Positions 1 to 64,000 of a stretch of DNA of 64,000 bases are shown piece after piece (positions within the stretch are counted from its first letter, which is position 1; the number at the start of each line of letters is the position of its first letter). The notes under the pieces were generated by a model, which was not told where the DNA came from, searched no databases, and worked only from the letters and a program-made list of their open reading frames with translations. The stretch is from Novosphingobium barchaimii LL02. Its GTDB lineage: Bacteria > Pseudomonadota > Alphaproteobacteria > Sphingomonadales > Sphingomonadaceae. Position numbers and translations under genes: made by a program. The DNA lies in contig NZ_KQ130454.1 in assembly GCF_001046635.1 (NCBI RefSeq), positions 69,501 to 133,500 on the forward strand, given 5' to 3'.

Positions 1-1135
1 AGCCAACATCGTACATCTTCGGCCCCGCCACCGAGACGGCGTATGTCGAACCGGCATCGTCCGTGGTGGGACCGTCCGGGCCGATCGCGCCGCGTGCATA
101 GCCATGGTCGTGGCCCTGCAGGACGAGGTCGACCTTGTACTTGTCGATCAGCGGTTTCAGCGCCGCGCGGACCTTGGGGTTGTCGCGGCCCGGCTCGCTT
201 GAGAACAGCGGGAAGTGCAGGAACAATACCGTCCAGCGGCTGGGGTTCTTTGCCAGCAGGCCGTCCAGCCACTTCACGATCGCCTTCTGTGCGACGGGAT
301 CGCGGTCGACCTGCATCGAATCGATCGAGATCAGGCGCAGGCCCTGGTAGTCGGTATACCAGTTCGTCTCGCGGCTGGCGGGCACGTCCACCGGGCCGTT
401 TTCCGGCAGGGTGAACTGGCGGCGCCACTGGCCGTTGATGGACGAACCGGCGCGGGCCTTCTCGTCCTTGACGTATTCGTGGTTGCCCGGCGTCGGCATC
501 TGCGGCGTCTGGCCATACAGGAACCCGCCCGAGGCGAACCATTCGCCCCATTCGGCATCGCTGTCGTGCTTGTTGATGAGATCGCCCGCGTGGATCACGA
601 AGGCCGCGTCCCCTGCGTGCCGGAAAGCCATGCGCAAGGTGCGCGAGGCTTCGGACAGGATCTGGTTTTGCATGTCGCCCATGTAGATGAAGCGGAACGA
701 CGCGTTCGTCTTTGCTGCGGTGTGGAACTGCAGCCACTCGGACCAGTGCGTGCCGTCGCCCACGCGGTAAGCGTAGACGGTGTCCGGCTCCAGCCCCTTG
801 AGCACGGCGGAGTGGTAGGCGGCGCGAAACGCCGGGTCCTCGCGTACGGCCAGCATGGCATCGTCGGTCACGGCGGCCAGCGTCATGGGCGACTTCACGA
901 AGTCCGGGCTGCTGGTGGCCTTGGCATATTCCACCTGTCCGGCCAGCCCCGGCGCCGAACGCCAGGTCACGGCCATCTCGGTCGCCGGGTCGGCGGTGAG
1001 GTTGAGGATGACTCGCTCCGGCGTCACGCTTGCCGGGGCGAGCGGGGCCGGGGCGGCGGGGGCATCAGCCGCCCCCACCGCTGCGAAGGGAAAAGCAGCG
1101 CCCAGAAGCAGGGCGCCGGCAAGGATCGTCTTCAT
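1..1135 (-). CDS. Purple acid phosphatase-like metallophosphoesterase (3' end cut by window)
   Basis: Starts at ATG 1135 and runs off the left edge, so about 378 residues are visible and the C-terminus is missing. An N-terminal signal peptide (MKTILAGALLLGAAFPFAA) is followed by a fibronectin-like purple acid phosphatase N-domain and then a calcineurin-like phosphoesterase domain. The metal-binding blocks are visible in order: YMGDMQ, HAGDLIN, PGNHEY, LHFPLF and QGHDHGYAR. Members of this family hydrolyse phosphomonoesters with a dinuclear metal centre, here presumably in the periplasm. The gene begins 10 bases after the stop of the TonB receptor, so the two are very likely cotranscribed. It may release phosphate from the receptor's substrate; that is inference. 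Confidence 0.85.
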   Translation of the reverse strand, partial: MKTILAGALLLGAAFPFAAVGAADAPAAPAPLAPASVTPERVILNLTADPATEMAVTWRSAPGLAGQVEYAKATSSPDFVKSPMTLAAVTDDAMLAVREDPAFRAAYHSAVLKGLEPDTVYAYRVGDGTHWSEWLQFHTAAKTNASFRFIYMGDMQNQILSEASRTLRMAFRHAGDAAFVIHAGDLINKHDSDAEWGEWFASGGFLYGQTPQMPTPGNHEYVKDEKARAGSSINGQWRRQFTLPENGPVDVPASRETNWYTDYQGLRLISIDSMQVDRDPVAQKAIVKWLDGLLAKNPSRWTVLFLHFPLFSSEPGRDNPKVRAALKPLIDKYKVDLVLQGHDHGYARGAIGPDGPTTDDAGSTYAVSVAGPKMYDVG

Positions 1136-1145
1136 ATCAATTCCC

Positions 1146-4100
1146 TTAGAAGATCGCGTTGAAGCCGACCGAAATGGTCCGCCCGTTCTTCACGTAGCCC
1201 CGGCTGGCGCCTTGCCCCGATGACACGGTTTCCCAGTACGTATGCGCATCGAAGAGGTTCTGGACCTGAAGCTGCACCGACGACTTCTTGAGGAAGGTCT
1301 TGCGAAACGTCAGGTCGACGAAGCTATAGGCCTGCTCATACGGGTTATTGCCGAAGTCGTTGATGCCGCCCATGAACTTGGACTGGTAGTTCCAGGCGCC
1401 GTAGATTTCGAAGCCCTTGTGCTCCCAGAACAGCTGGAGGTTGACGATGTTGTCCGGCGTTTCCATCAGCGGCAGGGTGTAGCCTTCCGGGTGCCACGAT
1501 AGGCCGGTCACCGCCTTGGATCGTTGCATGGTCACGTTTCCGCCCACACCCAGTCCGCCAAGCAGGCCGGGCAGCCAGTGGAGCTGCTGCTGGACGCTCA
1601 CTTCCACGCCGTAGACTTCCGCCCACTTGCCGTTGTTGGGCATGGAAATCGCCACGCCGGAAGGGTCTACGTTCTCACCCAGCGTTCCGTCGCGGATGTT
1701 GCTGGACGAGGAGCGGAACAGGAAGTTGGTGATGTGCTTGTAGAACAGCGCGACCGAATAGGCCCCGCTGTTGCCGGCATAATGCTCCAGCGACATGTCC
1801 AGGTTGACCGAACGCATCGGCTTGAGGTTCGGGTTACCCTGCTGGATCGCCAGTAGCACCCAGTCGGAGGTGGGGTTCTGCGTGCCGTCGCCATCGGGAT
1901 CGACATCGTAGGCATATTCGCGCGCGGAACTCATGCGGGCGATATCGGGACGGGCGAAGCTGGTCCACACCGCGCCGCGCAGCTTGGTACGGTTGTCGAA
2001 GTCGTAGTTGACGTGGACCGAGGGCAGCACATTGGTGAAGCTGGAACGGTCGGTGGTGTAGCGCATGCCCAGCACCTGATCGAGGTTGTATGCCTCGATC
2101 TTGTTGCGCGTGGTTTCGACGCGGACGCCGGCGATGACCTGCGCCTTGCCGAAGCGCGCTGTGGCCATCGCATAGCCGGAGACCACCCGCTCGTTGAAGC
2201 GGAAGCTGTCCTCGTCGGACAGCGTGGCTTTCGAGGGATCGACCGCGAAACCGTCAAAGATCGTGCTGTTGCCGTCCTTGGCGCCTTGCAGCTCGGCCAG
2301 CATCTTCTCGTTATCGATGGTAGTGCCCAGCTGGTATTCGCCGGAATAGGCGCCGCCGAACAGGCTGGTCACGTCCTTGCCGTAGAAGTCGGAGAAATCG
2401 GCAAGGGTGCCGTCCGCATCGAGGTTGAGGAACGACCCCTGATAAGTGCGGCGCTGCGAATCGTAGAACTTGCCGCCGGTCTTGATCGAATCCAGCCACG
2501 CAATGTCCGGCTTCCACGTTACGTTGAACTGGGCCTGCCACAGCTTCTCGCTGCTGCCGCCCACTTCGCCTTCAAGACTGCTGAAGGCATATTGCGACGG
2601 GTCCTGCACACCCGCCATGCCGGCATCGGTGAGCAGCCATTTGGGGAAACGCGCGTCCGCTGAACTGTCGAAGTACACGCCCTCGTTGCCCAGCCAACCG
2701 TACTTGTCGCTGCGGAACTCCATGGTGTAGCCGTCGTCGAGGTTGTCCTTCGACTGCGAGTAGGAGACGTCATAGTCGATCGTCACCGTGCCTAGCCGCG
2801 ACACGCCGCCCACATTGGCGGAAGCCAGGTTGCCGGTTTCATTGGTCGCTTCCCAGAACCGACGCAGGCGGAAGCCCTGCGGGTCCCAGGTGCCCGATCC
2901 GCCGTTGAGCGTGTAGAACGACTTGGCCGAACGGTCTGCGTCGGTAATCCGGCCATCGCCGTCCCGGTCGACGATCTGGCCCACGGTATAGCCGTAGATA
3001 TTGCCCAGCTTGGCGTCCTGACCGATGATGTTGTCATCGGGCTGACCCAGGCTGGTATCGTCGGCATTGACTTGCGACAGGCGCGCCGAATTTTGGCTGG
3101 TGTCGTTGCGGAAGTTCAGCCGGTTGAGGAATTCCTTCTTTTGATACTGGTTGTACTGCCCGCGAACGTGGAAATCGTGGTTGTCCGAGCGATAGTCCAG
3201 GCTGGTGTTGCCGCCCCAGCGCTTCACGTCGGTCTCGCCGAAGCCCAGGTCCATGCCGCGCATCACGAAGTGGTCGGGGTCCCAGCCCAGCGTCTGGCTG
3301 TCCGAATACCATGTGTCGGGCTGGTTATCGCCGTCCACGCCGTTCTTCTCGAATTGCGACTTGCGGCGGCTGTAGCTGCCCGACACGAAGATGCCGAAGT
3401 TGTCGCTGAACTGGCGCGAGAAGGCACCAGAAAGCTGACCGTATTTACGGTGGTCGAACTTGTCGAGCATGCCGCCTTCGCCGGACAGACGAAAGTAGGT
3501 AGGGTCCTGATCGAAGGCCGTCGGCGTGGAAATGTCGATCGAGCCGCCCAGTGCGTCGCCGTCGCGGTCGGGCGTCAGGGTCTTGTAGACGGTGATCTGC
3601 TTGATCCCGTCAGGCGGCAGGACGGAAAGGCGCACACCGCGATAGAAGTTGTTGTCGCGCGACCCCGCGCCGCCCAGACGCACGCCGTTGATCGAGTAGT
3701 TGTTCAGTTCGGTGGAAAGGCCGCGCACCGTGATGCGGTCGCCCTCGCCGGTGCTGGCGCTGCGCACCGCGTTGACGCCAGGGAGGCGCGCAAGCGCTTC
3801 CGACACGTTGTTGGCGGGCAGCTTGCCCATGTCGTCGGCGGTGATGCTGTCCGAGACCATGTCGCTCTTGCGCTTGGTCTCCAGCGAACGCTGCACCGCC
3901 GCAACGTAGCCGGTAACGACGATCTCGCCCTCGGCGATCTCCTCGGCAACTTCGGCATTACGGGCCGCGCGGGCCTTGGGGCGCTTGTCGGATCGCGGCG
4001 CTTCGGCGCTCATCGCGGCGGGCCGGGCTTTGGCGGCCAGAGGCTTGACGATGATCGTGCTGCCCCGGCGCTGCGTATCGACATTGGCGCCGCCCACAAG

Positions 4101-4370
4101 CTGGATAAGCGCCCGCTCGGCCGACATCGTGCCCGATACCGCCTGGCTACGCCGACCGCGCAGCGCCTCGGGCGAAGCCGCGACGGCTACGCCGGTAACA
4201 CGCGAATATTGCTGCAGAGCGCGCGCCAGGTCCTGCGCGGGAATGGAAAAAGCGAAGCTGCGCTCGGCAGCGGCATGAGCCTGCGGCGACGCGGCCATAC
4301 CCCCGGCAAGCGTCGCAAAAGCAATCGCCAGTGCCGAGGCACGGGCGACAGGCTTGGTCAGACGAAACAT
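1146..4370 (-). CDS. TonB-dependent receptor with N-terminal STN signalling domain
   Basis: 1074 residues. A signal peptide is followed by an STN (secretin/TonB short N-terminal) domain at about residues 40-100, an Ala/Lys-rich linker, a TonB box region EGEIVVTGYV, a plug starting near residue 165 (LPGVNAVR, ITVRG) and a long beta-barrel ending in aromatic phenylalanine (VGFNAIF). The plug style resembles the large Xanthomonas/Caulobacter TonB receptor group used for carbohydrates and other organics rather than classical siderophore receptors. The STN domain means it is a transducer that signals to an anti-sigma factor, and the FecR and FecI homologues lie directly upstream. The substrate is unknown; the downstream phosphatase suggests a phosphorylated compound. 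Confidence 0.92.
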   Translation of the reverse strand: MFRLTKPVARASALAIAFATLAGGMAASPQAHAAAERSFAFSIPAQDLARALQQYSRVTGVAVAASPEALRGRRSQAVSGTMSAERALIQLVGGANVDTQRRGSTIIVKPLAAKARPAAMSAEAPRSDKRPKARAARNAEVAEEIAEGEIVVTGYVAAVQRSLETKRKSDMVSDSITADDMGKLPANNVSEALARLPGVNAVRSASTGEGDRITVRGLSTELNNYSINGVRLGGAGSRDNNFYRGVRLSVLPPDGIKQITVYKTLTPDRDGDALGGSIDISTPTAFDQDPTYFRLSGEGGMLDKFDHRKYGQLSGAFSRQFSDNFGIFVSGSYSRRKSQFEKNGVDGDNQPDTWYSDSQTLGWDPDHFVMRGMDLGFGETDVKRWGGNTSLDYRSDNHDFHVRGQYNQYQKKEFLNRLNFRNDTSQNSARLSQVNADDTSLGQPDDNIIGQDAKLGNIYGYTVGQIVDRDGDGRITDADRSAKSFYTLNGGSGTWDPQGFRLRRFWEATNETGNLASANVGGVSRLGTVTIDYDVSYSQSKDNLDDGYTMEFRSDKYGWLGNEGVYFDSSADARFPKWLLTDAGMAGVQDPSQYAFSSLEGEVGGSSEKLWQAQFNVTWKPDIAWLDSIKTGGKFYDSQRRTYQGSFLNLDADGTLADFSDFYGKDVTSLFGGAYSGEYQLGTTIDNEKMLAELQGAKDGNSTIFDGFAVDPSKATLSDEDSFRFNERVVSGYAMATARFGKAQVIAGVRVETTRNKIEAYNLDQVLGMRYTTDRSSFTNVLPSVHVNYDFDNRTKLRGAVWTSFARPDIARMSSAREYAYDVDPDGDGTQNPTSDWVLLAIQQGNPNLKPMRSVNLDMSLEHYAGNSGAYSVALFYKHITNFLFRSSSSNIRDGTLGENVDPSGVAISMPNNGKWAEVYGVEVSVQQQLHWLPGLLGGLGVGGNVTMQRSKAVTGLSWHPEGYTLPLMETPDNIVNLQLFWEHKGFEIYGAWNYQSKFMGGINDFGNNPYEQAYSFVDLTFRKTFLKKSSVQLQVQNLFDAHTYWETVSSGQGASRGYVKNGRTISVGFNAIF

Positions 4371-4430
4371 ATAAGAATTACCCCTAATTCATAAACCGAT
4401 CATGGGGCAGACGGAGTTCAGTTCCCAAAC

Positions 4431-4457
4431 CCGACAAATATTTTTTCTTACATTTCC
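4431..4457 (-). promoter_or_regulatory. Possible ECF-sigma promoter for the TonB receptor
   Basis: On the minus strand GGAAAT (4452-4457) and TGTCGG (4431-4436) are separated by 15 bases, with an A/T-rich stretch between. This matches the general ECF layout of a GGAA-type -35 and a GTC-containing -10. It lies 60-90 bases upstream of the receptor ATG and downstream of a hairpin that probably ends the fecI-fecR transcript, as expected if the sigma factor encoded upstream drives the receptor. Only pattern evidence. Confidence 0.35.
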
Positions 4458-4553
4458 GTGTATTATTGATGAATTTCTTGTGACACTCGCGATCCGCTCC
4501 GGTTCGGCAAAGCCGCCTCATAGACCGTTCGAGAGTGGGCTGGTGCCGCATTC

Positions 4554-4577
4554 AAAATGCGCTCTTCTGCGCATTTT
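4554..4577 (-). terminator. Hairpin after fecR-like gene, probable terminator
   Basis: Perfect 9-bp stem AAAATGCGC / GCGCATTTT with a 6-base loop, beginning 12 bases after the stop of the anti-sigma gene. The A and T tracts are built into the stem. An outer pair of 8-base arms, AGACCGTT (4522-4529) and AACGGTCT (4580-4587), flanks it. A hairpin with the same AAAATGCG/CGCATTTT arms lies at 7025-7051. Confidence 0.6.
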
Positions 4578-4588
4578 CAAACGGTCTC

Positions 4589-5572
4589 TTAACGCGACAG
4601 CACGTAGCGGCCGCCCTTTTCCCGCCAGCGTAGATCGTGGATCGCCGCGATCGCGTCGAGCACGTCCGCCGGACGGTCGGTCTGGAAGCGGCCGGTCACC
4701 AGCAGTTCGCCCAGCGCCGGATCGGACAGTACCACAGGCCGGGCGGACGTGCGGTTCAGCCGCTGGACAAGTTGCAGCACCGGCGTGTCGTTCGCCTCGT
4801 ACCATCCCTTGGTCCAACCGGGGCGCTGCCCGGTTACGCCGCGCAAGCTGCGCACCCGCTCACCCGATACTTCAAGGCCGCTGCCCGCCGGCAGGCGCCA
4901 TTGACGACCGGCCCCTGCATCCACGCTGACCAGCCCGCGATAGACCTGCACGACATGGGTGTCATCGTCGAGCCGGTCGACGTCGAAAGCCGTGCCAAGC
5001 ACCGAAACGCTGGCGCCGCCGGTATCGACCGAGAAGCCGCGCAGCCGTTCATGCGCAACGTCGAAGAACGCCTCGCCAGCTTCCAGCGCGACATGGCGCG
5101 ACCATGGCGTGATCCGCACCGCAATGCGCGTGGCGCCGTTCATGCGGATCGTCGAACCGTCCGACAGGGCTACAATCCGCGTCGCTCCGCGCGGCGTTGC
5201 GAAGGCGGCTTCCTCCACCATCAGGCGCGGCGCAAGGACCATAGCCAGCACGAGTGCCATCACGGCAACACCCAGCCCTGCCCGGCGGCTTGCGAAAACC
5301 TGCCGCCATGCATGGCCCGGTCGGCAGTCGTCATCGTTCGAGGCGACAGGCTCGTTCGCAGCCACAAGCGTCTCGCCGCTGCCCTTGAGGGCGCAATGCA
5401 GCCCTTCCGACTGCCAGATAGCACTTAGCCGGGCATAGGCTTCGACATGGCGCGGGTCCTTCAGGATCCAGCGGTCGAACTCGGCCGCCATCTCGGCGTC
5501 CTGCACAGGCCGGCTCATGCGGTCGATCCAGCGGGCGGCCTGCCAGTCGATATCGTGGAATTCGCTGCCCAT
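4589..5572 (-). CDS. FecR-family anti-sigma factor
   Basis: 327 residues. The N-terminal third (WQAARWIDRMS..., DRWILKDPRHVEAY) is the DUF4880 segment that binds the sigma factor in this family; one membrane segment lies near residue 100 (GLGVAVMALVLAMVLAP), followed by a periplasmic FecR domain (ATPRGATRIVALSDGSTI, ALEAGEAFFDVAH). The C-terminal part (LLVTGRFQTDRPADVLDAI) resembles the STN-like fold that contacts the receptor's own STN domain. Its start overlaps the stop of the sigma gene by one base (TGATG), so the two are translationally coupled. It should hold the sigma factor inactive until the receptor binds its substrate. Confidence 0.92.
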   Translation of the reverse strand: MGSEFHDIDWQAARWIDRMSRPVQDAEMAAEFDRWILKDPRHVEAYARLSAIWQSEGLHCALKGSGETLVAANEPVASNDDDCRPGHAWRQVFASRRAGLGVAVMALVLAMVLAPRLMVEEAAFATPRGATRIVALSDGSTIRMNGATRIAVRITPWSRHVALEAGEAFFDVAHERLRGFSVDTGGASVSVLGTAFDVDRLDDDTHVVQVYRGLVSVDAGAGRQWRLPAGSGLEVSGERVRSLRGVTGQRPGWTKGWYEANDTPVLQLVQRLNRTSARPVVLSDPALGELLVTGRFQTDRPADVLDAIAAIHDLRWREKGGRYVLSR

Positions 5573-6126
5573 CAGTCGTGCCCCACCAGATCGACGCCGG
5601 CCAGTTCAAGCGCCTTGCGCAAGTCAATCATTCCGCGCGTGATATGCTTTTCGACGGCCTTGGCGCTGATCGCAAGGTCTTCGCCGATGGAACGGCAGCT
5701 TTCCTGGTTGAGGCGCCGCCGGATCAGGACCTCGCGCCGTAAAGGCGGCATCCGCCGCAGGCAGCGGTTGAACACGTCGACCGCGCGGCGGGAATCGAGC
5801 ACCCGGTCCATCGACGGTTCCTCGCTCTGCCACTCATCGTCCACCTCGTCGGAGAGACGCCGTTCGCGGCGGTGCATGTCGGTGAGCAAGTTGTCGGCAA
5901 TGCGGAAAGCCAGCGCGAAAATGCTGCCGATCTGCTGCATTCGTCCCAGTTCGACCAGCCGGGCGACGGTCTCTTGCGCGATGTCGTCCGCGATGTCGTG
6001 GCGCCCGCTACGACTCCGAACATAGCGCTGAACAGCGGTCTGCACCGCGTCCCACCCGTCCTCGCGCGGCACAGTTCCGGGCGTCGCCTCCAAATCTCTG
6101 ATCGACGACAGCACGCGAACCCCCAA
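5572..6126 (-). CDS. FecI-like ECF RNA polymerase sigma factor
   Basis: 184 residues if begun at the TTG at 6126; a GTG at 6114 with a G-rich stretch just upstream is an equally good start, and an in-frame stop lies at 6169-6171. The region-2 core is visible at about residues 30-95 (DIADDIAQETVARLVE, FRIADNLLTDMHRRERR) and region 4 at about 115-165 (CLRRMPPLRREVLIRRRL, SIGEDLAISAKAVEKHI). This is the ordinary length for ECF sigma factors of the iron-starvation group. With the adjacent FecR-like protein and STN receptor it forms a complete cell-surface signalling set. Confidence 0.88.
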   Translation of the reverse strand: MGVRVLSSIRDLEATPGTVPREDGWDAVQTAVQRYVRSRSGRHDIADDIAQETVARLVELGRMQQIGSIFALAFRIADNLLTDMHRRERRLSDEVDDEWQSEEPSMDRVLDSRRAVDVFNRCLRRMPPLRREVLIRRRLNQESCRSIGEDLAISAKAVEKHITRGMIDLRKALELAGVDLVGHD

Positions 6127-6213
6127 ACCCCGGAAAGCCGCGCTGGTTAATGACAGCTCATGACAGTTTCACGATAGCGGCCCCGCAGGATGCATTTGAA
6201 CAGCGCGGGGGGC

Positions 6214-6906
6214 TTACGATGCGTCTTCCGGGCCACGCCGCGATCTTTTCAAGGCCTCTTTCAACCGGCCGCGATCCACCGTGTACGGCGAAAACCCTGC
6301 GTAACGGCCCGGACGCAGCCACAGTCCCGTGACCAGCCCCATCGAACCAGCGCTTAGGGTCGACCAAGCCACGCTGACCAGCGGCATCATCGCGGCGGCG
6401 GCGGCGAGGATCACGATGTCGATCGACAACTGGGTGCGGCCGATGTTCCACCCCCGCTTGCGGCTGAGCCACACTGTGACGACGCCGATGCCGCCCACGC
6501 CGGTCCCGTGGCGTACGAAGGCAAGTGTCCCCATCCCCAGCAGACAACCCGCGCCGATGGCGGCCAAGGCCGGATCGCGGACTTGCAATTCCAAAGTATG
6601 GCCAACCGCAATCGACAATGACGCTATCGCCGCACTGCCTGCAACGGTGCGCAGCGTGAAAAGCGATCCCATGGCGCGGAAAGCCAGCACCAGGAACGGC
6701 AGGTTCAGCAGCGCGAAGAGCAGGCCCGGAGGGAATTGCAGATCGCGCGGCAGATAATGCCCCACCAGCAGCGCGACGCCCGCCATGCCGCCCGTCACCA
6801 ATCCCGCCGCGTTCAGGATCGCAAGACCCAGCGCGATCAGCAAGCCGCCGACCAGCAGCGCCAGAGCATCCTCGAAGGTGCCGTGCGGACGCTCGCTCGT
6901 TGCCAT
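6214..6906 (-). CDS. YitT-family (DUF161) integral membrane protein
   Basis: 230 residues from ATG 6906; a GTG immediately before it is possible, but AGGGG is better spaced for the ATG. Hydrophobic helices fill most of the protein, and the family blocks NAAGLVTGGMAGVALLV near residue 35 and GTGVGGIGVVTVWLSRKRGWNIG near residue 135 are clear (quoted in part). YitT proteins have five to six membrane helices; their transport role is poorly defined. It follows the sigma factor in the same direction, after about 90 bases on the upstream side, and does not look like part of that operon. No regulatory signal recognised. Confidence 0.85.
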   Translation of the reverse strand: MATSERPHGTFEDALALLVGGLLIALGLAILNAAGLVTGGMAGVALLVGHYLPRDLQFPPGLLFALLNLPFLVLAFRAMGSLFTLRTVAGSAAIASLSIAVGHTLELQVRDPALAAIGAGCLLGMGTLAFVRHGTGVGGIGVVTVWLSRKRGWNIGRTQLSIDIVILAAAAAMMPLVSVAWSTLSAGSMGLVTGLWLRPGRYAGFSPYTVDRGRLKEALKRSRRGPEDAS

Positions 6907-7024
6907 CACGCGCCCCTGCGGTTTGAGCGCGGCACGGGAATGCGCTGCAGCCCAGGCCGCGAACCATTAATGGTAATAGAAGTCATGCTTTTGCGCATAG
7001 CATGTGTAGCGGCGCCTGGCTGAT

Positions 7025-7051
7025 CGAAAAATGCGCCGATACGCATTTTCG
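7025..7051 (-). terminator. Hairpin downstream of the small exported protein gene
   Basis: Arms CGAAAAATGCG and CGCATTTTCG around a 6-base loop, with one extra A in the left arm. It starts 11 bases after the stop at 7062. On the minus strand the right arm ends in a run of five T, so it fits an intrinsic terminator. The arms match those of the hairpin at 4554-4577. Confidence 0.6.
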
Positions 7052-7061
7052 TTACCGCGCT

Positions 7062-7556
7062 TTAGAAATAGATATCAATATAGTCCGTCAGCCCGTCGCA
7101 CCATTCAAACTCGCGCAGGCGGTAATAATCGCGGTTCTGGGTGACGGCGAAGTGCCAGCTCTTGGTCTTCTTGCAGGAGCGGCCCTTGTCGGGCGTGTCC
7201 GTGATCTCGATAGTGCCGTCGAAGGTGAAATAGCCGGCGCCGACCTCGCTGATCGTGCCGTCAAGGAACAGGCGACCCGGCCCGCCCGCCTGGGCCTGCG
7301 CTCCGCGCAGCCGCAGGGTGTCGCCGTCGCGCCGGACATAAGCGGTGCCGCGCGTGTTCCAGTCCAGCCATTGCAGGGTCAGGCCCTTGTTGGCCAGCAG
7401 GCGCTGCTCTCCGGCGCGGTCAAGCACCCGGGTGGGCTCTGCGATCGGCGCCGGCGGAGTAACCGCCTCGTCGGCGCGGACCGGCAGTGCGATGGTGGAA
7501 AGCAGCAGGCCGGTCAGCGCAGGCAGCAGGGTCGAATTCAGGATTCGGGCAGACAT
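7062..7556 (-). CDS. Small exported protein of unknown function
   Basis: 164 residues from ATG 7556, chosen because it gives a clean signal peptide (ILNSTLLPALTGLLLSTIALPVRA). The mature part is rich in charged and aromatic residues and carries a conserved-looking stretch TFDGTIEITDTPDKGRSC with later NRDYYRLREFEWCDGLTDY; two or three cysteines could form a disulfide. I recognise no catalytic motif. The layout (a beta-rich domain of about 120 residues after a signal peptide) suggests a periplasmic protein. It is followed by a terminator hairpin and preceded by nhaA with an 80-base gap in the same direction. Confidence 0.75.
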   Translation of the reverse strand: MSARILNSTLLPALTGLLLSTIALPVRADEAVTPPAPIAEPTRVLDRAGEQRLLANKGLTLQWLDWNTRGTAYVRRDGDTLRLRGAQAQAGGPGRLFLDGTISEVGAGYFTFDGTIEITDTPDKGRSCKKTKSWHFAVTQNRDYYRLREFEWCDGLTDYIDIYF

Positions 7557-7636
7557 GTCAGCGAGGCTAACCAAACAGATCCCGCTTGGCCAGCCCATCC
7601 CCGATGTGCAAAGGCGGCGCCCTCGGCCCGGGCCCC

Positions 7637-8815
7637 TCAGTCCTGGACTTTCTTGCGCTCGGCCGCGACGCGCAGGACCAGGTAGCCCGCCAGCGCCGAA
7701 ACCAGCGATCCGCCCAGCACCCCGATCTTCACTTCGTCGATCAGCAGCGGATCGCTGAACGCCAGTCCGCCCACGAACAGGCTCATGGTGAAGCCGATGC
7801 CGCACAGCAGGCACATGCCGTAAGTCTGCAGCCAGGTCGCCCCGCCGGGGCGCTGGGCGATGCCGAAACGCGCGCAGAGCCACACGGCCAGGAACACACC
7901 CAGTTGCTTGCCCAGGAACAAGCCGCCCGCCACGCCCAGCGGCAGCGGGGCGACGAGATGCTCCATGCCCAGCCCCTTCAGCGAGACACCGGCATTGGCG
8001 AACCCGAACAGCGGCACGATGCCGAAGGCGACCCACTTGTGCAGGCCGTGCTCCAGCCGGTGCAGCGGCGATTCCGCGCTGTCGGGCGCGCCAGGGGTCA
8101 CGCGGATCGGGATCAGGCTGGCCGCCAGCACGCCCGCGATCGTCGCGTGGACGCCCGAAAGCAGCACCGCCAACCATAGCAGTACGGCAAGGCCGAGGTA
8201 GGGCCACAGCTTCTGCACGCCCACACGGTTGAGCACGAACATCACGCCCATGATGATTGCAGCAGCCAGCAACGCCGGGCCGTGGATGCCGCTGGTATAG
8301 GCCAGCGCGATCACGGCGACAGCGCCCATGTCGTCAACGATGGCGACGGTAGTAAGGAACAGCTTGAGCGAGGCCGGCACACGGCTGCCAAGTATCGCCA
8401 TAACTCCGATGGCAAAGGCGATGTCGGTAGCCGCCGGGATCGCCCAGCCGCGCGCCAGCCCGGGCACCGGCCCTGCGATCGCGAGGTAGATCAGCGCGGG
8501 AACGATCATGCCGGCCGTCGCGGCGATGGCCGGGAGGCCGCGGTCCGCCCAACTGGAGAGATGTCCGTCGACGAACTCACGCTTGATCTCCAGCCCGACC
8601 AGCAGGAAGAACAGCGCCATCAGCCCGTCGTTGATCCAATGCGCCAGCGACATCGGCCCGGCCATCAGATGCAGGGTATGAAAATACGTGTCGGCCAGCG
8701 GACTGTTGGCGACGACAAGCGCCAGAGCCGCAGCCCCCATGAGCAGGATACCGCCCGAAGCCTCGCTACGCAGAAATGCGCGCAGTGCGGATGGCGGGCG
8801 CTTGGAAATCATCAT
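7637..8815 (-). CDS. nhaA: Na+/H+ antiporter NhaA
   Basis: 392 residues from ATG 8815, close to the 388 of Escherichia coli NhaA; the frame remains open upstream to 8863, but that extension has no family character. Typical NhaA blocks are present: LRSEASGGILLMGAAALAL, NDGLMALFFLLVGLEIKREF, AIPAATDIAFAIGV (with the ion-binding aspartate pair region), LTTVAIVDDMGAV with adjacent aspartates, and FANAGVSL. The protein exchanges internal sodium for external protons across the inner membrane and supports pH and salt homeostasis. Downstream is a small exported protein of unknown role; upstream is the end of the Rieske oxygenase gene, so no functional operon is evident. Confidence 0.95.
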   Translation of the reverse strand: MMISKRPPSALRAFLRSEASGGILLMGAAALALVVANSPLADTYFHTLHLMAGPMSLAHWINDGLMALFFLLVGLEIKREFVDGHLSSWADRGLPAIAATAGMIVPALIYLAIAGPVPGLARGWAIPAATDIAFAIGVMAILGSRVPASLKLFLTTVAIVDDMGAVAVIALAYTSGIHGPALLAAAIIMGVMFVLNRVGVQKLWPYLGLAVLLWLAVLLSGVHATIAGVLAASLIPIRVTPGAPDSAESPLHRLEHGLHKWVAFGIVPLFGFANAGVSLKGLGMEHLVAPLPLGVAGGLFLGKQLGVFLAVWLCARFGIAQRPGGATWLQTYGMCLLCGIGFTMSLFVGGLAFSDPLLIDEVKIGVLGGSLVSALAGYLVLRVAAERKKVQD

Positions 8816-8903
8816 GGTGGCTGGTGCGTCCCTTTGTCGTGCGGCCACAGCTTCATGGCGCATCCAGCGCGGAGCGCAAGGCGGTGGACCCGCGGCCGTT
8901 CGT

Positions 8904-9968
8904 TCAGGATATGAAGAAGCGGCTGAGGCCCATGGCTTTCAGGCCACGTCGATAGGTCATCGAACTCATGTCCGCCGGAATATGCGCCTCCATCATCGGA
9001 TCAAGCGGCAGGCACTCGGGCATCTGCACCTCGACGATCGCCTTGTCCTCCTCGAACACGCGCAAGTTGAAATCGTAGACGTCCTGAACCGGCAGATCGG
9101 TGTCGAAATTGCGTGCCATCGGTGCGAACAATCGAGTCACCCGGGCCGAAACCGGCGAAGCGGCATTCATGATGACCAGCCGGTCCTTGCCGGGGAAATG
9201 GATTTCCAGCGTGGCGGTGAATGGCAGGTGGCAGCGGAAATGCCGCAGCCAGTCGAAGTCCGGCACGCCCTTGCCTTCGACCCCGATCGGATAGTTGCCG
9301 ACCGTGCTCCAATATTCGGCATCGAAGCCGTAGCCTGTCACTTTCGTCTTGTAGGCCGGGACTTCGGTATTGTTCACATCGCCGAACGTGTCGGTGTGCA
9401 CGAACGCGAAATGCGCGACATCGAGGAAACCCTCCATCTGGCGCCCGGCGAAACCGTTGATATCGATCCAGGGGCAGACGATCTGCTGGAAAGCCGGCTC
9501 GTCCCAGTGCGGCATGTCGACGATGGCGCCCTGTGCCGGCTCGTCCGCATCGGGCAGCAGGCAGGTCCAGATCAGGCCATAGCGCTCCACGCTGGGGAAG
9601 GTTTTCAGGTGCAGGCGCGCGGGGATGTCTTTGGCGGGATGTGCGGGCACATGGGTGCAGCGCCCCCCGGCCCCGAAGCGCAGGCCGTGATAGGCGCAGA
9701 CCACGCCACCTTCGGCCTGCGTTCCAAGGCTCAACGGCACGCCGCGATGCGGGCAGATGTCGGGCGCGACGACCACTTCGCCGTCCGCCTTGTAAATGAC
9801 GAGGACCTGGTCGAGCAGCCTGGTGCCGATAGGCGCATCGCCCACCTCCCGCGCCAGTGCCACGGGATACCAGTGACGGGCCAGGATCGCCCAGTCCTCA
9901 GGTTCAAAAGTGCAGCCGCGCGGCAGGATGATCTCGTCGTGAGGGTTCACGAGTAGTGCAGTAGCCAT
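8904..9968 (-). CDS. Rieske non-haem iron oxygenase, alpha subunit, HpxD/NdmA-like
   Basis: 354 residues from ATG 9968, which has a GAGAGAA ribosome site. The Rieske 2Fe-2S ligands are C72-x-H74 and C91-x2-H94; the mononuclear iron site is D183-x2-H186-x4-H191 (DVAHFAFVH). By memory of the family, the segments RHWYPVA, ERYGLIW, NNTEVP and VFEEDKAIVE resemble methylxanthine N-demethylases (NdmA type) and the Klebsiella HpxD purine oxygenase. No reductase subunit is encoded nearby. A 41-bp element 55-95 bases upstream is duplicated in front of the purine-locus LysR gene, so I infer purine-linked oxidation or N-demethylation. An aromatic-ring or O-demethylase role cannot be excluded from sequence alone. 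Confidence 0.88.
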   Translation of the reverse strand: MATALLVNPHDEIILPRGCTFEPEDWAILARHWYPVALAREVGDAPIGTRLLDQVLVIYKADGEVVVAPDICPHRGVPLSLGTQAEGGVVCAYHGLRFGAGGRCTHVPAHPAKDIPARLHLKTFPSVERYGLIWTCLLPDADEPAQGAIVDMPHWDEPAFQQIVCPWIDINGFAGRQMEGFLDVAHFAFVHTDTFGDVNNTEVPAYKTKVTGYGFDAEYWSTVGNYPIGVEGKGVPDFDWLRHFRCHLPFTATLEIHFPGKDRLVIMNAASPVSARVTRLFAPMARNFDTDLPVQDVYDFNLRVFEEDKAIVEVQMPECLPLDPMMEAHIPADMSSMTYRRGLKAMGLSRFFIS

Positions 9969-10330
9969 AATTATTCTCTCGCAATCGATGGAACGACCGC
10001 TGACTGATTTGACCCGCTCCATCAAACGCAATGATTTGCATATCGCGTTGCAAAAATTAGAGCGCTACGGAAAAATCCCTCGAATTGAGCCAATCGCGCA
10101 GGCCCGGAGCGCGATCGCTTTTGCCGGAAACGTCGACATGCGCCGGCGCTCGTCCGGCAGCCATCCCGAATTATTCTGGCAATTCGCACCCCCATGATCC
10201 AACGGGAGCGGCATCAATTTCCGCCGCGCCCCACAATCAGGTGACCAGTTTCACGAGCCGCCGCCTGCTAAGGCGATGTTACCTTCGCAAGCCCGTTGAA
10301 TGCTTACGAATTCCTTGAGGCAATGATCCA
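9969..10330. other. Intergenic region between divergent Rieske and RoxA genes
   Basis: 362 bases without a convincing gene. It holds the 41-bp element at 10023-10063 and the ribosome site of the Rieske gene. The half nearest roxA carries a TTGAGG sequence at 10314-10319 that serves the GTG start at 10331. Nothing else recognised. Confidence 0.7.
10023..10063 (-). promoter_or_regulatory. Operator-like element, copy A (Rieske gene)
   Basis: CAAACGCAATGA (10023-10034), 10 variable bases, then GCGTTGCAAAAATTAGAGC (10045-10063). It contains the dyad AACGC-N15-GCGTT, the size expected for a LysR-type binding site. A second copy with all 31 fixed positions and the same spacing is at 27681-27721. 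In both copies the CAAACGC end faces the minus-strand target gene. Confidence 0.75.
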
Positions 10331-11482
10331 GTGCAAGTCAGTAAATTCCAGCCCGACCTTTTTCTGCGCGACTATTGGCAGAAGAAGCCGCTGCTGATCA
10401 AAAACCCGTGGGCCTCGTGGACCAATCCGCTGGAGCCGGACGAACTGGCGGGCCTGGCCTGCGAAGAGGGCATCGAATCCCGCCTCATCACGCAAGATCA
10501 TGGCGCCCTGGCCCTTGAGCACGGCCCCTTTGCCGAGACGCGCTTTGGCGAGCTGGGCGGGGCTCCGTGGACCCTTCTCGTCCAGGCGGTCGATCATCAC
10601 GTGCCTGAAGTCAGCGCTTTGCTCGACTCGTTTCGCTTCATTCCCAATTGGCGCATCGACGACGTCATGGTGAGCTACGCCGTTGACCAGGGCGGCGTGG
10701 GCGCGCACTTCGATCAGTATGACGTATTCCTGATCCAGGGCCTTGGAAAAAGACGCTGGCAGGTTGGCGCACCGTGCGACGATCGGACCGAACTGCTGCC
10801 GCACGACGACTTGCGCCTGCTCGCCAGCTTTGAGGCTACGCAGGAGTGGGTCCTCGAACCCGGCGATATCCTTTACGTGCCGCCCGGCATCCCGCACAAC
10901 GGCATTGCCATCGGCGACGATTGCATGACCTACTCCATAGGCTTTCGCGCGCCGTCGCGCGATGAACTGGTCGTCCAATGGACGGAGCATCTGCTGGACC
11001 AGTCGGATAGCGACCTCCACTATGCCGACCCTGACTTGGCCTTGCAGAAAAACCCCGGTGAGATCGCGCCTGAAGCGCTCGCCGGTCTGCACGCGATGAT
11101 CACCGAGAAACTTCAGGACCGCGAGGCGTTCGCACGGTGGTTCGGCCAGTACAACTCGATGCCCAAGAACCTCGATATCGACTGGGCGCCGGAAGTTCCC
11201 ATCGATGCCGCCGATCTTCACGCGCTGGTTTCCGCTCCGGTTTTCCTGACCCGCAACCCCGCCAGCCGATTTTCCTTCGTCCGCGAGAGCGCCGGGTCGG
11301 TGGTGTTGTTCGTCGATGGCCATTCGTACCCTTGCGCGGGCGAGTGTGCCCTGTTCGCCGAACGCCTGTGCGCAATTGATGAGATCACGGTCGGTCCCGA
11401 TGACCTCAAATCCCCGTCGACGGTCGCCGTCATCGTGGCGCTGCTCAACCTCGGCAGTATTGAGATCGTTGACGAGGACTGA
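10331..11482 (+). CDS. roxA: Ribosomal protein uL16 3-hydroxylase, RoxA/YcfD-type JmjC protein
   Basis: 383 residues from a GTG at 10331; TTGAGG lies 11 bases upstream, and the nearby ATG at 10323 is in another frame. The JmjC/cupin iron site is H126-x-D128 (AHFDQYD) with H189 (GIPHNG), close to the positions in Escherichia coli YcfD. The opening QPDLFLRDYWQKKPLLIKN and the block GDILYVPPG are characteristic of the family. The enzyme uses 2-oxoglutarate, oxygen and Fe(II) to hydroxylate an arginine of ribosomal protein L16. The C-terminal 150 residues form the dimerisation and winged-helix part. It stands alone, divergent from the Rieske gene. Confidence 0.9.
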   Translation: MQVSKFQPDLFLRDYWQKKPLLIKNPWASWTNPLEPDELAGLACEEGIESRLITQDHGALALEHGPFAETRFGELGGAPWTLLVQAVDHHVPEVSALLDSFRFIPNWRIDDVMVSYAVDQGGVGAHFDQYDVFLIQGLGKRRWQVGAPCDDRTELLPHDDLRLLASFEATQEWVLEPGDILYVPPGIPHNGIAIGDDCMTYSIGFRAPSRDELVVQWTEHLLDQSDSDLHYADPDLALQKNPGEIAPEALAGLHAMITEKLQDREAFARWFGQYNSMPKNLDIDWAPEVPIDAADLHALVSAPVFLTRNPASRFSFVRESAGSVVLFVDGHSYPCAGECALFAERLCAIDEITVGPDDLKSPSTVAVIVALLNLGSIEIVDED

Positions 11483-11828
11483 AATCCAGCACTTTTCGAT
11501 CTCCCCGGCAGTCAATGCCCATGCACGCAAGCATGGGCGCAGCTATCCGGTGATCTCGTCGCGTGTCGATCCTTCACATCCCGTAGAGTAAGCCCAAAGC
11601 TCCCGTTTCATTTCGATGTCGATCGGTTTGGGAAACAAGGAGGACGCCTTCACTCAGCGCGCGATGCCGGCCCCGCTCTAATAAACGCAGCACCTCGTCC
11701 ATTTAATGGCAATGGACGGCAACACCCCCGCTCGATAGTCCAAAATCCCGACAGCAGCCCCGCCACAACGGGACAGGGCAAGCCGGAATTGCGCACGCGC
11801 AGGCCGGAAACGGGGTCGGGCATACATC
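11483..11828. other. Intergenic region, roxA to DUF1592 gene
   Basis: 346 bases. A perfect 8-bp hairpin (GCCCATGC / GCATGGGC, 11517-11538, loop ACGCAA) lies 34 bases after the roxA stop and could end that transcript, although no T tract follows. The remaining part must hold the promoter of the five-gene unit downstream; I could not pick a convincing -35/-10 pair. Confidence 0.5.
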
Positions 11829-14330
11829 ATGAGCCTTTCAAGGCATTTCAGTCTGGCTCAAGGCGCCCTTGCGCTGAGCGCGCTGGTCACCGCAGCCACT
11901 CTCTATGCCGCCACGCAGGACGGGCCGACTGAAAGCGCCTCGCGAACCAACGCACAGGCCGGCATGACCCCCATGCAGCAGGCCGCCTTCGTGGAACCGA
12001 TGCTGGGCGAATACTGCTCGCGCTGCCACAACGACATTGACAACGTCGCTGGCCTTTCGGTGGAAGACCTCAAGGCCGACGACTTGCGCACCGGCCGCCA
12101 TGGTGCAGAGTGGGAGAAGATCCTGCGCCGCGTCGCTGCCGGCGAAATGCCCCCTCACGGCAAGGCCCAGCCCGCCCCCGACATGCGCGCCGCCTTCGTC
12201 AACTGGCTGGACACCTCGCGCGCCGGCTACCTTGCCGCCAATCCCGATCCCGGCCAAGCAGCGATCCGCCGCCTCAACCGCGTCGAATACGCCAACGCGG
12301 TGCGCGATCTGCTTTCCCTCGATGTCGATTTCAGCCGCGAGCTTCCCGCCGACAACTCGGGCTTCGGGTTCGATAACATCTCCGACGTGCTGAGCGTCTC
12401 GCCCACGCTGATGGAGCGCTATGTCGCGGTCGCCGGCAAGGTCGGCCGCCTCGCCACCGGCCTCACCAGCCGGCGCGAGATTGTCACCACCTGGCAGGTT
12501 CCCAAGGATGGCTCGGTGCAGAATTCGGGCGTGCCCGCGTGGAACGAACGCGCCGGTGCCGACCTCCCGCTTGCCTCGCGCGGGGGATACGCACACCGAT
12601 ATTACGCCCGCCACGACGGTGAATACGAAATCGCCGCCTGGCTCAATTCCAACAGCAACAACGAGACCGACCGCATGGTCGAAGACAGGGTCTCGCTGCG
12701 AGTGCCGATGAAGGCGGGCTCACACCTCGTCGCGCTCTCGTTCCGCCGCACAGTGGCACCATCCGAGGCGGTTCAGGTGTTGCACAACGATACCGACAAG
12801 GTGCCCATGCCCCTTGAGGCGCCCCGGATGCTCCCGCTTGACGTGTGGGTGGACGGCAAGCTGGCGAAGACGCTGAACGTACCCAGCTACCGGATGCATC
12901 AGCGCTACTCGCAGCAAAACTTTCCGCGCGACGTGCTGCAGGTCGACGTTGCCGGCCCGTTCAACGCCGCCGGCATTCCCGACACCCCCAGCCGCCGCGC
13001 TGTGTACTTGTGCAAGCCGCGCAAGGCGAGCGAGGAGGAAGCCTGCGCCGCCCGCATCGTCTCCGCCCTTGCCCGCCGCGCGTGGCGCCGCCCTGTCGGC
13101 GGGTTCGACATCGCGCCGCTGATGCGGATCTACGCCGCCGAGCGCAAAGCCTCGGACTTCGAACAGGGCATTGAGGCGGCACTGGAAGCGATGCTGGTCT
13201 CGCCCGAGTTCCTCTTCGTGGTGGAGCGCGATCCGCAAGGCGCGATGCCCGGCAGCGTCGCGCGCGTCTCGGACCTCGAACTGGCCACGCGCCTGTCGCT
13301 GTTCCTGTGGAGTTCGATCCCCGACGAACGCCTGCTGACCCTTGCCGAGCAAGGCAAGCTGTCCCAGCCCGCCGTGCGCAACGCCGAAATTGCCCGAATG
13401 CTGGCCGATCCGCGCGCTAAAGCCCTGACGACGAACTTCGCCGGCCAGTGGCTGTACCTACGCAACCTCGACCAGCAGCGCCCCGACATCGACGTCTTCC
13501 CCCAGTTCGACACCCGCCTCAAAGCGGCGATGGCGACCGAGACCGAGATGTTCTTCACCGATGTCCTGCGCGCAAACCGTCCCCTGCTGGACTTCATCTC
13601 GGCCGACTATACCTTCCTTAACCAGCGCCTGGCCCAGCACTATGGCATCCCCGGCGTGTCCGGCCCGGCGTTCCGCCGCGTCAGCCTTGACCCCGCATGG
13701 CATCGGGGCGGCCTTCTGGGTCAGGCCAGCATCCTCACCGTGACGTCCTATGGCAACCACACCTCGGTGGTGAAGCGCGGCAAGTGGATCCTCGACAACA
13801 TGCTTGCCGCAGCGCCCCCGCCCCCGCCGCCAGACATTCCCGCGCTAAAGACCGAGCATGACGGCCGCATGCTGACCGCCCGCCAGCAGCTCGAAATGCA
13901 CCGGATCAACCCCACTTGCGCGGCCTGCCACGTCAAGATGGACCCGCTCGGCTTCTCTCTGGAGAACTTCGATGCGGTCGGTGCCTGGCGCATGGTGGAT
14001 GCCGGCCAGCCAATCGATGCCGCCGCGACCATGCCGGACGGCGCGAAATTCGAAGGCATCGGCGGCCTCCAGTCCATCCTCATGGACCGCAAGGACGAAT
14101 TCACCCGCGCCTTCACCGAGCGGCTGATGACGTATGCCCTGGCCCGCGGCCTCACAGCCAACGACATGCCCTCGGTCCGCGCCATCTCGGCGGACGCCGC
14201 AGCCGATCAGTACCGCATCCAGAGCGTGATCCAGGGCATCGCCGCCAGCCCCGCCTTCACCCTTCGCCGCGTGCCGGATCGCTTCAAGACAGCCTATTTC
14301 GGCGCAAATCAAAGGAGGATCCTGAAGTGA
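11829..14330 (+). CDS. Exported DUF1587/DUF1592/DUF1588/DUF1585 dihaem protein
   Basis: 833 residues with a Sec signal peptide (LALSALVTAATLYAA). A c-type haem motif CSRCH sits near residue 63 and a second, CAACH, near residue 697. In between are the blocks of the planctomycete-style DUF1587 (RRLNRVEYANAVRDLL, DNSGFGFDNISDVLSVSP), DUF1592 and DUF1588 (FLWSSIPDERLL, FAGQWLYLRNL, LNQRLAQHYGI, GLLGQASILTVTSYGNHTS) families, ending in DUF1585. A run of proline follows the DUF1588 block. The biochemical role of these proteins is unknown. The gene overlaps the next by four bases (GTGA) with a strong AAGGAGG serving the second, so both are produced together. Confidence 0.9.
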   Translation: MSLSRHFSLAQGALALSALVTAATLYAATQDGPTESASRTNAQAGMTPMQQAAFVEPMLGEYCSRCHNDIDNVAGLSVEDLKADDLRTGRHGAEWEKILRRVAAGEMPPHGKAQPAPDMRAAFVNWLDTSRAGYLAANPDPGQAAIRRLNRVEYANAVRDLLSLDVDFSRELPADNSGFGFDNISDVLSVSPTLMERYVAVAGKVGRLATGLTSRREIVTTWQVPKDGSVQNSGVPAWNERAGADLPLASRGGYAHRYYARHDGEYEIAAWLNSNSNNETDRMVEDRVSLRVPMKAGSHLVALSFRRTVAPSEAVQVLHNDTDKVPMPLEAPRMLPLDVWVDGKLAKTLNVPSYRMHQRYSQQNFPRDVLQVDVAGPFNAAGIPDTPSRRAVYLCKPRKASEEEACAARIVSALARRAWRRPVGGFDIAPLMRIYAAERKASDFEQGIEAALEAMLVSPEFLFVVERDPQGAMPGSVARVSDLELATRLSLFLWSSIPDERLLTLAEQGKLSQPAVRNAEIARMLADPRAKALTTNFAGQWLYLRNLDQQRPDIDVFPQFDTRLKAAMATETEMFFTDVLRANRPLLDFISADYTFLNQRLAQHYGIPGVSGPAFRRVSLDPAWHRGGLLGQASILTVTSYGNHTSVVKRGKWILDNMLAAAPPPPPPDIPALKTEHDGRMLTARQQLEMHRINPTCAACHVKMDPLGFSLENFDAVGAWRMVDAGQPIDAAATMPDGAKFEGIGGLQSILMDRKDEFTRAFTERLMTYALARGLTANDMPSVRAISADAAADQYRIQSVIQGIAASPAFTLRRVPDRFKTAYFGANQRRILK

Positions 14331-15667
14331 GAGTGATCCGCACTGCCCTTTCCCGCCGCACCCTGCTGCGCGGAGCCGGTGCCGCGATGGCGCTGCCCTT
14401 CCTCGAAGCGATGATGCCCAGCGCGCGCGCCGCCGACGTGGCCTCGCGGCCTAAGCGCCTTCAGGTGTTCTATTCACCCAACGGCATGACCATGCCCGGC
14501 TTCCAGCCTACCGGCACCGGCGCCGATTTCGCCCTCCCGCCAACGCTGGAGCCGCTTGCACCGCACCGCGCCGACATCACCGTTATCAGCGGCCTCGGTC
14601 ATCCGCAGGCCGCTGCCATGGGCGACCGCCCCGCCGGCCACGGCCGCTCGTGCCCTGCGTTCCTGACCGGCACCCACGTCAAGCAGACCGAAGGCCCGGA
14701 CATCCGCGCCGGTGTATCAATGGACCAGGTGTTTGCGGGGCACCTCGGCGATGCCACCCAGCTCACCTCGCTGGAACTGGGTATCGATCAGGCCAGCCTG
14801 CTCGGTTCGTGCGACATCAACTATTCCTGCGCCTATACCAACGGCATCTCATGGCTGACGCCGTCCGTGCCGCTGCCGGTAGAGGCCAACCCCCGCGCCG
14901 TCTTCGAACGCCTGTTTGGCGACGGCGATGTCAGCGACGAGGCCGGGCGCCTCGCCCAGCTGCGCCGCCAGTCCTCCATCCTGGACTTCGTAATGGAGGA
15001 CACCCGCCGCCTCTCCACCCAGCTCGGCATGGAGGATCGGCGCAAGCTCGACGAATATCTCGATGCGACCCGCGCGATCGAGAAACGCATTCAGCGCAGC
15101 GCCTCCTCGCCGGCCACGGGCCAGGCCGCGTCGATGCAGCAGCCCGCCGGCATTCCGGCCGACTTCGCCGAGCATGTGAAGCTGATGATCGACCTGCAGG
15201 TCCTTGCCATGCAGGCCGACATCACCCGTGTGGGCACCTTCATGATCGGGCGGGAACTGAGCAACCGCACCTATCCCGAAATCGGCGTGCCGGATTCGCA
15301 CCACATGCTCAGCCACCACGGCAACAACCCCGAGAAGATGGCCCAGCTGGCGAAGATCAACCGCTATCACATGGAATTTTTCGCCTATTATCTCCAGCGC
15401 ATGAAGGAGGTCCGCGACGGCGAAGGCTCGCTGCTCGACAGGACTCTGGTGATCCGGGGGTCTGCCTTCGGCGATTCCAACGAGCATGATTACATGGACC
15501 TGCCCATTATGGTTGCGGGCGGCCTTGTGAAGGGCGGACGGCACGTCCGGGTCGAAAAGGGGACGACGATGTCGAACCTGATGCTCGCCGGACTGAACGC
15601 GCTGGACGTGCGGGTGGCCTCGTTCGGAGACAGCACCGCGCCGCTGCGGGAACTGACCGATGCGTGA
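14327..15667 (+). CDS. Tat-exported DUF1552 protein
   Basis: 446 residues from GTG 14327, which overlaps the preceding stop and has AAGGAGG 8 bases upstream. The N-terminus carries a twin-arginine signal (SRRTLLRGAGAAMALPFLEA) and a cleavage region near MMPSARAAD. The family blocks RLQVFYSPNGMTMPGF, GHGRSCPAFLTG and GVSMDQVFAG are visible. DUF1552 proteins are almost always encoded directly after DUF1592 proteins and are thought to belong to the alkaline-phosphatase/sulfatase fold group; no activity is established. Tat export suggests folding or cofactor insertion in the cytoplasm before export. Confidence 0.9.
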   Translation: MRVIRTALSRRTLLRGAGAAMALPFLEAMMPSARAADVASRPKRLQVFYSPNGMTMPGFQPTGTGADFALPPTLEPLAPHRADITVISGLGHPQAAAMGDRPAGHGRSCPAFLTGTHVKQTEGPDIRAGVSMDQVFAGHLGDATQLTSLELGIDQASLLGSCDINYSCAYTNGISWLTPSVPLPVEANPRAVFERLFGDGDVSDEAGRLAQLRRQSSILDFVMEDTRRLSTQLGMEDRRKLDEYLDATRAIEKRIQRSASSPATGQAASMQQPAGIPADFAEHVKLMIDLQVLAMQADITRVGTFMIGRELSNRTYPEIGVPDSHHMLSHHGNNPEKMAQLAKINRYHMEFFAYYLQRMKEVRDGEGSLLDRTLVIRGSAFGDSNEHDYMDLPIMVAGGLVKGGRHVRVEKGTTMSNLMLAGLNALDVRVASFGDSTAPLRELTDA

Positions 15668-17030
15668 GGGCGGCGTCCATCCGTTGTCCCGGATGTTGCT
15701 GGCTGCATTGCTCGCACTTCCCGGCACGGCTTATGCGCACGCCGATACCGATACCGATGCGCTGGCGCGGGCCATCACCGCTGGCGACATTCCCGGCGCC
15801 CGCTTTGCGCTTGATTCCGGGACCAGCCCCAGCCAGCCGCTGGCCTACGGCGAAAGCCCGCTCGCCCGCGCCATCGAAACGCAGGAGCCGGCCATGGTGG
15901 CGCTGCTGCTGAAGCGTGGCGCAAAGCCTAACACCGCCGATGCCGAAGGCCTCACCCCCCTCGCCCTCGCCTGTGAGCGCGGCAGCGGGGCGATCGTCGG
16001 TCAGCTGCTGGATGCCCGGGCCGATGTGCGCGAGGCAGGGCCGGACGGCAGCACCCCGCTTGCCGTGTGTGCCCGCTTCTCCAGTGCGGAGACGACCGCG
16101 CGCATGTTGTCCATGGGCGCAAAGGCAGATGCCCCCGACACGCGCGGGCAGACACCGCTGATGTGGGCGGCCTCATCCGGCAATGTCGACGCTATAGCAC
16201 ATCTGCTCAAGGCGGGCGCGAAGGTGAACCGTATCACTGCGGAGGGCTTCACCCCGCTTTTCTTCGCGATCACCAGCGGTTCGGGGGATGCCACGCGCGC
16301 ACTGCTCGAAACCGGGGCCGACGCCGCCCATCGCGGGCCGGAGAACACCAGCGCCGTGCAGTTGGCGCTATACCAGAAGAACTGGCGCGCCGCCGAATTC
16401 CTGGCGGAGCGCGGCCTCGTCGCCCCGGCGGCTTTCGCCGAGCACGACCGCAACGGCGAACAGCCCCTCCACGCCGCCGCAGCCGGAGGGGACGACGCGC
16501 TCGTTTCGCTGCTGCTGGCCAAGGGTGCGAACGCCAATGGCCTGACCGGCCCCTCGCGCATCAAGTGGGTGACGGAGGCCAATTTCGGCATGCCGCCTGC
16601 GCCAGTACCGCCAACGCCGCCCCTCCTGATCGCCGCCCAGCACGGGCATGTCGCGGTGATGAAGCGCCTTGTCGCGGGCGGGGCGAATCCGGCCTTTGTC
16701 GCAGATAACGGCGTCAACGTGGTCCTCGCCGCCGCTTCCGGCCGCAGCGCCGCTGCGTTGGAGGAAGCACTGGCGCTGGCCCCCAATGCCAACGTCGCCA
16801 ACGGCAAGGGAGTAACCGCGCTGCATCTGGTGCTGGACGGCGGAATGCATGGTGAGCTTGCCCCGATGCTCCGCGTTCTGGCGGCCCACGGCGCCCGCCA
16901 GGACATCGCCAACCAGCGCGGCACCACCCCCGCGCAGATGGCCGAGGGCGGACTTGCGACGGTAAAAGCAGTCTACGATCAAGTCTTTGGTCAAAAAGGC
17001 ACACCCGTGGTAGCGAGTGCCCATCCTTGA
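15660..17030 (+). CDS. Exported ankyrin-repeat protein
   Basis: 456 residues; ATG 15660 overlaps the stop of the DUF1552 gene by eight bases. A signal peptide (MLLAALLALPGTAYAHA) is followed by about nine ankyrin repeats, for example GQTPLMWAASSGNVDAIAHL, NGEQPLHAAAAGGDDALVSL and GVTALHLVLDG, with one longer insertion between repeats near residue 300 (MPPAPVPPTPP). Ankyrin repeats are protein-binding scaffolds; here the location should be periplasmic or extracytoplasmic. Tight coupling to the DUF1592 and DUF1552 genes implies that it holds that complex together or binds its target. Confidence 0.9.
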   Translation: MREGGVHPLSRMLLAALLALPGTAYAHADTDTDALARAITAGDIPGARFALDSGTSPSQPLAYGESPLARAIETQEPAMVALLLKRGAKPNTADAEGLTPLALACERGSGAIVGQLLDARADVREAGPDGSTPLAVCARFSSAETTARMLSMGAKADAPDTRGQTPLMWAASSGNVDAIAHLLKAGAKVNRITAEGFTPLFFAITSGSGDATRALLETGADAAHRGPENTSAVQLALYQKNWRAAEFLAERGLVAPAAFAEHDRNGEQPLHAAAAGGDDALVSLLLAKGANANGLTGPSRIKWVTEANFGMPPAPVPPTPPLLIAAQHGHVAVMKRLVAGGANPAFVADNGVNVVLAAASGRSAAALEEALALAPNANVANGKGVTALHLVLDGGMHGELAPMLRVLAAHGARQDIANQRGTTPAQMAEGGLATVKAVYDQVFGQKGTPVVASAHP

Positions 17031-17061
17031 TTCACAAAACTCGAACAGGATCGACAAAACC

Positions 17062-17538
17062 ATGACGCTTTCGAAAAGCCTTTCCCTTGCCGCTCTTGGC
17101 ATGTCCGCCGCGTTTCTCGCGGTGACAAGCACACTGGCTGTCGCCGCTTCGCCGGCCGCCACCACGATCGCCACGCGCCACGCCAACTTCAAGAAGATGG
17201 GCGGCGCCATGAAGGTCCTCAAGGACCAGCTTGCCAGCGGCACGATCGACAAGCCCGCTGCCGTCACCGCCGCCAAGACCCTTGCCGCAACGGGCCGCGC
17301 CCAGGCTGGCCTGTTTCCCAACGGCAGCGGTCCCTCCTCGGGCGTGAAGACCGACGCCCTGCCCGCTATCTGGACCAACCGCGCGGTCTTCGACGGCCAG
17401 ATGAAGGCCTTCATCGCCCAAGCCGACAAGATGGTCGTGGCCGCCAATACCGGCAACGCCGCTGCGGTTGGCGCCCAGTTCAAGGCCGTCGGCGGCACCT
17501 GCGCTGCCTGCCACAAGCAGTTCCGCGCGGACAACTGA
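17062..17538 (+). CDS. Cytochrome c-prime-like protein
   Basis: 158 residues from ATG 17062, chosen because it gives a good signal peptide and an AGGA 11 bases upstream. The mature protein is helical, and its only haem motif, CAACHKQFR, is near the C-terminus at residue 147, the layout of class II cytochromes c (four-helix bundle). Conserved family features include the early RHANFKKMGGAMK helix and the W in LPAIW. The gene begins 31 bases after the ankyrin gene and ends two bases before the cytochrome b561 gene. It probably passes electrons between the membrane b-type cytochrome and periplasmic partners. Confidence 0.88.
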   Translation: MTLSKSLSLAALGMSAAFLAVTSTLAVAASPAATTIATRHANFKKMGGAMKVLKDQLASGTIDKPAAVTAAKTLAATGRAQAGLFPNGSGPSSGVKTDALPAIWTNRAVFDGQMKAFIAQADKMVVAANTGNAAAVGAQFKAVGGTCAACHKQFRADN

Positions 17539-17540
17539 GT

Positions 17541-18212
17541 ATGCCCGCCGCTTCCACCACCCGTATCTGGGACCCGGCCGTCCGTCTGTTCCACTGGCTG
17601 CTGGTCGCCCTTATCGCCTTCTCGTGGTGGAGCGGCGAGCAGCACGACATGGAGCGTCACCGGCTTTCTGGCTACGCGATCCTCGCGCTGCTGGTGTTTC
17701 GCGTGTTCTGGGGCTTTGCCGGCCCCCGTACCGCGCGTTTTTCCAGCTTCGTGCGCGGACCGGGCGCGGTCATTGCCTATATGAAGGGCCTTGGCCGCCG
17801 TGCCGGACATGCTGCCGATGGCCACAACCCGCTCGGCGGGTGGAGCGTCATCGCCATGCTCGCCGTAATCGGACTGATGGTGACGGCGGGCCTGTTTGCT
17901 GTAGACGTAGACGGGTTCCAATCCGGCCCGCTGGCGGACTATGTCTCGTTCGATCAAGGCCGTACCGCTGCCGAACTGCACGAGACCTTGTTCAACGCGA
18001 TCCTCGCGCTGGTGGCGCTGCATGTGGCAGCGGTGGCGTTCTACCTGGTATGGAAGCGCCAGAACCTTGTCCGACCGATGATTACCGGCAGCCGCAAGAC
18101 GCCTGATGGCGAAAGACCCGCCGAATTGCGCTGGTCACCGGCGCTGGCCGTTCTCGGTATCGCGATTGCCGTGGCTGTGGCCTGGACTGTGTCCACAGGC
18201 TTCCGGTTCTAG
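17541..18212 (+). CDS. Cytochrome b561-family membrane protein
   Basis: 223 residues with four or five membrane helices and a final hydrophobic helix (ALAVLGIAIAVAVAWTV). The N-terminal RIWDPAVRLFHWLLV carries the first haem-ligand histidine; further histidines lie at EQHDMERHRLSGY, ELHETLFN and ALHVAAVAFYLVWK, the usual pattern for di-haem b-type cytochromes related to Ni/Fe-hydrogenase cytochrome b. It should take electrons from quinol and hand them to the cytochrome c encoded two bases upstream, or the reverse. It is the last gene of the five-gene unit; a hairpin follows. Confidence 0.9.
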   Translation: MPAASTTRIWDPAVRLFHWLLVALIAFSWWSGEQHDMERHRLSGYAILALLVFRVFWGFAGPRTARFSSFVRGPGAVIAYMKGLGRRAGHAADGHNPLGGWSVIAMLAVIGLMVTAGLFAVDVDGFQSGPLADYVSFDQGRTAAELHETLFNAILALVALHVAAVAFYLVWKRQNLVRPMITGSRKTPDGERPAELRWSPALAVLGIAIAVAVAWTVSTGFRF

Positions 18213-18220
18213 AAAATCAT

Positions 18221-18243
18221 CGTCCCGCCTCAAGTCCGGGACG
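18221..18243. terminator. Hairpin between convergent genes
   Basis: CGTCCCG / CGGGACG with a 9-base loop, between the stops of the cytochrome b561 gene (plus) and the NCS2 permease gene (minus). It could terminate transcription from both sides, but the T tracts are weak. Confidence 0.45.
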
Positions 18244-18250
18244 GTGTGAA

Positions 18251-19624
18251 CTATGTCCGCCCCGGCACCAACAGGTTCAGCACCACAGCCGTCACCGCCG
18301 CCGGCAGAACCCCCGATCCCAGCAGGACACGCGCCGTCTCCGGCACATGCTGCAGCGCGAGAGGTTCAAGCTGAAGCCCCAACGCAAGCGACAGCGAAAC
18401 ACCGAAGATCAGCATGTTACGCTGCGTCCACTCGACACCCGAGAGCATCGAGGTCGCCGCAGACGCTACCATGCCGAACATCACGATCACGCCCCCGCCC
18501 ACCACTTCGATGGGGATCGTGGTGATGACTGCGCCGACCTTGGGCAGCAGTCCGCATAGGACGAGGAACAGCGCGCCCACCGTCACGACGTGGCGGCTCA
18601 TGACGCCGGTGATCGCGATCAATCCCACGTTCTGGCTGAAAGTGGTATTGGGCATGGCGCCGAACACGGCGGCCAGCGCGGTGCCCACGCCGTCAGCGGC
18701 GACGGCGCCAGAAAGCTCCTTGTCGGTTGCCGGCCGACCCGCATTGCCCTCGCAGATTGCATCGACATCGCCGATCGTCTCGATCGAGGAGACGAAGCCC
18801 GTCAGGCAGAAACCCAAGATCGCCGATACCGAAATCGCGAAGCCGAAATGGAACGGCATGGGCACCATGACGAGGCCGGCCGAGGCAACCGGCGCGAAGT
18901 CAATCCGCCCCATCGCCAGCGCCACCGCGTAACCCGCCATCAGTCCGAGCAGAACCGCGGCGGTCGACCAGATACCCCGCCCAAAGAAGTTGAGCGCCAG
19001 TGTCACCACCACGACCACGCCTGCCAGCAGCCAGCTCTGCCATGCACCGAACGCGGGCGTGCCGACGGCGGGAACGCCTCCGGCCGCGTACTGGATGCCG
19101 ATGCGCATCAGCGAAAGCCCAATCATGAGCACGACGAGGCCGGTGATGAGCGGCGGCAGCGCGAAGCGGATGCGGCCTACGAACATGCTGAGGAATGCGT
19201 GGAGCAGTCCGCCGAACAGCGCAGCGGTGGTCAACGCCGCCATCGCCTCAACGCCCTTGCCCGCAACGATCGGGATCATGATCGGGATGTAGGCGAAGCT
19301 GGTCCCCTGCACCAAGGGCAGCCGCGCGCCGACGGGGCCGAAGCCGATCGTCTGCATCAGCGTGGCCAGCCCGGCGAACAGCATCGCCATCTGGATCATG
19401 TAAATCATCTGCGAAGGGTCCGCCGACCCGAAACCGAAGCCCCCTGCCCCCGCGACGATGATCGCGGGGGTCATGTTGCTGACGAACATCGCAAGCACAT
19501 GCTGGATGCCCAGCGGAACGGCGACGTGCAGGCCGGGGAACCAGTCCGGGTCGCGCGCCTGTGCCGGCGCCATGCCGGTCGGAGCAGGAGCGGGGGCGAG
19601 TTCGGGAGCTATCAGGGCGGTCAT
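18251..19624 (-). CDS. NCS2-family nucleobase (xanthine/uric acid type) permease
   Basis: 457 residues from ATG 19624, with GAGGAA upstream; the frame stays open far upstream but only from here does the protein match the family. About 12-14 membrane helices are visible. The NCS2/NAT signature appears as QNVGLIAITG, and the substrate-site region GFVSSIETIGDVDAI is clear. The signature and the GLHVAVPLGIQHVLAMFV opening resemble xanthine/urate transporters (XanQ, UacT, PbuX) rather than uracil carriers. It imports free purine bases by proton symport across the inner membrane and is the last gene of the purine operon, 11 bases after the deaminase. Confidence 0.9.
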   Translation of the reverse strand: MTALIAPELAPAPAPTGMAPAQARDPDWFPGLHVAVPLGIQHVLAMFVSNMTPAIIVAGAGGFGFGSADPSQMIYMIQMAMLFAGLATLMQTIGFGPVGARLPLVQGTSFAYIPIMIPIVAGKGVEAMAALTTAALFGGLLHAFLSMFVGRIRFALPPLITGLVVLMIGLSLMRIGIQYAAGGVPAVGTPAFGAWQSWLLAGVVVVVTLALNFFGRGIWSTAAVLLGLMAGYAVALAMGRIDFAPVASAGLVMVPMPFHFGFAISVSAILGFCLTGFVSSIETIGDVDAICEGNAGRPATDKELSGAVAADGVGTALAAVFGAMPNTTFSQNVGLIAITGVMSRHVVTVGALFLVLCGLLPKVGAVITTIPIEVVGGGVIVMFGMVASAATSMLSGVEWTQRNMLIFGVSLSLALGLQLEPLALQHVPETARVLLGSGVLPAAVTAVVLNLLVPGRT

Positions 19625-19635
19625 CGCAAGGTTCC

Positions 19636-20997
19636 TCAGGCGAAAGTCTTGAGCCGGGCGAGCGAGCGGTTTGCGGCGCGCAGCACATCTTCGCGGCGTA
19701 CTTGCGCAAGGTCGCCGCTGCGCACGGCGGCGCGCCCTTCCACAAATACGTCGCGCGCACCCGTGGGCGGGCTGAGCACGAGGCCAGCAACCTTGTCCCA
19801 GGCACCAGTGGAGGAAATGTCCGCCATGTCCCAAATCACGAAGTCTGCGCGCTTGCCCACCTCGAGCGAACCCACATCGCCGCGCCCAAGCACCCGCGCC
19901 CCGCCCCGCGTGGCGATGTAGAGCGCCTCGCGCGGGTCGAAGCGGTCGGCGCCGTGCGTCACACGCTGGAGCAGCATGGCCTGGCGCGCCTCGTTCAGAA
20001 GGTAGCCGGAATCGTTGGAGGCCGAACCGTCGACGCCAAGGCCCACCGGCACGCTTGCGTCCATCATGGCCCGCAGCGGCGCAATGCCGGAACCGAGGCG
20101 GCAGTTCGAGCAGGGGCAATGGGCCACGCCAGTGCCGGTGCGCGCGAAAAGGTCGATTTCGGCCGGATCGAGTTGAACGCAGTGGGCGTGCCACACATCG
20201 GGGCCGGTCCAGCCCAATCCTTCGGCATATTCGCCCGGCCGGCAGCCGAAGCGTTCGAGCGAGAAGGCGACGTCGTCGGCGTCCTCGGCCAGGTGGGTGT
20301 GCAGCATCACGCCCTTGTCGCGCGCCAGCAAAGCGGCATCGCGCATCAGGTCCGTGCTCACGGAAAAGGGCGAACAAGGCGCCACGGCAACGCGCAGCAT
20401 CGCGCCGTCCTTGGGATCATGAAAGCGGTCGATCACGCGAATGGTGTCGGCCAGGATCGCCGGCTCCTCCTCGACTACGCTGTCGGGGGGCAGGCCACCC
20501 TTGCTTTCCCCCACGCTCATCGCGCCGCGCGTGGCGTGGAAGCGAAGGCCCACTTCCGCAGCCGCATGGATGGAATCGTCCAGCGTGACGCCATCGGGGA
20601 ACAGGTAGTGGTGGTCCGAACTCATTGTGCAGCCGGACAGCGCCAGTTCGGCAAGGCCAAGCTGGGTGGCGGCAAAGACGTCTTCAGGCCGGTACTGCGC
20701 CCATATCGGGTAGAGGCGCCGCAGCCAGCCGAACAACGAGACGTTGATCGCGCCAGGAAGTGCCCGCGTCAGCGTCTGATACAAATGGTGGTGCGTGTTG
20801 ACGAGGCCGGGGGTGACGACGCAGCCCCTGGCATCGATCACCTCGTCTGCGTCGTCCGCCAGTGGAGCCAGTTCGGCGCTCGTCCCCACTGCAACGATAA
20901 CGCCGTCCCGCCACGCCATTGCGCCATCGGCGATCTCTCGCCGCGCGTCGTCCATGCAGACCAACGCATCGGCGTGGCGGACCAGCGTCAAACCCAT
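19636..20997 (-). CDS. 8-oxoguanine deaminase-type amidohydrolase
   Basis: 453 residues. Amidohydrolase metal ligands are visible: H69/H71 in VNTHHHLYQTLTRAL, LHTHLAED, VWHAHCVQL and GLGVDGSASND. These blocks, with SDHHYLFP and VAHCPCSNCRL, match the group once named hydroxydechloroatrazine ethylaminohydrolase, several members of which were shown to be 8-oxoguanine deaminases (product urate). Ordinary guanine deaminase is the alternative. The enzyme is cytoplasmic, with no signal peptide. Its ATG overlaps the stop of the exported NUP gene (TGATG), so it belongs to the purine operon. Confidence 0.85.
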   Translation of the reverse strand: MGLTLVRHADALVCMDDARREIADGAMAWRDGVIVAVGTSAELAPLADDADEVIDARGCVVTPGLVNTHHHLYQTLTRALPGAINVSLFGWLRRLYPIWAQYRPEDVFAATQLGLAELALSGCTMSSDHHYLFPDGVTLDDSIHAAAEVGLRFHATRGAMSVGESKGGLPPDSVVEEEPAILADTIRVIDRFHDPKDGAMLRVAVAPCSPFSVSTDLMRDAALLARDKGVMLHTHLAEDADDVAFSLERFGCRPGEYAEGLGWTGPDVWHAHCVQLDPAEIDLFARTGTGVAHCPCSNCRLGSGIAPLRAMMDASVPVGLGVDGSASNDSGYLLNEARQAMLLQRVTHGADRFDPREALYIATRGGARVLGRGDVGSLEVGKRADFVIWDMADISSTGAWDKVAGLVLSPPTGARDVFVEGRAAVRSGDLAQVRREDVLRAANRSLARLKTFA

Positions 20998-22115
20998 CAG
21001 GGCGTCGCGTCCTTGTAGCGGTCCCAGTTGCCGAGCAGTTCGTCGACCACCTTCGAGCCCACTGTGTAGAGGTTCTCCACCGCCGCCTCGAGGCCCGCGT
21101 AGCCCTCGTTCTCGCGCAGAAGGTACGTCGCTGCATCCACGCCCGGAGGCGGCATCGTGAAGTTGGAACCAGCGCGCACCACCAGTACGCGGTCGCGGTC
21201 GGCACGGCCGATATTGTCGAGGTAGGTCATCGACTGCATCACGCCGGTGTCCTCCATCGCCGAGGTTACAAAATCACCCCGGCCGCCGCTCCAGTAGCGA
21301 ACCCAGTCGTTTGCCCAGTCGGTCAGCTTCTCGCCGTGCCAGAAAGTCATGGCAGAAAGCGTGTCGCCCTCCAGCACGAAGGGTGCTTCCTGCGCATGGG
21401 GGTAATCGGTGAACTTCGCGCGCTCGGCCGCTATGGCCGGAGAGTCGGGAAGTTCGATATCCTTGGTAAGGTCGAAGGCCCACTTTTCGAGGGTGGGATT
21501 GACCGTGTATATTTCGCCGCCCGAGGGGTCAGGCTTGGTTGTCATGTCATTCGGACCCTTGGTATTGCGCGGGAAATAGCCGCTTTTCCAGTCCGACGGG
21601 ATTTCGCGCGCGTCGATCTCATGGGCAAGGTCGCCGTCGACGACATAGCGCGCCCAGGCAACCGAGCCGATCGATGCGTCTTCCGGGTCAATGCCGGCAA
21701 TGCCCGCCACCAGCCAGTAGGCCTGCGTCAGGTCGAAACGCTGGTCGAGGCCGAGCGCCAGGGTCGCCGCGGTGGAACGGGCGGTGCCGATGCCGGTGAC
21801 CATGCCCAACACCTGCGTCTCGGGATTGTAGTACAGGTCGTGGAAAGACTGCGGGAAGGGAATGCGCTGGGTCAGCCCGCGGCGCGCTTTCCATAGCTGG
21901 AACTCGCCGGCGACGTCGCCCTCGTCCTTGCCGATCTCGAACAGCGAGACGATCACCACCTTGACCGGCAGCGGATGAGCGCAGGGACCGCCGGGTTCGC
22001 ACTCCGCGATCGACGGCGCGGCAGGAGCATCGGCCGCAAGAGCCGGCGCGGCGATGGCCAAAACAGAGGACAGCATGGCGCCCGCGAACAGGAAGGCGAG
22101 CGTCTGGAAGCGCAT
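20997..22115 (-). CDS. NUP-family (purine nucleoside permease family) exported protein, copy 1
   Basis: 372 residues from ATG 22115 with AAAGGT upstream; a signal peptide ends near ALAADA. Despite the family name there is no membrane segment after the signal peptide. The blocks GMVTGIGTARSTAA, YWLVAGIAGIDP, SAMEDTGVM and VVRAGSNFTMPPPG recall the nucleoside-phosphorylase fold (compare the ME-x-A motif and glycine-rich phosphate loop of that superfamily), so I infer a periplasmic nucleoside-binding or -cleaving protein. The paralogue at 26335-27483 shares the same blocks. It lies between the TonB receptor and the deaminase in one direction. Confidence 0.85.
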   Translation of the reverse strand: MRFQTLAFLFAGAMLSSVLAIAAPALAADAPAAPSIAECEPGGPCAHPLPVKVVIVSLFEIGKDEGDVAGEFQLWKARRGLTQRIPFPQSFHDLYYNPETQVLGMVTGIGTARSTAATLALGLDQRFDLTQAYWLVAGIAGIDPEDASIGSVAWARYVVDGDLAHEIDAREIPSDWKSGYFPRNTKGPNDMTTKPDPSGGEIYTVNPTLEKWAFDLTKDIELPDSPAIAAERAKFTDYPHAQEAPFVLEGDTLSAMTFWHGEKLTDWANDWVRYWSGGRGDFVTSAMEDTGVMQSMTYLDNIGRADRDRVLVVRAGSNFTMPPPGVDAATYLLRENEGYAGLEAAVENLYTVGSKVVDELLGNWDRYKDATP

Positions 22116-22203
22116 GGGATACCTTTCGAAAACTTGATCAACCGTCGTCGTGACAGAGTAGAGGTGGGAGCGCCAGCCAAGGCCGGCGCTCCCTTCATTC
22201 ACG

Positions 22204-24648
22204 TCAGAACTTGTACGAAACCGTGCCCTGGAAGCTGCGCGGCAGCTCCGGCAGAACGATGGTCGAACCGAACAGTTCGGTGAAGTTGGCACGGAAGTAC
22301 TTCTTGTCGGTGACGTTCTTGACGACGGCGCGGAACACGAACGGCCCGGTCTCGTAAGAGGCCGAAAGGTCGAACTTGGTATAGGCCGGCAGCTTCACGA
22401 CCTGCGAAGCACCGGAGTACACCGAGTCCACTTTCACCATGCTTCCCGCCAATGCGATGCCATTGTCGAAGGCATAAGTCGCGGTCAGGGAGTAGAGGTT
22501 GGTCGGAATACCCGCGCGGCGGGCGTCGCCCTTCGTCAGGATCGGAATGTTGCCGATCGGCTGACCGCCGAGGTAGAGCGCCGGGTTCGTCACGTTCACC
22601 AGATCCTCGATGCCGAAGAAGCTGAACGTCTCTCCGGCTTCGAGCGCGGTCAGGTTCCACACCTTGGTGCGCGTGTAGCCACCGGTCAGGAGCAGGTGTT
22701 CATCCACGGCCCAGCGGAACTCGGCTTCGAGGCCCTTGGTCTCGACCGCCTGGTTCACGGTCATCGACTGCGAGCTGTAGTCGGTGCGCTTCTGCTTGTA
22801 GACCGATACAGCCGCATAGAGCCGGTCGTCCAGCCAGCTGCCCTTGATGCCGGCTTCGTAAAGCTTGGAGGCCGTGATCCAGGTGCCGGCTGCGAGGTTG
22901 AACGGATCGATCTCGGCGCCCTGACCCGCGATGACCACCGATTGGCGCGCTGCGGTGACGTAGGGGATCAGGCCGAAGGGCAGCTTGTAGTTGGCGCTGG
23001 CAGACCACGACCAGGCGCCGTCCCGGTCCTTCGCGCCGGAAATGGCCTTGGGAGCCTCCATGAACGCTTCCTGGAAATTGGAGACGCCCTTGATGGTGTC
23101 GTAGCGTGCGCCCAGCGTCACATCGAGACCGAACTTGAAGTCGAGGTCGACGAGGCCGGCAAAGCCCAGGTCGGTGTAGTGGCCCTTAACGTAAGTGTCG
23201 TAATTGCAGTTGCATTCGGTCGACAGCAAGCGATCGCTGGCCGGTGTGTAACCCACGGTCAGGTCGACGCGGTGAAAGTACTCGTAGTTGAAGTCCTCAC
23301 CGTGCTTGAAATTAGTATAGCGGATCGACGGCGACAACTGGACAGAGAATTTGCCGGCATCGGTATCGAATACCTTCGATACGACGATCTTGTCCTCGAT
23401 CACGTAGGAATCGTGGAACTGCGAGAAGCCGTAGGCATTCTCGTTGATGTTCTTGTAGCCGTCATAGAACAGCTGGTTCTTGATCTCGATGTCGCCGGGG
23501 CCGGTCCAGATCAGATCGGCGTAAAGCGTGGTCGCCTTGTTATCGAGGCGGTCGTTCTTGCCCGTCAGCGTCGCGCGGCGGCTCAGCTTGGCGGTGCCCA
23601 CGTTGGTAAGTGCCAGCTCAGGATAGCTCGACGTGAAACAGGCATCGGTAAAACCGCTGGGGCCGGTGCTGAAGCCGCCGCAGCCGAAAGTGCCGAAAAC
23701 CGACAGGCCGCCGGGCATCGCCGCATTGATTTCCTCGACCGACATCTGCCCGTCACCATTGGAATCGAGGGATTGTGCGGTGCCGGTGATGTAGGTGCCA
23801 TTGTTGACCAGGTCCTGCGTCAGGCGGTTCCAGCCGCCGTTCTGCTGGCCCTTGTAGTTCTGGTACATGCCGCCGAATTCAAGGCGCAGGTTCGGGGTCA
23901 GGTCGGTGTCGAACGAGCCTTGCAGGATGGTCTGCTTGGTCGACATGTTGTTGTAGTAGCTGCCCGAATTCTCAACTTCGGCGTAAAGGCTATAGCCGAA
24001 TTCCTGGGTCCCCAACTTACCGGGACCGCGCAGTTCGGCTGCAATGTCCGCCTTGGCCCAGCTGCCGCCGGTGAAGCTGATCTTGCCTTCGGGGCTGGCG
24101 AGGTAGGAGCCACCCTGCACGCGCGCAGACTTGGGCACGAAGTTCATGTAGCCGCCGGTCTTTGACGGGCCGTAGATCGGCGAGGCCGGGCCGCGCACGA
24201 TGTCGATACGCTCGGAAGCGGCGATCGGGGTCGGATAGTTGCCCGGGTTGTCGAGGCGGCGTACGCCGCGGAAGTACACTTCGCCGGGCGTGCCACGAAT
24301 GTCGAGCGCGCCGCCGACACCGAAGAACGAGTTGGTGAACGTCCCCGGCGACTGCGCGACGAGGTCATAAATGTCGGTGATGCCGAAGCGTTCCATCTGC
24401 TCCGAACTGATGGTGGACACCGAGCGCGGCGTCTCCGTCACCGTCTTGTCGAAACCGAACACGGTGCCCACGCCTTCGATCGGCAGCGCACCCAGAGAGC
24501 CGGTGACGACGATCTCGTTGCCGTTGGCGTCCGTATCAGCGGCGGCTTGGGCGAAGGCCGGAGTGGTCATCGCAGTGCAGCACAGCAACATGCCGGAGAG
24601 AGTTGCGCTTCGGAACTCGCGCGTATTGAACTTGATCATACCCATCAT
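22204..24648 (-). CDS. TonB-dependent receptor, probable nucleoside/purine uptake
   Basis: 814 residues from ATG 24648 with AGGGGG well placed; the frame extends upstream without signal-peptide character. The order is a signal peptide (GMLLCCTAMTTPAFAQA), TonB box NEIVVTGSL, plug (VTETPRSVSTISSEQMERFG, SERIDIVRGPASPIYGPSKTGG) and a beta-barrel ending in FQGTVSYKF. No STN domain is present, so it is not a signal transducer. Its place between an exported adenosine deaminase and an exported NUP protein makes nucleosides the likely cargo. The neighbour spacing is 88 bases to the NUP gene and 142 bases to the deaminase, so internal promoters are possible. Confidence 0.9.
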   Translation of the reverse strand: MMGMIKFNTREFRSATLSGMLLCCTAMTTPAFAQAAADTDANGNEIVVTGSLGALPIEGVGTVFGFDKTVTETPRSVSTISSEQMERFGITDIYDLVAQSPGTFTNSFFGVGGALDIRGTPGEVYFRGVRRLDNPGNYPTPIAASERIDIVRGPASPIYGPSKTGGYMNFVPKSARVQGGSYLASPEGKISFTGGSWAKADIAAELRGPGKLGTQEFGYSLYAEVENSGSYYNNMSTKQTILQGSFDTDLTPNLRLEFGGMYQNYKGQQNGGWNRLTQDLVNNGTYITGTAQSLDSNGDGQMSVEEINAAMPGGLSVFGTFGCGGFSTGPSGFTDACFTSSYPELALTNVGTAKLSRRATLTGKNDRLDNKATTLYADLIWTGPGDIEIKNQLFYDGYKNINENAYGFSQFHDSYVIEDKIVVSKVFDTDAGKFSVQLSPSIRYTNFKHGEDFNYEYFHRVDLTVGYTPASDRLLSTECNCNYDTYVKGHYTDLGFAGLVDLDFKFGLDVTLGARYDTIKGVSNFQEAFMEAPKAISGAKDRDGAWSWSASANYKLPFGLIPYVTAARQSVVIAGQGAEIDPFNLAAGTWITASKLYEAGIKGSWLDDRLYAAVSVYKQKRTDYSSQSMTVNQAVETKGLEAEFRWAVDEHLLLTGGYTRTKVWNLTALEAGETFSFFGIEDLVNVTNPALYLGGQPIGNIPILTKGDARRAGIPTNLYSLTATYAFDNGIALAGSMVKVDSVYSGASQVVKLPAYTKFDLSASYETGPFVFRAVVKNVTDKKYFRANFTELFGSTIVLPELPRSFQGTVSYKF

Positions 24649-24790
24649 GTTATGCCCCCTGAACCGGTAGAAGCGTCGTAGTCGCGCTTCTCCGTTCGTT
24701 AGTGTTATACCCCTCCTCTCCCGATATCGTTCGTCTATGCTGCGGCGCATCATTGCATTGTTTCAGTCATCCGCGAAGACGTATTGAACG

Positions 24791-26338
24791 CTATTCTTCC
24801 TTTGCCCCCTGTTGGCTGCCAAAACGGCCAAGCGTATGCTCGAATTTCTCGAAGTTGGCCTCAAGCCTCGCTTGCAACCGAGCCTTCTCGCTACCCGCCA
24901 GAAAGGTCTTGCACCGTGCCTCGGCAAAGCCGCGGACGCAGGGCTGGACGACATCGCCGTAGCGGCGCGCGCGCCACAGGCTGGCGCCGGGCGCAAAGGA
25001 ATATTCCAGACTGGCGCGCGCCATTTCCTTGAGATCGCCGTAGTGCAGGCCCTGCTGGGTGACGGCGCGCACGTACTCGTTGCTCATATCGGAGCGCAGC
25101 ACACCTTCGTCGTCGGTCGAGAGCATGACCGGTACGCCCATCGAACGGTAGAGTTGCAGTGGATGGTTTCCGCCCTCCACGCCCAGGATCACAGCATTGC
25201 TGGTCAGGTTGATCTCAACCGCAATGCCCTCGCGCGCCATGCGCACCAGAGTTTCGGGGGCCTGAGCCTCGTAGGCGATGTCGACGCCGTGGCCGATGCG
25301 CTTCGCTCCGGCATCGATGGCCTTGGCGATATGGTCCTGCAGGTCGAGCGGGGGAACCAGCCCGAGCGCAAGTTCACCCGCATGCATGGTCACCTTCACG
25401 TCAGGATATTTCGCCTCAAGGAAACGGAACATCGCCATGTGCAGGTCGTAGTCCCGCAGCGCGACCGGATCGTCCTCGGGCATCACGATGTTGACGCCCA
25501 CGAAGCGCGGGTCCTTGTGGGCCAGCGCGAAGCCCGCGATGAGCGAACGCCATGCCTGCGCCGGCGCCACGCCGCGCATCGCCGAGTAAAGGTAACGCAC
25601 CGCAACGTCGCATTCGGGCTTTGCGGCAGCGGCGGCGCAGTCCAGCCGCTTGCGGGCTTCGGCGTCATTGCGCGTGACGTCGGCCATGGTCCCGGCCAGC
25701 AGACCCTCTACGGTCGCGATCTCGTGCTCGTAGGAGGCGCCCAGCATGGATGCGTCGATGGCCTCGTCGCCTCCAGCAGCCATGTAGGCAGACAGCGCGC
25801 CGGGATTGTACATCAGTTCGAGATACACGAGGTTGTTGCGCCCCGCGCTTGCGTAAGCATCCGCCAGCCAGCGCGGCACTTCGCCGCCGAATGCCGGGCT
25901 GAACTTGCCGAAGCTGGAGAAGAACTGGCTATGTCCGGAAACCAGAGCCGGGCCGATGCCCTTCTGAAACCCGCGCGTCGAAATCGCATCGACCAGCTTG
26001 GCATAGGTGAACGGATCGCGCACCGCCATCGACGCGATATCACGATCGGGCGCGCAGGGCGGCGGCACAATCCGCGTAAGCCCGCCATCCGCGCACATGC
26101 CCTTGTTCGCCGCGACCTTCAGGAAGTCCTCGGCATATACCGATCCGCCGAGGTGGTTATGCAGATCGCCACCCTTGGGCATCGCCTGAAGCACCATGCG
26201 CAGCCGCCCGGCATTGCCCGAAACGGAATCCACCAGCTCCGAGGCGGCCGCTTCGCTCGCAGCGTCGGCATGGGCCGCCGGCGCCGACAGTGCCAGCGCG
26301 CAGCAAGTCGTCATCAGGGCAAGAAACACGCGCTTCAT
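24791..26338 (-). CDS. Exported adenosine deaminase (ADGF/CECR1-like)
   Basis: 515 residues from ATG 26338; the start overlaps the upstream NUP stop as ATGA. A signal peptide (VFLALMTTCCALALSAPAAHA) places it in the periplasm, unlike the usual cytoplasmic enzyme. Zinc and substrate residues are visible: H60/H62 in KGGDLHNHLGG, VTMHAGE, KRIGHGVDIAYE and LSTDDEGV. The length is greater than the ~340 residues of standard bacterial Add and matches secreted adenosine-deaminase growth factor types. The reaction is adenosine to inosine. In this locus it would deaminate imported nucleosides before the sugar is removed. Confidence 0.92.
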   Translation of the reverse strand: MKRVFLALMTTCCALALSAPAAHADAASEAAASELVDSVSGNAGRLRMVLQAMPKGGDLHNHLGGSVYAEDFLKVAANKGMCADGGLTRIVPPPCAPDRDIASMAVRDPFTYAKLVDAISTRGFQKGIGPALVSGHSQFFSSFGKFSPAFGGEVPRWLADAYASAGRNNLVYLELMYNPGALSAYMAAGGDEAIDASMLGASYEHEIATVEGLLAGTMADVTRNDAEARKRLDCAAAAAKPECDVAVRYLYSAMRGVAPAQAWRSLIAGFALAHKDPRFVGVNIVMPEDDPVALRDYDLHMAMFRFLEAKYPDVKVTMHAGELALGLVPPLDLQDHIAKAIDAGAKRIGHGVDIAYEAQAPETLVRMAREGIAVEINLTSNAVILGVEGGNHPLQLYRSMGVPVMLSTDDEGVLRSDMSNEYVRAVTQQGLHYGDLKEMARASLEYSFAPGASLWRARRYGDVVQPCVRGFAEARCKTFLAGSEKARLQARLEANFEKFEHTLGRFGSQQGAKEE

Positions 26339-27483
26339 GGTGCCGGAGCCTCGGGAACGGTGTCCGTATAGGTGTCCCAATGTGCCAGCAGTTCGTGGAC
26401 GACCGGCACGCCGACGCGGTAGTTGGCCTCGAACGCCACCTTCTGCCCCGCCCCCTCATTGGCGACGCTCTCGACCGCCGACACCCCCGGCGGCGGCATC
26501 GAAGGGTTGCTGCCAGTGCGCAGGACCAGCACGCGCGCCGGATCGACCAGGCCCTGCTTGGCCGCGATCTGCATGGCGCCAGCCATCGACTGGCTCTCCA
26601 TGTTGGTCATCGCGAAGCGGCCCTTGCCGCCGGTCCACAGGTTCACCCAATCGCGCGCCCACTGGGTGCGGCCTGGCCCGTGCCAGTACCGCACAGAACC
26701 CAGCGTCTCGCCCATGAGCACAAAGGGCGGCTTCTGCGCCGCGGGATAACCCTTCCAGCGCGCACGGTCCTTCTGCAGTTCGGCGTTATCCGGGATCAGC
26801 ACGCTTTTGGTTAGGCCATAGGCCCAGGATGCCAATCCCTGGTTGAGCTTGACCGACATCGTCAACTTGCCGGTATCGGTGAAGCCCGCGAAGTCCTCGG
26901 TCGCCGCCGGCAGCATGTTGGGCTTGGCTGCACCGATCGCGAAAAGGCCATAAGGCCAGTCCTTGGGGACCTCCCGGTCGTCGAATTCACGCAGCGTATC
27001 GCCCTGCACCACCCAGCGCGACCACGCCGCGCTGCCCACCGAGGCAACCTTGGGATCAACCCCGGAAATGCCGGTGAACAGCCAGTAGGTCCTGGTAAAG
27101 TCAAAGCGCGGGTCGACCAGCAGCGCCATCAGTTGTTCGGCAACGCCGCCCACCATCGTATCCGGACTACCCCAGACCATGCCGTAAAGCCCCTGCGCAT
27201 TACGCCGCAGCGGATGAAGCGCACCCTTGAGCGGGATCACCTCGTCGAGATGCTCACGCTCGGCCCAGAGCTGGAATTCACCCGGCGCATCGCCCGTGTC
27301 GGCGCCCGGCTCGAAATTGGCGATGACGATGACCTTGACAGGGATCGGCGTGATCTTGGGAATTGCAGGGACCGCCGGCTCTGCGGCGCCCAGCGAAGCC
27401 GGCGCGATGGCACCCGCCGCACAAGCCAGCGCAAGCGCACGCAAACAGGCCCACAAGGGACGTCCAGATCGAATCACAGTCAT
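26335..27483 (-). CDS. NUP-family exported protein, copy 2
   Basis: 382 residues from ATG 27483 (GGGGAAA upstream). The signal peptide is followed by IPVKVIVIANFEPGADTGD, GMVWGSPDTMVGGVA, YWLFTGISGVDP, TNMESQSMAGAM and VLRTGSNPSMPPPG, aligning block for block with copy 1. No membrane helix is seen after residue 35. The ME and glycine-rich blocks suggest the phosphorylase fold, as for copy 1. It is the first gene of the minus-strand purine run, divergent from the LysR gene, and its leader carries the shared 41-bp element plus a short hairpin (27562-27568 with 27586-27592). Confidence 0.85.
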   Translation of the reverse strand: MTVIRSGRPLWACLRALALACAAGAIAPASLGAAEPAVPAIPKITPIPVKVIVIANFEPGADTGDAPGEFQLWAEREHLDEVIPLKGALHPLRRNAQGLYGMVWGSPDTMVGGVAEQLMALLVDPRFDFTRTYWLFTGISGVDPKVASVGSAAWSRWVVQGDTLREFDDREVPKDWPYGLFAIGAAKPNMLPAATEDFAGFTDTGKLTMSVKLNQGLASWAYGLTKSVLIPDNAELQKDRARWKGYPAAQKPPFVLMGETLGSVRYWHGPGRTQWARDWVNLWTGGKGRFAMTNMESQSMAGAMQIAAKQGLVDPARVLVLRTGSNPSMPPPGVSAVESVANEGAGQKVAFEANYRVGVPVVHELLAHWDTYTDTVPEAPAP

Positions 27484-27680
27484 TGTTTCCCCAAGCCCCG
27501 CAATCGGGGGCATCTCATCCTTCGGATCTGGTGGTGAAACCCGATGGAAAAGAGCGCCCCCGACCGAAAGTGCGGTTCTGAAAAGTTCGGTCCTTCAGGG
27601 AGAGCGAAGGATCGGAGGGTCTTTCCGGATCGCACCTTTCGGTGTTGCCATGAGTGGTAAGGCACTTGACTCGCGCCAAG

Positions 27681-27721
27681 CAAACGCAATGAATCCCTCG
27701 TAGCGTTGCAAAAATTAGAGC
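27681..27721. promoter_or_regulatory. Operator-like element, copy B (purine locus / LysR gene)
   Basis: CAAACGCAATGA (27681-27692), 10 variable bases, GCGTTGCAAAAATTAGAGC (27703-27721). It is identical to copy A at 10023-10063 in all 31 fixed positions and in spacing. It lies 20-60 bases upstream of the LysR start and about 200 bases upstream of the divergent NUP gene, the usual place for LysR control of itself and of a divergent operon. Confidence 0.8.
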
Positions 27722-27740
27722 AGGTCTCAAAAAATCCATC

Positions 27741-28682
27741 ATGCCCGCCTTTTCCCGTTTCCTTAGATACTTCATGGCGGTCGGTCGCCACGGCTCGATC
27801 CGCAAGGCGGCGGACGAACTCAACGTTTCCGCATCAGCAATCGCTCGCCAGATCCTCAACGTCGAGGCGGACATCGGGACACCCCTGTTCGAACGCCTGC
27901 CCACCGGACTCAGGCTGACGGCAGCGGGTGAGATCATGATGGCCGCGGGCAACCGTTGGCAAAAGAACATGGTCGATATCCGCGCCCAGATCGAAGACCT
28001 GCGCGGCCTTAAACGCGGCCACGTCGAGATGGCGATCATCGACGCGTTGGCGAAAGGCCATATCCCCGCCGCCGTGCGCGCCATTCAGGACCGCTACCCC
28101 GGCATTACCGTGGGCGTGCGCGTCCTGGGCAACGATGACGTGCGCAAGGCCGTGACCAGCGGCGAGGTCGACTTCGGCATCCTGTTCGAGCCGCAGTCCT
28201 ACCGCGACCTGACCGTGCGCGCCTTCGTCGAAGTGGTGCTGGGCTTCGTCACCCCCACAGACCATCCGCTGGCCGACCGACGCGAAGCCCGCTTCTCCGC
28301 CTGCAATGGTTCCCCTCTGATCCTCCCGGCCGACACGCTGGCGGTAGGCCAGCAGATTGAGGTGCTGGTGGGCGCGACCGGGATGGAGGTGGAGCGTAAG
28401 GCGACCTCCGACAACATCCAGATGATCACCTCGCTGGTGCAGGAAGGCGTGGGCATCGGCATCCTCTCCTCACTCGACGTCATCGCCGAGGTTCAGGCCG
28501 GCCGGCTTTCCTTCACCCGTATTTCCGACGCCCTGCTACGGCCGATGACGTTGGCGCTGTGCACCAATGCCGCGCGCACCCCATCCTATGCCGCCGGCAT
28601 CGTCCTTTCCGAGATCGAACTTGGCTTCGCACAGCTCAGTTATCCCGATTCGATGCGCCTCAAGATGCAAAACGGGGAGTGA
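27741..28682 (+). CDS. LysR-type transcriptional regulator of the purine locus
   Basis: 313 residues. The N-terminal winged helix-turn-helix is clear (GSIRKAADELNVSASAIARQ, LFERLPTGLRLTAAGE), followed by the coiled dimerisation helix and an effector-binding domain (VRVLGNDDVRKAVTSGEVDFGI, PLILPADTLAVG, LVQEGVGIGILSS). It is divergent from the purine run with a 257-base gap containing the shared element. HpxR of the Klebsiella purine cluster is also a LysR regulator acting on a Rieske oxygenase; the parallel is inference. The effector is probably a purine base or nucleoside. Confidence 0.92.
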   Translation: MPAFSRFLRYFMAVGRHGSIRKAADELNVSASAIARQILNVEADIGTPLFERLPTGLRLTAAGEIMMAAGNRWQKNMVDIRAQIEDLRGLKRGHVEMAIIDALAKGHIPAAVRAIQDRYPGITVGVRVLGNDDVRKAVTSGEVDFGILFEPQSYRDLTVRAFVEVVLGFVTPTDHPLADRREARFSACNGSPLILPADTLAVGQQIEVLVGATGMEVERKATSDNIQMITSLVQEGVGIGILSSLDVIAEVQAGRLSFTRISDALLRPMTLALCTNAARTPSYAAGIVLSEIELGFAQLSYPDSMRLKMQNGE

Positions 28683-28766
28683 AGCGCCGCACACGATTGC
28701 TCTTGGCGCGCGGTGACGATATCGGCACTCCTTTCCCCACACATCGCCGCACAGGATTCGCGACTG

Positions 28767-29300
28767 ATGAGCGAAAACGCTGAACCTCAACTGCACTACC
28801 TCGAATATTACGAGGAATTCCTCGCCAAAGTGCGCGTGCTGTCGCGCAAGATCGGCGAGGGAGAATGGCAACCCGACTTTGTGATCGGCGTTGGCCGCGG
28901 TGGCCTCGTGCCTGCCGTCTACATCTCGCACCAGCTCGAACTGCCGATGCTGTCGATCGACCACTCCGCCAAGGTTCCCGGTTTCGCCGATGAACTGCTC
29001 GGCAAGGTCGCCGGCATGAGCGCCGAAGGCAAGCGCCTGCTGTTCGTCGACGATATCAATGACAGCGGCGGCACCATCGAATACATCCGCACCCTGCTGG
29101 GCACCAATGGCTGCAAGGCCGAAAACCTGCGCTTCGCGGTCCTGATCAACAACACCCGGTCCAAGGCCGTAGCGGAACTGTTCGTGGATGCGATCGACCG
29201 TGACGAGGACAAGCGCTGGTTCGTGTTCCCGTGGGAATCGGTCGGCACCAAGGACGCCATCGTCGAGGAAGCCCGTTCGGTCCCGGAAAGGCTCGGCTAA
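28767..29300 (+). CDS. Purine-type phosphoribosyltransferase (xanthine-guanine PRTase-like)
   Basis: 177 residues from ATG 28767; an AGGA lies upstream. The PRPP-binding loop is visible as LLFVDDINDSGGTIEYI near residue 98, and the pyrophosphate loop as VIGVGRGGLVPAVYIS near residue 40; KVPGF and WFVFPWE complete the pattern of the Gpt-like group. The enzyme would join PRPP to xanthine, guanine or hypoxanthine. It follows the LysR gene by 84 bases in the same direction and precedes the LOG gene by four bases, linking purine salvage to the neighbouring catabolic locus. Confidence 0.85.
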   Translation: MSENAEPQLHYLEYYEEFLAKVRVLSRKIGEGEWQPDFVIGVGRGGLVPAVYISHQLELPMLSIDHSAKVPGFADELLGKVAGMSAEGKRLLFVDDINDSGGTIEYIRTLLGTNGCKAENLRFAVLINNTRSKAVAELFVDAIDRDEDKRWFVFPWESVGTKDAIVEEARSVPERLG

Positions 29301-29304
29301 GCCC

Positions 29305-29883
29305 ATGCGTATCTGCGTCTATCTCGGCTCCTCCGCCGGCAACAGTCCCGTGTACCGCGAAGCCGCCGAACAGTTCGGCACCCTTCTGGCCAAGCGCGGC
29401 ATCGGCCTGGTATACGGCGGCGGCATGGTCGGCCTCATGGGCGTGATCGCCGATGCGGTCTGCGCGGCGGGCGGCGAAGTCATCGGCGTCATCCCCGAGG
29501 CCCTGCGCGCCCGCGAACACGACCATCAGGGCATTACCGAGCTTCACGTCGTCAAGACCATGCACGAGCGCAAGGCGATGATGGCCAATCTGGCGGACGG
29601 CTTCGTAACCCTGCCCGGCGGTATCGGCACCTTCGAGGAAATGTTCGAGGCCTGGTGCTGGTCGCAGCTTGGCTACCACAACAAGCCGGTCGGCCTGCTC
29701 GACGTGGGCGGTTTCTATTCGGGCCTGCGCCAGTTCATCGACAACGTCGTGGAGGAAGGATTCCTCCAGCCGCGCCACCGCTCGATGCTGATCGTCGAGA
29801 AGGACCCCGAGACGATGATCGACCGTATCGTCAATTACACCCCGCCCGAGAACGAACACTGGCTGGGCGCCCGCGACGTCTGA
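29305..29883 (+). CDS. LOG-family nucleoside 5'-monophosphate phosphoribohydrolase
   Basis: 192 residues from ATG 29305. The two family signatures are present, GLVYGGGMVGLMG near residue 35 and LPGGIGTFEEMFE near residue 98, with the arginine and lysine (HERKAMM) of the active site. These enzymes remove ribose 5-phosphate from AMP or cytokinin ribotides (LOG, YgdH/PpnN relatives), releasing the free base. Length is standard. The four-base gap after the phosphoribosyltransferase indicates co-translation; together they could set the balance between purine bases and monophosphates. Confidence 0.9.
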   Translation: MRICVYLGSSAGNSPVYREAAEQFGTLLAKRGIGLVYGGGMVGLMGVIADAVCAAGGEVIGVIPEALRAREHDHQGITELHVVKTMHERKAMMANLADGFVTLPGGIGTFEEMFEAWCWSQLGYHNKPVGLLDVGGFYSGLRQFIDNVVEEGFLQPRHRSMLIVEKDPETMIDRIVNYTPPENEHWLGARDV

Positions 29884-29956
29884 GGCGGTGGGGGGCGTTG
29901 TCCCCTGATCTCATTACAGACCGGGGGAGCCCCTTCACCATCCTTTGAAAGGTTCC

Positions 29957-29980
29957 CCTCCCCGAGCAAGCTCGGGGAGG
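29957..29980. terminator. Strong hairpin between LOG gene and uvrA
   Basis: Perfect 11-bp stem CCTCCCCGAGC / GCTCGGGGAGG with an AA loop, between the convergent LOG gene and uvrA. It could terminate both. No T tract is adjacent; the form also resembles dispersed palindromic repeats of sphingomonads. Confidence 0.65.
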
Positions 29981-29985
29981 AATGG

Positions 29986-32961
29986 TTACTTTGCCAGTAG
30001 CGGCTTGAGGTAGTGGCCGGTGAACGAGCGTGGCTCCTTCACCACCTGCTCGGGCGTTCCGGTCGCCACGATCTCACCGCCGCGTACGCCGCCTTCGGGG
30101 CCCATGTCGATGATCCAGTCGGCCGTCTTGATGACGTCGAGATTGTGTTCGATCACGATCACCGAATTGCCCTGGTCTACCAAGCGGTGGAGCACCTCCA
30201 GCAGTTTGCGCACGTCCTCGAAGTGGAGGCCAGTGGTCGGTTCATCGAGGATGTACAGCGTCTGCCCGGTGGAGCGACGCGCCAGTTCCTTGCCCAATTT
30301 CACGCGCTGCGCCTCGCCGCCCGATAGCGTCGTCGCCTGCTGGCCAACCTTGACGTAGCCCAGCCCCACTTCGTTCAGCATGTGCATCTTGTCTCGGATG
30401 GGGGGCACCGCCTTGAAGAACTCTTCCGCGTCCTCGATCGTCATGTCGAGCACGTCGGCGATCGACATGCCCTTGAACTTCACTTCCAGCGTCTCGCGGT
30501 TATACCGCTTGCCGTGGCATTCCTCGCACGTCACGTAGACGTCGGGGAGGAAGTGCATCTCGATCTTGATGAGGCCGTCGCCCTGGCACGCCTCGCAGCG
30601 GCCGCCCTTCACATTGAAGCTGAACCGCCCCGGCTTATAGCCCCGCGCCTGACTTTCAGGCAGGCCGGCGAACCAGTCACGGATCTGGGTGAAGGCGCCG
30701 GTGTAGGTCGCCGGGTTGGAGCGCGGGGTGCGGCCGATGGGCGACTGGTCGATCTCGATGACCTTGTCGCACTTTTCCAGACCCTTGATCCGGTCATGCG
30801 CACCCGCGATGACCCGCGCGCCGTTGAGCTGGCGCGAGGCGCCCGCCTGCAGCGTGTCGATGGTGAGCGATGACTTGCCTGAACCGGACACGCCGGTGAC
30901 GCAGCAAAACGTGCCGAGCGGGAACTTGGCGGTCACGCCGGTCAGGTTATTGGCGCGCGCGTTCTCCACCGTGATGAACGAACCGTTGCCCTTGCGGCGC
31001 TTGGCCGGCACCTCGATCCTGCGGCTTCCGTTGAGGTAGGCGGCAGTGAGGCTGTTCTTGGCCTTCAACACCTGCTTCAGCGTACCCTCCGCAACGATCT
31101 CGCCGCCGTGTACGCCCGCGCCTGGGCCCAGGTCGACGATGTAGTCGGCGGTGCGGATGGCATCTTCGTCATGCTCCACCACGATCACGGTATTGCCCAG
31201 GTCCCGCAGTCGTTTGAGGGTGACGAGCAGCATGTCGTTGTCGCGCTGGTGCAGGCCGATGCTAGGTTCGTCGAGCACGTAGAGCACGCCGGAGAGGCCT
31301 GAGCCGATCTGGCTGGCCAGGCGGATGCGCTGGCTTTCGCCGCCCGACAGGGTGCCGCTGGTGCGGTCCAGGTTGAGGTAATCCAGACCGACGTTGTTGA
31401 GGAAACCCAACCGCTCGTTGATCTCCTTGAGGATGGCCTTGGCGATCTGCTTCTGCTGATCGGTCAGCTTGGCTTCCAGTTCGCCGAACCACGCGAAGCC
31501 GTCCGAAACGGAGAAGCGCGCGGCGTCGGCGATGTCGGCCCCGGCGATCTTGACCGAGAGCGCTTCGGGCTTGAGGCGCTTGCCTTCACAGGTCTCGCAT
31601 GGCTGCGCGGTCTGGAACTTGGCCAGTTCCTCACGCATCCAGGCGCTGTCGGTCTGGATCATCCGCCGGTTGAGGTTGCCGATCACGCCCTCGAAGGGCT
31701 TGTTGACGGTATATTCCTTGCGCCCGTCCTTGAAGGTAAGCGGCACCGCCTTGCCCGCCGTGCCGTAAAGGATCACGATTTTCACCTCGGGCGAGAGCGC
31801 GTCCCACGCCGTCGTCAGGTCGAAACCAAAGTGCGCGGCGAGGCTGGAAAGCACCTGCATGTAGTAGGGCGAAGGCGGGTTCGACTTGGCCCAAGGCACG
31901 ATCGCGCCCTGCTTCAGCGTCAGGTGCTCATTGGGGACGACCAGCTGGGGGTCGAACAGCAGCTTCTCACCCAGGCCGTCGCAGGCAGGGCACGCACCCT
32001 GAGGCGCGTTGAACGAGAACAGGCGCGGCTCGATTTCCTCGATCGTGAAGCCGCTGACCGGGCAGGCGAACTTTTCCGAGAAGACGATGCGGTTGGCCGG
32101 CAGGCCGGCGTTCTTCATGCCCTTCGTCAGGGTGGGGACATCGCCCGCATCGGCCTCATCGGCCTTTGCAGCCTTGGCCTTGGCACCCTTCTTCGCCGAT
32201 GCCGAACTTGCCGGCTCTCCGGCAAGCTCCGCCACCGTCGTGTCCGCCAAATCGACATAGGCCAGCCCCTCGGCCAGCTTGAGCGCCTGCTCGAAGCTGT
32301 CGGCAAGGCGCGTCTGGATGCCGTCCTTCACCGCGATACGGTCGACCACCACTTCGATGTCGTGCTTGAACTTCTTGTCGAGCGCCGGAGCGTCCTCGAT
32401 CGCATAGAACTCGCCGTCGATGCGCACGCGGGTGTAGCCCGCCTTCTGCCATTCAGCCAGTTCCTTGCGGTATTCGCCCTTACGGCCGCGCACCGCGGGG
32501 GCGAGCAGATAAAGCCGCGTACCTTCAGGCAGCGCCATCACCCGGTCGACCATGTTGGACACCGTCTGCGCCTCGATCGGAAGGCCCGTGGCGGGCGAGT
32601 AGGGAATGCCCACGCGCGCCCAAAGCAACCGCATATAGTCCCAGATCTCGGTCACGGTGGCCACGGTCGAGCGCGGGTTGCGGCTCGTCGTCTTCTGCTC
32701 GATCGAGATCGCCGGCGAAAGCCCGTCGATATGCTCGACATCGGGCTTCTGCATCATTTCAAGGAACTGGCGCGCATAAGCCGAGAGGCTCTCGACATAG
32801 CGGCGCTGCCCTTCGGCATAGATCGTATCGAAAGCCAGGCTCGACTTGCCCGAACCCGACAGCCCGGTGATCACGATCAACTTCTCACGCGGGAGCGCGA
32901 TGTCGAAGCCCTTGAGGTTATGCTCGCGCGCGCCGCGCACAGTGATGTGGGTGAGACTCAT
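29986..32961 (-). CDS. uvrA: Excinuclease ABC subunit A
   Basis: 991 residues from ATG 32961 ([18 protein letters not shown]); the frame opens ten codons earlier. UvrA is the damage-sensing ATPase of nucleotide excision repair. Two ABC modules are complete: Walker [10 protein letters not shown] and GVSGSGKSS, signatures [13 protein letters not shown] and [13 protein letters not shown], Walker [12 protein letters not shown] and [11 protein letters not shown]. Zinc-finger cysteines are seen at [24 protein letters not shown] and CEECHGKR. The protein is about 40 residues longer than typical because of a Lys/Ala/Asp-rich insertion at about residues 245-280 ([20 protein letters not shown]). Confidence 0.97.
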
Positions 32962-33127
32962 GGAGGCGGTATGTTCCAGATTTGTTCGCACCCTTCAAGA
33001 GGGGCTTCGCGGGTTTCGCAAAAGATGGGGTGCCATGGCCGGGAGGCAAGCCCCCACGCCTTCCGGGAACGACGAGACGAGCAGCCGAGTTACTCACTCG
33101 AAACGCATCAACGACTGGAGAAAGCTC

Positions 33128-33514
33128 ATGCGCCCCATCCCGCGTCTTGCAACCGCATTCGCAGCGCTCATGCTGGTAGCCCCGGCAACTGTATTCGCAC
33201 AGGCCAAGCAGCCCGCTGCCGACACCGCTGAACAAAACAGTCCCGAAGCCCGCCGCCAGATGCTCAACGCAGAGCAGGCTGCGGCCGCCCGTGCGCAGGT
33301 GGAGTCCAACGCCGCCAGCCAGGCTCACCATGACACCGCCGTCGCCATCAACGACATGGCAGCCCAGCGCGACGGTGCCCGCTATTCTGATATCCTGGCC
33401 CGCCACGACGCGGCAGAGCAGGACTACCATCAGGACCGCAAACAATGGGAGCGCAGCAACCCCTACTGCTGGAAGGGCGACGCCGTGAAATGCCCCGCCG
33501 CGCCCGGCAGCTGA
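33128..33514 (+). CDS. Small exported protein, related to 33601-33990
   Basis: 128 residues from ATG 33128 with GGAG upstream. A signal peptide (LATAFAALMLVAPATVFAQA) is followed by an Ala/Gln-rich helical stretch (LNAEQAAAARAQVESNA) and a tail HDAAEQDYHQDRKQWERSNPYCWKGD. The tail pattern, W-x2-...-C near the end after a D/H-Y repeat, recurs in the next gene (YDRAMAEWRRDVDACRAGYYERC). Such short periplasmic proteins are common in sphingomonads and have no known role. It is divergent from uvrA. Confidence 0.75.
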   Translation: MRPIPRLATAFAALMLVAPATVFAQAKQPAADTAEQNSPEARRQMLNAEQAAAARAQVESNAASQAHHDTAVAINDMAAQRDGARYSDILARHDAAEQDYHQDRKQWERSNPYCWKGDAVKCPAAPGS

Positions 33515-33600
33515 TCGGCCAACCGCTCATCGCAACCGCTTTGCATTTGCGCCCCATAAACGTCACAATCGGATATCGGGGTTGACGGGGTTCAAGTGCA

Positions 33601-33990
33601 ATGGCTGTTTCGCGCAGGCTTCATCTGTCGGGAGCGTTGATCGCATTGGCCTGCGCGGCGCCCGCACTCGCCGACGATCCGCGCGATCCGGCGATGACCC
33701 CTGAAGCGATCGCCCGCGACCGCGAGACAATCCGTCGCCTCAATCGCGCGCAACTCGACCACGTTCAACAGCGCGACGCCGGCTATGCCAAAGGTTGGCG
33801 CGACCACGCCGCCGGACGGGCTACGCGCGATCACGAGGACGCGGGCTATACAGCGGATCGACAGGACTATGCGTCGGCCCGGGCGGATTATGCCCGCGAG
33901 CTCCGCGAATACGACCGTGCGATGGCCGAATGGCGGCGCGACGTCGACGCTTGCCGGGCCGGGTATTATGAACGGTGTGACGGGCGGTAG
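33601..33990 (+). CDS. Small exported protein, related to 33128-33514
   Basis: 129 residues from ATG 33601. A signal peptide (LSGALIALACAAPALADD) precedes a highly charged helical region with tyrosine-alanine spacing (GYAKGWRDHAAG, DYASARADYAREL) and the tail YDRAMAEWRRDVDACRAGYY with two cysteines. It lies 86 bases after its relative, so the pair probably arose by duplication. No enzymatic motif is seen. A coiled-coil or membrane-adjacent structural role is possible but not shown. Confidence 0.75.
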   Translation: MAVSRRLHLSGALIALACAAPALADDPRDPAMTPEAIARDRETIRRLNRAQLDHVQQRDAGYAKGWRDHAAGRATRDHEDAGYTADRQDYASARADYARELREYDRAMAEWRRDVDACRAGYYERCDGR

Positions 33991-34030
33991 AGTATCGGCA
34001 AGCGGGCGATCCCCCTTCGTCATGCTGTCC

Positions 34031-35554
34031 TCATAAAAACCCTGCGATCACGCCAATCAGCGCGTGAAGCACGAGCGCTCCTGCCACAAGCGCTCCGGCA
34101 TGGCGAACCGCCTGCCCCTGTCCGGTCTCCGGTCCGGCTTCCTCCGCCTTTTCCAGCCGCGCGGTGGCTGCGCGCATCAGGCGGGGTGCATCGGCGGAGA
34201 GGCGGGAAATTTCCAACAGCACCGCCTCCAGCCGGTCCGGCGATGCGAGGCGGGTCAGGCGCGAGGCGACGAGTCGGCCCCGCAGCGCCGTCAGGGCCTG
34301 CGACAGATCAAAGTCCGGGGCGATACCGGAGAGCACGCCGTCCATCGTCACCATCGCCTTGAAGATCAGCACAAGGTCGGGCGGCAGCACCAAGCCTTCC
34401 TTGCGCAGCAGCGGAAAGAAGTCCGCGACCATGGAATTGAGCACCAGCGCCCCGGTGCCGTGGCGGGCCACTAGGCGTTCTGCGGCCGCAAGAAGCCGTT
34501 CGCGCGGAACTTCGCCGGCTTGTGACCACAGGCCCAGCATGTCGGCGACCCCGCCGGGGTCGTTGCCGCGCAGGGACAGGATAAAGGTCAGGAATTCGTG
34601 CTGGCGGCGGGGCGATACGAAGCCGACCGAACCGAGGTCAAGCAGGGCCAGGCGGTCACCCGTGCCCGGCGCCGAGGGCGGCAGGCACAGCAGGTTGCCG
34701 GGGTGCGGATCGGCGTGGAAACGGCCATTGACCAGCACCATTTCAAGCACCAGCTGCGCGCCCAGATCCGCGATCGAGGCGGGGTCTATGCCTTCCCCCC
34801 GCAGCAGCGCAGGATCGCGCGGGGGCACGCCCGCCACAAAGTCCATCACCAGCACGCCTTCGCTGGTATGCGCCCAGTCGATCCGCGGCACGACGACGCG
34901 CTCCAGCTGGGCGAGGTCGGCGCGCAGGAGGTCGGCGTTGCGGCCTTCGTTGGTGAAATCGAGTTCGTCGAGGATTTCCCGGCCCAACTGCTCGATCATC
35001 GCGCTCGGCATCATGCGTCGCACGCCGGCGCTGCGCGCCTCGGCCAGCGCCGCAAGATGGCGCAGCAAGCGCAGGTCCGCTTCCATGCGCGGGCGTATCC
35101 CGGGGCGGCGGATCTTCACCGCCACTTCGGTCCCGTCGTGCATCTCGGCGCGGTGAACCTGCGCGATCGAAGCAGCGGCAAGGGGCTGCGTATCGAAACG
35201 CGCGAAGGCGGTTTCGGGCGGTTCGCCCAGCGCGGCCTCGACGGCGGGACGAAGCGCCTCGAACGGGAGGCGCGGGGCATCGCTTTGCAGTTGCTCGAAG
35301 GCGGCGATCCACTCGTCCGGCAGCAGGTCACGCCGGGTGGCGAGGATCTGGCCAAGCTTCACGTAAGTCGGCCCCAGCGCCTCCAGCGCACGCCGGGTGC
35401 GGGTGGGAAGGTCGGCCTCCTCTCGCGCCTCGCCGCCCAGGCCCAGCCGGGCGAGCAGCGAGTCAAGCCCGAAGCGGGCGATCACTGCGCTCACTTCGGC
35501 CATGCGCGCGCGGTCGCGCGCGGCTACGGTCATCGTCTGCAGGATCGTCGGCAT
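34031..35554 (-). CDS. UbiB/ABC1-family atypical kinase
   Basis: 507 residues from ATG 35554, with AAGGAG six bases upstream; the frame opens further upstream without matching the family. Visible motifs: the ABC1 extension LGPTYVKLGQILATRRDLLP, the Ala-rich loop PLAAASIAQVHRA, the lysine of VAVKIRRPG, catalytic GRFHADPHPGN and the metal aspartate LLDLGSVG. Two C-terminal membrane segments are suggested by ALVAGALVLHALIGVIAGFL. UbiB proteins support ubiquinone synthesis or movement as ATPases rather than classical kinases. It stands alone, convergent with the small exported protein gene. Confidence 0.9.
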   Translation of the reverse strand: MPTILQTMTVAARDRARMAEVSAVIARFGLDSLLARLGLGGEAREEADLPTRTRRALEALGPTYVKLGQILATRRDLLPDEWIAAFEQLQSDAPRLPFEALRPAVEAALGEPPETAFARFDTQPLAAASIAQVHRAEMHDGTEVAVKIRRPGIRPRMEADLRLLRHLAALAEARSAGVRRMMPSAMIEQLGREILDELDFTNEGRNADLLRADLAQLERVVVPRIDWAHTSEGVLVMDFVAGVPPRDPALLRGEGIDPASIADLGAQLVLEMVLVNGRFHADPHPGNLLCLPPSAPGTGDRLALLDLGSVGFVSPRRQHEFLTFILSLRGNDPGGVADMLGLWSQAGEVPRERLLAAAERLVARHGTGALVLNSMVADFFPLLRKEGLVLPPDLVLIFKAMVTMDGVLSGIAPDFDLSQALTALRGRLVASRLTRLASPDRLEAVLLEISRLSADAPRLMRAATARLEKAEEAGPETGQGQAVRHAGALVAGALVLHALIGVIAGFL

Positions 35555-35671
35555 GGCAGCTCCTTGAGTAGGAAGGGGAAACCGGCCGGACGGGCGCCCG
35601 GTTCCGCCGCGCTTGTGGAAAGGCCGTGCGCGCGCGTTGGCCGGCAATCGCGCCGCGCCTAGGCTGGACAG

Positions 35672-36241
35672 ATGGTTTTCCTGCGAAACGCGCTCGCCCT
35701 TGCCCTTGCCGCCATGCTGGCGGCCTGCGGCGGCGGCGTCAAATACCGTCCGGTCAGCGACGTGCCGGTGCGCATCGGGCCTTCCTACAAGATCCGCGGA
35801 ACCACTTATACGCCTGCCGCGCAGCCGGGCTACGACATGCTGGGTTATGCGACCTGGTACGGGAGCGAAAGCGGCAACCAGGTCGCCAATGGCGAGCGTT
35901 TCCGGCCGGGCTGGTTTACAGCTGCCCACAAGACGCTGCCCCTGCCCTCCTATGTTGAAGTCACCGCGCTCGACACCGGCAGGCGCATCCTGGTGCGGGT
36001 GAACGATCGCGGGCCTTACGGGGATCAGACGCGCATCCTCGACTTGTCAAAAGGCGCGGCGGAGCTGCTAGGCGTTCGCGCTCGTGGCAAAGCGGCGGTG
36101 CGCGTGCGCGTCGTCGAGCCATCCGAGAAAGACCGCGCCGCCCTGCGCAAAGGCAAGCGCGCCCGCGAACTGCCGCCCGTCTCGGCCCGCGCACTGACCA
36201 GCCTGCAGGATCAATTCTCGCGCGGTGTGGGGCAGCGCTGA
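35672..36241 (+). CDS. rlpA: RlpA-like septal-ring lipoprotein
   Basis: 189 residues with a lipobox (LAAMLAAC, cysteine at residue 19), so it is an outer- or inner-membrane-anchored lipoprotein. The double-psi beta-barrel domain is clear: MLGYATWYGSESGNQVANGE, TAAHKTLPLPSYVEVT and VRVNDRGPYGDQTRILDLSKGAAEL (quoted in parts). RlpA proteins are lytic transglycosylases or cell-division proteins that cut peptide-free glycan strands. The SPOR domain often present at the C-terminus is absent here; the tail is only basic and short. Divergent from the UbiB gene. Confidence 0.9.
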   Translation: MVFLRNALALALAAMLAACGGGVKYRPVSDVPVRIGPSYKIRGTTYTPAAQPGYDMLGYATWYGSESGNQVANGERFRPGWFTAAHKTLPLPSYVEVTALDTGRRILVRVNDRGPYGDQTRILDLSKGAAELLGVRARGKAAVRVRVVEPSEKDRAALRKGKRARELPPVSARALTSLQDQFSRGVGQR

Positions 36242-36332
36242 ATGTATTGCGCATCGCGCTTGTCCGCATTTCCGGCCTGATGCGGGAACTGCATGTCGTC
36301 TTCGCGCGTTGTCGCATTGAGAGGAAAAACAC

Positions 36333-36491
36333 ATGAACATCGGAGCTGAAATTCCCTTCCGTCGCAGCCGCTTCGCGCGGGCAACGGGATCGCTGATTTT
36401 CGACCGCCAGCGCGAAGAGCATCTGCGCGAGAGCGAAAAGAACGAGGAAACCATGCGCGTTTGGACCAGGGGCCGCTTTCTACCAGGCTGA
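36333..36491 (+). CDS. Small ORF of 52 codons, possible short protein
   Basis: ATG 36333 follows a good GAGAGGA ribosome site and the frame ends at TGA 36491. The predicted peptide is very basic and acidic in blocks (IPFRRSRFARATG, FDRQREEHLRESEKNEE) and has no membrane segment. It lies between rlpA and the B12 ATPase gene, on the opposite strand to the latter. The ribosome site and codon use favour a gene, but no homologue is known to me. Confidence 0.45.
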   Translation: MNIGAEIPFRRSRFARATGSLIFDRQREEHLRESEKNEETMRVWTRGRFLPG

Positions 36492-36513
36492 CGTTAATGG
36501 ATGAGGCTTGGCA

Positions 36514-37260
36514 CTACCCCAGCGACAGCGCCCGCATCCCCCGTTCGCCGAGCCATCCTGCCTTGCACCGCCAGACTTGCTCGATCACTTCCGACCGTAG
36601 CGCGTGGGCCGGTTCCCCGTCTGCTGCCAGCCGCCCTTGGTCGAGGACGATCACGCGGTCGGCGAAGTTCATAGCCGTGGCCAGATCGTGCAGGACCAGC
36701 ACCACGCCCCGGCCCTTGCTGCCCTGCTCGCGAAAACGGCGCATCAGCGCGATCGCGTGACGCAGGTCCAGATTGGCCAGCGGTTCGTCGGCGAACAGCC
36801 ACGCCGGGCCGGTCGCCAATACCCTTGCCATTAACGCCCGCGCCCGTTCGCCGCCTGAAAGGCGCGAAATGCGGCGGTTGCGCAAGGCGCCCAAGTCCAT
36901 CGCCGCAATGGCCTCTTCAATAGCGTCCCTTCCCGCTTGCGCCCCAGCATCGCCCCAAGGCAGCCGGCCAAGCGAGACGAGCACCTCGACACTCACGTCC
37001 CAGGCGATTTCGGGTGACTGGGGCAAGTATCCAATACACCGCGCGCGCTCCTGAGCGGGGACGTTGCGCAACAGCCGGCCACCCAGCGTCACCAGTCCGC
37101 CATCCGCCGCGACCAGGCCGCCAAGGCAAGAAAGCAGCGTGGATTTCCCCGCACCGTTCGGCCCGCAGATCGCCGTCACCTCACCCTCGTGAAGCGACAA
37201 AGTCAGATCGGTAAGCCGGTCGGCAAGGCTGAGATTCACGCAGCCCAGTGTTGTGGTCAT
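36514..37260 (-). CDS. btuD: ABC transporter ATP-binding protein, B12 type
   Basis: 248 residues. Walker A GPNGAGKSTLL, signature RLSGGERARALMARVL and Walker B WLFADEPLANLD are all present. It resembles the BtuD/FhuC/FepC group. The start overlaps the permease stop by four bases (ATGA). As the last gene of a riboswitch-controlled btuB-btuF-btuC-btuD run it should power vitamin B12 import. The C-terminal part is of ordinary length. Confidence 0.9.
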   Translation of the reverse strand: MTTTLGCVNLSLADRLTDLTLSLHEGEVTAICGPNGAGKSTLLSCLGGLVAADGGLVTLGGRLLRNVPAQERARCIGYLPQSPEIAWDVSVEVLVSLGRLPWGDAGAQAGRDAIEEAIAAMDLGALRNRRISRLSGGERARALMARVLATGPAWLFADEPLANLDLRHAIALMRRFREQGSKGRGVVLVLHDLATAMNFADRVIVLDQGRLAADGEPAHALRSEVIEQVWRCKAGWLGERGMRALSLG

Positions 37261-38222
37261 GCCAGCCCCCGGCGCATGTCGAGCAGCAATTTGAGGAAAA
37301 ATGGCGCGCCAAGCAGGCTCAGGGCGATGCCCAGCCGCAATTCGCCGCCGCTAAGCGGCAGCATCCGGCACAGGCAATCGGCGACCAGCAGCAGCAGCGC
37401 GCCGGCAAGCGCGCTGGGCACCATCAGCGAGGACGGGCGCCGGTCGGTCAGCGGCCGCACCAGATGCGGCACCATCAGCCCGACGAAGCCGATCACGCCC
37501 GCGACCGCCACCGCCGCGCCAACCGCAAGCCCCACGCCCACGATCATCCGCGCTTGCAGCCGTCCCGGCTCCAGCCCCAGCGATCGTGCAGCCGCATCTC
37601 CCAGCGTCAGGGCATCCAGCCCGCGCCCGGCCGACATAAGTACGCCCACCCCGGCCAGGGTCAGCGGGGCAGCGATCCCCACTTCGCGCCATGACCGATC
37701 AGCCAGCGCGCCCATCAGCCAGGTCACAATCTCGCTCATCGCGAAAGGCGTGGGCGAAAGGCTGATCGCAAGGCTGGTCAACGCGCCCGCAAGGCTGGCG
37801 ATCATAAGGCCCGCCATGGTGAACAGCGCGACCCCGCCCTCCCGCCCGGCGATCAGTGCAAGTAGAGCCATCGCCCCGCCCGCGCCCACAAGGGCAAAGA
37901 CCGGCAACAGCCAGACCGAAGCCGCATAGCCCGTCCAGAAACTCAGCACCGCGCCCAGCGCAGCGCCGGGCGCGATGCCGAACAGGCCCGGATCGGCAAG
38001 CGGATTGCGTAGATACCCCTGCATCGCTGCCCCGGAAACACCCAGCCCCGCTCCGATTACCAGAGCCAGCGCGGCTCGCGGCAGGCGCAATTCGAACAGG
38101 ATCAACGCGGCATTGCGCGTAGTCGGTGCGATGGGATCAATCCACACCTGCCCCGCCAGCAGCGAAAGCGGCACGGCGACGACAAGCGCGGCGACGAGGA
38201 TCAGGATCAGTCGGCGGTTCAT
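37257..38222 (-). CDS. btuC: FecCD-type permease, B12 transport
   Basis: 321 residues from ATG 38222, which overlaps the stop of btuF as ATGA. About ten membrane helices and the FecCD blocks LRLPRAALALVIGAGLGVSG, GYLRNPLADPGLFGI and GFVGLMVPHLVRPL are visible. BtuC forms the inner-membrane channel for cobalamin. Genetic position between the binding protein and the ATPase is the usual operon order. Confidence 0.92.
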   Translation of the reverse strand: MNRRLILILVAALVVAVPLSLLAGQVWIDPIAPTTRNAALILFELRLPRAALALVIGAGLGVSGAAMQGYLRNPLADPGLFGIAPGAALGAVLSFWTGYAASVWLLPVFALVGAGGAMALLALIAGREGGVALFTMAGLMIASLAGALTSLAISLSPTPFAMSEIVTWLMGALADRSWREVGIAAPLTLAGVGVLMSAGRGLDALTLGDAAARSLGLEPGRLQARMIVGVGLAVGAAVAVAGVIGFVGLMVPHLVRPLTDRRPSSLMVPSALAGALLLLVADCLCRMLPLSGGELRLGIALSLLGAPFFLKLLLDMRRGLA

Positions 38223-39109
38223 GAGCGGGGCCTGGACGCGGTCGATGGGATATTCAATTCCCGGCGCACCTGAACCAGCCGGGCCAGCGCGCGCGGGATG
38301 GTCGGGCCGCCGCACCACAGCAGCGAACGGTCGAGCGGCGCGCGAGTCATTCCCTTGACCTGCGCGAGAGCGGGATGGCGCAGCATTCGGTCCTCTTCGG
38401 CGGCAGGCGAGCCTACGGTGAAGATCACGCGCGGCGGATCCGCGAGCACGCGCTCGAGCGGCAGAAAGTCCGCCTGCCCAAGCCCCCGCGCGGCGGCGGC
38501 ATTGGCGAAGCCCGAGCGGCGCATGAGGTCGACGATCAGCGTATCGTCCCCCGCAACGATGCCGCCCGATTCCCAAAGCAGCGCCGGGACCGGCCGTGTG
38601 CCGGCAGCCGGCGCTGCTTTGGCCATTGCAGCTTCGATGCGGTCGATCAGCGCTTCGCCAACCGACCGGTTGCCGGCCAGCGCCGCCAGGCTGCGTACTT
38701 GCGCCAGCGATCCGGCGACGTCGGAAGGGATCGGTTCCAGCACCACACGCATACCCATATCGCGCAGGGCCTGCACGGTCGTGGGCGCCATGAAGCTGCT
38801 GGCCACCACCACGTCGGGGGCCAAGGCGGCGATTTCCTCGACGGTGCCCGACGTGTCACCGAACCGGGCCGCTTCGGCAATGTCCATCGATGTCGCGGAA
38901 GGGTCGTGGCTATAATGCGAAATCGCCAGCAGCTGCCCCGGCGCTGCGACTTGCGCCAGTACCGCATCGGTGCAGGGGTTCAGCGAAACGATCCGGGGGT
39001 GCCCCGCATCGGCGATCGGAGCGTCATTTCCGCAACCCGAAAGCGCAAGGGCCGACATCAGGACCAGTACGCAGGATGAACGGCTGCCCCGCTTTTGAGC
39101 ATTGTGCAT
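38219..39109 (-). CDS. btuF: Periplasmic cobalamin-binding lipoprotein
   Basis: 296 residues from ATG 39109; a start at 39178 is possible but would run through the hairpin and the gap. A signal and lipobox-like sequence (LVLMSALALSGC) is followed by the BtuF/FecB-type fold: RIVSLNPCTDAVLAQVA, VEEIAALAPDVVVASSF, GMRVVLEPIPSD. It should deliver B12 to BtuC. The ribosome site is weak and lies against the right arm of the hairpin at 39115-39142, which may restrain its translation. Confidence 0.85.
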   Translation of the reverse strand: MHNAQKRGSRSSCVLVLMSALALSGCGNDAPIADAGHPRIVSLNPCTDAVLAQVAAPGQLLAISHYSHDPSATSMDIAEAARFGDTSGTVEEIAALAPDVVVASSFMAPTTVQALRDMGMRVVLEPIPSDVAGSLAQVRSLAALAGNRSVGEALIDRIEAAMAKAAPAAGTRPVPALLWESGGIVAGDDTLIVDLMRRSGFANAAAARGLGQADFLPLERVLADPPRVIFTVGSPAAEEDRMLRHPALAQVKGMTRAPLDRSLLWCGGPTIPRALARLVQVRRELNIPSTASRPRS

Positions 39110-39114
39110 AAACA

Positions 39115-39142
39115 CCAACCCCTTCCTTGCGGAAGGGGTTGG
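39115..39142 (-). terminator. Perfect hairpin between btuB and btuF
   Basis: 12-bp stem CCAACCCCTTCC / GGAAGGGGTTGG with loop TTGC. On the minus strand it lies 33 bases after the btuB stop and five bases before the btuF ATG, followed by TGTTT. It may end part of the btuB message, protect its 3' end or block btuF initiation. Confidence 0.6.
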
Positions 39143-39174
39143 TCCGGCCAGCCATGTCGCGACCGGGCGCCAGG

Positions 39175-40992
39175 TCACATCTTCACGCGAACGCCGGCAT
39201 AGGCGGAGCGGCCCGGCGTGCCGTAAGTGCGCACCACTTCATAATGTTCGTCGAACAGGTTCTCGATCCGGCCATAGATCTCGACGTTCTGCGTCACCGC
39301 GAAAGCGCCGCGCAGGCCGACGACGACGTTACCGCCGACGTACTGGCTGTTGGCGGCGTCATCATAGCGGCCGCCGCCCACGCGCAGGTCTGCGCCCAGC
39401 TTCAGGCCCACTTCCCAAGCCTTGTCGAGGCTGGCGTAGAGGTTGGTCTTCGGGCGGCGCGCAAGCTGCGCGCCGGTCAGCTCGTTGGTGGCATCGAGAT
39501 ATGTGGCAGCAAGATTGACGTCGAAACCCTGCCAGTTCGCCACCTGCATTCCCAGTTCCAGGCCCTGCGCCCGCGCGCGGCCGACGTTGTAGTAATTGAA
39601 CTGAGTGAGGTCGTAATCGATCAGGTTCTTCGTCTTGCGATCGAAATAGGTCAGCGTGAAGCGGCCCGTGCCGCCCGCGAAGGGCTGTTCGACCCCCGCG
39701 TCCCAGCTCTTGGACGTCTCTGCATCAAGCGCACGGAAACCGGCATTGGTGTAAAGCTGGTAGAGCGAGGGCGCCTTGAACCCTTCGCCGTAGCTGGCGC
39801 GCAGGATGGGCGCTTCGTCGCCCGAACCGATCACCCAGGCACCGTTGGCCGCGAAGGTGGTCTTGTGGCCAAAATCCTCATGATCGTCATAGCGCAAGCC
39901 GCCGTTCAGCGTCAGGCCCGCCAGTGGGCGCAGCGTCAGATTGCCATAATAGCTGTCGATCGAGGTATCGTCGTTTGAACCGTAATTGTCCGAAAACTTC
40001 TGCTTTTCCGTCTCCGCGCCCAGTTGCACGCTGGCCATTTCGACCGGCGCGAACAGTACCTGACCCTCGAAGCGCTCGGTGCGGCCTTTGGTCTGGTAGG
40101 GGCCGAACACGGCGTCATCGGAAATCCGCTTGGTGTCGTTGATGCCGTAGCCCACGCGGGCCGAAAGGCGGTCGTCGAGGCCGGAGTAGCGCAGATTGGC
40201 ATAGCCCAGCGTATCGCGCTTGAGGCCCACGTTCAGCGCATCGGCACCGGTGTTGTCGTAGTCGTAATTGGCCTTGGTGTAGAAGCCCCCCGCATCCACC
40301 GAAAGGCCCTGCGCCAGCTCGACGTCGGCGCGTGCATTGGCGCTCTTGCTTTCGAAGCCGTCCTTTTCGGTAGCGCCCCGGTCCTCGTCGAAGGCCGAGA
40401 AGCCATCACCCTTCAGCCAGTTGCCGCCCAGCGTCAGGCCTACCGGGCCGACAAGGCCGGCGGCCGATGCGCTCACCTGCTTGCGGTCGCGCCAGCCGTA
40501 TTCGGCCTGGGCGCGCGCGGTCCACTGTTCGGTCGGACGGGCGGTGATGAAGTTGATGACACCGCCTATGGCGCGGCTGCCCCACAACACGCCCGACGAT
40601 CCGCGCACGACCTCGACGCGGTCGAACTGGCCGATGGTGAGCGCGCCGAAATCGAAGCCTCCGCCTACGTCGCCCGGATCGTTGATGCGCACGCCGTCGA
40701 TCAGGACAAGGCTCTGCGCGTTTTCGGCGCCGCGGATGAACACGCTGGAAGGCTGGCCGAAGCCGCCGGACTGAACGGTCGACACACCGGGGATGCGAGC
40801 CAGAACATCGGTCGCGGTGGTCGCCTGGGTGCGCTCGATCTCGGCGCGGGTGACGACGGTGACCGACTGGCCGATCTGCGTGATGGGCGTGGGCTGGCGA
40901 GTGGCGGTGACGACGATCCCATCCGACGCGTCCTGCGCCATGGCAGGCGCGCTGACGGCAAGCGCCGAACCGATCAGAAACATATACTTCAT
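39175..40992 (-). CDS. btuB: BtuB-like TonB-dependent vitamin B12 receptor
   Basis: 605 residues, the usual BtuB length. Signal peptide MKYMFLIGSALAVSAPAMA, TonB box GIVVTATRQ, plug blocks DVLARIPGVSTVQ, SSVFIRGAENAQSLVLIDGVR and EVVRGSSGVLWGSRAIGGV, and a barrel ending RSAYAGVRVKM. GGAGG is placed nine bases upstream of the ATG. A cobalamin riboswitch precedes it, which fixes the substrate as B12 or a related corrinoid. It is the first gene of the uptake run. Confidence 0.94.
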   Translation of the reverse strand: MKYMFLIGSALAVSAPAMAQDASDGIVVTATRQPTPITQIGQSVTVVTRAEIERTQATTATDVLARIPGVSTVQSGGFGQPSSVFIRGAENAQSLVLIDGVRINDPGDVGGGFDFGALTIGQFDRVEVVRGSSGVLWGSRAIGGVINFITARPTEQWTARAQAEYGWRDRKQVSASAAGLVGPVGLTLGGNWLKGDGFSAFDEDRGATEKDGFESKSANARADVELAQGLSVDAGGFYTKANYDYDNTGADALNVGLKRDTLGYANLRYSGLDDRLSARVGYGINDTKRISDDAVFGPYQTKGRTERFEGQVLFAPVEMASVQLGAETEKQKFSDNYGSNDDTSIDSYYGNLTLRPLAGLTLNGGLRYDDHEDFGHKTTFAANGAWVIGSGDEAPILRASYGEGFKAPSLYQLYTNAGFRALDAETSKSWDAGVEQPFAGGTGRFTLTYFDRKTKNLIDYDLTQFNYYNVGRARAQGLELGMQVANWQGFDVNLAATYLDATNELTGAQLARRPKTNLYASLDKAWEVGLKLGADLRVGGGRYDDAANSQYVGGNVVVGLRGAFAVTQNVEIYGRIENLFDEHYEVVRTYGTPGRSAYAGVRVKM

Positions 40993-41111
40993 TGTTTTCC
41001 TCCGAACCTTGAACGTTTTCGCCGTTCTTGGCGGAGGCTCCGCGCACCCTTCCTCATGGCACGCGATGCTCGCTGCACCCGGAACACCCCGTCCGGATAC
41101 GGAACGACCGT

Positions 41112-41275
41112 CCTGGGCAGGTCTCCTGGCTCCCGGATCATCGCCTGCCCCCGCCTTCCCAGCGCATCCCCATTCAGGAACGGCGGCCAGTGGCGCGTGT
41201 GGAGACAGGCTCTCCGGTCACAGTTGCGGGGGCAGCGCCGGCAGTTTCGGCCGGCTTCCCTCTTAGGCCCGTATG
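41112..41275 (-). promoter_or_regulatory. Cobalamin (B12) riboswitch upstream of btuB
   Basis: On the minus strand the conserved parts are in order: GGGAAGCC near 41255, GGCGCTGCC, GCCCCCGCAACTGTGA (41218-41233), GCCACTGG, GGGAAGGCG and the B12 box AGCCAGGAGACCTGCC (41116-41131). It ends about 120 bases before the btuB start. Binding of adenosylcobalamin is expected to lower expression. Exact outer limits are estimated. Confidence 0.93.
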
Positions 41276-41533
41276 TGCGGGCACCCATGACGTAGCCGCG
41301 CCGATAAGGCCGCGCCGCGCCCTTGGCAAGCACGCGTATCCGCGATGAATTCTTAAGCTCTTAAGCGTAAAGACACAGCCTGTACCGCAACGGGACGGCG
41401 ACGAATGTCAGGGTGCGCCAACCGGAATTGTCGGTAAGGCCCGGTGCTGCAGAATTGCGCCTCCTTTTTTGAATATAGGACTCGAGTGCTTCCACCCCTT
41501 GCCCCTTTCGCATCTGACGCTGCTTCGGCGGCC

Positions 41534-42697
41534 ATGAGCGGATTCCCGGCAGAGGAAGCGTTCGAACGCCCGCGTGATTTCACTGGCCGCTATTCAAGGC
41601 GTGCGCGCGGCGTCGGTCGACACCCGATCAAGCTGAGGCGGCGCTGGACGCTGGGCGTCGCCGTATTCGCCGCCGTGGCGCTGCCTGCCTTCGCCGAACC
41701 CAACGGGCTTGGCGGCGGATGGGACCGCTTCTCGATCGCCGATGCCGGGACGCAGGAACCCTCGGTCCTGCCCATGCCCTTCGAGCAATCGGGCGCAAGT
41801 TTTCCCGGCTCGGCCTTCTACTACCTCGACACCGACGCGGCCCCCCTGCGCATAGGCGAAGGCATCCGCTCGGACGCCGACGACACCGTTTCCGGCCCGA
41901 CCCTCGGAGCCGGGCCGACCGCGCGGGCGCTCGATGTACTGGGGCGCATCGACAATTCCGGTGTGGACAGGAGCCGCGCGCTTCAATGCCTGACAGCCGC
42001 GATCTATTATGAAGCCGCCAGCGAACCCGACGCCGGGCAGCGCGCCGTGGCGCAGGTCGTCCTGAACCGCGTTGCTCACCCGGCCTATCCCAAGAGCGTC
42101 TGCGGCGTCGTCTATGAAGGCTCGGAACGGCCGACCGGCTGCCAGTTCTCATTCACCTGCGACGGCGCCCTCGCCCGCCGCCCGCAGGCCATGTTCTGGG
42201 ACCGCGCCGAAAACGTCGCGCGCCAGGCCCTGTCGGGCTATGTCTACGCCCCGGTCGGCCTCGCTACGCATTATCATACGGTTCAGGTCAGCCCTTACTG
42301 GGCGCCCAGCCTCAATTATCTCGGCACCATCGGCGCTCACCGGTTCTACAGCATGCGCGGCGCCGCCGGAGCCCCAGCCACTTTCCGCTATGCCTATTTC
42401 GGCGGCGAACCGATGGCCGCTCCCCATCGCCGCGACGACAGTTCCGGCGCAGCAGCGGCCGCGGCCGCGCTCGACCCGCTGGCAGTGCAGCGCGCCTTCG
42501 GCCTGACCGCGGAACCCGCCGTCGCAAAGGAAGCGCCTGCCGCGCAGGCTGCGCCCACCATGGTCCCCGTCTATTCCTCGCAAGTCGAGGATCGCGGCGG
42601 CGACTCTCTCTATCGCGCAAAGAACCTGCCAGGCTCGCAAGGCATCAAGGCGGAGTACGCCAACTCAGGCCGTTGGATCGCAAATCCCGGCAACTGA
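41534..42697 (+). CDS. SleB-type cell-wall hydrolase
   Basis: 387 residues if begun at ATG 41534; the frame is open to 41444 (GTG at 41486 also possible), so the start is uncertain. A basic stretch and a membrane or signal segment (RRRWTLGVAVFAAVALPAFA) precede a linker and the Hydrolase_2 domain: CLTAAIYYEAASEPDAGQRAVA (in part), VVLNRVAHPAYPKSVCGVV and GCQFSFTCDG. The glutamate in YYEA is the likely catalytic residue. These enzymes act on peptidoglycan. The C-terminal 90 residues are Ala/Pro-rich. It is divergent from btuB and its riboswitch. Confidence 0.88.
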   Translation: MSGFPAEEAFERPRDFTGRYSRRARGVGRHPIKLRRRWTLGVAVFAAVALPAFAEPNGLGGGWDRFSIADAGTQEPSVLPMPFEQSGASFPGSAFYYLDTDAAPLRIGEGIRSDADDTVSGPTLGAGPTARALDVLGRIDNSGVDRSRALQCLTAAIYYEAASEPDAGQRAVAQVVLNRVAHPAYPKSVCGVVYEGSERPTGCQFSFTCDGALARRPQAMFWDRAENVARQALSGYVYAPVGLATHYHTVQVSPYWAPSLNYLGTIGAHRFYSMRGAAGAPATFRYAYFGGEPMAAPHRRDDSSGAAAAAAALDPLAVQRAFGLTAEPAVAKEAPAAQAAPTMVPVYSSQVEDRGGDSLYRAKNLPGSQGIKAEYANSGRWIANPGN

Positions 42698-42870
42698 GGT
42701 GTCAATTTGCAGTTCGATTGGTTATCAATTGATTGCAAAGGATTAGCCAAGGAAATGCCCCTAGGGGCGACGGTCAAGGTTTCGGAAACCAAGTCCTCTC
42801 ATGATGGATTAGCGCCTGATCGGATAGAATGGGCGCAAGCAACGACCACAAGACAAAAGGCCTACAGCAC

Positions 42871-43233
42871 ATGACCATCCGTTTTGCCGCCGCCTTTGGC
42901 GGGACTACTCCGGCCATTGCGCGATCCCTGTGCCTGGGCGCCCCTCTCGGCGCGGTCAACGACAACATCCCCAGCAGCGGGCCGGTGCTGCGCACCGTAT
43001 CGAGCGACACGGCGAGCGCTGCCGAAGCGGCCTGGTCCGAAATCGACGCCGCACTGGCCGCCGCGCTGATGCATTTCGCCCGTCACGGCCTTTCCGCCGC
43101 CAGCCGCGCTCGCACCGAAGCCGAGACCGCCCATGCCTCGGGCGATGTCAGCGCCAGCGCGCACTGGCTTGAGATCTGCCGACAGCTCGATCGCCGCATG
43201 GCCGCCGCCGCAACGCGCCGCCTTCAGGCATGA
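42871..43233 (+). CDS. Small protein of unknown function
   Basis: 120 residues from ATG 42871. No signal peptide or membrane segment; the protein is mostly helical and alanine-rich (AAEAAWSEIDAALAAALMHF, WLEICRQLDRRMAAAATRR). The N-terminus IRFAAAFGGTTPAIARSLCL is less hydrophobic than a real signal. It is probably cytoplasmic. I know no family for it; codon use resembles its neighbours, so it is likely translated. Confidence 0.6.
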   Translation: MTIRFAAAFGGTTPAIARSLCLGAPLGAVNDNIPSSGPVLRTVSSDTASAAEAAWSEIDAALAAALMHFARHGLSAASRARTEAETAHASGDVSASAHWLEICRQLDRRMAAAATRRLQA

Positions 43234-44614
<1,381 letters not shown>

Positions 44615-44625
44615 AAATCTCACCG

Positions 44626-44670
44626 GCCCGCGCGGTCTGGCCCTGTCAAGGTGGCCAGTATCGCGCGGGC
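44626..44670 (+). other. Large stem-loop between mdh and sucD
   Basis: GCCCGCGCG (44626-44634) pairs with CGCGCGGGC (44662-44670), and TGGCC (44638-44642) with GGCCA (44653-44657). It begins 12 bases after the mdh stop and has no T tract, so it may be a processing or stability element rather than a terminator. Confidence 0.55.
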
Positions 44671-44740
44671 TGAATAGTTTCTTGAAAACGCGGCAGGCCA
44701 CGGCCGTCAGCCTTTTCACGATCAGGAACAGGAAAAACCG

Positions 44741-45631
44741 ATGTCCATTCTCATCGACAAGAATACCAAGGTCATCACCCAGGGCATGACCGGCGCGACC
44801 GGCACTTTCCACACCGAGCAGGCTCTCGCCTACGGCACGCAGATGGTCGGCGGCGTCACCCCCGGCAAGGGCGGCACGACGCATATCGGTCTGCCCAACT
44901 TCAACACCGTCGCCGAAGCCAAGGCTTCGACCGGTGCGACCGCATCGTGCATTTACGTTCCGCCGCCGTTCGCCGCCGACTCGATCCTTGAGGCGATCGA
45001 CGCCGAGATGGAACTGATCGTGTGCATCACCGAGGGCATTCCCGTCCTCGACATGGTTCGCGTCAAGCGCGCCCTTTCGGGCTCGAAGTCGCGCCTTATC
45101 GGCCCGAACTGCCCCGGCGTCCTGACCCCCGGCGAATGCAAGATCGGCATCATGCCCGGTTCGATCTTCTCCAAGGGTTCGGTCGGCGTTGTGTCGCGTT
45201 CAGGCACGCTCACCTATGAGGCGGTCTTCCAGACGACCAACGCAGGTCTGGGTCAGACCACCGCAGTCGGCATCGGCGGCGACCCGGTCAACGGCACCAA
45301 CTTCATCGACGTGCTGGAACTGTTCCTGGCCGACGAAGCCACCCAGTCGATCATCATGATCGGCGAAATCGGCGGTTCGGCTGAAGAAGAAGCGGCTCAG
45401 TTCCTCAAGGACGAAGCCAAGCGCGGCCGCAAGAAGCCCATGGCAGGCTTCATCGCCGGCCGCACGGCGCCTCCGGGCCGCCGCATGGGCCACGCCGGCG
45501 CCATCGTTTCGGGCGGCCAGGGCGGCGCCGAAGACAAGATCGCAGCCATGGAAGAAGCCGGCATCAAGGTGTCGTCCTCGCCGTCGCTGCTGGGTGAGAC
45601 CCTTGTGGAACGCCTGAAGGAACTCGCCTGA
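44741..45631 (+). CDS. sucD: Succinyl-CoA ligase alpha subunit
   Basis: 296 residues. The CoA-binding blocks [16 protein letters not shown] and [12 protein letters not shown] and the phosphohistidine motif [14 protein letters not shown] are clear. The enzyme makes ATP or GTP from succinyl-CoA together with the beta subunit SucC. No sucC is in the window, although sucC usually lies just before sucD; it must be encoded elsewhere. Confidence 0.97.
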
Positions 45632-45646
45632 TCTGATACTGCCCGT

Positions 45647-45680
45647 GCAGCGGCATGGTTCTTCGGAACTTCGCCGCTGC
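45647..45680 (+). other. Hairpin and short direct repeat between sucD and sucA
   Basis: GCAGCGGC (45647-45654) pairs with GCCGCTGC (45673-45680), 15 bases after the sucD stop. The same gap holds two copies of GGCATTTCGG at 45705-45714 and 45736-45745. No T tract; the meaning is unclear. Confidence 0.45.
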
Positions 45681-45829
45681 CGGGTGCTTACCATGACGCG
45701 CCGGGGCATTTCGGTCCCTCGCGCCACTACCGAGCGGCATTTCGGCCCTCCTCCCCGGGAACCGTCAGCGCCGCGAACACACAGACAACGCCGGGACACC
45801 TGTGTCCGGCGTGGTGATAGGTGATTCCT

Positions 45830-48679
45830 ATGGGCGACGAGAGTTTCGAATTCACCCCCGACATGGCGCTGGAAGAGCCCCAGGCCGGCCCCAGCTGGCA
45901 GCGTGGCAACTGGCCCCTCGTCGGCGGTGACGCTGAGGACGACTGGACACAGGGCCTCGACCCCACGGTTCTCAAGGCCGAAGTGGCGAAGGCTGCTGCC
46001 AAGGGCGGCGCCGCAGTCGACCAGGCCAGCATAGACCAGGCAGCGGACGATGCGTTCCGCGTCATGACGCTGATCCGTACCTACCGGGTGCGCGGCCACC
46101 TTGCAGCGGACCTCGATCCGCTCGGCCTGAACCAGCGCAAGCTGCCTGCCGACCTGACCCCTGAATACCACGGCTTCACAGGCGCCGCGCAGGACCGCAA
46201 GGTCTATGTCGGCGGCACCCTAGGCCTGCAGTGGGCGACCGTGCGCGAGATCGTGCAGATCCTGCGCGCCAACTACTGCGGCAAGGTCGGCCTCGAATAC
46301 ATGCACATCTCCGATGTCGAGGAGCGCCGCTTCCTCCAGGAGCGCATGGAAGGCGCCAACAAGGAAATCGAATTCACGCCCGAAGGCAAGAAGGCGATCC
46401 TGGCGGCCGTCGTGCGCGGCGAGCAGTACGAGAAGTTCCTCGGCAAGAAGTACGTCGGCACCAAGCGCTTCGGCCTGGACGGCGGCGAATCGATGATCCC
46501 CGCGCTTGAAGCCGTCATCAAGTACGGCGGTCAGCTCGGCGTGAAGGAAATCGTCTACGGCATGGCCCACCGCGGCCGCCTGAACGTCCTCGCGAACGTC
46601 CTTGCCAAGCCTTACAAGGTCATCTTCCACGAATTCTCGGGCGGCACCGCCAACCCCGAGGACGTGGGCGGCTCGGGCGACGTGAAGTACCACCTCGGCA
46701 CTTCCGCGGACCGTGAGTTTGACGGCGTCAAGGTTCACATGAGCCTGATGCCCAACCCCTCGCACCTCGAAACGGTTGACCCGGTCGTGCTCGGCAAGGT
46801 CCGCGCCTATCAGGTGATCGCGGACGATATCGGCGACGATGTCGGCCCTAACGCGAAGCACAATCAGGTCCTGCCCGTGCTTATTCACGGCGATGCGGCC
46901 TTCGCCGGCCAGGGCATCATCTGGGAATGCTTCGGCCTTTCCGGCGTCAAGGGCTACAACACCGGCGGCTGCCTCCACTTCATCATCAACAACCAGATCG
47001 GCTTCACGACGAGCCCGCAGTTCGCGCGCAACTCGCCCTATCCCTCGGACGTCGCCAAGGGCGTCCAGGCGCCGATCCTGCACGTCAACGGCGATGACCC
47101 GGCGGCGGTGACGTTCGCCTGCAAGCTGGCGATCGACTACCGCCAGACCTTCAAGCGCGACATCGTGATCGACATGTGGTGCTACCGCCGCTTCGGCCAC
47201 AACGAAGGCGACGAGCCCGGCTTCACGCAGCCGCTGATGTACGCCAAGATCCGCCAGCACCCGCCGGTCAGCAAGATCTACAGCGACAAGCTGAAGGCCG
47301 AAGGCGTGATCGACGATGCGTTCCTCGGCCAGACCGAAGATGCGTTCACCGCGCATCTGGAAGAACAGTTCGAGGCCGCCAAGACCTACAAGGCGAACCG
47401 GGCCGACTGGTTCGCCGGCCAGTGGAGCGGCTTCCACAAGCCTGCCGATCCCGAAACCGCGCGCCGCAACGTCGACACCAAGGTCGAACCCAAGCTGTTC
47501 GAAAGCCTGGGCCGCGTGCTGACGACGATCCCCGAAGGCCTCACCGTCCACAAGACGCTGGCCCGCGTGCTCGCCGCCAAGGAAGAGATGTTCAAGTCGG
47601 GCGAAGGCTTCGACTGGGCAACGGCGGAGGCGCTCGCCTTCGGCAGCCTCGTCTCCGAGGGTTACGGCGTGCGCCTGTCCGGCCAGGACTGCGGACGCGG
47701 CACTTTCAGCCAGCGCCACGCCGTCTGGACCGACCAGACCGATGAGCACAAGTACACGCCCCTCACCACGCTGCCGCACGGCCGCTTCGAGGTGCTGGAC
47801 TCCACCCTGTCGGAATACGGCGTGCTCGGCTTCGAGTACGGCTACGCCAGCGCCGATCCCAAGACCATGGTCCTGTGGGAAGGCCAGTTCGGCGATTTCG
47901 CCAACGGTGCGCAGATCATCATCGACCAGTACATCGCCTCGGCCGAATCCAAGTGGCTGCGCGCGAACGGGCTGGTCCTGCTGCTGCCGCATGGCTACGA
48001 AGGCCAGGGTCCGGAGCACTCCTCGGCCCGTCTGGAGCGTTACCTGCAACTCTGCGCGCAGGACAACATCCAGGTCTGCAACATCACCAGCCCGGCGAAC
48101 TACTTCCACGTCCTGCGCCGTCAGATGCGCCGTTCGTTCCGCAAGCCGCTCGTCATCATGACTCCCAAGTCGCTGCTGCGCCACCCGCTGGCAAAGTCGG
48201 CCGCTTCGGAATTCCTCGACGGCGAATTCAAGCGCATCCTGTCCGATCCCAACCCCTCGGCGGACGCGGAAACGAAGAAGGTCATCCTGTGCTCGGGCAA
48301 GGTCTTCTACGACCTGCTCGAAGCGCGCAACGCCGCCGAGATCACCGACACCCAGATCATCCGCATCGAGCAGCTTTACCCCTTCCCGGGCGAACCGCTG
48401 GCCCAGCGTCTTTCCAAGATGCCGAACCTCGAGGAAGTCGTCTGGTGCCAGGAAGAGCCCAAGAACAACGGTTCCTGGTTCTTTGTGGAGTCGCTGGTCG
48501 AGGAAGCCGCCATCGAAGCGGGCGTTTCCGCCCCGCGTCCTCGCTATGCCGGTCGCTCCGCTTCGGCGTCGCCCGCCACGGGTCTCGCCAAGCGCCACAC
48601 CGCCGAACAGGCGGCGCTGGTTGCTGATGCCCTGCATCTTTCCGTTCGTTCCGAACTCCGTCGCAAGCAGAAGGCTTGA
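45830..48679 (+). CDS. sucA: 2-oxoglutarate dehydrogenase E1 component
   Basis: 949 residues from ATG 45830, with AGGTGA upstream; a GTG at 45821 in frame is possible. Thiamine-diphosphate and active-site regions are visible: KEIVYGMAHRGRLNVL, HGDAAFAGQGIIWECF, INNQIGFTTSP and CYRRFGHNEGDEP. It decarboxylates 2-oxoglutarate and transfers succinyl to the lipoyl arm of SucB. The tail ends nine bases before sucB. Confidence 0.97.
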   Translation: MGDESFEFTPDMALEEPQAGPSWQRGNWPLVGGDAEDDWTQGLDPTVLKAEVAKAAAKGGAAVDQASIDQAADDAFRVMTLIRTYRVRGHLAADLDPLGLNQRKLPADLTPEYHGFTGAAQDRKVYVGGTLGLQWATVREIVQILRANYCGKVGLEYMHISDVEERRFLQERMEGANKEIEFTPEGKKAILAAVVRGEQYEKFLGKKYVGTKRFGLDGGESMIPALEAVIKYGGQLGVKEIVYGMAHRGRLNVLANVLAKPYKVIFHEFSGGTANPEDVGGSGDVKYHLGTSADREFDGVKVHMSLMPNPSHLETVDPVVLGKVRAYQVIADDIGDDVGPNAKHNQVLPVLIHGDAAFAGQGIIWECFGLSGVKGYNTGGCLHFIINNQIGFTTSPQFARNSPYPSDVAKGVQAPILHVNGDDPAAVTFACKLAIDYRQTFKRDIVIDMWCYRRFGHNEGDEPGFTQPLMYAKIRQHPPVSKIYSDKLKAEGVIDDAFLGQTEDAFTAHLEEQFEAAKTYKANRADWFAGQWSGFHKPADPETARRNVDTKVEPKLFESLGRVLTTIPEGLTVHKTLARVLAAKEEMFKSGEGFDWATAEALAFGSLVSEGYGVRLSGQDCGRGTFSQRHAVWTDQTDEHKYTPLTTLPHGRFEVLDSTLSEYGVLGFEYGYASADPKTMVLWEGQFGDFANGAQIIIDQYIASAESKWLRANGLVLLLPHGYEGQGPEHSSARLERYLQLCAQDNIQVCNITSPANYFHVLRRQMRRSFRKPLVIMTPKSLLRHPLAKSAASEFLDGEFKRILSDPNPSADAETKKVILCSGKVFYDLLEARNAAEITDTQIIRIEQLYPFPGEPLAQRLSKMPNLEEVVWCQEEPKNNGSWFFVESLVEEAAIEAGVSAPRPRYAGRSASASPATGLAKRHTAEQAALVADALHLSVRSELRRKQKA

Positions 48680-48687
48680 GATAAACC

Positions 48688-49935
48688 ATGTCCACTGAAG
48701 TCAAGGTCCCCACGCTCGGCGAGTCCGTCGCCGAAGCCACCATCGGCCAGTGGCTCAAGCAGCCCGGCGAAGCCGTTGTTGCCGATGAGCCCATTGCCAG
48801 CCTCGAGACCGACAAGGTCGCCATCGACGTCATGGCACCGCACGCCGGTGTCATGGGCCAGCACATCGCTGCCGAAGGCGACAATGTCGTCGTCGGCGCG
48901 CTGATCACCACCATCGAAGCAGGTTCGGGGGCGCCTGCCGCTGCCAAGCCTGCTGCGGCCCCCGCTGTTGCCGCTCCGGCTACTTCGACTCCGGCGCCGG
49001 CTGCGGCACCTGCCGCCGCTGCTCCGGCAACCGAGGAAGCCTCTACCGGCGCTTCGGTCCTGTCGCCGGCCGTGCGCCGTGCGATCCTGGAGCACGGTAT
49101 CGACCCCGCGTCGATCAAGGGCACCGGCAAGGATGGCCGCATCACCAAGGACGACGTCCTGGAAGCCGCCAAGAACAAGCCCGCCTCTGCTGCTCCGGCC
49201 GCTGCCGGTGCGCCTGCCTCGGTCCCCGCATCGGCACGCGGCGAAGAGCGCATCAAGATGACGCGCCTGCGCCAGACGATCGCCAAGCGCCTCAAGTCCG
49301 CGCAGGACACCGCCGCCCTGCTCACCACCTTCAACGACGTCGACATGTCGGCCGTCATCGAAGCGCGGGACAAGTACAAGGACGTGTTCCTCAAGAAGCA
49401 CGGCATCAAGCTGGGCTTCATGTCGTTCTTCGCCAAGGCGTCGGTTCTGGCGTTGAAGGACATCCCGGCCGTCAACGCACAGATCGACGGCGACGAGATC
49501 GTCTACCACGACTACGTCGATATCTCGATCGCAGTCTCGGCCCCGAGCGGCCTGATGGTCCCCGTGGTCAAGGACTGCGACAAGCTGGGCTTCGCGGGCA
49601 TCGAAAAGGCTATCGCGAACTTCGGCAAGAAGGCCAAGGACGGCAAGCTGACCATGGAAGACATGAAGGGCGGCACCTTCACGATCTCCAACGGCGGCGT
49701 GTTCGGCGGCCTGATGTCGACCCCGATCATCAACCCGCCGCAGTCGGCAGTGCTGGGTCTTCACCGCATAGAAGACCGCGCCGTGGTGCGTAATGGCGAA
49801 ATCGTGATCCGCCCGATGATGTACATCGCGCTGTCCTACGACCACCGCCTGATCGACGGCCGCGAGGCGGTCACCGCGCTCAAGACCATCAAGGAAGCGA
49901 TCGAGGATCCCACCAGGCTCCTGATCGACCTCTGA
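48688..49935 (+). CDS. sucB: Dihydrolipoamide succinyltransferase (E2 component)
   Basis: 415 residues. Lipoyl domain with lysine 43 in LETDKVAID, an Ala/Pro-rich linker, the peripheral-subunit-binding domain [18 protein letters not shown] (in part) and the catalytic domain ending [13 protein letters not shown] with the active histidine. It takes succinyl groups from SucA and passes them to CoA. It is part of the sucA-sucB unit and is followed by a strong terminator before lpdA. Confidence 0.97.
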
Positions 49936-49940
49936 CACGA

Positions 49941-49979
49941 AAAACCCCGCCCGCCCCGAAACTGGTCGGGCGGGGTTTT
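49941..49979 (+). terminator. Intrinsic terminator after sucB
   Basis: Perfect 13-bp stem AAAACCCCGCCCG / CGGGCGGGGTTTT with a 13-base loop, 6 bases after the sucB stop; the T tract is part of the right arm. It should separate lpdA from the sucDAB transcript at least in part. Confidence 0.85.
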
Positions 49980-50051
49980 CACTTGCGCTGAAACTACTAT
50001 TTTCCGCTCATGCCTGAACACTGCGAGGCATGAGCGTACGGAGGCCTGAAC

Positions 50052-51449
50052 ATGGCTGATTACGACTACGACGTCCTTGTCATCGGTGCTGGCCCCGGCG
50101 GCTATGTCGCGGCGATCCGCGCAGCGCAGCTGGGCCTCAAGACCGCCTGCGCCGAAGGGCGCGAGACACTGGGTGGAACCTGCCTCAACGTGGGCTGCAT
50201 TCCCTCCAAGGCCCTGCTTCACGCTTCGGAATACTTCGATGCGGCAAAGAACGGTGCCATGGCGGCGATGGGCATTAAGGTGACCCCCGAACTGGATCTC
50301 GACACCATGCAGGGTCAGCGCAAGGACGCCGTCAAGGGCCTGACCGGCGGCATCGAGTTCCTGTTCAAGAAGAACAAGGTCGACTGGCTGAAGGGCTATG
50401 CCAGCTTCAAGGACGCCCACAGCGTCGAAGTTGCCGGCAAGACCGTCACTGCCAAGAACATCGTCATCGCCACCGGCTCCTCGGTCACACCGCTCCCCGG
50501 AGTCGAGATCGACAATGCCGGCGGCGTTGTGGTGGACAGCACCGGCGCACTCGAACTGACTTCCGTCCCCAAGAAAATGGTGGTCATCGGCGGCGGCGTG
50601 ATCGGCTTGGAACTGGGTTCGGTCTGGCGCCGTCTTGGCGCGGAAGTGATTGTGGTCGAATTCCTCGACCAGCTCCTCCCGGGCATGGACGGCGACGTCC
50701 GCAAGGAAGCTGCCAAGATCTTCAAAAAGCAGGGCATGACGCTCAAGCTTGGTACCAAGGTCACTGGCGTGACCGTGGAAGGCAAGACCGCCAAGGTCAC
50801 TGTCGAGCCCGCCAAGGGCGGTGACGCCGAAGTCATCGAAGCCGATGTCGTGCTGGTCTCGATCGGCCGCCGTCCCAACACCGAAGGCCTCGGCCTCGAC
50901 AAGATCGGCATCGAACTGAATCAGCGCGCACAGATCGAAACCGACCACGACTTCGGCACCAAGGTCGACGGCGTCTGGGCGATCGGTGACGTGATCCCCG
51001 GCCCAATGCTCGCGCACAAGGCCGAGGACGAGGGCATCGCCGTGGCGGAGAATATCGCCGGCCTCACCGGCATCGTGAACCACGACGTCATTCCCGGCGT
51101 CGTCTACACCCAGCCCGAGTTCGCGGGCGTAGGCCTGACGGAAGAGGCCGCCAAGGAGCGCGGCGCGGTCAAGGTCGGCAAGTTCCCGATGATGGCCAAC
51201 TCCCGCGCGAAGACCAACCACGAGCCGGACGGCTTCGTCAAGGTCATCGCCGACGCCGAGACCGACCGCGTTCTGGGCGTATGGTGCATTGCCTCGGTGG
51301 CCGGCACGATGATCGCGCAGGCCGCACAGGCGATGGAATTCGGCGCTACCAGCGAAGACATCGCCTACACCTGCCATGCTCACCCGACGCATTCCGAGGC
51401 GATCAAGGAAGCGGCAATGGCGGTGACCGGCAAACCGATCCACATGTGA
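50052..51449 (+). CDS. lpdA: Dihydrolipoamide dehydrogenase (E3 component)
   Basis: 465 residues. FAD-binding VIGAGPGGYVAAIRA, the redox-active disulfide C44/C49 in GGTCLNVGCIPSKALL, the NAD-binding VIGGGVIGLELGS and the C-terminal histidine-glutamate pair in HAHPTHSEA are all present. It reoxidises the dihydrolipoyl arm of SucB. It has its own start region after the terminator at 49941-49979, so its expression may be partly independent. Confidence 0.97.
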   Translation: MADYDYDVLVIGAGPGGYVAAIRAAQLGLKTACAEGRETLGGTCLNVGCIPSKALLHASEYFDAAKNGAMAAMGIKVTPELDLDTMQGQRKDAVKGLTGGIEFLFKKNKVDWLKGYASFKDAHSVEVAGKTVTAKNIVIATGSSVTPLPGVEIDNAGGVVVDSTGALELTSVPKKMVVIGGGVIGLELGSVWRRLGAEVIVVEFLDQLLPGMDGDVRKEAAKIFKKQGMTLKLGTKVTGVTVEGKTAKVTVEPAKGGDAEVIEADVVLVSIGRRPNTEGLGLDKIGIELNQRAQIETDHDFGTKVDGVWAIGDVIPGPMLAHKAEDEGIAVAENIAGLTGIVNHDVIPGVVYTQPEFAGVGLTEEAAKERGAVKVGKFPMMANSRAKTNHEPDGFVKVIADAETDRVLGVWCIASVAGTMIAQAAQAMEFGATSEDIAYTCHAHPTHSEAIKEAAMAVTGKPIHM

Positions 51450-51472
51450 TCTGCTCAAGATAGATCGACAAG

Positions 51473-51502
51473 AAGGCCGGCGTGAAAACGTCGGCCTTTT
51501 TT
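51473..51502 (+). terminator. Intrinsic terminator after lpdA
   Basis: AAGGCCGGCG (51473-51482) pairs with CGTCGGCCTT (51489-51498), one G-T pair, followed by a run of T. It lies 23 bases after the lpdA stop. Confidence 0.88.
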
Positions 51503-51578
51503 CGTTGGTCCCGCTTGTGGAACCTCCTGCCCCGTTCGTGAATTTACTCGCGACCATGTTTCACGGGGCGTTTCACGA

Positions 51579-53051
51579 ATGATGTTCCACCGCGCGGCAT
51601 TGCTGCTTCTGGCGCCTACCCTCGCCCTTTCCGCGTGCAATCGCACCCACGACGATAGCCCCCCTCCCCGTGCGCATGATGCGATCAAGGTCGATCCGCA
51701 GGCCTCGCTCATCACCGTCCCGGTGCTTGCCGACCTTGGCAAGCTGGCCGCCGCGCTGGAAGACGATATACCGCGCACGCTCTGGACCATCGATAAGCCC
51801 GACCAGACCTGTGTTTCATCGAAAAACGTGGACCTGGGGATTGCCACCATCAAGACCCCCAGACTCCAATGCCGCATCGTCGGCGAAGTCCGGCGCGGCC
51901 CCTTGCGCTTTGCCGGCAAGGGGCGCGAGATCGTGCTCGACATGCCTCTCCATGCAGTCCTGCGCGCCGAGGACATCGGCGGCGTACTCAAGCGCGAGAC
52001 TGCCACTGCCGACGCGATGGCCCATGCCGTCATCCGCTTGACGTTGGCGCAGGATTGGGCCCCGCGCGGGACCGTAGACATCCGCTACGACTGGACCAAC
52101 GCTCCGCACATGGAGTTCATGGGCCAGCGCATCGACTTCACCGATCAGGCCGACCGCAAACTTGCCCCCGTGATCGCCCGGCTCGAACGCGAACTGCCCG
52201 GCCAACTTGGCAAGCTGGAGGTCCGCCGCCAGGTCGAACGCGCCTGGAACTCGGCCTTCACCACGCTGGCTCTCAACCGCGACAACCCGCCGGTCTGGAT
52301 GCGCGTCAGCCCCACCGAATTGCAATACGGCGGCTACGAACTCGACGGCAACAGGTTGATGCTGCGGCTCGGCGTCAAGGCTGTGACCGAAACCTTCGTC
52401 GGCAAGCGCCCTGCCGATCCCATGCCCTCGCCCCTGCCCCCGGTGCGCCCACTGAAAACCGAAGCTGGCCGGCTGGCTTTTTTCATCCCCGTAGTCGCTG
52501 ATTACCGCGAACTCGAACCGGTGCTGATGAAGGCGCTTCGCAAGCGCTCGGCCAGGGCCTTCGAAGTGCCAGGCGTCGGGCCGGTCAAGGCCGATTTCCG
52601 TAAGGCGACGATCTACGGCACCACCGGGGGGCGCATTGCCGTGGGCATCGAATTCACCGCGCGCGACGTCGCAGATCGGGTCGGCGCGACCAAGGGCACC
52701 GTGTGGATGACCGGCTTACCGACCAACACCGAAAATTCACGCAAGATCAGCTTCGAACAGTTCGCCGTCAGCGGCACCACCGACATGCGCGGCGGCGACC
52801 TTATCCTGCGCCTTGCCAACGCCCCGGGCATGGCGTCTACGATAGCCGCTGCGCTCGCCCAGAATTTCGAGAAAGACTACGGCAAACTCCTGGCCAAGAT
52901 CGGCAACGCGATCGAGGATAAACGGGAAGGCGACCTGCTGATCCATGCCAAAGTCACTCGCACCCGAACGGGCCGCATCAAGGCAGCGGGCCAAGGCCTT
53001 TACCTGCCCGTCTGGGCCGATGGCACGGCTGCCATCACCATACACAGATAG
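51579..53051 (+). CDS. DUF4403 lipoprotein
   Basis: 490 residues with a lipobox (LLAPTLALSAC). The protein has the alternating beta-rich pattern of DUF4403: ITVPVLADLGKLAAALED (in part), PPVWMRVSPTELQYGGYELDG in parts, and long stretches of paired charged and hydrophobic residues to the end. DUF4403 proteins belong to the group of tubular lipid-binding-type periplasmic folds by proposal; no function is established. It is the only gene between two terminator-bounded units and is followed by a quinone oxidoreductase gene in the same direction. Confidence 0.85.
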   Translation: MMFHRAALLLLAPTLALSACNRTHDDSPPPRAHDAIKVDPQASLITVPVLADLGKLAAALEDDIPRTLWTIDKPDQTCVSSKNVDLGIATIKTPRLQCRIVGEVRRGPLRFAGKGREIVLDMPLHAVLRAEDIGGVLKRETATADAMAHAVIRLTLAQDWAPRGTVDIRYDWTNAPHMEFMGQRIDFTDQADRKLAPVIARLERELPGQLGKLEVRRQVERAWNSAFTTLALNRDNPPVWMRVSPTELQYGGYELDGNRLMLRLGVKAVTETFVGKRPADPMPSPLPPVRPLKTEAGRLAFFIPVVADYRELEPVLMKALRKRSARAFEVPGVGPVKADFRKATIYGTTGGRIAVGIEFTARDVADRVGATKGTVWMTGLPTNTENSRKISFEQFAVSGTTDMRGGDLILRLANAPGMASTIAAALAQNFEKDYGKLLAKIGNAIEDKREGDLLIHAKVTRTRTGRIKAAGQGLYLPVWADGTAAITIHR

Positions 53052-53136
53052 CCCAGGACGCAGGGCTGACTCATTGGCGAGTTTGCGCTGCCGCCGCCGC
53101 CCTGCAAAGGTTCCGACCGAAAACCGGGAGAGAGCA

Positions 53137-54099
53137 ATGAAGGCAGTCTGGTACAACGAAAACGGCGGCCCCGAGGTGCTTCATCACGGCGACCTGCCCG
53201 ATCCCGAGGTCGGGCCGAAGACGGTGCTGATCCAGGTCAAGGTGATCTCGCTCGAAGGCGGCGATCTGCTCAACAGGGTTCACACGCCGCCGGCGCGCGT
53301 GCCCCATGTGCCCGGCTATCAGGCAGCCGGGATGGTGGTCGCGGTAGGCGCAGAAGTGACACGCTTCCGGAAAGGCGATCGCGTGGTCGGCTTCAACTGG
53401 AGCGGTAGCCACGCCGCGCTGTTCGCCGTGCCAGAGACGTACGCCTATCCGGTGCCCGAGGGCATGGATCTCGATGTCGCCGCGGTGGTGCCTATCGCTT
53501 TCGGAACCGCCTACGACGCGCTTTTTACCTATGGCGGTTTGTCGTCGGGCGAGACAGTGCTGATACAGGGCGCGGCAGGCGGCGTCGGGCTGGCGGCCGT
53601 GCAACTGGCATCGCAGGCCGGCGCTACCGTGATCGGCACCGCATCCAGCCCCCAGCGCCTCGCACGGATCACACCGCTGGGACTGACCCACGGCATCGAC
53701 TACCGGCAAGAGGATATCTCCGCGCACTGCAAGGAGATCACAGGCGGCAAGGGCGTCGATCTCGTGCTCGATCTTGCGGGCGGAAAGGGCAAGGATGCGC
53801 TGGTGGAAGCCCTGCGCGGTCATGGCCGCTATGCGGTGATCGGCGCGGCCGAGGGCACCTTGCCTACCTTCGGATTCTTCGAGATGATCCGCAAGGCCAT
53901 GCAGGTGACCGGCATCTCCTTCGGCCGCGACATGCATACCCCGCGCGTGCATGAACTGTTGGCAGACTTGCTCGCCCGCGCCCATGCCGGCTCGCTGGTG
54001 ATGCCGATCGAGCGGGAGTTCGCCCTGGCCGATGTAGTGGAGGCCCACCGCTTCGTTGCCGAGGAACATCCATTCGGGCGGGTGGTGATGCGGCCCTGA
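53137..54099 (+). CDS. NADPH:quinone oxidoreductase-like, zinc-less MDR family
   Basis: 320 residues from ATG 53137, with GGGAGAGA upstream. The medium-chain reductase fold is clear: PHVPGYQAAGMVVAVG, KGDRVVGFNW, the nucleotide-binding VLIQGAAGGVGLAAVQLA and VVEAHRFVAEEHPFGRVVM. The zinc cysteines of alcohol dehydrogenases are absent, as in quinone oxidoreductases. It probably reduces quinones or enones with NADPH. It follows the DUF4403 gene by 85 bases. Confidence 0.9.
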   Translation: MKAVWYNENGGPEVLHHGDLPDPEVGPKTVLIQVKVISLEGGDLLNRVHTPPARVPHVPGYQAAGMVVAVGAEVTRFRKGDRVVGFNWSGSHAALFAVPETYAYPVPEGMDLDVAAVVPIAFGTAYDALFTYGGLSSGETVLIQGAAGGVGLAAVQLASQAGATVIGTASSPQRLARITPLGLTHGIDYRQEDISAHCKEITGGKGVDLVLDLAGGKGKDALVEALRGHGRYAVIGAAEGTLPTFGFFEMIRKAMQVTGISFGRDMHTPRVHELLADLLARAHAGSLVMPIEREFALADVVEAHRFVAEEHPFGRVVMRP

Positions 54100-54124
54100 A
54101 GGTGGTTTCCCGAGGCGCCCACCC

Positions 54125-55825
54125 TTAGAGCGTATCGGGATAGACCGGGCGAATATCCACCGGCAATGCTGCCATCCCTGCGATCGCAGCGGCGGCCTCT
54201 GCATCCAGCTTCGCCCACTTCGCCATGAACGCCTTAGTGCCTTCATAGTCGCCGGTGGCCTGCAACATCAGCATGTCGTGGAGCAGCGCCTTCAGCCCCG
54301 CTTCCATCTTCACGTTGTCCACCACGTAACGCTTTGCCGCCGCATCATACGCGAAGGCCCCATGCGCGCGCAGGTAGGCATATTGCAGCGCCGCCCCCTT
54401 ACCATGCGCCTCGACCGCGCCGAAGCGCACCGCACGGAAGATGCCGGTGAAGTAGGTCGCGAAAAGCTGCGGGCGCTCGGCTACAGGCAGTTCTCCCTTC
54501 TGCATCATCAGCAGGATGTTCCACACCCCGGCGACATCGGCCTTGGCCTCTTCCAACGCCGAGTTCTGTTCCTTCAGCGCCTTGTCCACCGTGGTCTTCT
54601 CGCCGTTGACGACGATCGAGCCCGGCCCGAGGCTGTGCGACAGTTCGTGGAACAGTGTCTCGTACTGCATGTAGTCCTTGGCGACGTAGCGCGCCTGGTC
54701 GGCCTTGAGCACCAGCGCCGCCATCGGCTGGAGGGTGCGGTCGAACTTGGCGCCGAGCACGTTGGAGAGGATCACCTTCTTGGCGCCCTTGGCCTCGCGC
54801 ACGCGCTCGTCATTGGGCAGGTTGAAAGCAATGGTCTGCGGCCCGGGCACGTTGTCGCCCCCGCCGCGTACCTGCTCTGCCACTGCGATCGGGCTTTCGA
54901 AACCGCGCTGGAAGTTCTTGTACTTGTCCTCGATCGGGAGGTTCGCCTCCATGTCCTTGAGGTATTTCTTGTACTTCGCGAGCGCAGCGGACTGCTCCGG
55001 ATCCTTGAGCGTGACGAAGCTCTCAAACGAGGTTTTCGCGCCCATCAGGCGATCGGTATAGACCTCGTAAGGCCCGATCGCGACTTCGATCGGCGTGCCC
55101 GTCAGGTCCATCCACGCCAGTTCGCTCTCATAGTAATCATCGGAAAGGAATGCCTTGGCCCGCAGGCCAAGGAACGTCTTTAGGCTGGGATTGCTCGTCC
55201 GCGCGGCGGCTTGTTCCAGCAGCCTGGACGCCGGTTCCAGCCATTGCCGGTACTCAACCGAATACGGTACCGCGATCAGCTTGGCGCCCTGCCGCCGCAC
55301 GACGGTATAGGGGCTGAGCAGCGCGGCCTTCTGATCAGGATGAGCGGCGACATAGGCTTCCAGATCGGCGCGCGTCAGGTCCACCGGATAGAAGCCCGCG
55401 CCCTCGGGCATTGGCGCGGTACCCCAGAACGGGTGCAGATCGGCCAGTTCGTCCCACGGACCGAAGTTGCGCGCGAACATCTCTACCAGAAGGTCACGGT
55501 CGGCGCGGCGGTTCATCGAGACGGCGCGCTGCACCTGCGGGTTTTGCTCATAACGCTGGCGCAGGTAAATCTCGCTCATCAGGTCGGAGGCCTTGATGAG
55601 CAGGTTCACGACATCGCGCTCCTCGGCACTGAGGAAACCGCTGTCGACCTCCATCGGGATCGTCGCCAGTTTGTCCTTCTGCGCGGCGAGATCGTAGCCC
55701 CGCTGTGCGGCAGCGTCCTCTGCCACAGGCGCGGCGGGGACAGAGGCGACTGCGCCGGGAGCGTGCGTACAGGCCGCGCTCGCCATCAGCAGGACGGCAG
55801 GGGAAAGGCGCTTGAAGTTCATCAT
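54125..55825 (-). CDS. M49-like zinc metallopeptidase lipoprotein
   Basis: 566 residues from ATG 55825; the ATG in the preceding frame extension is not needed. The lipobox LLMASAAC puts a lipid anchor at cysteine 20. The zinc motifs are HELSH and, about 50 residues later, EEAKADV, the paired layout of dipeptidyl-peptidase III (M49), but the first motif has five residues instead of the usual six (HEXXGH). The protein is shorter than eukaryotic DPP III. It should be periplasmic and cut small peptides; specificity is unknown. It is convergent with the quinone oxidoreductase gene. Confidence 0.8.
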   Translation of the reverse strand: MMNFKRLSPAVLLMASAACTHAPGAVASVPAAPVAEDAAAQRGYDLAAQKDKLATIPMEVDSGFLSAEERDVVNLLIKASDLMSEIYLRQRYEQNPQVQRAVSMNRRADRDLLVEMFARNFGPWDELADLHPFWGTAPMPEGAGFYPVDLTRADLEAYVAAHPDQKAALLSPYTVVRRQGAKLIAVPYSVEYRQWLEPASRLLEQAAARTSNPSLKTFLGLRAKAFLSDDYYESELAWMDLTGTPIEVAIGPYEVYTDRLMGAKTSFESFVTLKDPEQSAALAKYKKYLKDMEANLPIEDKYKNFQRGFESPIAVAEQVRGGGDNVPGPQTIAFNLPNDERVREAKGAKKVILSNVLGAKFDRTLQPMAALVLKADQARYVAKDYMQYETLFHELSHSLGPGSIVVNGEKTTVDKALKEQNSALEEAKADVAGVWNILLMMQKGELPVAERPQLFATYFTGIFRAVRFGAVEAHGKGAALQYAYLRAHGAFAYDAAAKRYVVDNVKMEAGLKALLHDMLMLQATGDYEGTKAFMAKWAKLDAEAAAAIAGMAALPVDIRPVYPDTL

Positions 55826-55994
55826 GGGGCAGTCCGTCGCATGTCTCGGGTCAAGAAGGGATGCACAGCCTAGTGCGATGCGTGCGCCGTGCAAGTGCGC
55901 CGCCAGTCTGGCGGACAGCGGCGCTCACCATGTTCCGCGGCCGAAGCGTATTTGCGGGAGGACCAGCCCATGCACCGCGTGTTAGGAGGCCGCA

Positions 55995-56615
55995 ATGACT
56001 CCGATCACTCCTGCCCTGCCGCCTGCGCTCGACCTCTTTGGTATCGCCGTCTTCGCCCTGTCCGGCGCGCTGGCGGCGGCGCGGCTGCGGCAAACCTTCG
56101 TCACTGTGGCCTTCTTCGCGCTCATCACCGGCGTGGGCGGAGGCTCCCTGCGCGATCTGCTGATCGGCGCACCGGTTTTCTGGGTACACGACCCGTTCGT
56201 GGCGCCCGTGTGCATCATCGTCGCGCTCGTCGCGTGGTTCACGCCGGTGCGCTGGTGGAACGGGGTGCTGCTGGAATGGGCGGATGCGCTGGGGCTGGCG
56301 GTCTATTCGGTGTTCGGGACGATCAAGGCGCTGTCGTGGGGCGTGCCACTAGTGGCCGCGATCCTCATGGGAGTAGTCACCGGCTGCATCGGCGGGATCA
56401 TCCGCGATGTGCTGGCCGGGCAGCCTTCGATCCTGATGCGCCCGGAACTTTATGTGACGGCGGCGGCGCTGGCGGCGTGCCTTGCCGGCGCGGGCATCGT
56501 GTTCGGGCTGTCGCCGGCGCTAACCTGGTCTCTTGCCGTGGCCGCCGGCTTTACCTTGCGCGGCGCTGCCATCCACTGGTCGCTGGGCCTGCCAGCGCAC
56601 CGGGGGGACGACTGA
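55995..56615 (+). CDS. UPF0126/TRIC-family membrane protein
   Basis: 206 residues with six to seven membrane helices. Two family repeats are visible: DLFGIAVFALSGALAAARL and ITGVGGGSLRDLLIG in the first, and ADALGLAVYSVFGTIKAL and VTGCIGGIIRDVLAG in the second. Family members are related to trimeric cation channels, and YicG-type proteins have been linked to glycine uptake. Context gives no clue to the substrate. Confidence 0.9.
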   Translation: MTPITPALPPALDLFGIAVFALSGALAAARLRQTFVTVAFFALITGVGGGSLRDLLIGAPVFWVHDPFVAPVCIIVALVAWFTPVRWWNGVLLEWADALGLAVYSVFGTIKALSWGVPLVAAILMGVVTGCIGGIIRDVLAGQPSILMRPELYVTAAALAACLAGAGIVFGLSPALTWSLAVAAGFTLRGAAIHWSLGLPAHRGDD

Positions 56616-56635
56616 GCCGCCCCGCCCACGCCGGT

Positions 56636-57205
56636 TCAGATCATCGCGTGGCCATCGACCGCGACGGAGCGTATATGGCCGGTATCGTCGACGCTGCAGG
56701 CATAAGGACTCCCGCCCTCGAGCCGGCCCTCGACGCTGTAGCGCTCACCCATGCGGCGCACGGTCTCGACCGAATCGACACGCTTGCCGCCCTGCTCAAG
56801 TTCGGCCGAGCAGGCGTCCACAGCGGCATCGAAATTGCTGGGCACCGGACGCTGTGCCGCGTCCGAATCCGCCGGATAATCACGCGAACCGTAGGCAGTG
56901 CTGGCCGGCTCGTTGTCGTCGTAGCCCGGATCGCCCGCAACGGGACCGCCAGGGTAGCGATAAGGCGCTGGCTCGTCACTGCGCGTGTCGGCGGACTTCT
57001 TGTTGCTCGCCGACGTGGCGATCGCGACCGCAGCGCCGCCTACCAGCAGACCGGCGAGCAGGCTACCGCCATCGACCCCGCCGCCACGGTGGTGACGGTG
57101 GCGGCCCCAGTCGTCGTAGCCGCGCGCGAAAGCCGGAGTCGCGGTCATCGAAACCATGGCAAGCGCGGCCAGCGTGGCAGCGGTACGCGAACGGAAAATC
57201 TGCAT
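56636..57205 (-). CDS. Exported small protein, Gly-rich
   Basis: 189 residues. A signal peptide (LAALAMVSMTATPAFARG) is followed by a His/Gly-rich section (WGRHRHHRGGGVDGGSLLAG), one hydrophobic stretch (LLAGLLVGGAAVAIATSA) and a compact C-terminal domain with two cysteines (AAVDACSAELEQ, SPYACSVDD). Many sphingomonads carry such proteins near the envelope; their role is unknown. It is convergent with the UPF0126 gene and shares no operon with prolyl oligopeptidase, which is in the same direction about 100 bases away. Confidence 0.8.
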   Translation of the reverse strand: MQIFRSRTAATLAALAMVSMTATPAFARGYDDWGRHRHHRGGGVDGGSLLAGLLVGGAAVAIATSASNKKSADTRSDEPAPYRYPGGPVAGDPGYDDNEPASTAYGSRDYPADSDAAQRPVPSNFDAAVDACSAELEQGGKRVDSVETVRRMGERYSVEGRLEGGSPYACSVDDTGHIRSVAVDGHAMI

Positions 57206-57300
57206 CGGTGAATGTCCAAGCCCCGGCGCGCACTATTCGCGCCGCCTATGTCAGGGAAATACCCGTCCCATGCTGTCGCGCGGCTGAACCGCCCTGCCGC

Positions 57301-59493
57301 TTATGGCGCGTTGCCGCCCTCCTCGGTTCCGGCATGGGCTATCGTGGCTTCGGGCGGCAGTCGCAGCCCGGTCCACTGAGCGACGAAGGCAAGGATGTCC
57401 GCGCCTTCTTCTATCGCCTTGTCGGTGGGCTTTCCCGATCCGTGCCCGGCGCGCGTTTCGATGCGGATAAGGCGCGGCTTGTCGCCAAGGTCGGCATGCT
57501 GCAGCGCCGCGGCATACTTGAAGGAATGCCCCGGTACCACGCGGTCGTCAGTATCGGCGGTTGTGACCAGGATCGCCGGATAAGCCTGCCCTTCACGAAT
57601 GTTGTGGTAGGGAGAATAGGCGCGCAGCACCTTGAAATCGGCCTCGCGGTCGGGGTGGCCATAGTCGTCCACCCAATAGCGACCGGCCGTGAAGCGGTCG
57701 AAGCGCAGCATGTCCATGACGCCGACCTGCGCCACCGCGGCGGCGAACAGGTCCGATCGCTGGTTAACCACAGCGCCGACCAGAAGCCCGCCGTTGGACC
57801 CACCCTGGATCGCCAGCGCATCCTTCTTCGCGATGCCTTCCTTCACAAGGTATTCGCCTGCCGCGATGAAGTCGTCGAACACGTTCTGCTTGTTCGCGCC
57901 GCGTCCGCCATCGTGCCACTCCCGTCCGTACTCGCCGCCTCCGCGCAGGTTCGCCAGCGCGAAGGCCCCGCCCGCTTCCAGCCACGCCATGCGGGCAGAG
58001 GAGAAACCAGGCGTCAGCGAAACATCGAAGCCGCCGTAGCCGTAAAGCAGCGTTGGCACCGGCAATTTGGCCTTCGCCACGGCGCGGCTTCGCACGACGA
58101 ACATCGGTACCCTCGTCCCGTCCTTCGAGGTGAAGAACCGTTGCTCTACCACGTAGGCACCCGGATCGTAGCACATCTTGGGCTGCGCGAAGGGCGCGGT
58201 GACACCAGTGGCCAGGTCCATGCGGTAGATCGAGGCCGGGCAGTTGAAGCTGGTGAAGGCGTAGAACGTCTCTGGATCGCCTGGACGCCCGCGGAAGCCC
58301 GATGCCGTACCGATGCCGTTGAGTGACAGCGTCCGCCCAGCGCTGCCGTCGAGCGCCAGGATCTCGGCGTGGCTGGCGGCGTCGCGCATATAATTGAGCA
58401 CGAGCTGGTCGCCGACGATCCCTGCGCGTTCGAGAATATCCTCGCGCTCCGCGACGACCTGTGTCCACTCGGGCTTGGCCGCGTCAAGATCGATCGAAAC
58501 GAGGCGGTAGCGCGGCGCGTTCCGGTTCGTCACATACCACAGCCGCCGCCCGGCGCCTTCGACCAGCTTCCAGTCGTCGGTAAAGCCGGTAACCAGCGCA
58601 GCCGCGTTCCAGCCATCGCGCTTGCGGTGAGCAAGGTCGATCACCCGCAATTCGTAGCGCGCATCGGTGCCGACGTGGCTGGTAATCAGCGCGAGACGTC
58701 CGTCCTGCGTCACATCCGCAACATGCCCGTACTGCGGATGCTCAGGCGTCCCATAGACCAGTTCGTCCCGCTCCTGCGGCGTGCCGAGACGGTGAAAATA
58801 GACGGCCTGCTCATAGTTCAGGCCCTGGAAGGCCGCGCCCTCTTGCGGCACCGGGAAGCGCGAATACAGAAACCCTTCCTCGCCCACCCAGGCGAGCCCG
58901 GTGAACTTGGCCCAGCGGACCTGATCGGTCAGCGGCTCGCCGGTCCTGACGTCAAGCACTCTCAGGATACGCCAGTCGCTGCCGCCGTCCTGCACGCTAT
59001 AAAGGAGGTAGTTGCCCTTCTGCGACGGCTCCCAGGCATCCAGCGCGGTTGCCCCGTCAGCAGCCCAGGCATTCGGATCCAGCAGCAGGCGCGGTTCGCC
59101 GGACAGACCCTTACGGACGAACAACTGGGCCTGGTTCTGAAGCCCCGAATTGCGCGTATAGAAATAGCGCCCGCCTGCCTTCACCTGCAGCCCGAAGCGC
59201 TCGTAGTCCATAAAGCTGCGGATGCGCTTCGCGAAGCGCTCGCGCTGGGCCAGAGCGGCAAGGTAGCCTTCCGTCACTGCGTTCTCGCGCTCGACCCAGT
59301 CGGCCACCTCGGGGGCGCCGCGCACATCGGCCTCCAGCCAACGGTAGGGATCGGCGATGTCCTCGCCGAACAGGGTTTCGACGACCGGGTCGCGGCGGGT
59401 CTGCGGATAACTGATTTCTGGCATCGTTTCAGCACAGATGGGCACACCCGTGCAAAGCAGCAAGCCACCGATCAGCGCGCGCAGGCCATGCAT
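57301..59493 (-). CDS. Prolyl oligopeptidase family serine peptidase (S9A)
   Basis: 730 residues from ATG 59493, with GGAAGGA upstream. A signal peptide (LIGGLLLCTGVPICAE) leads to a seven-bladed beta-propeller and a C-terminal alpha/beta hydrolase. The catalytic triad is visible: serine in IQGGSNGGLLVG, aspartate in TTADTDDRVVPGHS and histidine in TRAGHGSGKP. The block DPYRWLEADVRGAPEVADWV (in part) is typical of the family. It cuts after proline in short peptides, here in the periplasm. The terminator at 59576-59613 divides it from the ribosomal operon. Confidence 0.93.
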   Translation of the reverse strand: MHGLRALIGGLLLCTGVPICAETMPEISYPQTRRDPVVETLFGEDIADPYRWLEADVRGAPEVADWVERENAVTEGYLAALAQRERFAKRIRSFMDYERFGLQVKAGGRYFYTRNSGLQNQAQLFVRKGLSGEPRLLLDPNAWAADGATALDAWEPSQKGNYLLYSVQDGGSDWRILRVLDVRTGEPLTDQVRWAKFTGLAWVGEEGFLYSRFPVPQEGAAFQGLNYEQAVYFHRLGTPQERDELVYGTPEHPQYGHVADVTQDGRLALITSHVGTDARYELRVIDLAHRKRDGWNAAALVTGFTDDWKLVEGAGRRLWYVTNRNAPRYRLVSIDLDAAKPEWTQVVAEREDILERAGIVGDQLVLNYMRDAASHAEILALDGSAGRTLSLNGIGTASGFRGRPGDPETFYAFTSFNCPASIYRMDLATGVTAPFAQPKMCYDPGAYVVEQRFFTSKDGTRVPMFVVRSRAVAKAKLPVPTLLYGYGGFDVSLTPGFSSARMAWLEAGGAFALANLRGGGEYGREWHDGGRGANKQNVFDDFIAAGEYLVKEGIAKKDALAIQGGSNGGLLVGAVVNQRSDLFAAAVAQVGVMDMLRFDRFTAGRYWVDDYGHPDREADFKVLRAYSPYHNIREGQAYPAILVTTADTDDRVVPGHSFKYAAALQHADLGDKPRLIRIETRAGHGSGKPTDKAIEEGADILAFVAQWTGLRLPPEATIAHAGTEEGGNAP

Positions 59494-59575
59494 CTTGCGT
59501 ATCCTTCCCGGCCCATGTTTCTCGCTCTTTATTCTAGCATATGCGGGGGGATGGGAAAGGCGCCGCACCACAACG

Positions 59576-59613
59576 AAAAAGCGGCCACGAACCAAGGTTC
59601 GCAACCGCTTTTT
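59576..59613. terminator. Bidirectional terminator after rplQ
   Basis: Arms AAAAAGCGG (59576-59584) and CCGCTTTTT (59605-59613) with an inner pair CGAACC / GGTTCG. T runs exist on both strands. It lies 26 bases past the rplQ stop. Confidence 0.85.
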
Positions 59614-59638
59614 GTTAACCCGTCAGGGCCGCTGGGGC

Positions 59639-60061
59639 TCAGGCCTCAGCGAATTCCTCGGTATCGGCGTTCACCGGGCCAGAATCCTGACCCTTGGCGG
59701 TGACGTCGCGGTCAACCAGTTCGATGATCGCCATCGGAGCAGCGTCCGAAGCGCGGATGCCGGCCTTGATGATGCGGGTATAGCCACCTTCACGGCCAGC
59801 GAAACGCGTCGCCAGAACTTCGAACAGCTTTGCTTCCTGCGTCTCGTCGAGGATGCGCGCGTGCGCCAGACGACGGTTCGAAAGACCGCCCTTCTTGGCA
59901 AGCGTGATCAGCTTCTCGAGGTAAGGACGCAGTTCCTTTGCCTTCGGAGTGGTGGTCTTGATCTGCTCGTGCTTGATCAGTGCAGCGGCCATGTTGCGCA
60001 GCAGGGCCGTGCGGTGGCCGGACTTGCGCTGCAGCTTGCGGCCGCCCATTTTATGACGCAT
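59639..60061 (-). CDS. rplQ: 50S ribosomal protein L17
   Basis: 140 residues from ATG 60061 ([17 protein letters not shown]); a TTG two codons earlier is less likely. GGAGT is well placed. The family blocks [33 protein letters not shown] and [10 protein letters not shown] are clear. The tail DTEEFAEA extends the common core by about 15 residues. Last gene of the rpsM-rpsK-rpoA-rplQ group, but separated from rpoA by a terminator-like hairpin. Confidence 0.97.
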
Positions 60062-60140
60062 TTTCAATACTCCGTTCGTAAGGGGCCCGTATCAGGTAGC
60101 CCGGTCCTGGCAGCCGCTTGAGGGGGACTGCCGATACCCT

Positions 60141-60174
60141 GAAAAACATGATCCCGACCAAGGCCGGGATCATG
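60141..60174 (-). terminator. Terminator-like hairpin between rpoA and rplQ
   Basis: On the minus strand CATGATCCCG and CGGGATCATG form a perfect 10-bp stem (60147-60156 with 60165-60174, 8-base loop), followed at once by TTTTT (60142-60146). It starts about ten bases after the rpoA stop, inside a ribosomal operon, and may attenuate rplQ. Confidence 0.7.
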
Positions 60175-60183
60175 CTTGAAGAC

Positions 60184-61251
60184 TTAACCCAGAAGCTCTT
60201 GTTCGAGCTTCTTGGCCATCTCTTCGATGTTCTCGGGCGGCCAGCCCGGGATGTCCATGCCGAGGCGCAGACCCATCGAGGAGAGAACTTCCTTGATCTC
60301 ATTGAGCGACTTGCGGCCGAAGTTCGGCGTGCGCAGCATCTCGGCTTCGGTCTTCTGAACCAGATCGCCGATGTAGATGATGTTGTCGTTCTTGAGGCAG
60401 TTGGCCGAACGGACCGACAGTTCCAGCTCGTCCACCTTCTTGAGAAGGTAGCGGTTGAGCTGATTGGTGTCGCTCTCTTCCGAAGCCGAAGTACCACCAG
60501 CGGCCATGCCGATCATCGGCGACTGGCCGACGGGAGCAATGTCCTCGAAGTGGACGAACAGCGCCAGCTGGTCCTGAAGGATGCGCGCAGCGTAAGCCAC
60601 GGCGTCTTCCGGAGTCACGGTGCCGTCGGTTTCGACCGTGAGGTTCAGCTTGTCGAAATCGAGTTCCTGCCCAATGCGCGCATTGTCGACCTTGTAGCTG
60701 ACCTGACGCACCGGCGAGTAGAGCGAGTCGACCGGGATAAGACCGATCGGCGCGTCGACAGGACGGTTCGACACGGCGGGGACATAGCCCTTACCGGTGT
60801 CGGCGGTCAGTTCCATGTTCAGCGTCGCGCCCTCATCGAGGTGGCAGATCACGAGGTCCTTGTTCATGACCTCGATGTCACCCGAAACGGCGATATCGCC
60901 AGCCTTCACCGCGGCCGGGCCGGTGGCGGAAAGCTGGAGACGCTTGGGGCCTTCGCCCTGCATCTTGAGTGCGATCTGCTTGACGTTGAGGACGATGTCC
61001 GTGACGTCTTCGCGCACGCCGGCGAGCGACGAGAATTCGTGAAGCACGTTCTCGATCTTGATCGAGGTGATCGCGGCGCCCTGCAGCGAGGAGAGCAGCA
61101 CGCGGCGCAGCGCGTTGCCGAGCGTCAGGCCGAAACCGCGCTCGAGAGGTTCGGCAACAAACGTCGCCTTCAGCTTGGGGTCTGGTCCCGGCTTGATCTC
61201 AAGGCTGTTCGGCTTCTTGAGTTCCTGCCAGTTCTTGATGTTGACAGTCAT
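60184..61251 (-). CDS. rpoA: RNA polymerase alpha subunit
   Basis: 355 residues from ATG 61251 (AGGGGAAG upstream). N-terminal dimerisation and assembly domain ([33 protein letters not shown]) and C-terminal DNA-contacting domain ([20 protein letters not shown] in parts, [18 protein letters not shown]). The linker contains the alphaproteobacterial stretch [16 protein letters not shown]. Expected place between rpsK and rplQ. Confidence 0.98.
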
Positions 61252-61357
61252 GGACTTCCCCTGGGAGTGATGGCGGTTACGTCCCGAAATGCCTGGTGGA
61301 GAGGCCCGGGACGTTCCGAAGACGGGCGACGACCGGTCGTCGCCCGCATTAGCTCGA

Positions 61358-61747
61358 TCAGACGCGGCGGCGCTTGGAGGGACGCACGCCGTTATGCGGA
61401 ATCGGCGTGACGTCACGGATCGAGGTAATGGTGAAGCCCACGGCAGCCAGAGCGCGCAGCGCGCTCTCACGGCCCGAACCCGGGCCCTTGACTTCGACTT
61501 CGAGGGTGCGGACGCCGTGCTCGGCGGCCTTCTTGCCTGCGTCGTCCGCAGCCACCTGAGCGGCGTACGGGGTCGACTTGCGGCTACCCTTGAAGCCCAT
61601 CGCGCCGGCCGAGGACCACGAAATCGCGTTGCCCTGGGCGTCGGTGATGGTCACCATGGTGTTGTTGAAGCTTGCGTTCACGTGGGCAATGCCGCTCGTG
61701 ATGTTCTTGCGCTCGCGGCGCTTAATGCGCTGGGGTTCGCGTGCCAT
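61358..61747 (-). CDS. rpsK: 30S ribosomal protein S11
   Basis: 129 residues. Blocks [20 protein letters not shown] (in part), [20 protein letters not shown] (in part), [13 protein letters not shown] and the C-terminal THRK-type tail [14 protein letters not shown] are diagnostic. It forms the platform of the small subunit. It precedes rpoA by 106 bases and follows rpsM by 63. Confidence 0.98.
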
Positions 61748-61810
61748 GTTCGTAGTTCCTGTCGATATATCGCGTGGGGAAACCGGGGGCCGGAGTGCGG
61801 CCCGCCCAGC

Positions 61811-62179
61811 TTACTTCTTCTTGCCGGCGATAGCCTTGGCCTTACCCTTGCGGGTGCGCGCATTGGTATGCGTGCGCTGGCCACGGACCGGCAGGCCCTT
61901 GCGGTGACGCAGGCCACGATAGCAGGCGAGATCCATGAGACGCTTGATGTTCATCGCGGTTTCGCGACGAAGATCACCTTCGACCGTGTGGTCGGCATCC
62001 AGGGTTTCGCGGATCTGCAGGACTTCGGCGTCCGACAGGTCCTGCACGCGGCGGGTATGGTCGATGCCGAGCTTGTCGGCGATCTGAACGGCCTTGGTGC
62101 GGCCGATACCATGGATGTAGGTGAGCGCGATGATAACGCGCTTGTTGGTGGGGAGATTGACCCCGGCAATACGTGCCAC
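61811..62179 (-). CDS. rpsM: 30S ribosomal protein S13
   Basis: 122 residues. [37 protein letters not shown] and the C-terminal [19 protein letters not shown] are diagnostic. First gene of the group; a promoter-like sequence lies about 160 bases upstream. Confidence 0.98.
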
Positions 62180-62487
62180 TTAAAAACTCCTGCTCCACAG
62201 GGATCGAAGGCGACCCCTATCTCAACGCTGTGAACACCCGAGCAGAAATGGCAAAAGCCCGGTTGGCAAAACGCGCTGGTTCTAGGAACGCTGCGCTCTT
62301 GGCCTTGCCGGACTTGCCGTATGCTGTCGAATGAAGGGGGCGCTTAGAACGATTCGCTCAGGCTGTCAACGCCCGGAGCGCCGAGGGACGGCGACCGCCC
62401 GCCGAATGGCAGTAGGCCTGTCGCGCTTGTGGGTAGTGTTTACCGTAAATCAGAGGGCCAGTCAAAGCGCGTGATGCGCAGCCGCCT
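62180..62487. other. Intergenic region upstream of rpsM
   Basis: 308 bases without a gene. It holds the promoter-like pair at 62341-62369. Nothing else recognised. Confidence 0.6.
62341..62369 (-). promoter_or_regulatory. Promoter-like sequence for rpsM-rpsK-rpoA-rplQ
   Basis: On the minus strand TTGACA (62364-62369) and TAAGCG (62341-62346) are 17 bases apart, with the -35 identical to the general consensus. It lies about 160 bases upstream of rpsM, so the group can be transcribed apart from adk and the genes before it. Confidence 0.5.
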
Positions 62488-63207
62488 TCAGCGACCGACG
62501 ATCGTCCCATCACCGGACAGAGGCTCTTGCGCCAGCGGCACAACACCACCCGCCGCAGACCCGGGATCGGCCGGCGCAGATTCAACCATAGGCGCCGCCG
62601 GTTCGGTAGCAGCCTCCGGTTGTCCCGGCGGAAACGCCGCCGCGAAGGCGCCGCCCAGCTTCTCACCAAGACGGCGGACTTGCTGGCCCACCATCGCATC
62701 GACGCCCGGCGCGAGCTTTTCAAAGGGCGTACGCGTAAAGCCGCCCACGACGTACTCTAGCAACACTTGAGTGCCGCCCTTCGCACCCGGCTTGAGCTGG
62801 ATAGTCAAAGTGGCATTTGCCGCATCTGCTTGCATGGGGCCAAGCGCGCCCAACAGGCGCAGAGCACGCGGCCGCTCTATGTAGATCACCCTCATATGCT
62901 CGACACTGCCGCGCGGCGACGCATTGGCCGATGAGGCGTTGGGCAGGATTTCGCAGAAGCAGCCCCCTGCCCGCGCATCGAGCGACAGGTTGGCCGCTTC
63001 ACCCGACCAGGTGTGATCCGAATCCCACCAGACCGAAGGCTTGATGAGGACCGCCCAGGCCTCTTCAGCAGAAGCCGACACGTCGATGACATGGCGCACT
63101 ACGAAGCCGGCTTGCGATACCTGCGCAACGCTGGCCGCCGCCGGCAACGGCACTGCCGCGGCGCCGAAACCCATGACTGGAGCAAGCGCGATTGCAAGAC
63201 GCTTCAT
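62488..63207 (-). CDS. SRPBCC-family (START/polyketide-cyclase-like) exported protein
   Basis: 239 residues from ATG 63207. A signal peptide (RLAIALAPVMGFGAAAVPLPAAAS) is followed by an SRPBCC fold: VVRHVIDVSASAEEAWAVLI (in part), SVWWDSDHTWSGEAANLSL (in part), RVIYIERPRALRLLGALGPM in part and EYVVGGFTRTPFEKLAPGV in part. The last 50 residues are Pro/Ala-rich and low in complexity. SRPBCC proteins hold a hydrophobic ligand in a deep cavity; an exported one could bind lipids or quinones. Its position between adk and rpsM interrupts a usually continuous ribosomal cluster. Confidence 0.8.
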   Translation of the reverse strand: MKRLAIALAPVMGFGAAAVPLPAAASVAQVSQAGFVVRHVIDVSASAEEAWAVLIKPSVWWDSDHTWSGEAANLSLDARAGGCFCEILPNASSANASPRGSVEHMRVIYIERPRALRLLGALGPMQADAANATLTIQLKPGAKGGTQVLLEYVVGGFTRTPFEKLAPGVDAMVGQQVRRLGEKLGGAFAAAFPPGQPEAATEPAAPMVESAPADPGSAAGGVVPLAQEPLSGDGTIVGR

Positions 63208-63266
63208 CGGATACCAGCCCCTTGCACTAGGTACCGGCCATTCCGCCAGCAACCGGGCGATTGCGC

Positions 63267-63914
63267 TTACCTGGCGAGGATCGCCTCGATCGCTGCGGTC
63301 ACGTCGTCCATGTCAGCCATGCCGTCGACCTTGCTGACGATACCGCGCGCCTCGTAGACGGGCAGGATCGGCGCCGTCTTGGCCCGGTACTCGGCCATGC
63401 GTGTACGCACGGTCTCCGCATTGTCGTCGGGCCGGCGCTTGAACTCATGGCCTCCGCACTTGTCGCAGGTGCCTTCCACGTGGGGCTTCTCGAACGTGTC
63501 GTGGTAGCCCTTGCCGCAGGTTGCGCATGTGAAACGGCCGGTAATGCGCTCGACAAGCGCATCCTCGTTCACGTCCAACTCGATTACATGATCGAGTTTG
63601 CGATCGCGGGCTTCAAGGATCGAGTCGAGCGATTCGGCCTGAGCCTCGGTGCGCGGGTAGCCATCGAAGATGGCGCCCGCTTCCGGGCCCATCGCATCGA
63701 GTTCATCGCCGATAAGCGCGGAGACGATTGCGTCCGAAACCAGTTCGCCGCGCTCCATCACAGCCTTGGCTTCAAGCCCGGTTGGCGTGCCCGCCTTGAC
63801 CGCAGCGCGAAGCATGTCACCGGTCGACAGCTGCCGCATGCCGTGCTTCTCGACCAGGCGCTGGGCCTGTGTGCCCTTGCCTGCCCCCGGCGGTCCGAGA
63901 AGAATGATATTCAC
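63267..63914 (-). CDS. adk: Adenylate kinase
   Basis: 215 residues from a GTG at 63914, the only start that keeps the P-loop (ILLGPPGAGKGTQ) at the N-terminus. The lid carries four cysteines (CATCGKGYH and CDKCGGHEF), so it is a zinc-binding type. It interconverts AMP, ADP and ATP. Conserved blocks LVSDAIVSALIGDEL and GYPRTEAQAESLD are present. It is usually just after secY, and the possible secY end lies 66 bases upstream. Confidence 0.97.
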   Translation of the reverse strand: MNIILLGPPGAGKGTQAQRLVEKHGMRQLSTGDMLRAAVKAGTPTGLEAKAVMERGELVSDAIVSALIGDELDAMGPEAGAIFDGYPRTEAQAESLDSILEARDRKLDHVIELDVNEDALVERITGRFTCATCGKGYHDTFEKPHVEGTCDKCGGHEFKRRPDDNAETVRTRMAEYRAKTAPILPVYEARGIVSKVDGMADMDDVTAAIEAILAR

Positions 63915-63979
63915 GCCTTTACCCCCTCAAGTTCCATGCGGTCTTCGCCCGCTTTATTCAGCCGCCCCTGTGGCTGCCA

Positions 63980-64000
63980 TCAGCGCAGGCGGCCCTTCAG
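63980..64000 (-). CDS. secY: Possible 3' end of secY (partial)
   Basis: On the minus strand the first complete codons at the window edge read L-K-G-R-L-R followed by TGA at 63980-63982, the sort of basic tail expected at the C-terminus of SecY. The order secY-adk is normal. Too short for certainty. Confidence 0.35.
   Translation of the reverse strand: MKGRLR

Follow-up and report, generated by a model that had tools for sequence, protein, structure and literature searches.

A near-invariant DNA element as the probable operator of a LysR-type regulator of purine catabolism, Rieske oxygenase included, in Novosphingobium

Introduction

Novosphingobium is better known for degrading aromatic compounds, and a Rieske oxygenase is readily mistaken for an aromatic-ring enzyme. 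In the window, a stretch of 64,000 nucleotides from Novosphingobium barchaimii LL02, an isolated gene of this kind is preceded by the same short element as a locus of purine genes. What, then, would tie the oxygenase to purines? An earlier note on this DNA proposed that a single LysR regulon covers both places.

Control of purine genes by LysR-type transcriptional regulators (LTTRs) is already known. In Klebsiella the LysR-type regulator HpxR controls the oxygenase genes of the hpx system, and AtzE/AtzG- and GGT-like genes belong to the wider cluster. The hpxDE genes of that organism are described as bringing a Rieske-type oxygenase into purine oxidation (PMC7373994), while in E. coli the LysR-type purine regulator PunR is described with a 23-bp imperfect palindrome between punR and punC, activating the transporter gene when adenosine is present (PMC8376909). 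None of the matches listed in a literature search, run mostly outside subscription papers, dealt with the regulon considered here.

The element and its two copies

The element, CAAACGCAATGA-N10-GCGTTGCAAAAATTAGAGC, occurs twice in the window, both times on the + strand and with 0 mismatches (Table 1), in agreement with the earlier note, which had described the two copies as identical in fixed bases and spacing. Allowing up to 3 mismatches, the window holds no further copy, and 100 shuffles of its sequence gave 0 matches, none being expected by chance. Since the flanks of the two copies are unlike, the element does not mark where a longer duplicated tract stops, and the earlier view that no such tract was recently duplicated stands as well.

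Table 1. Features of the purine locus and of the Rieske gene, in positions of the window
Feature	Position	Strand	Basis or remark
Rieske oxygenase, 354 aa	8904..9968	-	Pfam; ligand motifs; fold
24-bp target-gene-side block, copy 1	10001..10024	+	semi-conserved in Rieske class; proposed activation subsite, role inferred
Element copy 1, proposed Rieske operator	10023..10063	+	dyad GCAATG-N12-CGTTGC at 10028-10051; exact match
Xanthine/uracil-type permease	18251..19642	-	Pfam Xan_ur_permease on longest ORF; start uncertain
8-oxoguanine deaminase	19636..20997	-	NCBIfam NF006055, 668 bits vs cut-off 532
Second NUP protein	20997..22034	-	Pfam NUP on longest ORF (to 22292); N-terminus uncertain
TonB-dependent receptor	22204..24753	-	Pfam Plug
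Adenosine-deaminase-family protein	24791..26380	-	Pfam A_deaminase; start uncertain
NUP (purine nucleoside permease family), first gene of divergent operon	26335..27513	-	Pfam NUP
24-bp target-gene-side block, copy 2	27659..27682	+	semi-conserved in LysR class; includes TTGAC 27666-27670
Element copy 2, proposed operator between LysR gene and divergent purine operon	27681..27721	+	dyad 27686-27709; exact match
LysR-type regulator, 313 aa, proposed element binder	27741..28682	+	Pfam HTH_1 + LysR_substrate
Phosphoribosyltransferase, downstream of LysR gene	28713..29300	+	Pfam Pribosyltran

The regulator gene encodes a protein with the domains of an LTTR, HTH_1 at the N-terminus and LysR_substrate at the C-terminus, in which the HTH region is 94% conserved against 77% elsewhere (computed over 55 tblastn rows of at least 58% identity); no NCBIfam model named HpxR or HpxD is among the best 25 of its 52 rows. 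The phosphoribosyltransferase gene, which follows the LysR gene in many of the relatives examined, has as its best NCBIfam match xanthine phosphoribosyltransferase, at 46.9 bits, below the cut-off of 138. The permease at the far end of the divergent operon reaches 407 bits with pbuX, just below the cut-off of 414, and lies above the cut-off of ncs2.

Dyad, spacer and target-side block

The dyad of the element had been given as AACGC-N15-GCGTT, a choice that we reject as the main dyad: over 113 distinct sites, complementarity at its inner pair (5-21) stands at 47%, as against 96-98% for the four outer pairs of GCAAyG-N12-CrTTGC. The latter is the conserved dyad and is centred on a half-integer position of the element (15.5), which bears on the T-N11-A signature of LTTR sites, a core centred on the dyad. 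The earlier description of the N10 spacer holds in one part and fails in another, for its sequence does vary with the class of site, yet it is partly conserved, at 1.09-1.25 bits per position in the three main site classes, where the outer flanks carry 0.14-0.35. A block on the side of the target gene is semi-conserved too (0.89-1.06 bits per position across site classes), with 0.89 bits in the 13 sites of the Rieske class against 0.35 further out, and 1.04 bits in the 44 sites of the LysR class against 0.24. Both spacer and block are outside the search pattern. The motif TTGAC, at its offset in copy 2, is present in 36/44 LysR-class sites, in 0/13 of the Rieske class, 0/46 of the third-operon class introduced below and 3/26 unclassed ones; we propose it as the -35 of the LysR gene.

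Targets, position and orientation

Scatter at unrelated genes had been named beforehand as the outcome that would speak against a regulon. Instead, 127 of the 129 sites stand before either the LysR gene or a gene of the purine group, the remaining 2 being interrupted by contig ends, with the proviso that the purine reference set is partly circular (SBF, AtzE, the second TonB receptor and others were chosen from site-adjacent genes). Targets were assigned by tblastn because our own gene calls leave out some membrane proteins and place starts wrongly.

The placement is strict. The site lies 4-46 bp upstream of 44/63 LysR genes, as an interrupted dyad in the divergent intergenic region and always on the strand of the gene (44/44), which bears out the position previously assigned to copy 2; the other 19 have no adjoining site of 3 mismatches or fewer. 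Among 7 of these 19 loci that were looked at, a site does occupy the expected place in 3, though a weaker one, while the whole locus is without any site of 10 bits or more in the other 4. Likewise, as had been claimed for copy 1, the element precedes Rieske genes: 15 of 18 in the genus sample have it 53-113 bp upstream of the alignment start, the dyad centre being about 15 bp further, invariably on the opposite strand (15/15). The 3 others lack it. A riboswitch might stand in for the operator at these 3; a search of 15 loci, L189-L191 among them, gave no Rfam match at gathering score.

Relatives add a third recurrent target, an operon of an SBF-like permease, an AtzE-type amidase and an NCS2 permease, as well as a TonB receptor. 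By eye, the SBF permease shows an AtzG-like tail.

The JmjC gene at 10331 is an unlikely target of copy 1: the right-hand neighbour of the Rieske site varies, and JmjC is found only in L114 and L161. Nor can meaning be given to the 17 kb between the two places, since they are 1.67 Mb apart in one genome (G077), so that their proximity in the window is incidental. The Rieske gene changes neighbours yet keeps its operator.

Distribution

The element is found in 65 of 149 Novosphingobium genomes and an ortholog of the LysR gene in 61, all of which have the element (61/61, against 4/88 of the genomes without the ortholog; Fisher p 1.7e-37, relatedness ignored, the sampled genomes being related and their counts not independent). 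A pattern of the element read backwards, used as a control, matched 0/149 of these genomes. Across a family sample of 249 genomes the element occurs in 3, the same 3 that hold the ortholog, and in 0/246 others. Such nearly letter-for-letter persistence across many genomes of the genus is what a conserved operator would leave behind.

A regulon and its rivals

A near-invariant element that stands before genes of purine uptake and breakdown, and before a lone Rieske gene, suggests that one regulator probably controls them all. We can therefore understand the element, very probably, as the operator of the LTTR encoded at 27741-28682, in charge of a purine-catabolism regulon that extends to the Rieske oxygenase; the single regulon of the earlier note is supported by the target set and by both co-occurrence counts. 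Binding by a LysR multimer would take in the 24-bp dyad and the adjoining block of about 24 bp, within a conserved stretch of some 63 bp, usual for the footprint of an LTTR. In the presence of a purine-derived inducer, LysR would activate whatever gene lies left of the element in the orientation given here: the NUP-ADA-TonB-NUP-deaminase-permease operon and the Rieske gene in the window, and in relatives also the SBF/AtzE/NCS2 operon and the TonB receptor. The promoter of LysR itself would consist of the TTGAC -35 and a -10 in the spacer of the element, an overlap through which LysR binding would repress the LysR gene.

That the element might be a small mobile or extragenic repeat devoid of regulatory role, as two near-identical copies in one window could suggest, is practically out of the question: with 3 mismatches allowed, no genome among the 149 has more than 4 copies, the element keeps a fixed place and direction relative to related genes, and conservation is confined to the footprint. 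Chance is rejected with it, on the shuffles, the matches in the 149 genomes and the target set. It is improbable, too, that a true operator is read by some other purine-responsive factor, with the LysR gene as just one of its targets. Four genomes with sites and no LysR ortholog (G042, G113, G022 and G136) go in that direction, as do the LysR genes without a close site; against it stand the near-perfect co-occurrence in two samples, the autoregulatory position by the LysR start and the conservation of the HTH region, and two of the four exceptions, G042 and G113, hold a LysR homolog of 38-39% identity (G022 and G136 have none at E 1e-20). More deserving of thought, if still quite unlikely, is a cognate LysR that represses its targets until a purine lifts the repression. 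The overlap with the proposed LysR promoter would suit it, but the distance from the Rieske genes fits an activator site, and LTTRs as a rule activate divergent targets. A probable regulon of purine catabolism has been defined from sequence alone, and its operator and regulator are now testable.

PunR resembles this arrangement as a LysR-type regulator of purine genes with a palindrome in the region between regulator and target. Its consensus, TsttwTCAAwAwwwTTGaaGGCA, is unlike GCAAyG-N12-CrTTGC in a comparison made by eye only, and a single transporter gene is named as its target in the source cited, where here the regulon would be dispersed and catabolic and would take in TonB receptors as well as a Rieske oxygenase.

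The Rieske oxygenase

The protein carries the CxH/CxxH and HxxxxH ligand motifs, with C72, H74, C91, H94, D183, H186 and H191 invariant in 15 sequences. In sequence comparison GxtA (199 bits) and SxtT (194), described as monohydroxylases (PMC7293229), both outscore NdmA/NdmB (181 bits). The last two are among its nearest solved sequences and folds, similar over their full length (27-30% identity over 295-306 aligned residues); of five AF2 models of the Rieske protein just the best is of fair quality, with a mean pLDDT of 78.3, the others ranging from 65.9 to 39.8.

Likeness to SxtT, GxtA and the caffeine demethylases, purine neighbours in several relatives and a somewhat more frequent lack of xanthine dehydrogenase among carriers together make it likely that the protein acts on a purine, most likely as a purine-oxidising enzyme, and it can be reassigned accordingly to a likely purine substrate. 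Its gene adjoins a guanine deaminase gene in G038, and in G042 it has genes for AtzE, guanine deaminase and HIUase close by. Xanthine dehydrogenase is absent from 5/15 Rieske carriers against 4/46 LysR genomes (p 0.033, with relatedness ignored), a difference that fits a purine hydroxylase better than an N-demethylase of methylated purines; the latter reading, drawn from NdmA/NdmB, we hold to be unlikely, though worth keeping in mind. Tentatively, and with the balance leaning against so specific a proposal, the protein might be a molybdenum-free purine hydroxylase able to replace xanthine dehydrogenase in Novosphingobium, kept under the purine LysR by a near-invariant operator wherever its gene lands.

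Set beside it by description only, Klebsiella hpx offers a Rieske-type oxygenase for purines and a LysR-type regulator. The hpx system as described has the pair hpxDE, whereas none of the neighbours of the present Rieske gene that were examined, some of them by domain scan, was recognised as a reductase gene. NdmA and NdmB share the architecture of the enzyme and have a purine substrate; identity to them is low, and the Rieske gene considered here would belong to a general purine regulon.

The element and its setting in the window

The element, CAAACGCAATGA-N10-GCGTTGCAAAAATTAGAGC, matches exactly at both its places in the window, with no third copy at up to three mismatches; 100 shuffles of the sequence gave no match, and the flanks of the two copies are unlike each other. 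The first base of copy 1 lies 54 bp upstream of the Rieske oxygenase start codon (minus strand, taken at 9968); this gene has an NhaA-type antiporter gene downstream, and the other neighbour of copy 1 is a plus-strand gene for a JmjC/ROXA-like protein. Copy 2 ends 19 bp before the LysR ATG. Leftwards from it, Pfam and NCBIfam identify NUP, an adenosine-deaminase family protein, a TonB receptor, a second NUP, 8-oxoguanine deaminase (scoring over the NCBIfam model cut-off) and a xanthine/uracil-type permease, and rightwards LysR, then a phosphoribosyltransferase.

Elsewhere in the window, a Cobalamin riboswitch (RF00174, 109.4 bits) is found at 41099-41303 (-), upstream of the minus-strand ORF 39175-40992. 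The protein encoded at 11829-14330 (+) combines five domains, DUF1585/1587/1588/1592/1595, with a low-scoring cytochrome domain, an architecture typical of planctomycetes; beyond it lies an ankyrin-repeat protein (15660-17030).

Element copies, adjoining genes and paired sites (L, fetched region; G, related genome; C, contig)
Feature	Position	Strand	Remark
Element, copy 1	10023-10063	+	exact match
Element, copy 2	27681-27721	+	exact match
NUP	26335-27513	-	left neighbour of copy 2
LysR gene	27741-28682	+	right neighbour of copy 2
L071 pair	G138:C1:2160640 and 2160703		opposite orientation
L095 pair	G016:C5:5847 and 5949		opposite orientation
L135 pair	G136:C220:1349 and 1414		opposite orientation

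Co-occurrence with the LysR gene

The comparative work rests entirely on relatives of the window genome. Searching the species collection for an exact match of 40 bases returned 15 stretches, 14 in records named Novosphingobium and one in a record named Sphingomonas sp. IC081; 14 of the 15 immediately precede a LysR start reading MPxFSRFLRYF, the remaining one (L007) being the Rieske copy, and the 14 whole genomes behind them hold 19 sites at up to three mismatches. A relaxed pattern (23 fixed bases, at most three mismatches) was matched in 65 of 149 genus genomes, and its backward-read control in none. The LysR protein was found at E 1e-60 in 61 genomes of the same draw; all 61 have the element, against 4 of the 88 LysR-negative ones (p 1.7e-37, relatedness ignored). 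Two of these four, G042 and G113, carry a LysR homolog of 38-39% identity, and G022 and G136 have none at E 1e-20. In a second sample, of 249 family genomes, three have the element and the same three the LysR gene, and the backward control matched one; G006, G053 and G085 are common to both samples.

Genes preceded by the element

Targets were called by tblastn at 129 sites (120 fetched regions and L013), the queries being 15 proteins of the window plus ten additional representatives. A LysR or purine-grouped gene follows 127 of the sites, a count that is partly circular as the ten representatives were drawn from site-adjacent genes; at the other two (L136, L169) the sequence breaks off some 35 and 170 bases away. 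The scatter among unrelated genes that would have spoken against a regulon is thus not seen. The SBF, AtzE and second TonB families are classed with purines because an NCS2 permease, nucleosidase or nucleoside hydrolase adjoins them. LysR stands right of 48 sites, with a purine-grouped gene reading away leftwards in 43; at sites without LysR, the nearest leftward-reading gene is SBF or AtzE (50), Rieske (15), or the second TonB receptor family (5), with two sites each for the window-type TonB receptor, NUP and the adenosine-deaminase family, and one each for nucleoside hydrolase, a second adenosine deaminase and urate oxidase. A looser pattern, applied to six genomes, added a fourth site of 43 bits in G077 and G006, roughly 65 bp ahead of the longest ORF for what by eye resembles the second-family TonB receptor; three further matches, at 0.1 bits or less, are chance-like, and the backward control gave one.

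Region L169 (G050:C258), whose LysR-class site lies by the contig end, has genes for the xanthine dehydrogenase large subunit and XdhC nearby. In L108 (5033-6220, +), the C-terminal tail of an SBF-like permease is AtzG-like by eye; the AtzE-type amidase follows directly, and the permease is a possible fusion.

Position of the sites

Among the 124 sites of the relaxed genus search, with distances counted to where the protein alignment begins, a site lies 4-46 bp upstream of 44 of 63 LysR genes, always on the gene's own strand (44/44), and 53-113 bp upstream of 15 of 18 Rieske genes, always on the opposite strand (15/15), the true starts in G013, G054, G102 and G152 being perhaps some 40 bp nearer since their alignment sets in at residue 13 or 14. 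Against this pattern, there is no upstream site at three Rieske genes (G001, G014, G149), and 19 of the 63 LysR genes have none of up to three mismatches at 4-46 bp; seven of these 19 loci were fetched, three with weaker sites (45-47 bits) at the expected place and four with no site of at least 10 bits.

The 17-kb proximity of the two loci is incidental: in G077, the nearest genome found (LysR 100%, Rieske 97% identical), the two sites, at 2,767,939 and 1,096,917 of one contig, are 1.67 Mb apart, against 17.7 kb in the window. The link between the Rieske and purine loci is not physical.

In L071, L095 and L135, paired inverted copies, 63-102 bp from start to start, lie between divergent targets, an arrangement that fits one operator per direction.

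Anatomy of the site

Of 113 distinct sites, 96-98% show complementary bases at each of the pairs 4-27, 5-26, 6-25 and 7-24, which are centred on 15.5, and the conserved dyad is therefore GCAAyG-N12-CrTTGC. For pair 8-23 the figure is 8%, and the inner pairs differ by class; AACGC-N15-GCGTT, previously put forward as the dyad, gives way to this one, its pair 5-21 being complementary in 47%. Nor is the N10 spacer free to vary: it carries 1.09-1.25 bits and the 24-bp target-side block 0.89-1.06, against 0.14-0.35 in the outer flanks, values inflated in the Rieske class by its 13 sequences; neither spacer nor block had any part in the site search. A TTGAC located 17 bases ahead of AACGC is present in 36 of 44 LysR-class, 0 of 13 Rieske, 0 of 46 third-operon (SBF-like permease/AtzE/NCS2) and 3 of 26 left-over sites, a distribution to be expected if it is the -35 of the LysR gene itself; the AAT that LysR-class sites have in the spacer, at positions 10-12, may then be the -10.

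Regulator and proposed mechanism

LysR control of purine genes is known from PunR (PMC8376909), whose operator differs from the element found here; among the matches listed from the openly accessible literature we found no report of the present regulon. Site, spacing, orientation, target set and co-occurrence with LysR are direct observations. The LysR protein, 94% conserved in its N-terminal region versus 77% in the remainder (55 tblastn rows), is very probably the cognate protein of the element, to which it would bind; that it activates the targets, presumably together with a purine-derived inducer, seems likely, and it may repress its own gene.

The genomes behind regions L104 (G042:C57) and L178 (G113:C2), both lacking the main LysR, have the 38-39% homolog, an AtzE gene following the Rieske gene and, in common, a diverged site, AACGCAATCATT...TCGCAAAAATCAGAAC; regulator and operator are possibly drifting together there.
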